From Candidatus Eisenbacteria bacterium (GTDB taxonomy: Bacteria > Eisenbacteria > RBG-16-71-46 > CAIMUX01 > JAHJDP01), in contig JAHJDP010000088.1 in NCBI GenBank assembly GCA_018831195.1, positions 1-46,200 on the forward strand: a stretch of 46,200 nucleotides of DNA, written 5' to 3'. Made by a program: the position numbers and the translations under genes. Under the pieces are notes generated by a model. It searched no databases. It worked only from the letters and a program-made list of their open reading frames with translations, and had not been told where the DNA came from. Of this stretch, positions 1-46,200 are shown one piece after another (position 1 is the first letter of the stretch; every line of letters begins with the position of its first letter).

Positions 1-1
1 A

Positions 2-454
2 CTCGATTTGTTCACTCCCGATGATGGAACCTTTGAGTATTCCGTCGTGACGACGAATAAGACACTCAGCCTGCGGCGATTGTGGTACTTCATGGCGGGT
101 CGAGGAGCTCAAGAGAAAACGCTGGCCGAACTCAAGGATGGCATGGCATTCGGGACGATCCCGACCAATCATTATGGCGCGAACAGCGCTTGGCAATGGC
201 TGGTGGTCTTAGCTCATAACCTCTTCCGCGATTTTCAACTTTCATTGAAACAGACATCGGCTCGTCGGAGTTGGAAGAGAACCTTTCTTTACAAGATGGA
301 GTCGATCAAGTCGGCGAGATTTGAGTGGCTCAATGTGGCGGGTAGACTTTTGAATCTGTCGTATGGACGTACTCTCAGACTTCAAGCAATCCCGGCAATC
401 CAAGATCGGTGGGCACAAATGGATCCAAATGTATCAACATTTTTGCCGGATTAG
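2..454 (+). CDS. IS1380-type transposase, C-terminal part (cut by window edge)
   Basis: Only the last ~150 residues of a DDE transposase are present. The frame stays open to the left edge, so the real start lies outside the window. The segment GRGAQEKTLAELKDG, followed by HYGANSAWQWLVVLAHNL and later ARFEWLNVAGRLLNLSYGRTLRL, matches the C-terminal end of IS1380-family (DDE_Tnp_1) transposases: the catalytic glutamate region, then a helical part, then the RFE...AGR segment. The enzyme would cut and join the ends of its own element. A fragment of another gene begins directly downstream, so the element probably inserted into or beside that gene. Terminal inverted repeats could not be delimited. 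Family assignment is from motif resemblance only. Confidence 0.75.
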   Translation, partial: LDLFTPDDGTFEYSVVTTNKTLSLRRLWYFMAGRGAQEKTLAELKDGMAFGTIPTNHYGANSAWQWLVVLAHNLFRDFQLSLKQTSARRSWKRTFLYKMESIKSARFEWLNVAGRLLNLSYGRTLRLQAIPAIQDRWAQMDPNVSTFLPD

Positions 455-455
455 G

Positions 456-1019
456 GTTAACATTCCTGTTTACGCTCCTGTTCCCATCCGCCTCCAGGTT
501 TCGATTCAGAAAATCAAACGCTGGTGGGGAGGAGACAGTTTTGCCGATGCAACCGTGCTCCATCCGGTTCCCGGCCAAGATATTGAGGGGCTGCTCTACG
601 AGGAGAGCGGCATCGCGTGCTGGTTGCAGCTTCCCGGTGAAACTCTGATCCATGAAGATTCCTTGCCGTCGAGGAGAAGGGAGGGCGGACCCATCACCTG
701 TCTGATCGAAACGGGACGGGTGTCGGATTGTTATCTGGCCCTGAAGAATTCCGAAGGGCTGGATATTATCCCGGGCGATTTCTGCATGTATGGGGAAAAT
801 CCCCTAATGATTCCGAATCTGCTACCGGGGATCTACTATCTTCGCGTTATGCCCCTCCATCGCCGGCAAACATGGCGCGGGCAATGGTACAAAGGAGCGG
901 ATAGTATCGAGAAGGCTACACCTATTCGGGTTGGGAGATCGGATGAACCTGTCCGCATCGTGATTGACCTATCGAAAGGAACGCTGGTCTGCAAACCGCC
1001 TACCGGACCAGGGATTTGA
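456..1019 (+). pseudogene. truncated surface-protein fragment next to the insertion sequence
   Basis: A ~190-residue open stretch follows the transposase in another frame and has no start of its own outside transposase coding sequence. Its later part reads LPGIYYLRVMPL, then WYKGADSIEKATPIRVG and VRIVIDLSKG. This resembles the beta-sandwich (carboxypeptidase-regulatory-like) repeats of large secreted proteins in FCB-type bacteria, where a LPPGxYYLRV...WYdGA...ATPIxV pattern recurs. The N-terminal portion of such a protein is missing, so this is most simply the 3' remnant of a surface protein cut off by the insertion sequence. It overlaps the end of the convergent gene by 20 bases. Whether it is still expressed cannot be told. 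Confidence 0.55.
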
Positions 1020-1719
1020 GGGCGCCCCAGGTGTCGGGCTTCACCGGCGTCGGCATATCAATAAGGAAAAGACCCATCCCGAGGCTGGCGGTCGGCCCAA
1101 AAACAAGACTGGGATCCTGCCAGCCATTCGGCGGTCCATATTCCGGCGCGATATTGGTCCATGGGTTTCCATTCGGTCCATTTGAATCGACTGCAATATA
1201 GATCTGTGCGGCTTCGTACATCCAGGGACCCCAAAATCCAATGGTGAACTCATCATGAACGAAGAAGGGCAGTGGGAGATTGTGTTGGCTGATTTCCGGC
1301 CACATGGCCGGCGCCTCAATCACAACTTCATATCCAACGGTCAGAACATTCCCGGGTTCCCGGGAGACACCCCCATCCCAGATATAGACATCTATCGGCT
1401 GGCCATAGAATCCGCCTGTTTGAGTCAGCCAAAGAACCACGCATTCGATCTGGCCGGAGCCCATATCAAAACCTTCACCGAAAGCGCCATAATAGGGTGG
1501 TTGATAGCCGCCATAAGCCCAAATATAGCCATTCTCGAAGCTATCATCGTGATTGTAAATCAAGGTTCCATTACAATCCCGTCCCTGATATGTGGCGAGT
1601 GTCGCTGTGGCGGGTCCTAGGATATCAACGGAATCGAAGGGATCGATGGGATCGGCATGCGCGGGAAGATAAAGAGCGATTGAACAAAGCAGTAAAATGA
1701 AAATGCCTGAGGTTCTCAC
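1000..1719 (-). CDS. small secreted protein with signal peptide
   Basis: This encodes a 239-residue protein of unknown function. Residues 1-22 form a classical signal peptide (MRTSGIFILLLCSIALYLPAHA), so the mature protein is exported. The body is rich in Trp, Tyr, Gly and Pro and suggests an extracellular beta-sandwich, with phrases such as IWAYGGYQPPYYGAF, DVYIWDGG and FTIGFWGPW. The last residues, PTPVKPDTWGALKSLVR, resemble a short C-terminal W-x-x-(I/L)-K-x-(L/Y) tail that I associate with secreted proteins of Eisenbacteria-like genomes and that may be a sorting or anchoring signal. That association is from memory. No enzymatic motif was recognised. Confidence 0.75.
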   Translation of the reverse strand: MRTSGIFILLLCSIALYLPAHADPIDPFDSVDILGPATATLATYQGRDCNGTLIYNHDDSFENGYIWAYGGYQPPYYGAFGEGFDMGSGQIECVVLWLTQTGGFYGQPIDVYIWDGGVSREPGNVLTVGYEVVIEAPAMWPEISQHNLPLPFFVHDEFTIGFWGPWMYEAAQIYIAVDSNGPNGNPWTNIAPEYGPPNGWQDPSLVFGPTASLGMGLFLIDMPTPVKPDTWGALKSLVR

Positions 1720-1780
1720 TCGCTATTCCCTTTTCCAAACAGGGTCCTTGCTTGGAATTCTTGAGATTTTGAGCCAACTG

Positions 1781-1831
1781 TCAGGTCAGACCTCTCGCTA
1801 CGCAGTAGTATACATCCGGCACGGCACTATG
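1781..1831 (-). pseudogene. decayed FlgD-like C-terminal tail (minus strand)
   Basis: Read on the minus strand, this short stretch gives SAVPDVYYCVARGLT and then a stop. It parallels the tail of the neighbouring YVTN-repeat protein (SVASGVYYLAARGLAP). No open frame of useful length precedes it, so it looks like the last scrap of a deleted secreted-protein gene. The remainder of 1720-1976 holds no gene that I can support. The match is short, so confidence is modest. Confidence 0.35.
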
Positions 1832-1976
1832 ACTAAGGATTTATCACCCTTGAATATATGCTAATGTTGGGTATTAGGACTCTGTGTTGAAGAGTGTGAA
1901 TTAGGACGATCTACGGCAAACAACTCTGCTGAAATCGTGGCGCATGCTTCAACAATGATTACACTGAAAGCTATAA

Positions 1977-2171
1977 TTGACAGGTGTTTTGATACAGATC
2001 TTTGACATTAATGGCCGATTGATCCGAACATTGGTAGAGGGATCGATTCCGGCGGGTGAGCACAGTGTGCGTTGGGACGGCCGTGGTGACGGCGGCCAGA
2101 TGGTGGGTGCAGGTGTTTACTTCTGCACCTCCAAAGCGAAGGCCGGCGGCAATCACGGAAGTTGCTTATGA
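1977..2171 (+). pseudogene. orphan FlgD-like Ig domain fragment
   Basis: The translated piece reads IFDINGRLIRTL, then AGEHSVRWDGRGDGG and GAGVYF. This is the standard FlgD-type Ig-like C-terminal domain (V.IYDxxGRxVRxL...AGxHxVxWDGRDxxGxxVxxGVYFY) of FCB-group secreted proteins. Only the domain is left: an in-frame TAA lies directly upstream of the first usable codon (TTG), there is no signal peptide, and the final strand after GVYF is off-register. It is therefore a remnant of a larger gene, facing the similar intact tail of the next gene. Confidence 0.55.
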
Positions 2172-2210
2172 CCAGATAACCGGGTATTGTTAACTTCCGT
2201 TTTCAGCCTT

Positions 2211-4466
2211 CTACTTCAGAAGAAGCACTTTCTTTGAATCCTGAATGTTATGAACTGATACAGGGGCAAGACCTCTCGCCGCCAAATAGTAAACACCAGA
2301 CGCAACGGAATTGCCCCGAATATCACGGCCATCCCAAACAAACGGGTGAGTCCCGGATGCGCAATCATCAAAGTGCTGGACCAAACGCCCGGAAAGATCA
2401 TAAATACCGACCTCGACAAGATCCAATCCGTTGGCATCCAGAAGGAAGCGCATCGCTCCACCTGAAGAACCTATTCTGGCGGGTTGGGCGGAGGAAAATA
2501 TGATACGAATTGATGGACTTGAAATTCGACCGGTATCTATGCCCGGAGCAGGAACATCGCTTGGATCCGGATCCCAGACTTCAAAGAGAACACCACCCTC
2601 TTCCGCATCATTGCCTCCAACAAATATTTTGCGCTGCCAGGGATCGGCGGCGCAGCCATTAACCGGCGCCGGCAGCAGGATTTGATCTTCTATGGTGTGA
2701 TTAGGTCCGATCGCGACCAGCCAGGACCCGGCGGTAACATAGGCGCGCTGGAGCTTTTCATTCACGGTAATGGCTGAAGGATAACCGGGGAGATTGATCG
2801 CGGCGACAATATCATGCGTCGCTCCGTCGACGACCCAAACAACATCGCAATTCAATGCGACAACATAAATCAGGTTGCGCATCTCATTGACGGCGATTTG
2901 GTTTATTTCACAAAAGCCATGAAGAGTCACACAATCGATGACATGGTGCGTCGTACCGTCCAGAACCCATAGCCAAGCCCACCATGTTGTCACATAAATT
3001 CTATTCGTTGTTTCGTTAATGGCAACATCATTGGCCACATACCCCTCGTCAAAGGGCACCGTATCGATAACACGGCCAGAATCGGCATCATAGACCGACA
3101 TGTCGCAACTGACATTGTTTGTCACATAGACCCGATTGATGTCTTCCCGTATCGCCACACCAAATGGTTCATCTCCGACCGCGATGGCGTCTAAAGGAAG
3201 ACCCGTAGCCCAATCCATAAGAATCAATTCGTCCTGCTGTTTCACGGCGGCGACCGTTATCCCGTCGGTAAGCCGGGTCGCGATATCGCTGGGAGCATAA
3301 CCGGGTTCAAGAACCCTGATAAGCGAACCGCTTGCTGGATCGACATGCAGGATTTCATTTCCAAAATGATCGGCGACAAGAACTGTATGATCATTGGAAA
3401 GATTATCGTTCAACGGCAATCCTAACGTTACGGAACCGGGATGAACCTGGAAGCGAATTGTCGCCTTCTCCCGGGGTTCGCTTGTATTGAAGACGGTCAT
3501 GTCATCGCTGTCGATATTGGTCACGAAGACGCGACCCAAAACAGGATCGACGGCTATACCTCCATAGGGGCACAGTCCCACCGAAACCGTTCCCTCCACG
3601 GATCCCATTGATGGCAGGATGGAAACATCGTAGCTTTCACTATTCGCTACATAAATCGTGTGGGTCAGCAGATCCACGGCAAGATGCCGCGGTTTCTCTC
3701 CGACCGGCTGAGTTGCAATGACGGTATTCGTCGCGCCATTGATAACGGAGATGGCGTTATCATCTCGATCAGCAGTATATATCAGGTTGAGATCCGGATC
3801 CGCGGCGATTCCTTCGGGATAAGATCCCACCGGTATCGTCGCAATCACAGCATCGGTCATGGCGTTGATAACACTGACCGTATGATCGCTGAGATTAGCG
3901 ACATAAACACGATGCGTTGACTCAATGACACAGATATCCCAAGGATAATTTCCGACACTTATCGTTGTCAGCAGGGATCCATCTTCAGCATCCAAAACCC
4001 AAACGCGCGCATTCGCCTTATCAACTACATAAAGTTTACTCTGGGCCGCAACGGGGCTGTAAACGCAAAGATCCATCGGTGAGCCGTCGAGAGGGATATG
4101 ATGAATTTCCTCAAGCAGCTCTGTGTCGACAATCGATACGGAGCCGCCATAATTCGCTATATAGACTTTATCTCCGGCCGGGGCGGCCTCGATTCCGTGC
4201 GGAAACAGACCCGTGATGGGCACTCCGGCAATCACCGAATCACTCAGGGCGTCGATCACCATCAGCGCATTCGCGCCATGAATGCAGGCGACATAGATCC
4301 GATGATCAGAGGGAGAGGCGGCGACGCCCCAGGGTTCATATCCGCTGTCCGGATCGTTCAACGGTATTTGATTCAGCAGAATCATTTCGGCGCGCAGATT
4401 ATTCGCCGGCAGAAATCCTGTCGACAAAAACAGGATCGCCAGTAAGTAGGTCAGGTTACGGTGCAT
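2211..4466 (-). CDS. secreted YVTN/NHL beta-propeller protein with FlgD-like tail
   Basis: This encodes a ~751-residue exported protein. I chose the ATG at 4466 because GGGAG lies nine bases upstream and a clean signal peptide follows (MHRNLTYLLAILFLSTGFLPA). An in-frame ATG 24 bases further upstream has no ribosome site. Roughly residues 35-650 are tandem ~40-residue blades of the YVTN family (for example VYVANLSDHTVSVINAMTDA and IYTADRDDNAISVINGATNT), building one or two beta-propellers. The last ~75 residues are a FlgD-type Ig-like domain (VGIYDLSGRLV, WDGRDIRGNSVASGVYYL) ending in KKVLLLK, probably a sorting or anchoring domain. Such proteins act at the surface in binding; the ligand is unknown. 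It stands alone as a leftward transcription unit. Confidence 0.85.
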   Translation of the reverse strand: MHRNLTYLLAILFLSTGFLPANNLRAEMILLNQIPLNDPDSGYEPWGVAASPSDHRIYVACIHGANALMVIDALSDSVIAGVPITGLFPHGIEAAPAGDKVYIANYGGSVSIVDTELLEEIHHIPLDGSPMDLCVYSPVAAQSKLYVVDKANARVWVLDAEDGSLLTTISVGNYPWDICVIESTHRVYVANLSDHTVSVINAMTDAVIATIPVGSYPEGIAADPDLNLIYTADRDDNAISVINGATNTVIATQPVGEKPRHLAVDLLTHTIYVANSESYDVSILPSMGSVEGTVSVGLCPYGGIAVDPVLGRVFVTNIDSDDMTVFNTSEPREKATIRFQVHPGSVTLGLPLNDNLSNDHTVLVADHFGNEILHVDPASGSLIRVLEPGYAPSDIATRLTDGITVAAVKQQDELILMDWATGLPLDAIAVGDEPFGVAIREDINRVYVTNNVSCDMSVYDADSGRVIDTVPFDEGYVANDVAINETTNRIYVTTWWAWLWVLDGTTHHVIDCVTLHGFCEINQIAVNEMRNLIYVVALNCDVVWVVDGATHDIVAAINLPGYPSAITVNEKLQRAYVTAGSWLVAIGPNHTIEDQILLPAPVNGCAADPWQRKIFVGGNDAEEGGVLFEVWDPDPSDVPAPGIDTGRISSPSIRIIFSSAQPARIGSSGGAMRFLLDANGLDLVEVGIYDLSGRLVQHFDDCASGTHPFVWDGRDIRGNSVASGVYYLAARGLAPVSVHNIQDSKKVLLLK

Positions 4467-4608
4467 GACAGTTGACTCCCAGGATACCATCGCATTTCAC
4501 TGACAACAGTATAGCATCCAGGGCGGGGATTGTCCAGAATAATGGATTGGAGATCTATCGCATATTGTTCATAAAGATAAAATCGTTTTTTTTGATGCCG
4601 CCGTCTCT

Positions 4609-5814
4609 CTATTTTCCACCCTTCTCTTCATCCGTAAGACGGATTGTCGTATCCCCGACTGTTATGAGGATCTCTTCATCTTCTTCGACCACCGTGACCT
4701 CCACATGACTCATTCCCCGGACTTCAATTCCCGTATTCCCCAAAGTCCCCGCATAGCGAAGATGGGTACCATAGAAACTCGGCGGCACAACGACGACGGA
4801 GCCCGAATCGTCTCCATTGACTTCAATGCCTGATGAACCGAAGACTCTGGCTCGCGAGGGCATCACCGCGGCAAAACTAGCTGAATAGGTGCCTCCTTCT
4901 CTTTGAAATGACCACTTCACGACCTCCCCGGCCTTCAATTGAGAGAAGGCTCGCGCGCCCTCAATCGTATCGAGCCTGAGATCATTGATGTGGGTCAGGA
5001 CATCCCCCCGTTTCAATCCCGCTTTATCCGCCGGGCTGTCAGGGTCCACCGAATAAATCTCAGGTGGTGATTTAAACCGCCAATCATAGCGTTCCGTTTC
5101 TTCATTCCACTTGGAACCCTCTATTTCACAATTGAGACCGATGCCAAGCCAGCCCGAAGGAAAAGCAGCAATAGGAAGCCCTGGAAGATCCGGGATCCTG
5201 GGAATATCCGGCAGAGGAGGCATGTCGGGCATGTCAGGCATGTCAGGCATGTCGGGCAATGGCGGAATATCAGGGAGATCCAGCCGCTGAAAATCATGAA
5301 TCGCACTTCCTGGATAAATCATACTCCAGCTATCATGAAGAGCCTGTATCTCTCCCGGCACATGCGCCGCCGGGACAATCTTTACCAGAAGCTCTTGTCC
5401 ATCCCGGCGGATGGTTACATTGAGAGGTTCTCCGATGGGAGGATTGGAGAACAACAACCCTCCTTTTTTTGTCGTAATTAAACAATCATCAATGGCGACG
5501 AGCACATCGTTTTTCTTTAGAATTCCAAATGAGGGACCCTCGCCGGCCAGCACCTGGATCTTGGGCTCAGATGTAAAGCGGTATATGGCTGCGCCATCAG
5601 GATGAAGAGTCATCGTACCATTGAACTCCAGGCTCGTGATGCCAAGGGATCCAATGGCGTGTCTACCGTCGATGATTTCCGGCGCATCTGTGCCGGCATG
5701 GGCGGCGTCGAGAGCAAGCGCGGCATGGGCATGGGGGGCCGAGGGCAGGAGCATGACGACCGCCATCACAACTCCCCACCCGCCTTTTCCCCGAGTCGAT
5801 GAATTCCACTGCAT
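4609..5814 (-). CDS. exported double-PDZ protein
   Basis: This encodes 401 residues with an N-terminal export signal (VVMAVVMLLPSAPHAHA, about residues 15-31) and AGGAG eight bases before the ATG. Two PDZ-like domains are visible. The first is about residues 75-150 (GPSFGILKKNDVLVAIDD). The second is about 215-305 (GWLGIGLNCEIEG, then VDPDSPADKAGLKRGDVLTHIN). They are separated by a proline-rich linker with four (D/P)MP repeats. No protease domain is present, so it is probably a periplasmic peptide-binding or scaffold protein rather than a DegP-type enzyme. The acidic C-terminus VVEEDEEILITVG...RLTDEEKGGK is unusual. It lies 77 bases after an anti-sigma-like gene in the same direction and is a plausible member or client of that ECF sigma system. 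Confidence 0.8.
   Translation of the reverse strand: MQWNSSTRGKGGWGVVMAVVMLLPSAPHAHAALALDAAHAGTDAPEIIDGRHAIGSLGITSLEFNGTMTLHPDGAAIYRFTSEPKIQVLAGEGPSFGILKKNDVLVAIDDCLITTKKGGLLFSNPPIGEPLNVTIRRDGQELLVKIVPAAHVPGEIQALHDSWSMIYPGSAIHDFQRLDLPDIPPLPDMPDMPDMPDMPPLPDIPRIPDLPGLPIAAFPSGWLGIGLNCEIEGSKWNEETERYDWRFKSPPEIYSVDPDSPADKAGLKRGDVLTHINDLRLDTIEGARAFSQLKAGEVVKWSFQREGGTYSASFAAVMPSRARVFGSSGIEVNGDDSGSVVVVPPSFYGTHLRYAGTLGNTGIEVRGMSHVEVTVVEEDEEILITVGDTTIRLTDEEKGGK
5219..5254. repeat. four tandem 9-bp units in the PDZ linker
   Basis: GGCATGTC(G/A) occurs four times head to tail, encoding the DMP tripeptide repeat between the two PDZ domains on the minus strand. Loss or gain of units keeps the frame, so linker length could vary between strains. 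Confidence 0.85.
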
Positions 5815-5891
5815 GGTGTGACTCCTTTAACAATTCTCAGAACCATCTCTTGCAGCAAAGCTGCTGACAATTCGCGCAACCACCCTTGCCG

Positions 5892-6446
5892 TTAAAACCA
5901 CGCCACTCGATACAGCTCTTTGCCATTTGTATTCCCGGGCCGCCATGATCCCGTGCCATCCATGGCGCGAAGGATATTGCCGGTGACGGGATCATCGGGG
6001 AAAAGATTGACCATTTCTTCCGCCGCTGCATAGAGGGTCGTCAACGCAACCTCACGGCCCTGGTTCCTGGTCTCGGAATCTTGATCGCCGGCTTGGTGAA
6101 TCAATTGCGCCAAGGCGCTGAGATAGGCTGTCCCCGATTTCTGCACTTCCATCGCGAGACGCAGATTATCATGCTCGTGCATCGCCAACATGACCCGTTC
6201 GGTTTGTTTCGAGCCGGTCCACTGTCCCATCGCATAGCTACCGATGATGAGAGCCATGACCGCAATCGCCGCTATCGCCATCCACACCGGTGTCAGAGTA
6301 ACACCGCCCCGGAAACCGCTCCTCAGAAGGCCCCGCGATTTGAGATCCCGCACAACCCGCGCTTCCAGGAGGTCGCTGGGCCGGCGTTCGCGTGGCAAAG
6401 ATTCAAACGCTATTTTCTCTTCTGGGGTCAGATCGTCGTTAGGCAT
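5892..6446 (-). CDS. membrane-anchored anti-sigma-factor-like protein
   Basis: This encodes 184 residues beginning MPNDDLTPEEKIAFESLPRE. This start overlaps the stop of the upstream ECF sigma gene by eight bases, which is typical of translational coupling; longer upstream starts would lie deep inside the sigma gene. A cytoplasmic N-terminal ~55 residues precede one hydrophobic segment, VWMAIAAIAVMALIIGSYAMG (about residues 57-77). The rest is a helical, probably periplasmic, region. No HxxxCxxC zinc motif is present, so it is not a canonical ZAS anti-sigma factor. The assignment rests on gene order, coupling and single-span topology. It would hold the sigma factor inactive until an envelope signal arrives. 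Confidence 0.6.
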   Translation of the reverse strand: MPNDDLTPEEKIAFESLPRERRPSDLLEARVVRDLKSRGLLRSGFRGGVTLTPVWMAIAAIAVMALIIGSYAMGQWTGSKQTERVMLAMHEHDNLRLAMEVQKSGTAYLSALAQLIHQAGDQDSETRNQGREVALTTLYAAAEEMVNLFPDDPVTGNILRAMDGTGSWRPGNTNGKELYRVAWF

Positions 6447-6999
6447 CTTTTTTCTCCTCGAAGGCCGACAACCGTTGTCGCAAAGTCCGGCGGGCGCTGA
6501 ATAATTGACTTTTGGATGTCCCGACGGAGATCCCAAGATGAGCAGCGATCTCCGCATGCTTCATCCCTTCGATTTCATATAAAACCAGGATCTGCCGGCA
6601 TCCGGCTGGTAGTTCCGCAATCGCCCCTTCCAGATCGATCCTCTCGGCAATCATGTCCACCCTGGCCGGGGGATCGGGAGGATCCTCCCACAGCGCCTCG
6701 GGGCTCCGGGATCGGCGACGGAAAAGGTCCCGGGTGACATTCAATCCAATCGCCCGCAGCCAGGTTGAGAATGCTGACTCCCAGCGGAATCGCTCCAAGC
6801 GCTCACACGCCCTCATCCAGGTCTCCTGAACAACATCCTCGGCATCCGACTCAACGCCCCCCACCAGCCGAAGGACCAACTGGTAGAGCCGGGGTGTATG
6901 CCGGTGGTAGAGAAGACGGAAGGCGCTCTCCTCTCGCCGCTCCAGGATGGCTGCCGCCAAACTCCTGTCGCTCTCGTTCTCCGGGGCGTTGTGGGTCAT
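6439..6999 (-). CDS. ECF-type RNA polymerase sigma factor
   Basis: This is a 186-residue sigma-70 family protein lacking regions 1 and 3. Region 2 covers about residues 20-95 (ESAFRLLYHRHTPRLYQLVL, DAEDVVQETWMRACERL, FSTWLRAIGLNVTRDLFRRR). Region 4 covers about 125-180 (LPAGCRQILVLYEIEGMKHA followed by EIAAHLGISVGTSKSQLFSA), a normal helix-turn-helix. AAGGA lies five bases before the ATG. It would direct RNA polymerase to a small stress or envelope regulon, and its activity is presumably set by the overlapping downstream anti-sigma-like gene. The double-PDZ gene after that is a likely target or sensor. I did not find a convincing autoregulatory promoter in 7000-7157. Confidence 0.9.
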   Translation of the reverse strand: MTHNAPENESDRSLAAAILERREESAFRLLYHRHTPRLYQLVLRLVGGVESDAEDVVQETWMRACERLERFRWESAFSTWLRAIGLNVTRDLFRRRSRSPEALWEDPPDPPARVDMIAERIDLEGAIAELPAGCRQILVLYEIEGMKHAEIAAHLGISVGTSKSQLFSARRTLRQRLSAFEEKKDA

Positions 7000-7088
7000 C
7001 TCATTCCTTAGTCGCTGGAATGGGGCAAAGGGTTGGGAAATTTGCGCTGAACACCGAGATTATTATCCTACGGCTGGAGGCCGCGTCC

Positions 7089-7144
7089 AATCCCAACCCC
7101 CATTACAGTCTCATGTGCGGATTCGCAGATTGGGGGCTGGGATA
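7089..7144. terminator. long imperfect hairpin after the FGE-fold gene
   Basis: AATCCCAACCCCCATT at 7089-7104 pairs with ATTGGGGGCTGGGATA at 7129-7144 (14 of 16 positions, loop about 24 bases). It sits just past the stop of the secreted FGE-fold gene and before the sigma gene. There is no run of T after it, so it may be a weak terminator or an RNA-stabilising structure. Confidence 0.35.
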
Positions 7145-7157
7145 GGAGCGTATGAAT

Positions 7158-8210
7158 TTAGTTCGCACTTGTCATGGCAATGCGGAATCCCAGGCGAAAG
7201 TTGTTTGTCTGAGGCGCCCAGTGATTCCGATCCGCGCAACGCATTTCCAAGTGTCCGTCATTGTACCACGAGCCCCCTCGGACGACATGTTCCGTCCCCT
7301 CGGCAGGTCCGGCTGGATCCACTTCCGGTTCTGTTCCAAGATCGCAGAGGTACCAATCATTACACCATTCCCGTACATTTCCCCCCATATCGGAAAGACC
7401 CATTCCGGCTGGGGCATCCGGATAAGCTCCAACCGCCGTGGTCCAGCCTATACACATGGGATCGGGATCGTGGTTGGCATCATCGCATTCTGGAACATCA
7501 TTGCCCCACGGATACATTCTCTCGTCATTATATTGACAGGCATATTCCATTTCAGCATCTGTCGGCAACCGAAAACCGGCCGCGCTGTAGGGATCTCCTC
7601 CATTACATGACCAATCACCGGTATGTTCATAAGCGCGGGGTAGTCCGGCTTTCAAACTTAGCCAATCGCAGAATCTCACAGCGCCGTACCAGGTCACCAT
7701 TTTGACCGGATGCTCGGGATTAATGCCATGCCCGGCATCCCGAAGAAAGAATTCGCCGGCGGCAAACCCAATTTCACTATCTCCGCCTCCAACATTTAGT
7801 AGCGAGACTGTACTGCCATCGAGATTATCCATGACGGAAGACGTTGTTGCAGTTACGTATCCATTGTCATAAGCCCACTGCACCGCTTCCAGATACTCCT
7901 GATTCGTGACCTCATGCTGCCCGAGGAAAAAATTCCGGGTCAATGTCACTTCGCGCTGATCAACGCCGCAGGCGGAGACGCCATCGCCCATGGTAAATAT
8001 GCCGCCGGACACTGCGACCATGCCATCAGGGAGATCCATCGTAAAAGTCAGATTGATAACCTCGGATAATGGAAAACTCTGATCACCACCATCGGTATGA
8101 ACCACCAAATTGCGGTTGACATCATATTCGGCTGATGATGAGCCGGCCATCATCATTGCTATCAAGCCAAACAGTACAATACCCGCCATTAGATTTGCTT
8201 TGTATTTCAT
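7158..8210 (-). CDS. exported FGE-sulfatase (SUMF1)-fold protein
   Basis: This encodes 350 residues with a signal peptide (MKYKANLMAGIVLFGLIAMM..SSA) and GGAG before the ATG. From about residue 60 it follows the formylglycine-generating-enzyme fold: GGIFTMGDG, FFLGQHEVTNQEYLEAV, HPVKMVTWYGAVRFCDWLS, GFRLPTDAEMEYAC, MYPWGND, MGGNVREWCNDWY, VVRGGSWYNDG and NFRLGFRIA. True FGEs carry two catalytic cysteines near the C-terminal end; here that stretch reads RCADRNHWAPQ with only one cysteine. It is therefore more likely a non-enzymatic, sugar- or protein-binding member of the family. It follows the FlgD-tailed gene by 27 bases and shares its sigma-54 promoter. Confidence 0.85.
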   Translation of the reverse strand: MKYKANLMAGIVLFGLIAMMMAGSSSAEYDVNRNLVVHTDGGDQSFPLSEVINLTFTMDLPDGMVAVSGGIFTMGDGVSACGVDQREVTLTRNFFLGQHEVTNQEYLEAVQWAYDNGYVTATTSSVMDNLDGSTVSLLNVGGGDSEIGFAAGEFFLRDAGHGINPEHPVKMVTWYGAVRFCDWLSLKAGLPRAYEHTGDWSCNGGDPYSAAGFRLPTDAEMEYACQYNDERMYPWGNDVPECDDANHDPDPMCIGWTTAVGAYPDAPAGMGLSDMGGNVREWCNDWYLCDLGTEPEVDPAGPAEGTEHVVRGGSWYNDGHLEMRCADRNHWAPQTNNFRLGFRIAMTSAN

Positions 8211-8237
8211 TATGCTCTCCTTTGTCGATTCAATGGG

Positions 8238-8825
8238 TTATTGGCTGATAAGTACCAATCGCCTTGATTCAGTATTTGTAGATGTTTCCAGGCGATAAAA
8301 ATAAACGCCTGATGAGACCCGCTCACCGCTCTGATCACATCCATCCCATTGCGTCTGATGCACACCTGCTGGTTCTTGACCATGCACCAAGGTTTTGATC
8401 TTGCGGCCCGTGACCGAGTAAATACTGAGATCCGTCAAACCATCCTGCGGAATTGAATAGGCGATAGTCGTTGCATTGATAAAGGGATTGGGGCGATTCG
8501 CCAGGAGTATGACGCCGGGAAAATCGGGTACGGGGATGTCATGTTCAGGAAGACCCGATGGCATCAGCCACCTCACCCAAATTTCTTGAACAGAACCCAG
8601 AGAGCGCTCATTCAGCCAGCCGTCCCATCCGTTGATGGTCATGGCATCACCTGAAAATGTAATATTTTCAATCTCGTCTATGAGGAACTGGTGTGCCGGA
8701 TGTCCACCGGGCTCAATCACAAGAACCGGCGCATCGGCATTTGCTGCCACTGAAAAAAACAAACCGGCAAGAATGAGAAAACTTGGAAGCATCCATGGCC
8801 GGTATGTATGACGTCTCGTTGTCAT
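8238..8825 (-). CDS. secreted FlgD-tailed protein, first gene of a sigma-54 operon
   Basis: This encodes 195 residues starting MTTRRHTYRPWMLPSFLILA. The start is fixed by AAAGGGGAGGGAAAC immediately before the ATG and by the signal peptide that follows (cleavage likely after VAANA). Residues 35-75 carry PVLVIEPGGHPAHQFLIDEI, similar to the start of the neighbouring FGE-fold protein (LVVHTDGGDQSFPLSEVINL), so the two share a short N-terminal module. The C-terminal ~85 residues are a full FlgD-type Ig-like domain (LANRPNPFINATTIAYSIP, DLSIYSVTGRKIKTLVHGQE, SGVYFYRLE). No catalytic motif is seen. It is the promoter-proximal gene of a two-gene operon read from the -24/-12 site at 8882-8896. Confidence 0.8.
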   Translation of the reverse strand: MTTRRHTYRPWMLPSFLILAGLFFSVAANADAPVLVIEPGGHPAHQFLIDEIENITFSGDAMTINGWDGWLNERSLGSVQEIWVRWLMPSGLPEHDIPVPDFPGVILLANRPNPFINATTIAYSIPQDGLTDLSIYSVTGRKIKTLVHGQEPAGVHQTQWDGCDQSGERVSSGVYFYRLETSTNTESRRLVLISQ

Positions 8826-8881
8826 GTTTCCCTCCCCTTTCGTTATGGCCGGCATCCCGGCCTGTTCCCGAAGGGAGCAGG

Positions 8882-8896
8882 GCAAGACATGTGCCA
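8882..8896 (-). promoter_or_regulatory. sigma-54 (-24/-12) promoter of the 8825 operon
   Basis: The minus strand reads TGGCACATGTCTTGC, an essentially consensus RpoN site (TGGCAC-N5-TTGC, with GG and GC separated by exactly ten bases). It predicts a start near 8870 and a 45-base leader to the ATG at 8825. Sigma-54 promoters need an AAA+ activator; the NtrC-type regulator encoded just across the divergent gap is the obvious candidate. Confidence 0.8.
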
Positions 8897-9003
8897 GCTC
8901 AGAATGACTCAAGCTGGCTCCAAGAAAATGCAGCAATGCTTAGTCAATCGATAGGTTACCTGTTCAGACCCCGGCTATCGGATGGGTCGCCCCGCAGAAA
9001 AGC

Positions 9004-9019
9004 GCAACGTCGATGTTAC
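9004..9019. promoter_or_regulatory. candidate enhancer (UAS) for the sigma-54 response regulator, site B
   Basis: GCAACGTCGATGTTAC is a near-perfect inverted repeat (GCAAC/GTTaC) centred about 141 bases upstream of the predicted sigma-54 start near 8870. It shares 12 of 16 positions with the repeat at 13125-13140, which sits at almost the same distance from the second sigma-54 promoter. Confidence 0.5.
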
Positions 9020-9124
9020 AAAGGAAACCGAGGTAGAGCGTAATGGCTTGGAACAGATAAGGATAAGACTGCCACATGGCTGCGGCGTCTCCGACCTGAC
9101 CCCTGTCCAATTCCAGCTTGGTGC

Positions 9125-9154
9125 TTGTAAGGACCTGTCTCTCGTTGCTAGAAT
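9125..9154 (+). promoter_or_regulatory. possible sigma-70 promoter of the kinase gene
   Basis: TTGTAA, an 18-base gap and TAGAAT lie about 55 bases before the GTG start of the histidine kinase. The match is moderate (4/6 and 5/6). The rest of the 8826-9208 divergent region shows only the sigma-54 site and its candidate enhancer. Confidence 0.3.
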
Positions 9155-9208
9155 TAGATCCGTGACAGAACATCGAATTCTACTTCAGCGAACGATACAG
9201 AGAGAAAA

Positions 9209-11605
9209 GTGCATCCACGCTCAATTCAAATTCATTGTGGCTATTTCCTGATAATTTGTGCTTTTCTCGGCGCCTACCCGGTATCTGCTGTTGTAGGATC
9301 CTTCCGGCTGGAACCTGTTTGGGAATCTAAAATCCCCGCGTCATTTCCTTATTCGATTTGGACCATCGCCGATGTGCAGGGAGATGGGTCGGAGGAAATC
9401 ACCCTCGCACTTGATAATCACACCCTTCAGACCAGGGCCTTCACAGGCGGCGCCTGGCGGGTTCTGAGCCAAGTGAATCTACGGGCTCCCTGGACATTCA
9501 CCCCGTATACAACATTCTGTCCCTGTGGCGACCTTGATGGAGATGGGGTGATCGACCTGGCTGTGAGTCAATCCCATGACGATACGACACGGGTCGTCAT
9601 CATCGGACCCAGGAATCCAATCCAACTACGCCATCACTTTATTCCAGACGCCAATGGGGATGGCATTCATGATTCAAGGATCTATCCCATTCGCGCCATC
9701 GATATTCCAGAACTCGGAACGATCGCGCTGATAACAGCCTATGCTTCAGGCAAGGACCTTCAATATCGTGGAGTCATTGCCTACTCATTGCAGACCGGAG
9801 AGGAGCTCTGGCATTTCGATACTGGTTCCAATCCTTACGCCAACAGCTTCCGCTTCTATGATTTAGATGGAAAACCGGGCGATGAAATTATTTTCACCAT
9901 GCCCTCTCCTAATAATGGATCCAAGGCGGGGCCGACAGACGACCAGCACGCATGGCTTGTGGTGTTGAGCGATACGGGCGAACTGCTGTGGTTGCGAAGA
10001 CTGGGAGGGTATTTTTGCAATCCGGTATGGGCCGAAATTCTTGAGCTGCCGGGAGAGCCCCCCTCTGTTATAACCTGTGCACGGAACAACCGCACGGATG
10101 AGGAAAAGCGCTCGCGGGAATTGCCCGATTCAATCCGAGTCTGGAATGGACGCTCAGGAGAGCTTATTCAGACAATTGTCGAATCACGTTCCGTCACCAA
10201 CCTTGTACGATTGGACCATTGGCGAATCGCCATCGGGCATGTCGACGGCCTTGTTTCGGTGCTGGGAATAGAACCCGGAGGAGTTTTATTCAGAACACAA
10301 CGCAAACAATTGGCGCCAAGGACCACGATTCTGGGCGTGATAGATTTCGATGGCAATGGAGTTTCTGAAATCGTCTGCTACCACAATAATCCAAAACTTC
10401 AAGTTTCTATTCTCAATGACCGGCTTGGTATTCTCGCTCGTCACGACTTCGGTGTCTCTGACAGACTGTCGCTGTTCTCCTCATTGCGGAGAGCCGGCAA
10501 TCCTCCTCTTTTCATGACGGCGTCATTGAGCTCCCGCTCAACGTTCGTCGTGCAACCCCTTCCCTGGTGGGAAAAAAGAAATGCGGCCATCGGCGCGTTT
10601 AGTCTTGTCGCGATGCTTTTGAGTCTGTTGATTGTGATCCGAGTACGGCGATCGATGAACAATAAACTGCGGATCGAAACTGAACGGCCTCTATCGTCGT
10701 CGGGTGATATGAAGCACCTCAGGAAGGCCTTGTTAATGGCATCTGAAGTCACATCCCACGGCAGGCTGGCGGCAACTCATGTTGTGGAGAGAATACTCTG
10801 GCTCCTGGAGGCGATCGGTTCACAACCGCAAGCAACACCGGAATCCATCACCCGCCTTGAATCGGCAGTGAAAAATTTCCAGGATGTGACGACACCTCAG
10901 ATCAAAAATATTCTTGCCCTTTGCTCAGCCCTCCAGGTTGAACCATCCTGCATTCAAGAGATCGCGGCGGATATAGCCGAATTAAGAATACAACTGGACA
11001 AGTTGAGACGTTCGAATTGGTCCCCATCCTCGGTATATCAATCACTCCCTCAAATCCGGCAAAATGCCAATCGGCTTGTATCCGGCATGCAAGAGATCCG
11101 ATCCGTGGCCAAAAAATATGTAACAGTTCCTCTGAAACCGGAAATCGAGAGGGCCTGTGCGGCCATCATCGATCCAATGGAAAATATTCAGGCCACGATT
11201 GAGGTCCGGATGGAGCCCGGAATAGGCGACACTTTTGTGCGGGCCAGCAAGGATGATCTCGCTTTTATTTTGGAGAATCTTCTATCGAATGCCCTCCGTG
11301 CTATTGAACAGACGCCATTAAAACAAATCAGCATCGCAACATCGCTGAACGGAAGATATGCCTGCATCGAGATTTCCGATACCGGCATTGGAATTCCCCC
11401 GGAAGACGCCGAGCGCATTTTCAATTTCGGAGTCAGCAATAGGGAATCCGGGGGAACCGGGCTCCATGCATCCCGTCGATTGCTGGATGAATTGGGCGGA
11501 GAGCTGCATTTGAAGGAGAGTCGGCCCGGCCTTGGGACAACAATGGAATTGCGTCTCCTCATTGAATCGGTTGAGAACCCGCGAGGCGGCAGATCACAGG
11601 AGTAG
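9209..11605 (+). CDS. sensor histidine kinase with periplasmic FG-GAP repeats
   Basis: This is a 798-residue hybrid of surface sensor and kinase; GTG is the probable start. A signal-like hydrophobic segment (FLIICAFLGAYPVSAVV, about residues 13-29) leads into ~420 periplasmic residues with calcium-loop style repeats (DVQGDGSEE, DLDGDGVIDL, DANGDGIHD, DFDGNGVSEI), an FG-GAP/VCBS propeller. A second membrane span follows near residues 462-482 (GAFSLVAMLLSLLIVIRV). The cytoplasmic part is mostly helical and ends in a HATPase_c domain with N box ENLLSNALRAIEQT, G1 SDTGIGIPPED and G2 GGTGLHASRRLLDELGG. The dimerisation-phosphotransfer region has no canonical H-box; SHGRLAATH near residue 522 is a candidate only. 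It lies six bases before the response-regulator gene. Confidence 0.85.
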   Translation: MHPRSIQIHCGYFLIICAFLGAYPVSAVVGSFRLEPVWESKIPASFPYSIWTIADVQGDGSEEITLALDNHTLQTRAFTGGAWRVLSQVNLRAPWTFTPYTTFCPCGDLDGDGVIDLAVSQSHDDTTRVVIIGPRNPIQLRHHFIPDANGDGIHDSRIYPIRAIDIPELGTIALITAYASGKDLQYRGVIAYSLQTGEELWHFDTGSNPYANSFRFYDLDGKPGDEIIFTMPSPNNGSKAGPTDDQHAWLVVLSDTGELLWLRRLGGYFCNPVWAEILELPGEPPSVITCARNNRTDEEKRSRELPDSIRVWNGRSGELIQTIVESRSVTNLVRLDHWRIAIGHVDGLVSVLGIEPGGVLFRTQRKQLAPRTTILGVIDFDGNGVSEIVCYHNNPKLQVSILNDRLGILARHDFGVSDRLSLFSSLRRAGNPPLFMTASLSSRSTFVVQPLPWWEKRNAAIGAFSLVAMLLSLLIVIRVRRSMNNKLRIETERPLSSSGDMKHLRKALLMASEVTSHGRLAATHVVERILWLLEAIGSQPQATPESITRLESAVKNFQDVTTPQIKNILALCSALQVEPSCIQEIAADIAELRIQLDKLRRSNWSPSSVYQSLPQIRQNANRLVSGMQEIRSVAKKYVTVPLKPEIERACAAIIDPMENIQATIEVRMEPGIGDTFVRASKDDLAFILENLLSNALRAIEQTPLKQISIATSLNGRYACIEISDTGIGIPPEDAERIFNFGVSNRESGGTGLHASRRLLDELGGELHLKESRPGLGTTMELRLLIESVENPRGGRSQE

Positions 11606-11611
11606 AATGAA

Positions 11612-13009
11612 ATGGCAAACCCACAAGAAGCTGATAAGCGGCCGAAGATTCTGCTGATCGATGATGAGGAGGAATTCTGCAAGGATCTGATTACCATGCT
11701 CGCTCCCCATTTCAATGTGAACTTCGTTCAGGATGAGAATCGCGGAATGACCTCCATGAGAGATTTGCTTCCCGACGCGATTTTGCTCGATGTTGATTTA
11801 GGAAAGGGGCGCAGCGGACTTGATGTGCTTCTCGAGATCCGCAAGATGCCGGCCCCACCGCCTGTTCTTATGCTGACCGGGGATAAGCGGATTGATACGG
11901 CCGTGCAGGCCATCCGCCGGGGGGCCTATGACTATATTATAAAGCCGCCGAATTTGGAGGAAATGACCCGCACCCTCCTCCGCGCCCTGGCTGAATCCGC
12001 GATGAAACGTAAAATTGAATCGCTGCAATCTGAACTCGCTGAGTTGCGAGGCGATCTCATTGTTGAAGACAAGCGAATGCTCGATGTATTGAGGCAGGTG
12101 GAAAAGGTCGGTCCCACCGATGCAACCGTTCTCATCACCGGTGAATCCGGCACAGGCAAGGAAATCATCGCTCGGCGGATTCATCAGCTCAGTCCGCGAT
12201 CCCATGGTCCTTTTGTCGGCGTCAACTGCGCGGCCATCCCCTCCAACCTCATGGAGAGCGCTCTGTTCGGACATGAGAAGGGCGCTTTCACGGATGCAGG
12301 AAGTCTGCATAGAGGGCATTTTGAACTCGCCAACAGAGGAACGCTCTTCCTGGATGAGTTGGGGGACAGCCCGGCGGAACTTCAGGTGAAACTCCTCCGC
12401 GTTCTCCAAGAGCGGGTCTTCTCGCGCCTGGGCAGCGAAACGAGGATCGGCGTCGATGTACGCATCTTGGCGGCCACAAGCAAAGATGTGGAAAAGCAGG
12501 TGGCCGCAGGCCGACTGCGCGAGGAACTCTACTACCGACTCAATGTTTTTAGAATCCATATCCCACCGCTGCGGGACCGGCGTGCGGATATCCTCCCCAT
12601 CGCTCTCCATTACATAGCAAAATATGGACGCCAATATGGAAGGCCGGCGCGGGGTCTGACCCCGGCCGCACGCGAGGTGCTCACGCAACAGCCCTGGCCC
12701 GGCAATGTCCGGGAGCTGCAGAATTCACTCCAGCGAGCGGTTATCCAATGTGAAGATCATGAGATCGATCTCCATGATATTTTTGGGTCCCCCTATGGTA
12801 TGGAAGATCTATCCATTCCCTATGATCACGCCAAAGAACGAGTCCTCCAGCAATTCAAAATACAATATCTCACCGCCCGTCTTCGCGAGACCGATGGAAA
12901 GGTGACTCTAGCCGCCGAAAAGAGCGGCCTGAAACGACAGAGCTTCCAGCGCATGGTCCAGGAATGCGGTCTGGATCCTAATGATTTTCACCCAGATCCG
13001 CGGAACTGA
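11612..13009 (+). CDS. NtrC-family sigma-54 response regulator
   Basis: This encodes 465 residues in three domains. The receiver (about 11-125) has the acidic pair IDDEEE, phospho-acceptor Asp60 in AILLDVDLG, and YDYIIKPP near residue 112. The AAA+ activator domain (about 150-385) has GESGTGKE (Walker A), FLDELGD (Walker B) and the sigma-54 contact loop GAFTDA, a common variant of GAFTGA. The Fis-type helix-turn-helix is at the end (GKVTLAAEKSGLKRQSFQRM). When phosphorylated by the kinase six bases upstream it should form a hexamer that melts sigma-54 promoters. Two strong -24/-12 sites lie within 4.4 kb, at 8882-8896 and 13245-13260, and are its likely targets. Confidence 0.93.
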   Translation: MANPQEADKRPKILLIDDEEEFCKDLITMLAPHFNVNFVQDENRGMTSMRDLLPDAILLDVDLGKGRSGLDVLLEIRKMPAPPPVLMLTGDKRIDTAVQAIRRGAYDYIIKPPNLEEMTRTLLRALAESAMKRKIESLQSELAELRGDLIVEDKRMLDVLRQVEKVGPTDATVLITGESGTGKEIIARRIHQLSPRSHGPFVGVNCAAIPSNLMESALFGHEKGAFTDAGSLHRGHFELANRGTLFLDELGDSPAELQVKLLRVLQERVFSRLGSETRIGVDVRILAATSKDVEKQVAAGRLREELYYRLNVFRIHIPPLRDRRADILPIALHYIAKYGRQYGRPARGLTPAAREVLTQQPWPGNVRELQNSLQRAVIQCEDHEIDLHDIFGSPYGMEDLSIPYDHAKERVLQQFKIQYLTARLRETDGKVTLAAEKSGLKRQSFQRMVQECGLDPNDFHPDPRN

Positions 13010-13124
13010 AGGACTCGCCTGAGGATTTTCGGACTCCAACCTGTCTGTGTTTCCTCGCCACGCAGAAGTGGCGTCATTAATCCCTTGTCACCTTGCGCGT
13101 TAGGCGCTCATTTCGATTGTCTCC

Positions 13125-13140
13125 GCAACGATAATGTTGC
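13125..13140. promoter_or_regulatory. candidate enhancer (UAS) for the sigma-54 response regulator, site A
   Basis: GCAACGATAATGTTGC has perfect 5-bp inverted arms (GCAAC/GTTGC) around six bases. Its centre is about 139 bases before the predicted start at 13271, matching the ~141-base spacing of site B. This is the usual range for NtrC-type enhancers. Confidence 0.5.
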
Positions 13141-13244
13141 CACCACAATGCCACGATCTTCCTGTCTTCCGATGTCACACTCTATTTGACATAGAGATAC
13201 AAAGAGTTACCCCAAAACGTCTTCTTTTACAATGTAGACGGGTC

Positions 13245-13260
13245 CGGCATGGAGTTTGCA
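13245..13260 (+). promoter_or_regulatory. sigma-54 (-24/-12) promoter of the receiver-like gene
   Basis: CGGCATGGAGTTTGCA matches the RpoN consensus at GG, CA, the following G, and TTGCA, with the obligatory ten bases between GG and GC. It predicts a start near 13271 and a 55-base leader before the ATG at 13326. A TATAAT at 13304-13309 is also present but would leave almost no leader. Confidence 0.75.
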
Positions 13261-13325
13261 ATAACAAATGCGCGGATGACCTTGGCCGGTAAATTTCAGA
13301 AATTATAATGAGGGAAGGCAGTCCA

Positions 13326-13775
13326 ATGAAACAACCTTCGAAGAATAGGACCATCCTGATCCTGGAAACGGATCCCGATTTTGCCAAGGACATGGCCGCC
13401 ATTCTCAGGAGGGATTTTCTCATCCATGTCATTACGAATCCCAGGGAGCTGATCGAGGAGGACGGATCAAGACAGATTGATTTGATGGTCGCGGCATTGG
13501 ACTTTCCTGGTCTGGTACAGGCGATTTGTTTCAAACAGGCGGAGGAATCATCACCGTTGGATAAGTTGCTCCATCAATTGATCAATCAAAATACACCCGT
13601 GCTCATTCTGGGATCTGAAGGATTGAAAGATCCGCGACCCTCGCGTTTTGAGGGCACCAATCGCTATCCGGATCCTGTCCGCCTCATGACAAAAATCCGC
13701 AGTCTCTTTAATCCGCCGGCAACGACATTGCCGGAAGGGGCGAATGCAGAATCGGCCCCCCCACCTCATTCATAG
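13326..13775 (+). CDS. receiver-like protein with degenerate phosphorylation site
   Basis: This encodes 149 residues. I prefer ATG 13326 because GGAAGG precedes it; an ATG 18 bases upstream has no ribosome site. The first ~115 residues follow a CheY-like pattern: TILILETDPDFAKDMAAILR, then DLMVAALDFPGLV where the phospho-acceptor should be, then PVLILGSEG and a final helix. The acidic pair of a true receiver is replaced by ETD, and the acceptor strand ends ALDF, so phosphorylation is uncertain. There is no output domain. Its own sigma-54 promoter and its place after the two-component pair suggest that it feeds back on that system, perhaps as a phosphate sink or partner. It ends in a 10-base tail-to-tail overlap with the CPBP gene. 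Confidence 0.65.
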   Translation: MKQPSKNRTILILETDPDFAKDMAAILRRDFLIHVITNPRELIEEDGSRQIDLMVAALDFPGLVQAICFKQAEESSPLDKLLHQLINQNTPVLILGSEGLKDPRPSRFEGTNRYPDPVRLMTKIRSLFNPPATTLPEGANAESAPPPHS

Positions 13776-14431
13776 GCTGCCTGGGATATCTGGAATTTCT
13801 TCGTCATATACCCGGCAATAAGGTTATAGATGAAATGGACGGCCATCGCGGTGTACAGATTGCCGGAGAGCCGCACAAGAATATGCAGGCATAGAGCAAA
13901 CCCAATGATGATGAGGGCGCTTCGGACACCCTGCGTCATGTGCGAGACGGCAAAAATCAGCGAGCAAAGCACTATCGACAAACTCCAAGGAACCAGCCGG
14001 CGCGAAAGCAAGCTGACCAGAACGCCCCTATAGGCCACTTCCTCGCAGATGGCGGCCAAGAGACACAAAAGACCCCAGAGAAGTATTTCAAAGGGAGTGG
14101 CCGGTAGAAAATAAAGGAGATTCCTCTTTCGGAACTCCGGCTGAATATCCCAGCAGGGTCGAATCGACAGCCACCAAACGGCAAGGATAAGGACGCCGGC
14201 AGCGATACTCACAGCATCGAAAGAGGGCTCCGGCCAGAGGGCGATATGATTTTTGGCAGCCGCTTTGACAGCCAACAAGCCCAAGGCGAGTTGCAGGGTC
14301 ATCGCCTGCAGAAAGAAAATTTTGCGGAGAGGCAGCCGGCCGTTCTTCTTGAGCTGCCGATCGCTCGATAGGGCGAGATAAGGGATGAGGATAAGAACAA
14401 AGAATAAAAATAAGATGGTGGCAAGATTCAT
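13766..14431 (-). CDS. CPBP-family intramembrane metalloprotease
   Basis: This is a 221-residue polytopic membrane protein. Hydrophobic stretches begin at residue 4 (ATILFLFFVLILIPYLAL) and recur to the C-terminus, giving about six spans. The CPBP (Abi, PF02517) signature is complete: EEVAYRGVLVSLL (about residues 127-139), FAVSHMTQG (about 162-170) and AVHFIYNLIAGY (about 196-207). These supply the two Glu and the His residues that bind zinc in Rce1-like proteases. AGGAA lies seven bases before the ATG. The family includes CAAX-type proteases and bacteriocin-immunity proteins; the substrate here is unknown. It converges on the receiver-like gene. Confidence 0.85.
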   Translation of the reverse strand: MNLATILFLFFVLILIPYLALSSDRQLKKNGRLPLRKIFFLQAMTLQLALGLLAVKAAAKNHIALWPEPSFDAVSIAAGVLILAVWWLSIRPCWDIQPEFRKRNLLYFLPATPFEILLWGLLCLLAAICEEVAYRGVLVSLLSRRLVPWSLSIVLCSLIFAVSHMTQGVRSALIIIGFALCLHILVRLSGNLYTAMAVHFIYNLIAGYMTKKFQISQAAYE

Positions 14432-14578
14432 TGGGTTCCTGCTTTATGGCTCGGCTCTCTCTGCAGCTGGATGTCATCAGCACTGAGACATTTACCGACA
14501 TTATGACCATCGCGGAATCCGGATGAAATTGAAATTGCAGGATTCAGGATTGAAACACAGGTTAAAACAGCGAGAGCA

Positions 14579-15745
14579 TCACCCCAGTGTCGGATCGAAG
14601 CCGGTGCTTGTGATTTCCCACTGGCCTGCATAGAACTTCACGGGATCGTCGGGATTTCGCTGCCTGGCAATCCGGATGCGTCCCTCGTGCAACGCGGTGT
14701 GATGCTGCCTGCAGAGTGTGATGAGGTTCGCCTGCGAATGCTCTCCACCCGCCCACCAGGGATCATGGTGGTGCAGATCCAGCCAAAGGCGATTCCGGCA
14801 CCCAGGAACACGGCACTGCCTTCCATCCCTCCACAGAACCGCACGGCGGGTTGCCGCGGGGATTGTGCGTCCTTGATCGGAGACTTCGATGGTCCCGTCG
14901 TCAAGATGCCGCGCCATGATAATGGAGGCATCGCACATCAATTGATCAACCTTTTCCGGGGAGACCCAACCTTTTCCACACTCCGTTTGAACCTCCCCGG
15001 CCGGAGGCAACACTTTTGTTTCCGCGGAAACATTTTTCGACGATCCTTCTCCGACATCCCCGCATCCCTTGCCCACATGGACCACGACCTGGAAATGATC
15101 GGCCGTGCGGGTCTCGTCAAACTCCGTGTTCAACATTTCCGCGGCCATATAGAGCAGCGCCTCTGAAGGCGGAACAGAGCCCCCCGCCACGCGGCGGATC
15201 TTTTCAATCGCCTGATGAATCATCTCCATCTCTTCGGCCGGAAGCTCAATGATGAGCCGGGTCATCTCCCGGTCCATCGGCTTCATATGAAAGAAGCGGT
15301 GCGTCCCCCTGTCGCCCTTTCGACTCCGGGCCACTTCCCACTCCAACTCCCGGGCCGTGAGCTCCAGCGCCTTATTGATCCATTCCTGTTCATTTTCCAC
15401 GGTCGCCACCCTTGTAACGGCGCGGACCTTTGCGTAACTCAACTGTCCGTTTCTCAACACCTCTTCGAGACGCGACAATTCCCCCAGGGCCCGCGACACC
15501 CTCATCCGCTCTCTGGCGGCGACATCATCCACACCGAGAACCAGAGCCACATAGTCATTCATCGTGCAGCAACCAAAGCGCTCATGGCCGCGCACACGAT
15601 CCATCTCGCGAAAAAGCCGCATCAATTCGGCATCGCCCCGCCGCGTGGCCTGAATCAAGCGCTGGATCGAGATGTGCAGATCCTGCACCTGTTTTGAGGA
15701 AGGGTCCTCACCCTCCACTGTCATCATGACGACATTGTTTTCCAT
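14579..15745 (-). CDS. DUF222-type HNH endonuclease (13E12-like)
   Basis: This encodes ~388 residues from MENNVVMMTVEGEDP. A TTG six codons earlier is possible, and neither start has a strong ribosome site. The N-terminal ~250 residues are the helical DUF222 region (FGCCTMNDYVALVLGVDD, ALGELSRLEEVLRNGQLSYA, KVRAVTRVATVENEQEW). The C-terminal part is a complete HNH nuclease: CRVPGC, LDLHHHDPWWAGG, HSQANLITLCRQHHTALHEG, with the zinc cysteines and catalytic histidines present. This architecture matches the 13E12 repeat family of actinobacteria, which is often multicopy. Here too, two decayed partial copies lie within 3 kb, so the element has duplicated locally. The host role is unknown; a homing-type or repeat-associated nuclease is the natural guess. 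Confidence 0.88.
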   Translation of the reverse strand: MENNVVMMTVEGEDPSSKQVQDLHISIQRLIQATRRGDAELMRLFREMDRVRGHERFGCCTMNDYVALVLGVDDVAARERMRVSRALGELSRLEEVLRNGQLSYAKVRAVTRVATVENEQEWINKALELTARELEWEVARSRKGDRGTHRFFHMKPMDREMTRLIIELPAEEMEMIHQAIEKIRRVAGGSVPPSEALLYMAAEMLNTEFDETRTADHFQVVVHVGKGCGDVGEGSSKNVSAETKVLPPAGEVQTECGKGWVSPEKVDQLMCDASIIMARHLDDGTIEVSDQGRTIPAATRRAVLWRDGRQCRVPGCRNRLWLDLHHHDPWWAGGEHSQANLITLCRQHHTALHEGRIRIARQRNPDDPVKFYAGQWEITSTGFDPTLG

Positions 15746-15882
15746 GCAGGAATAATTGTGCAAGGAGTGTGCCGTCTGGCCGGCCTGGCGGTTCAGAAAA
15801 CATCTATAGGCAAGATCTGCCAGGGTGTGATAGACTTTTCCAACGTTCTGTTAGTCGAGGCAAAGAGGCCGAAGCGCAACTC

Positions 15883-16041
15883 ATGACCAGGCAGAATTCC
15901 CATCAGACAATGTCGACATATCTCGCCATCATGATTCTTCTGATAGGTCCCATAGCTTCAGCTCAACGGATCTACCCATGGGGAGATGAAGCGACGGGAG
16001 AGAACATCGCTCTCTCCCGGCATTTCTCTGCGTTGACATGA
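15883..16041 (+). CDS. doubtful 52-codon exported peptide
   Basis: This short frame begins MTRQNSHQTMSTYLAIMILL, and its hydrophobic stretch ends in IASA, which reads as a signal peptide. It stops after only ~25 more residues (RIYPWGDEATGENIALSRHF). There is no clear ribosome site and no recognisable family. It may be the 5' remnant of a secreted-protein gene. I report it because the signal peptide is convincing; the rest is not. Confidence 0.25.
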   Translation: MTRQNSHQTMSTYLAIMILLIGPIASAQRIYPWGDEATGENIALSRHFSALT

Positions 16042-16082
16042 GGCCTGGCCGGGGACCGTTTTGCTGGAATCAGCAGAAGCGA

Positions 16083-16472
16083 TCATTCCCCAATATATTT
16101 ACTAATTTCTGAAATCTTCTCGATTGTTCTTTCTAGCTGATAGAGTGGCTCAAACGTGGACTCCTCGCTATAAAGGTGGGTTATTGTCTTCGAGGCGCCG
16201 TTGGAAAATTCAACGGACGTGATGCATGAGGGACAATCGTCAATGAGAGCATCATATCTGTCGTCCATTTCCAGATAGCCGGCTTTATGAAGAGCATGCG
16301 CCATCAGGGCGAGCTGCCCATATGAGACCAACCATCTGTGCTTGCCTCTCTTTTCCACAAAATCGATTCCATGATAGTGAACTTCTCCCGAATCCTTGAT
16401 CTCGGCTTCATAAACCGGAGAGCTTCCAAGACTCGGCGTCCGCTGAATTCTTAGTTTTTTGAGCCTGTGCAT
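16083..16472 (-). CDS. DUF6438-like protein
   Basis: This encodes 129 residues: RIQRTPSLGSSPVYEAEIKD, GEVHYHGIDFVEKRGKHRW, QLALMAHALHKAGYLEMDDR, CPSCITSVEFSNGASKTITH, LERTIEKISEISKYIGE. The pattern (a bait-like RTPxxGxxPVY strand, a G-x-V-x-Y-x-G strand, a helix, a substituted-threonine strand, and a final helix ending in a W/Y-I-G-like motif) is that of small proteins annotated DUF6438. Their function is unknown and they are often lipoproteins or periplasmic. No signal peptide is visible here, so it may be cytoplasmic or the start may be mis-set. It stands alone between accessory elements. Confidence 0.6.
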   Translation of the reverse strand: MHRLKKLRIQRTPSLGSSPVYEAEIKDSGEVHYHGIDFVEKRGKHRWLVSYGQLALMAHALHKAGYLEMDDRYDALIDDCPSCITSVEFSNGASKTITHLYSEESTFEPLYQLERTIEKISEISKYIGE

Positions 16473-16734
16473 TTTGTCTAAATTCCCTCCCCAAAATAGT
16501 TAGACGCACATGATGCCTCTAGCGGGGCAAGGACGGAACATTCGCCCTCATCACAACTATCGCTCTCTCCATGCTCCCCAGCGGCCAAACAATCGCCAGC
16601 CCTCACCCCGCTTGACTCACCGGCTATATTCTTTAAAGCCAGCAGCGTGCCACTTCGGGAGCAGAGGCCAACTTGTTGGTCGCAGGAGGGTTTGAGCTGA
16701 GCGCATTATTCTAAGAGGAGGGGATTTCAACCTC

Positions 16735-16925
16735 GATTGATATGAGTGAAACCCAGATTGAAACTCTGATCGCATCAATGGCAGGATCACCCCAGCATGA
16801 TGCCCCGGTATGATGACGGAGGCATCGGCGATGTTTCCGCGGAAACATTTTTCGAAGACCCTTCACCGGCATCCGCTCTCCGGCGGCGACATCATCCACA
16901 CCGAGCCCCAGAGCTACATGATAGA
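16735..16925 (-). pseudogene. decayed, internally deleted copy of the DUF222-HNH gene
   Basis: Four short blocks match the nuclease locus in the same order. The end with ATCACCCCAG matches 14575-14585. GATGC..CATGAT..GGAGGCATCG matches about 14908-14932. GTTTCCGCGGAAACATTTTTCGA at 16832-16854 matches about 15018-15041. The block CATCCGCTCTC.GGCGGCGACATC with CATCCACACCGAG matches about 15503-15538. The sequences between the blocks are missing, so this is a copy with large internal deletions. The rest of 16473-17139 shows no gene. Confidence 0.6.
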
Positions 16926-17139
16926 TCCGTATTGTTGGATCAGGTTTTGCACACGGGAAAACAGACGAATTCTGTCCGGCCGGCTGAGACCTGATGTCAA
17001 ATGAGAGGCTATTGAGATGCGCAGCGGCCTTGATATCACAGAATTCGAGATTCCGCAGCTTGCGAGGACCTTATCGCAAGGATGATAATTTATTGCAAGA
17101 CTATGGCTTGCGAGGTTTCCACATGTGGCCATTGTTGCA

Positions 17140-17161
17140 ATGGTACCATATATGGTACCAT
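17140..17161. promoter_or_regulatory. 22-bp perfect palindrome, probable HicB operator
   Basis: The palindrome is centred on 17150/17151 with arms ATGGTACCATA and TATGGTACCAT. TGGTACCATA also occurs as a direct repeat at 17141 and 17153, a 12-base step. It lies 17 bases before the hicA start, where a ribbon-helix-helix antitoxin would bind to repress its own operon. Confidence 0.7.
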
Positions 17162-17178
17162 AAGGTTAAGATATTCGC

Positions 17179-17445
17179 ATGAATCGCCGATTGAAACTAT
17201 TGGAGAAAGCTCTGAACGATCCGGGCTCTCTGCGATTCCAGGAAGCCCGTCGGCTGGCGGAGAATTTTGGATTTGAACTTAGGCGAGTCCGAGGAAGCCA
17301 CCATATCTTTACAAGAGACGGCTTTGATGGAGTACTAAACTTACAAATTGATAAGGGTCTGGCCAAGGACTATCAGGTCAGACAATTGCTCGCTGCCTTG
17401 CGCGATTTGAATTTGATTCAAGAGGAACCCGATACAAATGAATGA
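17179..17445 (+). CDS. hicA: HicA-family mRNA-interferase toxin
   Basis: This 88-residue protein has the double-stranded-RNA-binding-like HicA fold: a helix (SLRFQEARRLAENFGFELRR), then VRGSHHIFTRDG with the catalytic histidine in GSHHIF, then a strand and a final helix (KDYQVRQLLAALRDLNLI). HicA toxins cut mRNA during translation until neutralised by HicB. The toxin gene comes first and overlaps the antitoxin gene by eight bases, as in many hic operons. It is slightly longer than the usual ~60-80 residues because of an N-terminal extension (MNRRLKLLEKALNDPG). Expression is probably controlled through the palindrome directly upstream. Confidence 0.85.
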   Translation: MNRRLKLLEKALNDPGSLRFQEARRLAENFGFELRRVRGSHHIFTRDGFDGVLNLQIDKGLAKDYQVRQLLAALRDLNLIQEEPDTNE

Positions 17446-17938
17446 ATATAGCATGCGGATATTTTGGAGCGAACCCGATGCAATGTTTGTTGCGGTGTGT
17501 CCGGAGTTTGAAACCCTCTCGGCTCTCGGCGCAACTCAGGAGGAAGCATCGAGGGAACTGAGAGTCGCCATTGACTTGGCCATTGAAATTTACCAGGAAG
17601 ACGGCAAGCGTCTTCCAAAACCGATGAAAGCCGAAGCCTACAGCGGTCAATTCAGGGCCAGATTACCCAAATCACTGCATTCATGGCTGGCCGAATGCGC
17701 CAAGCTGGAGGGCGTTTCATTGAATACCATGCTGATAATGGCCGTCATGTCGGCAAAGACACAGAGCGCCGGCTATCACCATAGCGAGGAGCAGCCGGAA
17801 CCCAGGCCCGGCCTTTTGACAACAGACAGGTCGGGAGTCGATTCGGAAACGCTCGTCACATCTGAGTCCAGATTCCAATACGGCCCGGCCAAAAACGTTA
17901 AGACCAATCACCTCTCGCTGGTGGCACGCGTGAACTAG
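17438..17938 (+). CDS. hicB: HicB-family antitoxin
   Basis: This encodes 166 residues. The N-terminal ~65 residues are the degenerate RNase-H-like HicB domain (YSMRIFWSEPDAMFVAVCPE, FETLSALGATQEEASRELRV) that covers the toxin. Residues ~70-105 (SGQFRARLPKSLHSWLAECA, followed by KLEGVSLNTMLIMAVM) form the ribbon-helix-helix DNA-binding domain. The C-terminal ~55 residues are polar and look disordered; they lengthen the protein beyond the common 110-140. It overlaps hicA by eight bases, so translation is coupled. It should repress the operon by binding the palindrome at 17140-17161. Confidence 0.85.
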   Translation: MNEYSMRIFWSEPDAMFVAVCPEFETLSALGATQEEASRELRVAIDLAIEIYQEDGKRLPKPMKAEAYSGQFRARLPKSLHSWLAECAKLEGVSLNTMLIMAVMSAKTQSAGYHHSEEQPEPRPGLLTTDRSGVDSETLVTSESRFQYGPAKNVKTNHLSLVARVN

Positions 17939-17953
17939 GGACACGAGGAAATC

Positions 17954-18361
17954 ATGGCGAAATTGCTGTGGGCTGTGCCCTGTCAAAAAATCATAACTGA
18001 TCAGCAGACAAATGCCGTCAGCCATATCGAGGTCGTTGAGGCATTTCTTGCTCCCGAATTCCCCATAACGATTATTCCCATGCAGATCTCGACTCTGTGG
18101 CTGCAAGAAGAGATCAATGAGATTCTGGCAATGCGCCTGAGAATGCGCAATCCGCAAGGGAAACTGATTCTGGAATTCGAGTCTCCGAAGCAAATGAAAC
18201 TCACCAAGAAGCGCCATCGCGTCAATGTCAGTTTCAGCAATATCACGCTTGATATTCCCGGTGAATACACTCTGATAATCGAGCAGAAGAAGAGCGGCAA
18301 GTGGCGCAAGGAAAGCACTCTGCCGGTGGATTTTAATCTCATGAAGTCGCAGAAAAAGTAA
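17954..18361 (+). CDS. small protein downstream of hicAB, possibly DUF6941
   Basis: This encodes 135 residues starting MAKLLWAVPCQKIITDQQTN. It predicts beta-rich: IEVVEAFLAPEFPITIIPMQ, MRLRMRNPQGKLILEFESPK, NVSFSNITLDIPGEYTLIIE. That looks like a small beta-sandwich ending in a short basic tail. The opening (AKLL-x-A-x-x-C-x-K-I-I-x-D-x-Q-T-N) resembles proteins labelled DUF6941, but I hold this loosely. It lies 15 bases after hicB with GAGGAAATC before the ATG, so it is very likely co-transcribed with the toxin-antitoxin pair. Function unknown. Confidence 0.6.
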   Translation: MAKLLWAVPCQKIITDQQTNAVSHIEVVEAFLAPEFPITIIPMQISTLWLQEEINEILAMRLRMRNPQGKLILEFESPKQMKLTKKRHRVNVSFSNITLDIPGEYTLIIEQKKSGKWRKESTLPVDFNLMKSQKK

Positions 18362-18379
18362 TCTGCCTTGGGGTCGGAC

Positions 18380-18480
18380 GTTCGATAATGGGGCGGGTCA
18401 TCTCCCGGGCCGCGAGACTGTCATCATGACGACATTGTTTTTCATGCCAGGAATATTGTGCAAGGAGTGTGCCGTCTGGT
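18380..18480 (-). pseudogene. second decayed copy of the DUF222-HNH gene
   Basis: GGGTCATCTCCCGG corresponds to 15259-15272 and CTCCCGGGCCG to about 15347-15357 of the nuclease gene. The stretch with TCATCATGACGACATTGTTT and CAAGGAGTGTGCCGTCTGG corresponds to 15721-15779, its 5' end. The blocks keep the order of the parent with the intervening sequence deleted. The rest of 18362-18679 holds no gene that I can support. Confidence 0.65.
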
Positions 18481-18679
18481 TTTGACGACAGGTCGGTTTC
18501 GCCCAAAGGTTGGCGCACTTTCTGCTTGAAAAGAACCTGCAGACCGGGATGTTGACAATTCAACGCATATGGACTAAGCTCTAAGAGTCTAAAAACAGCC
18601 CGATCTATTCGTTATCTATCCAAGAGTCTTGGTTCCTCCAAGACCACGAATGATCGGGCTAACTTATTTGGGAATATTT

Positions 18680-19205
18680 ATGCGAGATGGGAAATACGCC
18701 ATACTGTTGGACGGCGGTTTCGTAATCAAGAAATTCCAATCCCAGAGTGGAAAATTCCCAATTGCTGAAGATGTCGTAAAGTTTTGTTCCGGTATTCGGG
18801 AAAATCCGCGCCTGCGTGACCTTCAGCTGCTTAGAATCTATTTCTATCATGCCTTACCCTCAACTGAAACCCTTGTAAATCCAATAGATGGGAGATCTAT
18901 CAATTTTAGTACAACAACCCTCTACCGTGAATCACGGCGCTTGCTTGATACGCTTGAACTGGAAGATTCAGCCGGATTGGCTGAAACCGGATGTTAAGCA
19001 GAAGGGAGTTGATTTACGCATAGGGCTTGATATTGCAAGACTCTCCCTGCTGCACCTTGTCGATGTCATTGTTGTCGTAACCGGTGATAGCGATATGGTG
19101 CCCGCGTTCAAGTTTGCCAGACGAGAAGGCCTTAGAATCTACTTAGACCACATGAAACATGGGGTGCGCCGCGAGCTAAAGGCACACGCGGACTTAGTAC
19201 TCTAA
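18680..19205 (+). pseudogene. frameshifted NYN-domain (LabA/DUF88-type) nuclease
   Basis: Two overlapping frames together make one NYN protein. The first begins MRDGKYAILLDGGFVIKKFQ and continues through LRIYFYHALPSTETLV. The second, shifted by +1, reads QPDWLKPDVKQKGVDLRIGL, then IVVVTGDSDMVPAFKFARRE and GLRIYLDHM. The catalytic acids are intact: the first Asp in LLDGG and those in KGVDLR and TGDSD. The shift must fall near 18940-18965, where frame one gives LLDTLELEDSAGLAETGC and stops. The downstream frame continues for about 80 residues and stops at 19205. NYN proteins are Mg-dependent RNases. It is either a recent pseudogene, a sequencing error or a site of translational frameshifting. 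Confidence 0.75.
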
Positions 19206-19475
19206 AAGTTCGCACCGTCACTAGTTCGACATTGCTTTTCATGAAGGGCTGAGGATAGGACCTGCGCCGCGGTTATTGGACTTCGAATAATCTGATGTGA
19301 AATACTTTTGTTTCTTGAAAGCGGATGCTGCTAAGGGAGGAATTATAAAATAAGGTTATGTTAATACTCTCAAAGGCGCGTTCTCAGACAGAGAGAACGG
19401 CGCCTCATCAAGTCATGGAGGCGGTTGCATATCAGCTTCCTCCTTTCCGGAGATGTTTCCCCAGTAACCCATGGC

Positions 19476-19718
19476 TTAGATCAGATCCCTATAGATACTG
19501 TCCCAGTCGCTGCCGGATAGAGCCTCGCGGATCGTCGACGTGCGCATATACGACAAGCACTTGGCTTTCTGATCCGGCGTCGCGTCGGAGAACATGCGCA
19601 AAGCGGCACCGACGGCGACCCAGCGCTCCCTGCCGTTGAGTCCGCAGGAATGAGCCGCCTGCTCAAACTCCTCGACAAGATCTTCCGGAAGCCTGGCGGT
19701 GATAAGCGCCTTTCCCAT
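19476..19718 (-). CDS. orphan ribbon-helix-helix antitoxin-like protein
   Basis: This 80-residue protein opens GKALITARLPEDLVEEFEQA, a typical ribbon-helix-helix beta strand and helix. The second helix and turn follow (GLNGRERWVAVGAALRMFSD), then a C-terminal tail (YMRTSTIREALSGSDWDSIY) like the toxin-binding ends of CopG/ParD-type antitoxins. A perfect GGAGGT precedes the ATG by seven bases. No toxin gene is adjacent on the same strand (19206-19475 shows nothing), so it is either a lone repressor or the survivor of a decayed toxin-antitoxin pair. The promoter and inverted repeats just upstream suggest autoregulation. Confidence 0.7.
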   Translation of the reverse strand: MGKALITARLPEDLVEEFEQAAHSCGLNGRERWVAVGAALRMFSDATPDQKAKCLSYMRTSTIREALSGSDWDSIYRDLI

Positions 19719-19767
19719 AATTCGTACCTCCTATTAGTAAGCAGCCAATTTTCCCAACCACATGACA

Positions 19768-19796
19768 ACATTACCACAACCTTGAATTCTTGTCAA
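19768..19796 (-). promoter_or_regulatory. sigma-70 promoter of the RHH gene
   Basis: On the minus strand a perfect TTGACA (19791-19796), a 17-base spacer and TAATGT (19768-19773) form a good -35/-10 pair about 40 bases before the ribosome site. Confidence 0.6.
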
Positions 19797-19803
19797 GCTA
19801 ACG

Positions 19804-19818
19804 TGTTGTCACACAACA
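19804..19818. promoter_or_regulatory. inverted repeat next to the RHH promoter, possible operator
   Basis: TGTTGT-CAC-ACAACA is a perfect inverted repeat just upstream of the -35 box. A related TGACAACA half-site overlaps the -10 region at 19763-19770. Together they could be binding sites for the encoded ribbon-helix-helix protein. Confidence 0.4.
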
Positions 19819-19944
19819 TAATAAAGGTTATCTTAATAATATCCCGGCAGGCCGGCTATCTATTTCTGCAGCTCGATTTTTACTTGGAATGGCGGATGGT
19901 GGATGGCGTGCGACGGCCTAAGCGGCCGACCAAGAAACATTATG

Positions 19945-20922
19945 TTACTTTTTAAATAACCTGAGGTTTCTATCAGATCGATCTCGTTTAGCTCCGGATC
20001 GCCGCCCCCGCGGCCGCACGATTCCCGCTTTACGGGCTTTGGTATTCACGGTCGGCAGCGACACGTTGTATTTCTTCGCAATTTCACGGTAGGTCAGGTC
20101 GCCTTTCTTCAGATCTTCAATGATGCCTCTCTCCCGCTCAAGGCGAGCATCAGCACTCTTCGACCGGGAAACCTTCTTCGTGTAAGTCTTCCGCCTGACG
20201 GCGGTCCTTGCCGGTGACACAATCGATTTATCGGGTATCGTCTCCAACAGCTTCTCGATGGGGAGCGATTTCAAAATTCCTTCAACCAGGGATGGCGCAA
20301 TTGGCTTTCCGGCGAGATCCTCGGCTTCTTCAGTCACGAGTTTAATCAATTCTTGATTCGGCTTTGAGATCAATCCGGTTAAAGCCTCGATTATCTTTTC
20401 AGTAACTTTGGCATCACTACAAATCACTTTGGCATTGCTCAGATAGGAGCGATCCGCGACATGCGCCTTTGCCAGCAGGGATATGAGTTTAGGCGCCAGG
20501 GCAGCCGGGGCTTCTTCCATGAAGTCAAGAGCGATTTCCTTGATGCCCGGGGATCTATCATCATCATCATCATCATCGTCGAGCAGGTGAATTCGCCACT
20601 TGATTCCGGTGGTCGCAATCGACATCGGGACCTCGGCGGCTATAACCCGGCCGATGAATCCGGCAATATCCTGAATCGCATTGCCGCGCTGCGGCACGAC
20701 CTCAATCGGGATAAGATCGCCCCGCTCGCCACGCAGGGCGTAGGCGGCTTTCCGCCCTTCAAGCCTATAGCCTGGAACCAGCTCATCCACTTTAAACGGA
20801 TTCCAGCCGAGATGGTTCAAGAGCGGCAATACGAGGCCTTGTTTGATAGCCTCTACATCGTAGGTTTGAAAGATCGGATTTGATTGGATCTCTGCTATGA
20901 ATGCGGTCACGGCCTGCTGCAT
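19945..20922 (-). CDS. type I restriction R-like (HsdR_N) domain with degenerate active site, fused to helix-turn-helix
   Basis: This encodes 325 residues from the ATG at 20922, set by GGAGG five bases upstream; earlier in-frame starts lack one. Residues 1-95 follow the HsdR-type N-terminal nuclease pattern: VEAIKQGLVLPLLNHLGWNP, VDELVPGYRLEGRKAAYALR, DLIPIEVVPQ. In active members the motif is GR(x)xDYAL...IEVK. Here Asp is Ala and the catalytic Lys is Val, so cleavage is unlikely. An eight-residue Asp run follows near residue 122. The C-terminal ~70 residues carry RERGIIEDLKKGDLTYREIA and KKYNVSLPTVNTKARKAGIV, a helix-turn-helix, then a basic tail. It is the last gene of the defence array, 47 bases after the 172-residue gene. 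I suggest a DNA-binding accessory or regulator. Confidence 0.65.
   Translation of the reverse strand: MQQAVTAFIAEIQSNPIFQTYDVEAIKQGLVLPLLNHLGWNPFKVDELVPGYRLEGRKAAYALRGERGDLIPIEVVPQRGNAIQDIAGFIGRVIAAEVPMSIATTGIKWRIHLLDDDDDDDDRSPGIKEIALDFMEEAPAALAPKLISLLAKAHVADRSYLSNAKVICSDAKVTEKIIEALTGLISKPNQELIKLVTEEAEDLAGKPIAPSLVEGILKSLPIEKLLETIPDKSIVSPARTAVRRKTYTKKVSRSKSADARLERERGIIEDLKKGDLTYREIAKKYNVSLPTVNTKARKAGIVRPRGRRSGAKRDRSDRNLRLFKK
20557..20580. repeat. trinucleotide tract encoding eight Asp
   Basis: Seven ATC units and one GTC (plus strand) encode eight consecutive aspartates in the minus-strand HsdR_N/HTH protein. The tract lies between the inactive nuclease-like domain and the helical middle. Length changes would keep frame but alter the acidic stretch. 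Confidence 0.9.
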
Positions 20923-20969
20923 AGTGTCCTCCATGCTTGAATATCCCGAAAGGCTTCTTGTATTCGCTT

Positions 20970-21488
20970 CTAGTAAGCTCTCCCCTTCCCCCCACGCCCA
21001 CCTTTTCCCGAACCAGGGGATCCCCCCTGAAAGCAGGCTGGCAAGTATATGCCGCATGACGAGTGGTTGACAATCTCAACGACTCGCTCACGAATTTCCC
21101 GCACAGCGATCATCTGGTCCATCCGCAATCGCCCACGGGCTCGATTTGTCTTAGCCGCATTGATCATATCCGGCAACAAGTCAGTTAAGACATCATAATA
21201 TGTTTTCAGTCTCACTTTTTCGGAAAACATCGGTGGTTCAATGAGCAAGTCGAAGGAGTGGACTCCCTTGAGAGAGTAAATTTTAATGTACGTATTCCAC
21301 TGATGGGCGATATTAACGAGCTTTTTATCCAGTTCTTCCCTGGCCTGCTCTTGATCAGTCTGTTGTCCGAAAACTCGATTCACAAGATTATAATCTTCAA
21401 GCCAGACCTTTAGAATTTTGCTGGATCTATTTTTGATTATTGGAATAAGGTATTCCTGTACGTTTGTATCCTCTCTATTTTGACCCAT
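20970..21488 (-). CDS. unknown protein downstream of zorD
   Basis: This encodes 172 residues and I recognise no family. It predicts mainly helical (EYLIPIIKNRSSKILKVWLE, DQEQAREELDKKLVNIAHQW, DVLTDLLPDMINAAKTNRAR) and ends in a glycine-lysine-rich tail (GGSPGSGKGGRGGKGRAY) that could contact nucleic acid or be disordered. It starts 11 bases after zorD and ends 47 bases before the HsdR_N/HTH gene, so it should share the Zorya transcript. It is not part of the standard ZorABCD set, which makes it a candidate additional component. Confidence 0.55.
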   Translation of the reverse strand: MGQNREDTNVQEYLIPIIKNRSSKILKVWLEDYNLVNRVFGQQTDQEQAREELDKKLVNIAHQWNTYIKIYSLKGVHSFDLLIEPPMFSEKVRLKTYYDVLTDLLPDMINAAKTNRARGRLRMDQMIAVREIRERVVEIVNHSSCGIYLPACFQGGSPGSGKGGRGGKGRAY

Positions 21489-21499
21489 CTTGATACCAC

Positions 21500-24448
21500 T
21501 TATTCATTATCGACTGTTTCACTGTAAAGTTCCTCAAGATCACCGCTCGATGAGGCGGCCGGAACGAGACCAAGCACATGCCGGCTTATCTCCCGCTTAC
21601 GTTCCAGCAACGCATTCAGCTTGACGTCAAAACTGAAATCATCATACTCCGGATGCCTTGCGATGGGTATATGGGTGCTTACTTTTTTTTCTTGACCGAT
21701 CCGATAGATACGATCTGTGCATTGGTCTTCGACCGCGGGATTCCACCATCGCGATAAGTGAATCACATGATTGGCAGAAGTCAGGGTGAGTCCTACACCG
21801 CCCGCTCGGGGCGAAAGAATCATTACATCAAACCCCCTGCCCTCCTGAAATTTGGTAACCATCCCTTTCCTTCGGTCCCCACTAACCTGGCCGTTTATAA
21901 TCATGGGACGATGATCCATCTTGTAGCGACGCTGAATTAACCCCTGAAGGATTGGCTGAATAACCTTGAATTCTAGAAAGACAAGCACCCTCTCCTTCCT
22001 AGCATGGATCGCGTCTAGTATTTCAAAGGTTTTAATGAATCTAGCGGAGGAGGCGATGTACTCTTCGTCCGATAATTCTCCAATTGCCGGCTTGGGGTGA
22101 AGCGAGATGATTCTAAATTGATGAAGCGCCTGGAGCATCGCGCCCTTCTGTTTTCCGGCCAACTTGGCTGCTTTAACGACCTTTTTATATGTTTCCGCCT
22201 GAATCTGTGGCATTTCTTGCTCGTAATACCGTTCGGTCTTTTCCGGAAGTCCATCGAGCTCATCTGCTTTCATGCGGCGCAGCATAATTTTCGGAGATGT
22301 CTCCATCTCATTGAAATCATCTGTAATCTGTCTCTGCAAATCCTTCAGCAAATCTGTATCTATTGCCGGAGAGGAATCGTACTTGGCAACAAAGCTTTTC
22401 AAGTCCCGCAGAACGCCAGGCTGGCACGTATCGACAATCGACCAAATATCGGCAAGGCGGTTTTCAACGGGGGTGCCTGTCATTGTCAGCACAAAATCGG
22501 CATTGGACGCCACAGCCTTGCACTCTTCCGTTACAAGAGCATTCGGATTCTTTATCTTCTGCACCTCATCAAGGATCATTGCCGCCCATCGAATCCTACC
22601 GAAGCTATGAGAATAATCCCTGAGCGTCTCATACGTCGTCAAAACCCAAGAGGCATTTTCGAATTCGCGAACCCGAAGAACGGGGGCGCCCGTTTCGGCA
22701 TCCGTACGCCCGCTCGCGTCGGGATGCCGCAAGGCCCGCAATCGTTCACCATAAGCCCGCAGTGGCAATCCAAGCCCACCGCCCAGCAGATGAAAATCGT
22801 GTTCGTCGGCCCAGTTCTGAAGCAGCCCCGTCGGGGCGACAATGAGAAATGGTTTTGGCTTCATCTGCTCCTGCGTTTGTTCCCGCATCCACAATAAGAA
22901 AGCAAGGCACTGAAGCGTTTTTCCAAGCCCCATGTCATCAGCCAAGAGGGCCCCCGGACTCCCCTCCAGCCAGTGTTTTTGCATCCATCGCACCCCGGTT
23001 TCTTGATGCGGCTTGAGTGTGCTCCGGATTCCTTTGGGAATTGAGGCGGCACCATTTCGCGGGTTCCAATCAGCGTAGGAGAAGCAAAACTCGTTGAGGT
23101 TGTCTTTATCCTGCAGCAGCAAAACGACCTTCTCTTTGGTCGGCTTGTCTTCCAGTCTAGTTTTTTCTAACGTGGAACCCTGCAGCGGTTTTTCAATTGT
23201 CTCAATTGATTCAAGCGTCTCAGTCGTGGCCGGAATCATAATCTCCTTATGCTCAACTGTCGGCTGGCTGATGGCCATCGCATCCTGAATTCTCTTCTTG
23301 AGCTCCGGGATTTCTTCGGCCGTCAACAGCACCTCGACACCATTGATAAGCAATCCGAACTCTTCGGGCGGCATCCATGGCTCTGTCGCCTTCTTTAAAA
23401 AAGGCAAAACTTTGGGAACCCAAATACCGGCGGCGGCAACCCTCTCACCATAGTCACTGGGCTCAAAGAACAGTCCGGCGAGGCATTCCTCAGATAATTC
23501 ATCACCAAGTTGCTCGCGAAGAGCGGCATGGGGATTTGCGGCGAAGGCCCGACGCTCATTCTCTGGAGCCTCTTGCTTTTGCCTTACAACCTCCAAGGCC
23601 TTTCGAACAGGCTCATCGACAACAATATACATGCCGTTACCAAGTGCATATTGTTTCTTAGCATCACGAAACTTCCTAAAAGTTCTGGCAAGTTCCCGTT
23701 CAGAGGCAGGTGGTAACGATCGGGACGGTTCTTTGGGGGATTCGTCTTCTGTGGGATCTGCATAGTCCTCCACCGGTTTGAGCCCGGCGAGAAGATCTTC
23801 ACGAACGAGAATTGGATCGAAAGTGAATCTCCCGAGTTCATCAGATCGAAATTCCAAAGTGAAGGATGTTCCCAACGCCACCTGCATTCCCTTTAAGTAG
23901 TCGTCGACAATTGCATCATCAGGAAGCAGCTGTTTTACCCGAGACCACTTAAGGAATCTTTCATCGTTATTCTCTGTTGGTTCAGCATTGAATTTATCAA
24001 TGGATTCGACCAGAGAATAGATTGGATCAGGGATGATCCACTCGCGGCTGCCGGCGCGCAAAAACACCCCCTCTCGAATACTCCCGAGCAAAGGCCGGCT
24101 GTCTGAGGTCATGTAATCATAAGCGAGTTCAAAATCTTTGTCTGTCAAGAGCCCACGGCCTTCTAGAGAGAGTGTTAAGGGCGCCCACTCAGGAAGCATG
24201 AGTGAGTTGGTCTGCTGCCTATTCAACTGAGCTATGGCAGTGTACGGAATATGAATCAGACCGTCTGAGATCTCATCGGCCAGCTCATCTTCCAAGAGTG
24301 ACATTAGGATGGGGATCGTTTTGCGATCCTTAGCCATCATTTTTTCAGCCATCAATGGCCATTCTTGAGATGAAATGCTCTCCGCCGTCCCGGTCAACCT
24401 GTACCGAACTCCGTCCTCTGCCTTCAACCACTCAATACCGATAGCCAT
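21500..24448 (-). CDS. zorD: ZorD, SNF2-type helicase of Zorya type I
   Basis: This encodes 982 residues. The N-terminal half (1-450) has no motif I can name. The C-terminal half is a full SNF2 ATPase: LLADDMGLGKTLQCLAFLLW (Walker A, near 505), MILDEVQKIKNPNALVTEE (motif II reading DEVQ, near 626), MTGTPVENRLADIWSIVDT (motif III), then FLEFKVIQPILQGLI, SPRAGGVGLTLTSANHVIHL and RWWNPAVEDQCTDRIYRIGQ (motifs V and VI, near 910). Length and its position after an EH-signature gene match ZorD, which acts on DNA once the ZorAB membrane complex senses phage entry. AAGGAG precedes the ATG. The gene overlaps zorC by 17 bases, indicating coupled translation. Confidence 0.88.
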   Translation of the reverse strand: MAIGIEWLKAEDGVRYRLTGTAESISSQEWPLMAEKMMAKDRKTIPILMSLLEDELADEISDGLIHIPYTAIAQLNRQQTNSLMLPEWAPLTLSLEGRGLLTDKDFELAYDYMTSDSRPLLGSIREGVFLRAGSREWIIPDPIYSLVESIDKFNAEPTENNDERFLKWSRVKQLLPDDAIVDDYLKGMQVALGTSFTLEFRSDELGRFTFDPILVREDLLAGLKPVEDYADPTEDESPKEPSRSLPPASERELARTFRKFRDAKKQYALGNGMYIVVDEPVRKALEVVRQKQEAPENERRAFAANPHAALREQLGDELSEECLAGLFFEPSDYGERVAAAGIWVPKVLPFLKKATEPWMPPEEFGLLINGVEVLLTAEEIPELKKRIQDAMAISQPTVEHKEIMIPATTETLESIETIEKPLQGSTLEKTRLEDKPTKEKVVLLLQDKDNLNEFCFSYADWNPRNGAASIPKGIRSTLKPHQETGVRWMQKHWLEGSPGALLADDMGLGKTLQCLAFLLWMREQTQEQMKPKPFLIVAPTGLLQNWADEHDFHLLGGGLGLPLRAYGERLRALRHPDASGRTDAETGAPVLRVREFENASWVLTTYETLRDYSHSFGRIRWAAMILDEVQKIKNPNALVTEECKAVASNADFVLTMTGTPVENRLADIWSIVDTCQPGVLRDLKSFVAKYDSSPAIDTDLLKDLQRQITDDFNEMETSPKIMLRRMKADELDGLPEKTERYYEQEMPQIQAETYKKVVKAAKLAGKQKGAMLQALHQFRIISLHPKPAIGELSDEEYIASSARFIKTFEILDAIHARKERVLVFLEFKVIQPILQGLIQRRYKMDHRPMIINGQVSGDRRKGMVTKFQEGRGFDVMILSPRAGGVGLTLTSANHVIHLSRWWNPAVEDQCTDRIYRIGQEKKVSTHIPIARHPEYDDFSFDVKLNALLERKREISRHVLGLVPAASSSGDLEELYSETVDNE

Positions 24449-25853
24449 CTCTCTCTCCTTCGGGCATATATTCCGGGTAGCTTATGAGAGCACCGGTTTC
24501 ATTATAAATTTTATCTGATATTGTTTTCTGCCATTTCCCTGATTCGGATCCATGGTGAGTCACTTCGAAATCCCCACCGAGCCTTAGTCGTTGTGCATGA
24601 TAATACCCTTGATACAACTCAGGTTTATTAGAGTCGGTGTTTTTATAAATGCGGCATTTGCCAGAATGACTCCACTCCGTGATCGTGATCGAGCCAATTT
24701 TCATGAAAAGCACCGATTGATTGCCTTGGCTTCCACCCAACGTTGCAGATTGTTCATAGCTGCCCGTCTTGTCATATCTGGCCCGCGCAGAGGCATGGCT
24801 GCCCAAGGCGACCCAGGCATCTTTGACAAATCCATTTTTATAATAGGCATCCCAAAACACGTGACGATAACGCCACATATGCTGCTGGGCCGTTTCGTCC
24901 AAAAGGTTAAAGAATTGCTTCAGTGAGGCGCCAACAAGCCAGCGATAGAGGACGTTCTGGGCTTGCTTGCCGATACCCTGCCAGGCGCCCTTGGAGATTC
25001 GGGGATCTCCAACGGTATCCAAAAGAAAAGATTGAATTGCCTTCTTTAAATTTTCAGGTGGCGTGTCTTCGATAAATGGCTCCAGGAGGGCCTCGGCCAA
25101 CTCCCCCTTCGCTCCCTCGATACGAATTCTATCGCCCTCTCTGGCATATTTGAAGACACGCGTCAGACGGTTTTCTTCTACAGAGCCATTCTCCAATCCA
25201 TTTCTTAATCTCCCGAATATTTCCGAAAATGTAACCTTCGCAAATAACCCCCTTGCCAATTCGTTGACGAGACCGGCCTCCTCATAAATATCAAGTATTG
25301 GTCTATCGCTTTCATAGATGAGCTTGGCCATTCTTTCAGGCCCATTTTTGTCCAAGAGATGGAAATTGTCTTCGCGGAGCCGTGCTTTTCTAAGGCCGAC
25401 CAATTGACACTTCAAGAGATCCTTAACTCCAATTCTTATCGACTCGAAAGTCTGCCAGTCGGTTGGGTAATCGCGGAGAAATACATGCCAGAGAGAAATG
25501 ATCGGGCCGGACCGAGGTTTATTTCGAAGCGTTTGTAGAAGTGCCGAGACAATCTTTGGATTTTTCCCCAGTACCGTTTGTTTTTTCAGTTCATAAAAAA
25601 GGACCCAAGGAGCCTGACGAAGATATTGGGGCGCCAGACTATTCAAATTCCCATTGGATGCAAATTCACGAACGATCGCTTTGTATGTGACTTCGGGATC
25701 AAAGTTCTCCGGTTCAGCTGGAGCAACGTCTTCATAGAGCTTTGACAGCTTTGGCAGTACTTTAGTCATCAATTGGGGCTGGAAGGCTTTGCCCAACTGT
25801 CTGATTTTTTTGAAATTCCACTCAAGAAGATTTTGCTTTAACCCGTCGACCAT
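24432..25853 (-). CDS. zorC: ZorC, EH-signature protein of Zorya type I
   Basis: This encodes 473 residues from the ATG at 25853, with GGTGG eight bases upstream; a GTG four codons earlier would abut the zorB stop. It is mostly helical, then carries the EH_Signature domain: VLYRWLVGASLKQFFNLLDE, MWRYRHVFWDAYY, then SITITEWSHSGKCRIYKN with the named Glu and His, YQGYYHAQRLRLGG and VTHHGSESGKWQKTISDKIY near the C-terminus. ZorC is the cytosolic partner that works with ZorD in Zorya type I. Gene order (after zorA-zorB, overlapping zorD by 17 bases) and the EH signature make the assignment strong. Base composition is low (about 43% GC on sampled lines), unlike the methylase genes upstream. Confidence 0.88.
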   Translation of the reverse strand: MVDGLKQNLLEWNFKKIRQLGKAFQPQLMTKVLPKLSKLYEDVAPAEPENFDPEVTYKAIVREFASNGNLNSLAPQYLRQAPWVLFYELKKQTVLGKNPKIVSALLQTLRNKPRSGPIISLWHVFLRDYPTDWQTFESIRIGVKDLLKCQLVGLRKARLREDNFHLLDKNGPERMAKLIYESDRPILDIYEEAGLVNELARGLFAKVTFSEIFGRLRNGLENGSVEENRLTRVFKYAREGDRIRIEGAKGELAEALLEPFIEDTPPENLKKAIQSFLLDTVGDPRISKGAWQGIGKQAQNVLYRWLVGASLKQFFNLLDETAQQHMWRYRHVFWDAYYKNGFVKDAWVALGSHASARARYDKTGSYEQSATLGGSQGNQSVLFMKIGSITITEWSHSGKCRIYKNTDSNKPELYQGYYHAQRLRLGGDFEVTHHGSESGKWQKTISDKIYNETGALISYPEYMPEGERDGYRY

Positions 25854-25865
25854 TGGATAAACCAC

Positions 25866-26669
25866 CTACTGAATTTTTGATTTTTCGGCGAGACGGCGTT
25901 CCACCTCTTCTACAACCTCAGGAGAGGTTCGCGGAGGTGTCATGATAAACCTGAGATCAATTCGCCTATTTCCCGCCCGGCCTTCCGGAGTGAGATTTGT
26001 ACTCTGATCTCCTCCAACGGGTCTGCGATCTGCATACCCACTTACACTAAAGATAGGCTGTCCCCTGGCATTGCGCAGAGAGTCAAGCTCCGCTCTCTGC
26101 GCCATCATTTCCTTGTAAGCACTCATCGCCCGCTGCGTCGACAGATCCCAGTTATCCTTGTATGGGCAGGCGGGGCCCAGAGGAATTGGATCGGTATGTC
26201 CCTCGATAAAAATGGCCTCGACCTTCCCCTTAAATTTGTTTTCATTATCGGGCGGGGGAAATTCCGGCGGTGGTGCCCCCGTATAGCGCGGTAACACGGT
26301 CGCCAATACATGCGACAATTTTGACATCGCATTTTGGCCGGATGGGCTTACCTCGGCACTGCCCGAAGCGAATAGGATCTTTTCAGGGATTCGCAAAATA
26401 CCATGCTCCGGGTCTACCACAACATGGATGCCCTCACGTTTCATCTGCTCCGCAACATCTTCAAGAAGTTCCCGCCTTACTTGAAAGGCATTGGTCATGT
26501 CCGTTACAACACGCTTTTGCTCTCGAGTGACCCGGTTCAATTCATAGGCAAAGACCATAACAATGAGGATAAAAACAAAAAGGAGGCCGGCCATCAGATC
26601 GCTCACAGACATACTTTGCCCGCCCCAGGGCTTTCCTTCTGCTGATCTCTGTAACGGCAACCTTCTCAC
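25866..26669 (-). CDS. zorB: ZorB, MotB/OmpA-like stator subunit of Zorya
   Basis: This encodes 267 residues from a GTG start preceded by GGGGGGAG. A single membrane helix (SVSDLMAGLLFVFILIVMVF, about 21-40) carries Asp24 directly at its entrance, the position of the ion-carrying aspartate in MotB and ZorB. The C-terminal half is an OmpA-type peptidoglycan-binding domain: KILFASGSAEVSPSGQNAMS, AIFIEGHTDPIPLG, NWDLSTQRAMSAYKEMMAQR, VSGYADRRPVGG and GNRRIDLRFIM. With ZorA it forms a membrane motor-like complex anchored in the cell wall that senses phage entry. It lies 65 bases after zorA. Confidence 0.92.
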   Translation of the reverse strand: MRRLPLQRSAEGKPWGGQSMSVSDLMAGLLFVFILIVMVFAYELNRVTREQKRVVTDMTNAFQVRRELLEDVAEQMKREGIHVVVDPEHGILRIPEKILFASGSAEVSPSGQNAMSKLSHVLATVLPRYTGAPPPEFPPPDNENKFKGKVEAIFIEGHTDPIPLGPACPYKDNWDLSTQRAMSAYKEMMAQRAELDSLRNARGQPIFSVSGYADRRPVGGDQSTNLTPEGRAGNRRIDLRFIMTPPRTSPEVVEEVERRLAEKSKIQ

Positions 26670-26734
26670 TTGCTCTAACTCCCCCCTGGAATCTTCGTTA
26701 TAGTCACATACTAATATTCAACCAAAATCCTCTT

Positions 26735-28555
26735 CTAATCCTTTGCAGCCTGTAATTCCTCAACCGCTGCATTCAATTCCTGAATGGCGCCTGACAGCAT
26801 CTGGGTGGCGCTACTCAAGCTTGTATCAAGATCTCTTACGAAATCTCTAATCTGATTCGTATAAGCCTCTACTCCGACATTTATTTCCTCAAAAGCCTTG
26901 GATAAAGCCCCATCCAGGCCCTCAAAACGATCGGACAAATCAACCCATGCCTTTCTTTGCTGATCGCTACCTTCTTGAAGAGAGGATGTTGCTTTGTCTA
27001 GATTAGCTGTCAAACCTAAAATTCCATGGAATGCAACCTGTTGAGCTTCCAAGGAAGCAATCATCCCTTTGGCTACTTCCTCCACTGGCCTCGCAGCATT
27101 TTCAAGAGAGCGATTCGCCGTGTCAATGTGGTCAATTGTCGTATGAAGATCCTGAAATGCTTGTCTGGACATTGTTGCGAGATTCTCCGCATCTTTGACC
27201 GATGCCGAAAAGCTATTGATTGAGGAGCCAAACTTGCCGATCTGCTTCTCTAACTCCCCCGCGCCTGATATGAGACTCTCACCAACTTGGGTTGCTGCTC
27301 CCTGTATCTTTGAGCTGGCGCCCGAGGCGGCCTGCTGCAAATTATCCCCTGCTTTGACTGCAGCCATGGTCACTGTCGAGGCAAGATTTGAGATCTGGCC
27401 TTCAATACGTTGCATGATTTGATTCATCGCCTCGTCGTTCGAACGGCGGGTTTCACTCATTTGGCTCGTAACTTCTCTGATAAGGGCCCTCATTTCATCC
27501 GCCGCCGATTTCGATGCCGCCACGAAACCTTCCCCCGCCTCATTTCCGGCGCCGGTCAGTCTGTCCGCAGTCTCCTTCATGCTATGTCCCAGCTCCCTGA
27601 GGGTGTCACCAATCGCGGTCATCTCCGTCCCGGCGGCTCCGGACAACGTGTTCTTGAATTCCGCGACCATGTCACGCAGCAGTTTTTCCTGCCCCTCTTG
27701 CCGATCAGCCTTTATGCCTTCGAGAGCGGTGATAGAGCGCTCCAAGAGTGGGCCAAACCGCCCCGCCAGACGCTCATCCAGGGCAGAAGAAATGGATATG
27801 GCAAGATCGGTATTGAATCTCTCAAGCTGTACCGTTTGCCGTTTCGATTCGCTGAGATTTTCCTGGGTCAGGCCTTCTATTGTTACTCGTTCCAGATGGG
27901 CATCGAGAATGTCACACCATTCTTCTATCCCGACTTGTATTTTGTATAGCCATGATTTCATTTTCCAAGAAACGATCAGCGAGAAAAACAAACCAACTAA
28001 GGAAGTTGAAAATGCCAATGACGCGCCACCCAATAGGTTCGACAAGGCCCCCCTCATTAGCTCAACTTCGGCAGAGACAAGTCCCGCCCTCGCCAAAAAT
28101 ATGCCGATAGTTAAACCAACAAATGTTCCCAGAATTCCCGTTCCAGTAAGGTAATTGGGGAATTCATTATAGAAACGAAGATCTACATTATTCTCGACAA
28201 TGGTTGTAAAGTTAAAAAAGTAGTTCGAGTCAACGGTCGATTTAATTTTCTGGGTTTCATCTTTATGAGGATAAACCAGAGCCTTCTTAAATTCCGTCCA
28301 GGACGGCTCGATGGCCGGTGTCGCCGTAGCAAAGGCATTAAAATCCTCAAAGCCTTTGACGAAGGCTTCAGAACACTCGATTGACTTTATCTTCTCTTTC
28401 GCTTTTTCGACGAGAACCTTGAGCGGCTTTGTCTTCCGCCGGAAACCCAAGTAGTAGGCGGAGAGGGCCCAAATGATGATAATCAGACACCAGCCGACGG
28501 CTAATGCGGCCGTCCAGCCAAACTCTGCGTACTTTTCAACAATCCACTCCAGCAT
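26735..28555 (-). CDS. zorA: ZorA, MotA-like stator subunit of Zorya with long cytoplasmic tail
   Basis: This encodes 606 residues, with GGAGGTGAA directly before the ATG. The first membrane helix is at about 15-37 (AALAVGWCLIIIIWALSAYY). The MotA/TolQ/ExbB core follows with helices near 137-158 (LTGTGILGTFVGLTIGIFLA) and 170-195 (NLLGGASLAFSTSLVGLFFS). Residues ~215-606 form a long, regular helical tail rich in Ala, Glu, Gln and Ser (ATQVGESLISGAGELEKQIG), as in ZorA, where the tail is required for defence. The gene begins 38 bases after the methylase stop with no sign of a terminator, which is what joins the two defence modules. GC falls abruptly here (one line, 27961-28020, is 37%). Confidence 0.92.
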   Translation of the reverse strand: MLEWIVEKYAEFGWTAALAVGWCLIIIIWALSAYYLGFRRKTKPLKVLVEKAKEKIKSIECSEAFVKGFEDFNAFATATPAIEPSWTEFKKALVYPHKDETQKIKSTVDSNYFFNFTTIVENNVDLRFYNEFPNYLTGTGILGTFVGLTIGIFLARAGLVSAEVELMRGALSNLLGGASLAFSTSLVGLFFSLIVSWKMKSWLYKIQVGIEEWCDILDAHLERVTIEGLTQENLSESKRQTVQLERFNTDLAISISSALDERLAGRFGPLLERSITALEGIKADRQEGQEKLLRDMVAEFKNTLSGAAGTEMTAIGDTLRELGHSMKETADRLTGAGNEAGEGFVAASKSAADEMRALIREVTSQMSETRRSNDEAMNQIMQRIEGQISNLASTVTMAAVKAGDNLQQAASGASSKIQGAATQVGESLISGAGELEKQIGKFGSSINSFSASVKDAENLATMSRQAFQDLHTTIDHIDTANRSLENAARPVEEVAKGMIASLEAQQVAFHGILGLTANLDKATSSLQEGSDQQRKAWVDLSDRFEGLDGALSKAFEEINVGVEAYTNQIRDFVRDLDTSLSSATQMLSGAIQELNAAVEELQAAKD

Positions 28556-28593
28556 TTCACCTCCACATCAATTCACATTGACAAACAACCAAA

Positions 28594-31500
28594 TCACTTC
28601 GGCGGATGAGCCAGGCTGGGATCGCCGGGGGGCGGATCCAAGCGGGTCTTGTATGGCTTGCCGGTCTTCATGGCCGCGGCCATCTCGTCGTAGATTTCGA
28701 GGATGACGCGCTTGGTGCGGTATTCACCGTGCTTTTTCTCGTCTTTACGTTTCACGATGGGGAAAGTGTCCATGATGTAATCGACGTCGTCGCGGTTGAT
28801 GCCGTAGAGATGAAAGTAGGCGGCGTCGAGCTCGCAGCGGATGAGGAAGCGGCGGGCGGGATCATAGCGGAAGGGCGGATGGTCCAAATTGAATTCTTTT
28901 GCATAATGACCGAGTTCATTTGCTACATATATCATTTCTAAGGATCTGGATCCCACCCACTCGCCAAGATCAATGAATGTATCCCTATTCTTTGAATCAT
29001 AATCAGAGGGGTCGAGAGTTGGAAATTGGTTGAGATAATTATAGGTCAAATGTATACCGCCAATCTTCTGTCTTGCTGCATAGTCGAGCGCAAATGTTGA
29101 CAAGTTTGCGAGAAGATCAGCGACTTTTCCCCCATGTCGTAGCTGAATTAGCAGAAGGGGACAAGTGTGCCCCACCCCCACCCTTGGCACAACCCCCGCA
29201 ATCACCGTCCGCTCATCCGTGCTCCGGCAAATATCCCGCCAGCCCAGCAACCACCCCCGATCCCATTTCCCCGCCAGGCGCTGTTCCACCTCCGTTTCCG
29301 CCACCCAATAGCGCGGCATCGGCGCGTAGTTGGGGTCTTGCAAGCGCGCCAGCGGGACGTCGGGAAGCTGGGTGCTCTTGGAGTCCTCCGGCAGATCGGC
29401 GTAGTCGCCGAAACGGTGGTTGAAATGATGAATCATCTTCGCTTCGTACAACGGCAAGTACCGCTCCTTCCCCCGCGCAAAGATGTTCCCCTTCAGCTTG
29501 AAGCCGGCGCCCTCGAGTTCGTCCCGGGTGCGGAAGAGGCCGGAGTCGTTGGACATATGAAACATCGTCGCAAAACGAATCCCCCACGGGTTCTCCTCCG
29601 GCCGCCCATCCCGCGCCTCGCGGATCAATACCGGCACCCGCTGATAGATCCCCTTGGTGATCTCGGCGTCGCGCCGCGTCCGGAAGATCGGGCAGGTGCG
29701 CGTGTTGGGATTCAGCAGCTCCAGGTCTTCGGCCGACAAGGTGAAACGCCGGTTCTCCTCGCGCAGATCGGAGACCTGGTGCGCGAAGAAGACAAACTCG
29801 GCCCCCTCACCGGCCGGCCGCCCCGACCCGGCCAGGGTGAGGAGGCAGAATTTATAGCTGCGATGAACTCCCTGAAATATCCCATTCCGGTTTTCAAAAT
29901 CGTAGAGGCTCACCAGCGAGCGCTTGTCCATCAGATCCTGAAAGAAAAACTTCGTCGTGTCGTCCGTCGCAATCCCCGACGGAACAATACAGCCCGAGCG
30001 CCCGGCCGGACCGGCCAGATCCCGGATGAGTTCAGCGAAGACGGCGTAGGTGTTGACGTCGCCGCGGCCGCCGAGCGGGTAACGCGCCGAATCGCGAACG
30101 ATGTGGCTGGCCCCCTCGGCTTCCCGCTTGGCTTCCTGGAAGGCCTGCGACAGTTCGGGATTCGTCTTTATCAATTTATTGATCAACCGGCCGCGGGCGG
30201 CGGCGTTGGGGGCGGTGGCGACCTCCGGGTCCCGCGTGGCGAAGAATTCCTTTTCTTGTAATTTGATCCGCTCCCATGGTGGATTCCCCAGCACCGCGTC
30301 GAATCCGCCCGACCAGCCGCACTTATCATTCGAGGGCCGCTCCGATCCTTCCGGCACCTGAAAGACCTCGGGGAAGGCGAGATGCCAGTGGAAGAATTGG
30401 TAACGCTCCCGCAGCCGCTCGATCTCATTCACGACAGAACGCGCCACCCGCTCGGGGTCGGCCTCGATCCGCCGGAAGAGGTCCGAGGTAATGCCGTGCG
30501 CCGAAGAGGATCCGGCCGCGTCGCCGTCCAATGCTCCGCCGGGGGCCGATCCGTCTTTCTTCCAGACGAAGGCGGCGCACCAGGCGTCGGCGGCGAGGCG
30601 TTTCTCACGATACGCGGCCGACGCCACCGTCTCCTGATAGAGCCGCCTCTTCTTCTCGTGCGCGCCGGGCGAGTCATCGGCCGCGTCGCGCAGCAGTGAG
30701 AAGGTGTCCGACAGCGCCCGCATCCCCTTGGGCGGAGCCTCGCGGAAGAGCGATTGCTGGCCATGGCGCTCCACCTTGTTTTGTTTCTTCAAGGCGGCGC
30801 AGATCTTCTTGTCGTCCCCCTGGATCGGCTTGAAAGCGTCGTCGGGAATGCCATCGGCCATGAGGGCCGGGGTCGCGCCGAGCAAAGAGTTGCCGCACTG
30901 GATATGATGATCCAAGAATGTTAAAGTCTTGCCCGGCTCCAGCGCCTCCATCCAGAGATTGATCTTGCACAATTCCACCGTCATCGGATTGATGTCGACG
31001 CCGTAGATGCAGCGGCCGATCACATCGCGGATCGCGCTGCGGCGGGCCTCGGCGGAGGGCTCCTCCTCATCGGTTCTGACGGCGGCGAGGCGTTTGGCGA
31101 GGCGCTGCGCGGCGGCGACGAGGAAATGCCCCGATCCGCAGGCCGGGTCGCAGATCTTGAGATCGAGCAGGGCCTGCTCGGCCGCGGCGGCGTCTTTCTT
31201 CGCGACGGCGTCGTCGGCGACGGGGTCGAGGGCCGAGTCGAGCAGGCAGCGGATCAGCTCGGTCGGCGTGTAATACGATCCGGTCGTCTTGCGGTCGCTG
31301 CCGGCGGCGATATCGAGGCGGAAGATATGGCCGCCGTTCACCGTGGGGTGCTGTTCGAGCAGCGACTCGTAGACCGATCCGAGCTCTTCCGCGCCGAGGT
31401 TGCGGTAATCGATCGGCCGGCGCCCATGCCCATCCTCCATATAAGAGAGGTGGCGGATGGCGTCCAGCAGGTCGCGGTTGCCGATATCCGCCGTTTCCAA

Positions 31501-32643
31501 ATCGCGGATCGCGTCCGGGGAGAAGAGAAATCCGCCCAATGCGGGAAGGCCCAATTCACCGCAGGCGTCATGCAGGCGGGTGAGGACCTCTTTCAGGCCC
31601 TGGTAGAGATCGGCGTGGTTCGATCCGCGGATCCGGTCGGCGAGGCGGCGCAGGCGCTTGGTTGAATAATGTTCGCGGTAGATCTCCTGGATCGCGGCGG
31701 CCGTTCCGGGCATGAGGAGCAGCTCGCGGTCCTCGGCGACGAAGAGAAAGAGCAGGCGGTAGACCATGCGCAGGATCTGGTGGTAGTAATCCTCGACCGC
31801 GCCGTTTCCGGCGGCGATCCGCTCCCGCAATGTTTCATTTTTCGGATGGCGCAGGAAGCCGGTTCCCAGCGCCTCGATCGCCTGCTCCACGCCGTCGCGC
31901 AGGTGGTCGAGGACACGGCTCCCCTCCTCGACGGCGGTCTGGTACCAGCGCTCCAGCCAGCACTGCTCCGGGCGCTCCCCCTCGGGGACCTCGATTCGCG
32001 ATTGATGCGCCAGCATCCAGAACAGCACAAAGTCGGAGTAGACCTCCCCCTCCATCATCGCCTGCAGGTCGAACTCGATGTAGGCGGCGCGGCTGAGGCT
32101 GACATTGTCGCGCAGGATGCGCAGGCTGAGGCCGTTTGAGGCGAATCCCCAAAGATAGTCGTCCGATCGGTTGAGGAATTCCTGAATGAGGCTGTGGGGG
32201 CTGACGCGGGCGGCGCCGCGCACGCCGGTCGAGCGCCGGTCGAGCGGCCGGCGGAACGAGACGAGGTGGATCGGCGTCTGGTCCCAGAGATGGCTGATGG
32301 CGTAATGGCGCCCCTCCATCTCGATGGCGCGCTGCGGGCGCAGGCGGCCGTAGCCGAGCTCCTGGAAGAGGATCAGCAGCCAGCGCTCGCGGGTGAGGCT
32401 CGTGCCGGAATCCGATTCGGGCAGATTCTCCATCGCCGCGCTGAAACCGCTCCAGGCGCCGAGCAGACGGTTCCAGGCGCGGTTGGCCGCTTCGTTGATC
32501 CGCTCGCGCTTGGCCAGGTGGTAGGCGTCGGGGGTGAGGCCCTTGAGGGAGCCGTCGCCCTGGATCATCCGCTGCAAGAGGTCGGGGGGGAGAAAGGCCC
32601 CCTCGATTTTCACCGTGCTGAAGGTGTCCGTTCGTCTCGACAT
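28594..32643 (-). CDS. drmMI: Eco57I-type DNA adenine methyltransferase, DrmMI-like
   Basis: This encodes 1349 residues. An N-terminal ~450-residue helical region precedes the SAM-binding motif LKICDPACGSGHFLVAAAQR (near 488) and the catalytic motif DAVLGNPPWERIKLQEKEFF (near 790), the NPPW signature of N6-adenine methylases. The C-terminal ~450 residues should contain the target-recognition region (GGIHLTYNYLNQFPTLDPSD, near 1200). Size and layout match the large adenine methylase DrmMI of class 1 DISARM, which marks host DNA; PglX-type methylases are the alternative. It lies 58 bases after the SNF2 helicase gene and 38 before zorA. Composition is ~68% GC except for one internal low-GC patch. 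The ribosome site is weak, so the start may be later (ATG at codon 26). Confidence 0.8.
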   Translation of the reverse strand: MSRRTDTFSTVKIEGAFLPPDLLQRMIQGDGSLKGLTPDAYHLAKRERINEAANRAWNRLLGAWSGFSAAMENLPESDSGTSLTRERWLLILFQELGYGRLRPQRAIEMEGRHYAISHLWDQTPIHLVSFRRPLDRRSTGVRGAARVSPHSLIQEFLNRSDDYLWGFASNGLSLRILRDNVSLSRAAYIEFDLQAMMEGEVYSDFVLFWMLAHQSRIEVPEGERPEQCWLERWYQTAVEEGSRVLDHLRDGVEQAIEALGTGFLRHPKNETLRERIAAGNGAVEDYYHQILRMVYRLLFLFVAEDRELLLMPGTAAAIQEIYREHYSTKRLRRLADRIRGSNHADLYQGLKEVLTRLHDACGELGLPALGGFLFSPDAIRDLETADIGNRDLLDAIRHLSYMEDGHGRRPIDYRNLGAEELGSVYESLLEQHPTVNGGHIFRLDIAAGSDRKTTGSYYTPTELIRCLLDSALDPVADDAVAKKDAAAAEQALLDLKICDPACGSGHFLVAAAQRLAKRLAAVRTDEEEPSAEARRSAIRDVIGRCIYGVDINPMTVELCKINLWMEALEPGKTLTFLDHHIQCGNSLLGATPALMADGIPDDAFKPIQGDDKKICAALKKQNKVERHGQQSLFREAPPKGMRALSDTFSLLRDAADDSPGAHEKKRRLYQETVASAAYREKRLAADAWCAAFVWKKDGSAPGGALDGDAAGSSSAHGITSDLFRRIEADPERVARSVVNEIERLRERYQFFHWHLAFPEVFQVPEGSERPSNDKCGWSGGFDAVLGNPPWERIKLQEKEFFATRDPEVATAPNAAARGRLINKLIKTNPELSQAFQEAKREAEGASHIVRDSARYPLGGRGDVNTYAVFAELIRDLAGPAGRSGCIVPSGIATDDTTKFFFQDLMDKRSLVSLYDFENRNGIFQGVHRSYKFCLLTLAGSGRPAGEGAEFVFFAHQVSDLREENRRFTLSAEDLELLNPNTRTCPIFRTRRDAEITKGIYQRVPVLIREARDGRPEENPWGIRFATMFHMSNDSGLFRTRDELEGAGFKLKGNIFARGKERYLPLYEAKMIHHFNHRFGDYADLPEDSKSTQLPDVPLARLQDPNYAPMPRYWVAETEVEQRLAGKWDRGWLLGWRDICRSTDERTVIAGVVPRVGVGHTCPLLLIQLRHGGKVADLLANLSTFALDYAARQKIGGIHLTYNYLNQFPTLDPSDYDSKNRDTFIDLGEWVGSRSLEMIYVANELGHYAKEFNLDHPPFRYDPARRFLIRCELDAAYFHLYGINRDDVDYIMDTFPIVKRKDEKKHGEYRTKRVILEIYDEMAAAMKTGKPYKTRLDPPPGDPSLAHPPK
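28880..29165 (-). other. low-GC patch inside the methylase gene (putative target-recognition region)
   Basis: Lines 28921-29160 contain 103 G/C in 240 bases (43%), while the lines at 28801-28860 and 29221-29280 are each 41/60 (68%). The patch encodes about residues 1160-1254, around the NYLNQFPTLDP segment. The reading frame is unbroken across both edges. Confidence 0.7.
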
Positions 32644-32701
32644 CGAATGTGGTTCTTTCTCCGTGCTGTTCCGTGACGCCTCTTATACAATGCCCCGCCC
32701 G

Positions 32702-35581
32702 CTACTCCGCGGGAAGGAAAAGATAGAGGCCCAAAACATCCGCCGGAAGCTCCGGGCGCACCTGATACGTCACTTTCTCCTTCGCCCTGTGCGCGCGGAC
32801 GCGGCGGTGGGCCTCGAGGAGTTGATCGCCCCGGCTGTCCGCCTGCTTATCCAGCGCGGGGCGGATTTTGTTAAAGTCCTTGATCGCCTTGTCCAGCAAG
32901 GCGACCTGCTCTGCCTTCCCGATATTGGCGGACGGCTTGGCCGCCATCAGCCGCGCCACGGCGTCATCCGCCAGCCAGCGCGGTCCGCTTTTCGTCTGGA
33001 TAAAGGCCAGCGGATGCGCTTCCTCGGCCAGCAGTTCCTTGACGCCTCCGTTCCGGCGGATCAGATGGTAGCGGAAGCGAACCAGAAGGATTGTCGTCGG
33101 ATCCTCGACGTCGCGGGTGCGGATGACGCCGCAGCGGCGCGCCTTCCCCCCGCCTTGCGATTCCAGCGCCGAACTGACGACATAATCGGCCATCCCCTCG
33201 ACAATGGGATGGGTGCGGCTGAGATAGATTTCGCCGGGCTGTTTGGGCAGTTTGAAACGGGCTTCGAATGTGGAGAGGCCCTCGCACGCCTCCCGCATGG
33301 GGACCGGCGCCTCCTCGAGATGGAAACGCAGGTGGCTGTTCATCGGCTCGACGTGGCCGCCGTACATCATGATCGCGTCGCGGAGGAAGCGCTCGACATC
33401 GATGCCCGACCCGACGGCCGCGCGCGCCGCCTCCAGCTCGCGGGCGACGTCGTCGACCTTGATCCCCTCCTGGGCGAACATCGTGCGGGATCGCTTCTCG
33501 CGGGCGGTGACATCGTCCCACTCCTTATGCAGCTGGTTTTTGTTATCGCGCAGGAATTCGAAACTCATCTGATCGATCTTCGAGTGGTCCCGCATCAGCA
33601 GGCCCTCGAAGATCGCCTCCACGACGGCGTTGGTGTCGACCGGAACGGGCACGGAGATGCCGAGGGAGCTGCGGATCGTTTGATGCTTGCGCAGCAGCAC
33701 ATCGAGGACCATCCCGTCGATGCCGTTGTCGATGCCGTAATAGGTGAGGGCGCGCACCGTCGGGCTGGCCTGGCCGTATCGATCGACCCGCCCCTCCCGC
33801 TGCTCATGGCGCGTCGGATTCCAGCTCAGGTCGTAGTGCATGACGGCGTTGAAATGCTCCTGCAGGTTGATCCCCTCGCTGAGGCAGTCGGTGCAGACGA
33901 GGACGCGGGGCGCCCCTTGCGCCAATTGTTGAACACGGATCTCCCGTTCGGCGTGCGGGATGTCGCCCGTGACGGCGGCGACATTTACATTGTTGCCGAG
34001 AAGGGCGCGCATCTGCTCCGCCACATATTCGGCGGTGGGGATAAAGCGGCAGAAGATGATCGGGTTGTAACCCTCGCGGATGAGCGTCCGGACGCACTTG
34101 ACAGCGCCCTGAAGTTTTAGGTCCTGCTCGCCTTGAAGGGCATGCGCCTCCTCCGCCATCTCCCGGAGGCGCCGGCGCAGCGATGATCCGGCCTGTTTTG
34201 AGTTTGCGGCGCCATAGGGGCGTTTTGCTGCATCCGCGACGGCGGGGAGGTCCGCCTCTTCGGCATCCGTCTCATCTGATCCCGGATCGCTGCCGGGGAT
34301 GACATCGAGGGCGTCCACGGCATCCGAATCTTCGAGATCCAGGATCTGGCGGCGGCCGATCTCATCCGCCTCTTCCGGCGTCTGCGTGTCAGCCGAGGAG
34401 CTGCGCGCCTGCAGCGTGGCCGCGGCCGAGGCGGGGCTGCTGGCCAGCGAACGCAGGAGGGCCAGAGCCGACCACCACCGCACCCGCTGGCGGTGGCGAC
34501 CCCCGGTTTCATCGCTCACCGTCTCACGGGCATAGTCGATCACGCGGTTGAACAATTTGCGGTAAGCGGGACTCAATTTGTAATGATCTTCCGCATCCTG
34601 CCGCTGGGGAAAGACGGTTTCATCCGACATGTAGGTGCGAATATCGGCCCGGCGGCGTTGTACAAAATGGCCCGCCACCCGGCGGCGGAGGGAAGCCTGC
34701 GCGGGGCCGGCCAGATCCTCGGGAAGCCCGGAGAACTCGGGATCGAGAAACCCCAAGAGCGAGCGGAAGGCCGCTTCTTTGCCGCTGTGGGGCGTGGCGG
34801 TGACCAAAATGAGATGGCGCTGCGGATCGGCGGCGAGGGATTTGACCACGGAGTAGCGCTGATGCCGCGACCGGCTTCGGATTTCATCGTAGGAACAGGA
34901 ATGCGCCTCATCAACGATGACGAGATCGGGGCAGGTTCGTATGAAATCATCGCGGCGGCGGTCGGATTTGATATAGTCGATCGACACAATGACGCGGGGG
35001 TAGCGCTCGAAGAGCGATTCCCCAAGGCGGCATTGCCGCTCGAGCCGTCGTACCGTTCCCGCCATCACCAGCTCGGTGCTGAGATGGAATTTTTCCGCCA
35101 GCTCCCTTTGCCACTGCTCGGCGAGATGCGGCGGGCAGAGAACGGCCAGGCGCGAGCCCTCGCCGCGGTCGATGAGTTCGCGCGCGATAAGAGAGGCCTC
35201 CACCGTTTTGCCGATGCCGACATCATCGCCGATGAGGAGGCGCACCGGATCCTGCTTCAGGGCCATGAGCAGGGGCACCAGCTGATAGGGCCGCGGCTCC
35301 ACAGCGATTCGGCCGAAGCAGCGAAAGGGACCGGCGCTCCAGCGGATGCCGAGCCGCAGCGCGTCGCGCAGCAGCCTGCCCGAGCGGTAATCGCCGGCGT
35401 CATGGGGATCCGGCAGATCGAAGCTCGCCGGCTCGACCGGCTCGAGCGAGGTGAGGATTCCGGCGATTTCGTCGTCGACGCCGCCGAGGGGGCGCAGCAG
35501 CAGCAGCTCCTCATTCGACCCCGGCAGCACAACCCACTCGCGCCCCCTGGCTTTGACCAGGGCGCCTATCGTGAATTCCAT
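32702..35581 (-). CDS. drmD: SNF2-like helicase, DrmD-like
   Basis: This encodes 959 residues. An N-terminal small domain (MEFTIGALVKARGREWVVLP) leads into a SNF2/RapA-type ATPase: LLIGDDVGIGKTVEASLIAR (Walker A, near 120), VIVDEAHSCSYDEIRSRSRH (DEAH, near 220), LVTATPHSGKEAAFRSLLGF, then the second RecA lobe VLVCTDCLSEGINLQEHFNA and HYDLSWNPTRHEQREGRVDR. An acidic low-complexity insert (about 395-475) separates the lobes. The C-terminal third has no motif I can name. This is the layout of the DISARM helicase DrmD, which sits beside the adenine methylase in class 1 systems, as here. It starts three bases after the giant helicase gene. GC is about 65-68%, producing several long antisense open frames that are not genes. 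Confidence 0.8.
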   Translation of the reverse strand: MEFTIGALVKARGREWVVLPGSNEELLLLRPLGGVDDEIAGILTSLEPVEPASFDLPDPHDAGDYRSGRLLRDALRLGIRWSAGPFRCFGRIAVEPRPYQLVPLLMALKQDPVRLLIGDDVGIGKTVEASLIARELIDRGEGSRLAVLCPPHLAEQWQRELAEKFHLSTELVMAGTVRRLERQCRLGESLFERYPRVIVSIDYIKSDRRRDDFIRTCPDLVIVDEAHSCSYDEIRSRSRHQRYSVVKSLAADPQRHLILVTATPHSGKEAAFRSLLGFLDPEFSGLPEDLAGPAQASLRRRVAGHFVQRRRADIRTYMSDETVFPQRQDAEDHYKLSPAYRKLFNRVIDYARETVSDETGGRHRQRVRWWSALALLRSLASSPASAAATLQARSSSADTQTPEEADEIGRRQILDLEDSDAVDALDVIPGSDPGSDETDAEEADLPAVADAAKRPYGAANSKQAGSSLRRRLREMAEEAHALQGEQDLKLQGAVKCVRTLIREGYNPIIFCRFIPTAEYVAEQMRALLGNNVNVAAVTGDIPHAEREIRVQQLAQGAPRVLVCTDCLSEGINLQEHFNAVMHYDLSWNPTRHEQREGRVDRYGQASPTVRALTYYGIDNGIDGMVLDVLLRKHQTIRSSLGISVPVPVDTNAVVEAIFEGLLMRDHSKIDQMSFEFLRDNKNQLHKEWDDVTAREKRSRTMFAQEGIKVDDVARELEAARAAVGSGIDVERFLRDAIMMYGGHVEPMNSHLRFHLEEAPVPMREACEGLSTFEARFKLPKQPGEIYLSRTHPIVEGMADYVVSSALESQGGGKARRCGVIRTRDVEDPTTILLVRFRYHLIRRNGGVKELLAEEAHPLAFIQTKSGPRWLADDAVARLMAAKPSANIGKAEQVALLDKAIKDFNKIRPALDKQADSRGDQLLEAHRRVRAHRAKEKVTYQVRPELPADVLGLYLFLPAE

Positions 35582-35584
35582 AGT

Positions 35585-38500
35585 CTAAACCGTCTCCGCA
35601 TTTTCATTCTGTTTGTCTTGCTGTTTTTTCGGCAGAAAGACCAGCACGGTCTTTCTCGTCCGCCGCCCGAGATATTTTCCGTCGGGTGCGTAGTCCGGCG
35701 GATAAAAAATGTCCAGCCCCCTGCCAAGAATAATCCGCCAGTCCTCCGTTTCGATATACCGGTCGTGCAACAAGGGATCGAATGTATAACTAAATTGAAC
35801 GCCCTCATCATTCCAGCGAATCTTCAGGCGCTCCAGGCGCTCCCGCGATTCGGCTTCTCCGTTGACGCCGTAGCGCTCATTCAAGGCGTACATTGTTTGG
35901 AGTTCTATCGCGCATCCGGCGGGAAGACCGGCGTCCTCGGCGAATTCGATGAGATTTTGGAATTGGTATTCGGCGCGAATGTAGGGATCGACAATGCGGA
36001 TCCATGCAACGCCCTTGAGATATGTCTGGAAAAGATCCCCATAGCCGACATCCCGCCGGCCGTCCTCTATCTCGACATACTCATGCGAAGGGAGCTCCGG
36101 CGCCTGCAAGCCTTCCAGCGTTACCGGAACGGCCCGCGCTATGAGGCTTCGGATGGACCGGACGGCCGTATCGGCGGCGGCGGATTGCGTGTTATAGACA
36201 ATCTCCTGCTTTTCAAGCCTAGCCGTCAAAGAGGGAAGCTGATCAAGGGTCGCGAGAGTAAGAACATCTTCGCCGCCGTGGCCGAGAACGATCCGCCACT
36301 GGTCTTGTCCGGCACGGGCGCCGGCTTCGGGAAGGTGATAGACGCGGACACCCGCTTCCAGGAGGTCCATGAGCGCTTTAATCTCGAGGAAGTTTTCCCC
36401 GGTGATATGTCTCAGGTCCGGAACGGTCTCGATGATCAATTCCACAGACGGCCCGCCGCGCCTGCCGGCGTAATCACACAGGAAACGGACCCAGGGTTCA
36501 CCCCGCGGCGTCTCCGAATTGTCGATCGATGCGCACATTCCCAGGATGGCGCCGCCGCCCGCCTGGGCGCGATGCTGGAGCCACGACGAGACCCGGCCGC
36601 CGCAATACCGGCGGCTTCCATCGCCGTATTTTCGCAACCGCGCCTGCATCTGAGGGCTGTTCAGATCCACGAGATGATCCAAATAGGGAATAATCATCTG
36701 CTTGTCGAGCAGTTTGTGCTCCATCTGATTTGTATAACTGCGCAGGCAGCGGTAGCAGGAATGCTCGCAGCGGCAGCCGTCCATGAGATCCCGCGCGACT
36801 TTCATGATCGCGGTCATATGTTCGGCGGCGGAACGGACATAGCCGGCGCCCCCCGGCACCCGGTCATAAAGCACAAGATCATAACATTTTTGATCGCCGT
36901 CCATCCGCCGGCTGAGGAAGCCCCCAATCTCACCGGGTTCGGCGCCGACGACCGACACCGCCGCCTCAATGCACGCCGCTTTGAGACTCGCATGAAACTT
37001 TTTTACCAAGAGCTCGGCCTCGGTGTCCGCCGGCTCCCCGGTCCCCGGTTCCCGCGCCGAACCGGATCCCGACAAGGAACCGTCGATACCCTCAAAGCGC
37101 AGGACCAGCACATCCGTTTCGAACTTATAGGCAAGATGATAGCGCCTGCCGCTTCCTCCACATATCTTCCGCCGGTCATTGATCCGCTTATGTTTGTCGA
37201 AGGATTCCTTGTTTGTCGGGCTGTGCCAATAACCGCATTCGATACATAGGTGGAAGCCCCGGCCGGCCTCTTCCAGCAGGCCGGAATTGACAATCATCAG
37301 TTCGCCGCGGCGCCGGTAGTCGTACGAAAATCCCATCTGCCGGGTGGTATCCCCATCGCCATGATCGAGCAGATAGGTATGGGTCAGATAGAAAGCCCGG
37401 TGCCGGTACTCTTCGTCGGCCCGGATGGCTTCCGCCCGTTCGGCTGTAAATGAATAGCACTCCAAAATCGGTTTGTCGTATTCCAATTCTCTGCCGCAAT
37501 GGGGGCAAACAGAATCGCTTTCCTCAAATGAGACAAAATCGCACATTGAACAGGCTTTATAGGTTTGATCCAGATTCGGTGTTGAAGATCTGAAAAAATC
37601 CAAACCGATCACTTGGTATTTGCGTCCGTCCATATAAACAGTGTTGCCCGGCGCATACTCTTGAAGAGCGATTTCCATGCCCCTGAGAATGGGTTGTTTG
37701 GCTTCATCTTTCGCAATGAGGCGCGCCGCGTCGGCCGGAAAGGCATAGGACGGCAGAAAACCCTGAGCCGAGAGGTAAGAGAGGCAATACTGGGAATCGC
37801 ACTGGGAGATGAGATCATGCAGGATCATCTCTTTCTGCGTGAGTTTTTTGGCCTCACTCGCTTTCCTGCCGAGCATTTTGAGCTTTTCATTGTTGATAAG
37901 GATGGCTTCATTCAATAAGCGCTGTCTTTCCACGAGCCAGGGTTGAAAGGCACTCCACAGTTGTTCCCTGAAAGAGCCCAGAATGCGCCCGACCTCTTCC
38001 GCGCCGAGCCAGGCCAAGCGTTCCGGCGCTCCCTCTTTATCTTTCCTGAAGGCCGTCATCACGGCACCGAGAATCTGCTCTTTCCGCCGATCGATTTCCT
38101 CATGCAAATGGTCCAGGCCGAGCTCCTTTTGCCCTTCAATCTGAAGCTCCGATAACCGGCCCGGCATCTCAAAATCGAGCTTTTCGAGTATCAGGGAACG
38201 GATCTGACGGCGGATGATCCTCTCGTTGTCAATGGTGAAGGAGGGCGGCTGGATCTCGCCGGATATCATCTCGACGGGACGGTCATAAAAATAGGTGTCA
38301 TGGGCGCGGGCCAGGACAAAGGCATTGATGAGGGCGATGCGGTCGCGCCGCCCCGCGCGGCCGCTCCGCTGCGCGTAGTTGGCCGGTCCCGGGGGGATAT
38401 TCCGCAGGAAGACGCCGGGGAGGTCACCGATATCAACGCCCATCTCCATGGTGGGCGTGCACACGAGCACATCGGTTTCACCGGATTTGAATCTCCGTTC

Positions 38501-41500
38501 AACCTGGGCGCGCCGGGTGCTCGAGAGATTCGCGGAATGTTCCTCCGCGATCATGCGGTAAGGCTCTCTGTACTTATAGGTCTGGATGTAATAATTCTCT
38601 TCCGGCTGCGGCTCGTAGGGCTGCAAGCTTCCCGCACACCGCCAGCGGGGGCAGACATTCCTAATGTTATGGGTGGTCACCGAACGGCAGCGGTCGCATT
38701 GGTAGGTCTTATCCGGGATCGTCAGCATGAGGCGCCGGTGATTGACCATCTGAACTTCTTGAGAGGCCTTGTCGTTGCCGATGCGCACCGGCACGATAAA
38801 TTCGCGCCGGACCAGAAATTCGATGATCGCGGCCAGGATCTCCCGGGCTTGGGGCGGTTCAAAAATCCTCCCTATCAGATCCAGGAGAAAGGTCGTCCCT
38901 GTGGTGGCGGGATAATAGCCATAAACACGGTATGGCTTTCTGTCGGTGCTCCGCCGCTCAGGGAGAAATCCCACGGGCAGGGTGGACCGCCCGAAGGGAT
39001 GGCGGTGGTCCTGCATCGGCTTGGCCAGCATGGGATGCGACAGGGCCCGTTTCCAGCGCATGCCGTCCAGCACGGCCGCCAGCAATTGATAAAGGTCCGC
39101 CGGGTTGAGGCCGGCCGCCTTTTGAAGCTCCAGCGCTTCCTGCGCCAGGGTCTCAAGATCCTGCTCTTTATCAAAATATCTGACACCAAGAAGACCCAGC
39201 CCTTCCAGGCTCATTCTTCTGGAACCGGTTCCGGCAATTTCTGCGAGCAGGTTTTGCTGAATGTCCTCGTATTCCGCCGAAATCTCATCGGGATTTTCAG
39301 GCCGGCGCACCTCTATCGCTTTTCGGCCGCTTTCATCCAGAATTTCCTTGGGACTGTAAATCTGGTGCTCCATCCGGTTTTCGAACAGCATCCTCTGGAG
39401 GCGTTCGATCCCCACCGGCTTGAGGCTCGATTTTCGCTCGCGTTCGAGAACCTGATAGATCAGTTGGCGGCCGATAAACTGGGAATGCTTGTGGTTCAGA
39501 TACGCTGATTGAAAGGCCGTGTCCTGTCTGTTGTCGCAAAAGATCAACATTCTTCGCTGATCCGGCGTCAGATTCTGAAAGACCCCTTCAACGAGAATAT
39601 TGATACTCACCATTGTCGCCGACCGGAGTGGGGTCACAATCTCCCGGCCTCCGGGAGACAATCCCTCACAAGCGGGGCACTTGTAAATTTCACCCAAATA
39701 CGTCTTGGGTTGCTCGAGCCGGTGTTTCCGCTCCAAATCGGCGCCGGCTGAAGAATTCCGGCAGGAGGCGGCATCGCCGAAATGCAGCCGTCCACAGGTT
39801 ATACAATACTTCGCGGCCGCTTCCTGCGTGTGGACCTCGGCGGAATCCGCATCGGTATCTTCGTCTCCGGTCTCCCGCATATCATTGAGGTTGTATGTTA
39901 AATGTACCGGCGTTCGCGCTCCTCGGGCTTCATCGGTCAATTGAATATCCGAAGGCAGGAACTCGTGCTTCTTGTGCTTGGTCGTTTTTTTGAGAACAAA
40001 TCCCTGGAGGCCCTCATCCGACCGCAGATCACTGGAATAGGCTCTGAAATAATCCTGGCCGCAATTGCGGCAAACCTCGAGAGGAAGCGCACGGGATCCG
40101 CATTGCCGGCATTCATCGACAACCTCGGAATCAAGGAACCCACATTCCGGATTTGTGCAGCGGTAAAGACCCTGAAGGCCTCTCCAAAAGATATGCACCT
40201 TGGGCCGTATCATCGGACTGCCGGAACGCTGGGCCTTGGCGCCCAGCAAAAGATAGGCTTCGACTTCCCGGCTCGGAAAATCATCGGCCGCCGGCGTATA
40301 AAGTTGCCGGCCGAATTGTTGGCTGAGATGTTCGGTCACGCTCTCGAGGGAGTTGGGTTCGCTCAGTTTTTCCTCGATGGCGCGAAAGACCACATTGCGG
40401 GACAATAGAGCCCCAAGGAATTCCGCCGTCCTGTCGAAATTCGGATTCAGCTGAACATGGGCCAGCGCGATCTTCTTCGCCCACTCGATGCGGTCATCCG
40501 GCGCAATATATTTCCGGCAAAAAGCTTCGACGGTTTCGAAATCCGACAGTGCATGCAGCCCATGCAGATCGTCGAGCGAAATTTCAGACGATCCCGGCAT
40601 GTAGGGTTCGGTTTGCGGGGGAAGATCTTCATATTGTTCAACGGTGACATGCTCAGGCAAAAACGTCTCGCCGAACAGTTCCTTCGCAAAGTCAGCGACC
40701 GGCTGCGTCGTCTCTCCCTTCACCGTTGCGCTCGTGCCGATGCAGATCAATTCCCCGTCAAGGCGTCCGACATGCTCCTTGAGCCTCCGCATAAGGCAAG
40801 CGACCTCGATGCCCCGCGCGCCGCTGTACGTATGGATTTCATCCAGAACTACAAATTTGAGATTCTCATCAAAAAGAATCCGATCCATTTTTCGCAGAAG
40901 CAGGTACTCCAGCATCGAATAATTCGTCATCAGAATATTGGGAAGAGAATGGGGATTCCGAATCTCACGCCGGTACCATAGGGCTTCTTTGCACAAGCCA
41001 TCCGGCCGCAATTCCTTCTGGCTGTTCAGGGCGCTCGCTTCATCTTCCGGAGTGTCTCCGGTATATCGCGCGAAGGTCACCCCTGTTCCGGACAAATAAT
41101 GCGTGAACCGTTCATGTTGATCATTTGCGAGCGCATTCATCGGGTACAGGATGAGCGCCTTGATCCCGGGTCCTGGATGCTGGAGGCAGTAATTCAATAT
41201 TGGAATAAAGAAAGCCTCCGTTTTTCCTGAGCCGGTTCCGCTCGAGATAATCGTATTGTGACTCTTTAGGATTTGCTCTATCGCCTTCTGTTGATGGCGA
41301 AACAATTTCCAGGACCCAAAGGCCACCCGGCTGGATGCGCCCTGGGCTTCATCAGCCCGCAAAAGAGCAGGATGCAATCCGAGCGCCTCCCTCTGCTCAG
41401 CCAGGTTTTTCGATTCAACCAGATAGGGCCTTTGCAGAGAAAGATAGGGTCCCCGCCATAACAATTCCTCCTGGTCGAGCAACGAATGAATTTGCTTTCT

Positions 41501-41590
41501 AAGTTCTGCGTCAGCCACCGGAAAGGTCGTTTTGATATAGGACTTATACTCGGATTTCATCCGCTCAACGACGGTTATCGGCTGGGTCAT
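35585..41590 (-). CDS. giant DEAD/DEAH helicase with DUF1998 and MIT_C-like C-terminus (DrmAB- or DruE-like)
   Basis: This encodes 2001 residues. The first RecA lobe has SGTGSGKTEAFFIPILNY (near 118) and VVLDEIHTYSGARGIEVACL (near 248). A cysteine cluster follows at about 475-515 (CTNPECGF, CRQCG, CRNCG) and another near 595. Helicase-C motifs span about 690-1090 (LIFCDNRQDTAFQSAYL, VLVCTPTMEMGVDIGDLPGV, YAQRSGRAGRRDR). DUF1998 occupies about 1390-1640, with CSMCDF..CPHCGRE, VLYDRVPGGAGYVRSAAEH and CRCEHSCYRCLRSYTNQMEH. The last ~150 residues (IRIVDPYIRAEYQFQNLIEF, LLHDRYIETEDWRIILGRGL) resemble the phospholipase-D-like MIT_C domain. DISARM normally splits helicase (DrmA) and DUF1998 (DrmB); here they are one chain, as in DruE. 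It starts one base after the PLD stop codon. Confidence 0.85.
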   Translation of the reverse strand: MTQPITVVERMKSEYKSYIKTTFPVADAELRKQIHSLLDQEELLWRGPYLSLQRPYLVESKNLAEQREALGLHPALLRADEAQGASSRVAFGSWKLFRHQQKAIEQILKSHNTIISSGTGSGKTEAFFIPILNYCLQHPGPGIKALILYPMNALANDQHERFTHYLSGTGVTFARYTGDTPEDEASALNSQKELRPDGLCKEALWYRREIRNPHSLPNILMTNYSMLEYLLLRKMDRILFDENLKFVVLDEIHTYSGARGIEVACLMRRLKEHVGRLDGELICIGTSATVKGETTQPVADFAKELFGETFLPEHVTVEQYEDLPPQTEPYMPGSSEISLDDLHGLHALSDFETVEAFCRKYIAPDDRIEWAKKIALAHVQLNPNFDRTAEFLGALLSRNVVFRAIEEKLSEPNSLESVTEHLSQQFGRQLYTPAADDFPSREVEAYLLLGAKAQRSGSPMIRPKVHIFWRGLQGLYRCTNPECGFLDSEVVDECRQCGSRALPLEVCRNCGQDYFRAYSSDLRSDEGLQGFVLKKTTKHKKHEFLPSDIQLTDEARGARTPVHLTYNLNDMRETGDEDTDADSAEVHTQEAAAKYCITCGRLHFGDAASCRNSSAGADLERKHRLEQPKTYLGEIYKCPACEGLSPGGREIVTPLRSATMVSINILVEGVFQNLTPDQRRMLIFCDNRQDTAFQSAYLNHKHSQFIGRQLIYQVLERERKSSLKPVGIERLQRMLFENRMEHQIYSPKEILDESGRKAIEVRRPENPDEISAEYEDIQQNLLAEIAGTGSRRMSLEGLGLLGVRYFDKEQDLETLAQEALELQKAAGLNPADLYQLLAAVLDGMRWKRALSHPMLAKPMQDHRHPFGRSTLPVGFLPERRSTDRKPYRVYGYYPATTGTTFLLDLIGRIFEPPQAREILAAIIEFLVRREFIVPVRIGNDKASQEVQMVNHRRLMLTIPDKTYQCDRCRSVTTHNIRNVCPRWRCAGSLQPYEPQPEENYYIQTYKYREPYRMIAEEHSANLSSTRRAQVERRFKSGETDVLVCTPTMEMGVDIGDLPGVFLRNIPPGPANYAQRSGRAGRRDRIALINAFVLARAHDTYFYDRPVEMISGEIQPPSFTIDNERIIRRQIRSLILEKLDFEMPGRLSELQIEGQKELGLDHLHEEIDRRKEQILGAVMTAFRKDKEGAPERLAWLGAEEVGRILGSFREQLWSAFQPWLVERQRLLNEAILINNEKLKMLGRKASEAKKLTQKEMILHDLISQCDSQYCLSYLSAQGFLPSYAFPADAARLIAKDEAKQPILRGMEIALQEYAPGNTVYMDGRKYQVIGLDFFRSSTPNLDQTYKACSMCDFVSFEESDSVCPHCGRELEYDKPILECYSFTAERAEAIRADEEYRHRAFYLTHTYLLDHGDGDTTRQMGFSYDYRRRGELMIVNSGLLEEAGRGFHLCIECGYWHSPTNKESFDKHKRINDRRKICGGSGRRYHLAYKFETDVLVLRFEGIDGSLSGSGSAREPGTGEPADTEAELLVKKFHASLKAACIEAAVSVVGAEPGEIGGFLSRRMDGDQKCYDLVLYDRVPGGAGYVRSAAEHMTAIMKVARDLMDGCRCEHSCYRCLRSYTNQMEHKLLDKQMIIPYLDHLVDLNSPQMQARLRKYGDGSRRYCGGRVSSWLQHRAQAGGGAILGMCASIDNSETPRGEPWVRFLCDYAGRRGGPSVELIIETVPDLRHITGENFLEIKALMDLLEAGVRVYHLPEAGARAGQDQWRIVLGHGGEDVLTLATLDQLPSLTARLEKQEIVYNTQSAAADTAVRSIRSLIARAVPVTLEGLQAPELPSHEYVEIEDGRRDVGYGDLFQTYLKGVAWIRIVDPYIRAEYQFQNLIEFAEDAGLPAGCAIELQTMYALNERYGVNGEAESRERLERLKIRWNDEGVQFSYTFDPLLHDRYIETEDWRIILGRGLDIFYPPDYAPDGKYLGRRTRKTVLVFLPKKQQDKQNENAETV

Positions 41591-41591
41591 C

Positions 41592-42275
41592 TCATCTTCC
41601 TCGGTCTTGGTTGCCGCTGTCCCGGTGTGCCTCTGTCCCGGTGTGCTGCTCTACCGCACTCGGCCCAAACAGCACACCGTTGCAATCGGGCGCCCTCCCA
41701 CAAATCCACATAGAGGAGTTATCAAAATATCTCATCATGCCGCCGCATACCGGACAATAGACGGGCGGTTCATCGGCCATGGGGGCATCCGTCTCATCCA
41801 TGACATGGGGATCGATCGGAAGCGGATAAATTCCACGCAACTTCAGATCGCGGATGATTTCCCCGGCGAGTTCCGGAGATTGAATCCGAAGCATTGATTC
41901 GTGACTCTCACTTTGCGAAAAGATATTCAGGCTTCCGTGCCAGAGAATGGTTCCATCAACCAGTGCGATTTTCTCGTGCATCTTTGGACGTTCACCATAG
42001 GAAATTCCCAAATTCTGAAAGACACCTTTTACTCTGACGTGTTCATCCCTCATATGACCCATTTGCTCAGCCGCCGGTTTGGTATAGATAGAAACCTCAA
42101 CCTTACGTCTGATGAGGTCGCTGAGAATCGTGTAGTAGCTTCCGGCTCTCTTCGTCGTAAGGAACGGGGAAAATATGATGACGAATTTCAGGGCGTCAAG
42201 AAGATCCTGGCGGAATCGGGTGTGGAATTCACACTCTCTGACATGCTCAATGACGGTTTTGTCGGCCTGACCCAT
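41592..42275 (-). CDS. phospholipase-D-like protein with C-terminal zinc ribbon (DrmC-like)
   Basis: This 227-residue protein has one HKD motif, MHEKIALVDGTILWHGSLNI (about residues 96-115), preceded by a helix-strand unit (FRQDLLDALKFVIIFSPFLT). A single motif implies a dimer. Residues ~168-195 (YCPVCGGMMRYFDN..MWICGRAPDC) form a four-cysteine ribbon like those at topoisomerase C-termini, probably for DNA. DrmC, the PLD protein of DISARM, has this size, but the zinc ribbon could also point to a general PLD nuclease. It is the first gene of the array. An in-frame TAG six bases upstream fixes the ATG as the earliest start, and GGAG lies ten bases before it. Confidence 0.8.
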   Translation of the reverse strand: MGQADKTVIEHVRECEFHTRFRQDLLDALKFVIIFSPFLTTKRAGSYYTILSDLIRRKVEVSIYTKPAAEQMGHMRDEHVRVKGVFQNLGISYGERPKMHEKIALVDGTILWHGSLNIFSQSESHESMLRIQSPELAGEIIRDLKLRGIYPLPIDPHVMDETDAPMADEPPVYCPVCGGMMRYFDNSSMWICGRAPDCNGVLFGPSAVEQHTGTEAHRDSGNQDRGR

Positions 42276-42457
42276 GCGCTATCCACTCCATCGAGTTTAC
42301 AGGTGCTCATGTCGATGGCTCACTATCGATGTGCTAGATGATAATGCTTTCTGAAGTCATGAAATACAAGACCGAACCTTCTATGAGGTCTGGAGTTACG
42401 CAAGGATATAAGGATATACTGAACGCCGCACGCCCAGTGACCTGAGAGGGAGTTCAA
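42276..42457. promoter_or_regulatory. divergent control region between the defence array and its regulator
   Basis: This 182-base gap must hold the promoter of the ten-gene array and that of the regulator. An 8-bp tandem repeat, AAGGATAT twice, lies at 42402-42417 and runs into TATACT, a possible -10 for the regulator. I found no clean -24/-12 site in either orientation. GG...GC with ten bases between occurs only where it overlaps the PLD ribosome site. Confidence 0.5.
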
Positions 42458-44002
42458 ATGAGAAGAACATTGCTGACCTTTACAGGCTTTCACGATCCTT
42501 TTACGAAGGGACTCTTGGGAGATGAAGAACAACCGGGACCGATCCTCTCATTAGTCTCGGCGCGTGCTTTTGATCGCGTCATTCTCTTCGAAACCCCGCA
42601 TACCATCGCCAACTCGGCGACCACTAAATCCGCGATCGAGCAACGGAATCCAGAAATCCAGACGGAGATCCGCACCACCCATCTGGACGATCCGACGGAT
42701 TACATCGCCATTCTTGACACATTACGCTCTCATTTTCATGAAATCAGCCGGGAGAATGCCGGCGATGCTTATTTCATCGCCGTGGCGTCGGGAACGCCGC
42801 AAATGCATGCATCTTGGATATTGCTCGCAGCCAGCGGCGAGATACCGGCGGAGGTTCTTAATGTGAGACCTCCAAGATTTGTGACGGATGACCGCCCCTT
42901 GGTCGAGCCGGTGAATCTGTACGCGGCCGCAGCGCCTCTTCTGTTTCGGACGGCCGGGCCGATTAAAGATGATACATGCCTGAGTCCTGCCAGGCCGGCG
43001 GATTCAAAGGCGCCCTCACCGAACCAGGCGATCGAGGACCCATCCGCCGTACTGCGGCACATGGGCTTTGTCGGTGACCATCCTTCGATGCACCGGGCGA
43101 TCGACATAGCCTCCGGATTGGCTCCGTCGGAGGCGCCCATCCTGATTCTTGGAGAGACAGGGACCGGCAAGGAACTGTTTGCGAGATTCATCCACCGCTT
43201 GAGCGGTCGAGTGAAAGACCGTTTCGTCCCGCTGAATTGCGGTGCGATCCCGAAGGAGTTGGTTGAGAGCATCCTCTTCGGTCACGTCAAAGGGGCCTTC
43301 ACGGGCGCTGTCCGCGATCAGATAGGCAAATTCGATCAGGCGGATGGAGGCACGCTCTTTCTCGATGAGATCGCTGAGTTGCCATCCTCAGCCCAGGCCA
43401 AATTACTGCGGGTCCTGCAAGATGGTGTCGTGGAACCGGTCGGGGCGATGAAATCCCATTGTGTCAATGTCCGCGTGATCGCCGCGACCCATCGCAATCT
43501 GGGGAAGGCGATCCATGAGCATAACTTCCGCGACGATCTCTATTACCGGATCGCCGTGGGTGTCATAAATCTAACCCCCCTGCGGGAGCGGAGCACCGAC
43601 ATACCAAAAATCGCGTTGACCATTCTCGACGAAATTAATAAGACCCTGCGTCGGCCGCGGCGCTTCTCTTTGGGGGCATTGCAACGTTTTCAGAACCACA
43701 CCTGGCCCGGGAATGTCAGAGATCTTCGCAATACGATTGAGCGGTCCGTCCGGCTGGCTCCCCATGAAATGCTGGAGGCTGACGATCTCCTGATTCTTGA
43801 TCCATCCGTCAAGAAGGATCCCTTCTCCGCTCTGCCGGAACCGGGGCCGGATTTCTCGCTTGAGGAATTCCTATCACAGACTCGGAAGCATCTCATACTA
43901 AGGGCATTGGAGATCGCTGGTAGAAATCAAAGCCAGGCGGCCAGACTCTTGGACCTGACCCCTCAAGCCGTTCACAAATTTCTGAAGGACAACCCCTCAT
44001 GA
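42458..44002 (+). CDS. CARF-like/sigma-54 AAA+ transcriptional activator (RtcR-like)
   Basis: This encodes 514 residues. The N-terminal ~175 residues match the RtcR/CARF fold: RRTLLTFTGFHDPFTKGLLG, a Rossmann-like AFDRVILFETPHT, then FIAVASGTPQMHASWILLAA with the SGTPQM ligand loop typical of CARF domains. The AAA+ domain (about 205-440) has ILGETGTGKELFARFIHR (Walker A, near 231), GAFTGAVRD (the intact sigma-54 loop, near 280) and GGTLFLDEIAE (Walker B). A Fis-type helix-turn-helix closes it (GRNQSQAARLLDLTPQAVHK). RtcR activates RNA-repair genes on sensing RNA ends; CARF domains bind cyclic oligonucleotides or related RNA ligands. No rtcA or rtcB is nearby. Its divergent position makes the defence array the likely target. 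GAGAGGGAG precedes the ATG. Confidence 0.88.
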   Translation: MRRTLLTFTGFHDPFTKGLLGDEEQPGPILSLVSARAFDRVILFETPHTIANSATTKSAIEQRNPEIQTEIRTTHLDDPTDYIAILDTLRSHFHEISRENAGDAYFIAVASGTPQMHASWILLAASGEIPAEVLNVRPPRFVTDDRPLVEPVNLYAAAAPLLFRTAGPIKDDTCLSPARPADSKAPSPNQAIEDPSAVLRHMGFVGDHPSMHRAIDIASGLAPSEAPILILGETGTGKELFARFIHRLSGRVKDRFVPLNCGAIPKELVESILFGHVKGAFTGAVRDQIGKFDQADGGTLFLDEIAELPSSAQAKLLRVLQDGVVEPVGAMKSHCVNVRVIAATHRNLGKAIHEHNFRDDLYYRIAVGVINLTPLRERSTDIPKIALTILDEINKTLRRPRRFSLGALQRFQNHTWPGNVRDLRNTIERSVRLAPHEMLEADDLLILDPSVKKDPFSALPEPGPDFSLEEFLSQTRKHLILRALEIAGRNQSQAARLLDLTPQAVHKFLKDNPS

Positions 44003-44084
44003 AAGCTGTCATGACCCAGATCCCTGTCCTCTTCCTGATCCGGACGGCCATCTCCCGGCCTTCACCAAACCGTTGGAGGTTTAA

Positions 44085-45476
44085 ATGAAACCGATTCCCA
44101 ACCAAAATCCGCGGGCGCGGATCTGCGGCCGGCCGGCGCCGTTCCCGCTGCCCGCCGTCCTGATCGCGGCCTTCATTACGGTCCTCGCGACGGCCGCTCC
44201 GCTGGCGCAATCGCCTTTCTCCGTTCCGATGGTCGTCGACACCCTCTCCAACGGCCTCACGACGATCCTGGTCCCCTACGATACGCCGGGTGTCGTCGCC
44301 TACTGGACCGTTGTCCGCGCCGGATCCCGCAACGAGATCGAGCCCGGCCGAACAGGATACGCCCATCTGCTTGAGCACCTGATGTTCCGGGGCACAGAAA
44401 AATATCCGGCGGAAAAATACAACGAGGCGATCAGCTTGATGGGCGCCGACGCCAACGCCTTTACCGACGAGGATTGGACCGTCTACATCTGCACCATCCC
44501 CGCCGCCGAACTGCCCTGGATGATCGAAATTCAAGCCGACCGATTTCAAGACCTCGCCTACGATGAAGCCGGTTATGTTAAAGAGACCGGGGCCGTGCTT
44601 GGAGAGTTCAATATCGGGAAATCAGATCCTGGAACGCGGCTCGAAGAAAAGCTTCTTGAAACCGCCTTCATCCAGCACACCTACGGGCATACGGTCATGG
44701 GCTATGAAAACGACGTCAGGGATATGCCGGAAGGAATCGAATATAGCCGGCATTTCCATGATCTCTACTATTGCCCGAACAATTGCGCCGTCGTTATCAC
44801 GGGCGATTTCTCGGTCGAAGCGGCAAAGAAGCTGATCCAGAAGCAGTATGGGGATTGGGAAAGGTGCGATGCGCCCCCTGCGCCGGACCCCGAACCCGTC
44901 CAGGAAGAGCCGCGGCGAAGTGATGTTAAATGGCCGGGTTCTACAAATCCGCGTCTCGCCGTCGCCTTTAAAATCCCTGAATTTCATCTGGATGACACCG
45001 ACGCTCCGGCGCTTGAAATCATCCAGGCGATTGCATTCGGTCCGACCAGCCCCTTCTACCAGCGCTGGATCGAGGAAAGGCTGCGGGCGCAAAAGATCGA
45101 GGCCGAGGCCGCCCGTCTCGTCGATCCCCATCTCTTCATCATTACAATGACCCTCATCGACCCGGCCGATCTCGAAGAGGCGCGGGATGATATTTTAAAC
45201 ACGCTTAAAGACCTCGCCGCGAATCCGCCCTCAATCGAAGAATTGGCTGCGGTCAAGCGCCGTCTGCGTTATGAGACCGCCATGCGTCTCGAGACGGCGG
45301 GCAGCGTCGCCTACACCCTCGCTCAGTTCTACAATCTTACCGGCGACCCGGGGAGCATTTACAAATACTTCACACTTCTGGAGCAGGTGATGCCTGAAGA
45401 TATTCAACGAGTCGCGGCAAGATACCTGATCGAAAATCAATCGACGACGGTAACGCTCGTTTCGGAGGAGGGGTAA
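44085..45476 (+). CDS. M16-family zinc protease, catalytic subunit
   Basis: This encodes 463 residues with a signal peptide (LIAAFITVLATAAPLAQS, about 24-41) and GGAGG six bases before the ATG. The inverted zinc motif is complete: HLLEHLMFRGT (HxxEH, about residues 92-96), with the distal Glu in EAISLMGADANAFTDEDWTV and downstream. The second half (RLAVAFKIPEFHLDDTDAPA, LRYETAMRLETAGSVAYTLA) is the inactive M16_C domain. Bacterial M16 proteases of ~460 residues work as pairs in the periplasm to degrade peptides. The next gene, two bases downstream, encodes the partner, so this is a standard two-subunit operon. Host genes seem to resume here. Confidence 0.92.
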   Translation: MKPIPNQNPRARICGRPAPFPLPAVLIAAFITVLATAAPLAQSPFSVPMVVDTLSNGLTTILVPYDTPGVVAYWTVVRAGSRNEIEPGRTGYAHLLEHLMFRGTEKYPAEKYNEAISLMGADANAFTDEDWTVYICTIPAAELPWMIEIQADRFQDLAYDEAGYVKETGAVLGEFNIGKSDPGTRLEEKLLETAFIQHTYGHTVMGYENDVRDMPEGIEYSRHFHDLYYCPNNCAVVITGDFSVEAAKKLIQKQYGDWERCDAPPAPDPEPVQEEPRRSDVKWPGSTNPRLAVAFKIPEFHLDDTDAPALEIIQAIAFGPTSPFYQRWIEERLRAQKIEAEAARLVDPHLFIITMTLIDPADLEEARDDILNTLKDLAANPPSIEELAAVKRRLRYETAMRLETAGSVAYTLAQFYNLTGDPGSIYKYFTLLEQVMPEDIQRVAARYLIENQSTTVTLVSEEG

Positions 45477-45478
45477 AA

Positions 45479-46200
45479 ATGCGGCGGCAATCCAATAGAG
45501 CCCAACAAATGCAGGAGATCATGCTCCTTCTGATCCTCATCGGCCTCCTCCTCGCCCCGGCGGCGCCCTGCTCCGCGCAGGGATTCTCCTTCCGCCCGGT
45601 GCTGATCCCTTCTTCTGAAATGCCCACCATCGCGATCCGCGTTCTCTTTGAAACCGGATCCGGAGATGACCCGAACGGCAGAGAAGGCCTTTGTTCAGTG
45701 GCGGCCCTTACAATGGCCGGCGGCGGCACCTCTGATCTATCGCATTGGGATGTGGTCAACGCCCTCTACCCCTACGCCGCGCAGATCCATGTTCAAGTAG
45801 ACAAAGACTACACCGTATTCACCGCGACCTTCCACCGGGAGGTCTTGGAATCCGTCTATCCGGTCTTTCGAGACCTGTTGACGAGGCCCCGTTGGGATCC
45901 GGACGATTTCCAGCGCGAATGGAACGACGCGGTGAACTTTATCAATAGGGAACTCGTCGGGGAAAATGATGAAGAGCTCGGCAAGGCGGCGCTCGAGAAA
46001 TTCATCTATGGGGCTGGACCCTACGGCCATCCCATCCGCGGCACGACAACCGGCCTAGACTCCATCACCCTTGCGGACGCGCAGAAGTTCGCCCTGGAGC
46101 ACTTTGTCAGGGCCAGAATGCGCGTCGGAATCGCAGGCGCTTATCCTAATACCTTCCCGGGCCGCGTCATGACCGATTTGAATCTCCTGCCGGAGGGAAC
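45479..46200 (+). CDS. M16-family peptidase-like subunit, non-catalytic (cut by window edge)
   Basis: The frame is open to the right edge, giving ~240 residues. A signal peptide follows the ATG (MLLLILIGLLLAPAAPCSAQ) and GGAGGAGGGG precedes it. The N-terminal M16 fold is clear: FSFRPVLIPSSEMPTIAIRV, LFETGSGDDPNGREGLCSVA, ALTMAGGGTSDLSHWDVVNA, FHREVLESVYPVF, YGHPIRGTTTGLDSITLADA. The HxxEH zinc motif is replaced by LCSVA, so this is the non-catalytic partner of the preceding gene. It contributes to substrate binding in the heterodimer. Two bases separate the genes. Confidence 0.9.
   Translation, partial: MRRQSNRAQQMQEIMLLLILIGLLLAPAAPCSAQGFSFRPVLIPSSEMPTIAIRVLFETGSGDDPNGREGLCSVAALTMAGGGTSDLSHWDVVNALYPYAAQIHVQVDKDYTVFTATFHREVLESVYPVFRDLLTRPRWDPDDFQREWNDAVNFINRELVGENDEELGKAALEKFIYGAGPYGHPIRGTTTGLDSITLADAQKFALEHFVRARMRVGIAGAYPNTFPGRVMTDLNLLPEG

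Follow-up and report, generated by a model that had tools for sequence, protein, structure and literature searches.

A mosaic gene array joining an ARMADA-type module to a type I Zorya operon behind a divergent RtcR-like gene

Described relatives of the array

ARMADA Type I loci carry, in this order, a YprA helicase, a BrxHII-like SNF2 helicase and a PglX-like methylase (Bell et al. 2025, PMC12458937). In Escherichia coli, ARMADA II protects directly rather than through abortive infection, and its protection depends on each of its four genes (PMC12458937). In DISARM, the DUF1998 part is carried by a separate gene (PMC12458937). Arrays uniting Zorya II, Druantia III and ARMADA II are known in E. 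coli, and the Zorya-Druantia-ARMADA examples given in the text of the same paper are integrated islands (PMC12458937); in this species, Zorya II and Druantia III synergise via shared DNA intermediates, with coupling between DruE and ZorE (PMC13192584). A conjugative E. coli plasmid, NZ_CP026578.2 (L129, L137), also unites Zorya II and ARMADA II with a Druantia III-type pair. ZorAB forms a peptidoglycan-binding, ion-driven motor complex (PMC11890865). Finally, RtcR-associated defence superoperons have been described for CoCoNuTs (PMC11090510), and a link of McrBC to ARMADA-type loci has been reported (PMC11090510; PMC12458937).

Here, we describe a ten-gene array in a window of 46,200 bases, the entire contig (C88) of a 5.2-Mb metagenome-assembled genome (MAG, 99% complete). 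Its upstream half resembles ARMADA Type I in gene set and order, in an SNF2 protein of the ARMADA-I clade and in carrying defence genes on its 3′ side; it differs in its YprA helicase, which comes from a different lineage and ends in a PLD-like region instead of the Vsr nuclease, in a PLD gene in front and in Zorya I behind. The first-pass annotation had called this half DISARM-like, and a DrmD-like SNF2 protein, a DrmMI-like adenine methylase and a PLD protein are indeed shared with DISARM class 1. We replace that label with ARMADA-type, because the DrmA/DrmB split is absent and its YprA protein is a member of the ARMADA/Druantia branch. The helicase and MZB/DUF1998 regions form one chain of 2001 aa, not separate drmA and drmB products; the SNF2 protein reaches 318 bits on NF038317, against a cut-off of 610, and sits within ARMADA-I; and the methylase is DrmMI-like, yet its relatives occur in ARMADA loci. 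Druantia III was rejected as well, the YprA protein scoring 503 bits on PDLC00037 versus 2180 for E. coli DruE III, and no array gene matches DruH.

The downstream half contains zorA-zorB-zorC-zorD in the order of Zorya type I, as first annotated, with type I models matching all four; it differs from that system in lying behind an ARMADA-type module and in being followed by two genes without a family assignment. Two further traits of Zorya type I are a 5:2 ion-driven ZorAB complex and phage protection; at the level of sequence, the ZorA protein described here matches solved ZorA chains. The E. coli Zorya II-Druantia III-ARMADA II array is a precedent for the association, in that ARMADA and a YprA helicase with a PLD-like C-terminus lie beside Zorya (PMC12458937; PMC13192584). 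There, however, a divergent Zorya of type II accompanies Druantia III with its DruH; in the window Zorya is of type I and co-directional, and the array, unlike that of E. coli, has neither DruH nor ArmD. As in CoCoNuT superoperons, an RtcR-like CARF-AAA+-HTH gene heads a long defence array (PMC11090510); yet McrBC/CoCoNuT genes are absent from the window, and RtcR is divergent here whereas CoCoNuT superoperons are almost always unidirectional (PMC11090510).

The locus is best explained as three pieces: PLD plus YprA; the SNF2 helicase and methylase of ARMADA Type I; and Zorya I with two trailing genes. That these form a mosaic anti-phage superoperon behind the divergent RtcR-like gene, working as proposed below, we consider reasonably probable. 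From the earlier interpretation, the co-directional joining of Zorya I to a helicase/methylase module is kept, while the DISARM assignment and the single conserved system are given up; the ten-gene array it described stands, but the divergent regulator, the three-block composition and the E. coli precedent had been omitted. Each component is familiar by itself, but we found no published description of the joined unit and no second example of its exact order in the loci and genomes examined, in keeping with its first being noted as undescribed.

Genes of the array

The coordinates first annotated hold for the ten ORFs, all of them on the minus strand and separated by tight junctions (gaps measured on the sequence). 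The array begins with a gene for a PLD-family nuclease of 227 aa (41592..42275; Pfam PLDc_2, E=5e-10), in which HxKxxxxD is intact (HKD at residue 100). One base separates it from the gene of a 2001-aa YprA/DruE-type SF2 helicase (35585..41590) with DEAD, Helicase_C, MZB (DUF1998) and MIT_C domains; the best PADLOC models are DruE (E=4e-170), DrmA being matched at merely 2e-15. The C-terminal MIT_C domain (residues 1849-1966) is PLD-like and its predicted structure is of low confidence; it has no catalytic HxK motif, which we counted against reading the array as a superoperon. Orthologues of this helicase at 56-60% occur in three fragmented MAGs of the phylum that are 86-89% complete (G006, G009 and G010), and in the latter two a homologue of the PLD protein (42-46%) is encoded directly upstream.

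Three bases beyond the YprA gene lies that of an SNF2/BrxHII-like helicase of the ArmA type (959 aa, 32702..35581), which matches DrmD/"DpdE"-type models (E=8e-251) and scores 833 bits on PADLOC PDLC02853. This model, labelled DpdE, scores the SNF2 proteins of ARMADA-I loci at 833-959 bits and probably describes the ARMADA-I SNF2 helicase. After a further 58 bases comes a PglX/DrmMI-like adenine methyltransferase of the ArmB type (1349 aa, 28594..32643; Eco57I/N6_Mtase, DrmMI E=1e-78). A search of PDB sequences gave no match for it. Its motif I (DPACGSG) and NPPW are both intact; in ARMADA II, mutation of NPPW abolished protection (PMC12458937).

The Zorya genes follow after 38 bases. ZorA (606 aa, 26735..28555) is MotA-like with a long cytoplasmic tail, and matches ZorA1 (E=1e-60), NF033914 antiphage_ZorA_1 (220 bits, cut-off 190) and solved ZorA chains. 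After a gap of 65 bases, zorB (25866..26669, GTG start) encodes a MotB-like protein of 267 aa with an OmpA peptidoglycan domain (ZorB1, E=1e-80). It abuts zorC (gap 0; 24432..25865, GTG start), whose product is an EH-signature protein of 477 aa (ZorC1, E=3e-115; PF15611, 153.8 bits against a cut-off of 27.5) and which overlaps zorD by 17 bases. ZorD (982 aa, 21500..24448) carries an SNF2 helicase domain and reaches 1012 bits on ZorD1 (E ~0). Eleven bases past zorD, a gene for a 172-aa protein (20970..21488) has no family match, nor did any of the loci compared contain a homologue. For the last gene, listed from 21057, the likeliest start is an internal ATG at 20922, preceded by a GGAGG Shine-Dalgarno; the corrected product has 325 aa (19945..20922) and a gap of 47 bases, whereas the listed start would overlap the neighbouring gene by 88. 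It has a C-terminal HTH and a low-confidence alpha/beta N-terminal part, with pLDDT >90 in the HTH only. Pfam lent no support to the former HsdR_N call, its one match being a sub-threshold Sigma70_r4 HTH.

Past the array's end, we observed by eye a small ribbon-helix-helix-like ORF (19485-19722, minus strand) and, in translation only, an NYN/LabA-like frame at 18629-19205 split over 18629-18997 and 18888-19205, which suggests a frameshifted or decayed gene. Left of the array, at 17180-17938, a HicA-like ORF recognised by eye and, behind it, a HicB-family protein with a Pfam match make up a toxin-antitoxin pair.

Distribution, mosaic composition and the methylase-zorA junction

Scanning genome contigs with the methylase recovered 79 related loci. 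Of these, 52 have enough upstream flank, and 47 of the 52 show the gene order YprA-SNF2-methylase; this trio occurs in Actinomycetota, Chloroflexota, Planctomycetota, Acidobacteriota, Bacillota, Cloacimonadota, Methanolobus and others. Other defence genes are frequent on its 3′ side: McrB/McrC-type genes in 10-12 of 46 loci, UvrD/GajB-like genes in 7, and GmrSD in one (L018). The nearest relative of the methylase (64%, in G006, a genome of the same taxonomic order) is followed by a TIR-domain protein (L014:3080-4372), not by Zorya. The window's own genome holds a second, divergent array of ARMADA-II-like order (G000 contig C76; L015:6642-17985, L111:3092-9025), encoding SNF2 (1102 aa), adenine methylase (1763 aa), LmuA/ThsA-like (892 aa) and YprA (1977 aa) proteins.

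None of the 79 ARMADA-I loci matched ZorA, ZorB or ZorC, and no Zorya operon lies alongside them; the sole match to the ZorD query (146 bits, L085) stands in a locus with no other Zorya genes. The EH signature of ZorC was matched in 0 of 50 ARMADA-I genomes, against 5 of 5 positive controls. Conversely, ARMADA genes were found in none of 22 Zorya loci, 20 from Pseudomonadota and two from the phylum of a Desulfobacterales genome, with upstream sequence of variable length; all such neighbour counts are limited by contig edges, which hide adjacent genes. Among 47 genomes of the phylum, ZorC occurs in that of the window only, and scans of viral contigs with the methylase, ZorC and YprA queries gave no relatives. 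The first-pass annotation had taken the two halves for one conserved system and had named, as evidence to the contrary, homologous loci with the halves apart; since they are separate in every other locus examined, we do not retain that claim. The same separation, the different composition of the halves and the lack of ZorC in ARMADA-I genomes weigh against the idea of a new, fully integrated system whose methylase would mark self DNA for both the ARMADA helicases and ZorD. Its appeal lies in the single array, in the shared DNA-processing enzymes and in the way DruE and ZorE of E. coli are coupled by DNA intermediates that they share (PMC13192584), but we regard it as very unlikely, and an obligate single machine built from the two halves as unlikely too. 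The array is probably a one-off superoperon.

Two independent signals, the SNF2/YprA phylogeny and steps in GC3, show that the array is a mosaic. In trees whose ARMADA-I reference set was defined by locus content, the SNF2 protein falls deep within the ARMADA-I clade (support 100/98), nearest to proteins of Planctomycetota, Acidobacteriota and Bacillota at 63% identity. The ARMADA-I YprA proteins, in turn, form a 100% clade that excludes the window's YprA, and the AU test rejects placing it with them (p=7.5e-5); it groups with helicases from loci of the order SNF2-methylase-YprA. GC3 is 0.57-0.65 in PLD and YprA, 0.80 in SNF2 and methylase and 0.49-0.54 from zorA to zorD, with rather little change within any one gene; the mean over seven other genes of the window is 0.58. 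Phylogeny and composition agree at the YprA/SNF2 boundary, while the evidence for the boundary between methylase and zorA comes from composition and distribution. The events that assembled the pieces, and their timing, we infer.

Because the window is a whole MAG contig, the join depends on a single assembled contig. Sharp GC3 steps on one contig would suit an assembly artefact, bins being prone to chimeras; yet each boundary coincides exactly with a junction of intact ORFs that have proper ribosome-binding sites, the PLD-YprA order recurs in G009 and G010, and G006 contains both the 64% methylase and a ~58% YprA. We consider an artefactual join highly improbable.

The methylase-zorA junction does measure 38 bases with no terminator-like site within, as first claimed, and zorA has a strong Shine-Dalgarno of its own ahead of it (GTGGAGGTGAAATG). 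The region contains no more promoter-like sites than chance would give (8 observed versus 6.7±2.9 expected); as such counts are near chance, the argument from promoters and terminators was dropped and the short gap alone is informative here. This gap leaves little space for a promoter or terminator, which bears on whether an ARMADA-type module and Zorya I are mere neighbours in a defence island, side by side under their own promoters and with no functional link. Such neighbours would account for the absence of the join from the ARMADA-I loci, Zorya loci and phylum genomes surveyed and for a composition step located exactly between methylase and zorA, but they fit poorly with ten co-directional genes and with the Zorya-Druantia-ARMADA association and Zorya-Druantia synergy reported in other systems (PMC12458937; PMC13192584). 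On balance, we find unlinked neighbours possible but somewhat unlikely; the two halves are plausibly co-expressed.

The RtcR-like regulator and a proposed mode of action

Directly upstream of the array, in divergent orientation, is a gene for an RtcR-like regulator of 514 aa (42458..44002, plus strand; PADLOC RtcR_PspF2 CARF_AAA_HTH, E=1e-130). It combines the parts of an RtcR-type sigma54 activator: a CARF domain of Csm6 type, a sigma54 AAA+ domain with its GAFTGA loop intact (residue 279) and a Fis-type HTH (Pfam Sigma54_activat, RtcR). Two further Zorya I loci (L163:9577-18630 and L173:2039-12617) have a divergent homologue nearby, with 34-36% identity; in the former, RtcR heads a co-directional run in which OLD-like ATPase and UvrD-like helicase genes come between and Zorya is last. 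No RtcR was found near other ARMADA-I loci, whose upstream flank is usually ~2 kb. A search of 42276-42457 for sigma54 -24/-12 elements gave none that was convincing, the best partial match being 8/12, on the minus strand; the pattern occurs at chance frequency, and that no clear promoter was recognised at the array head was also counted against the superoperon. Control by RtcR is therefore suggested by position and family.

If the array is a superoperon as favoured here, RtcR would sense a ligand derived from infection or damage, probably RNA ends or oligonucleotides bound at its CARF domain, and with sigma54 would switch on the entire leftward array. Methylase, SNF2, YprA and PLD nuclease would then deal with invading DNA in the manner of ARMADA, recognising and processing it, and the distal Zorya genes would add a second layer in which envelope perturbation is sensed by ZorAB. 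In Zorya I, ZorC and ZorD act on DNA in the cytoplasm, and they would presumably do so here. Layered and possibly synergistic action of this kind appears to be the best-supported reading. A more specific form of it, in which an RtcR-switched operon co-transcribes an ARMADA core with swapped YprA/PLD and Zorya I, these act synergistically on shared DNA intermediates, and the trio serves as a chassis with a 3′ effector slot (McrBC, UvrD-type, TIR or Zorya), strikes us as doubtful.

Should the array be co-expressed, the Zorya-Druantia-ARMADA association would extend from E. coli islands with Zorya II to Zorya I and to an uncultured phylum. Co-expression would also suggest that the ARMADA trio tolerates helicase exchange and accepts different defence modules behind it. 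In that event, the locus would also make it possible to test how an RtcR/CARF switch controls an array that pairs DNA targeting with membrane sensing.
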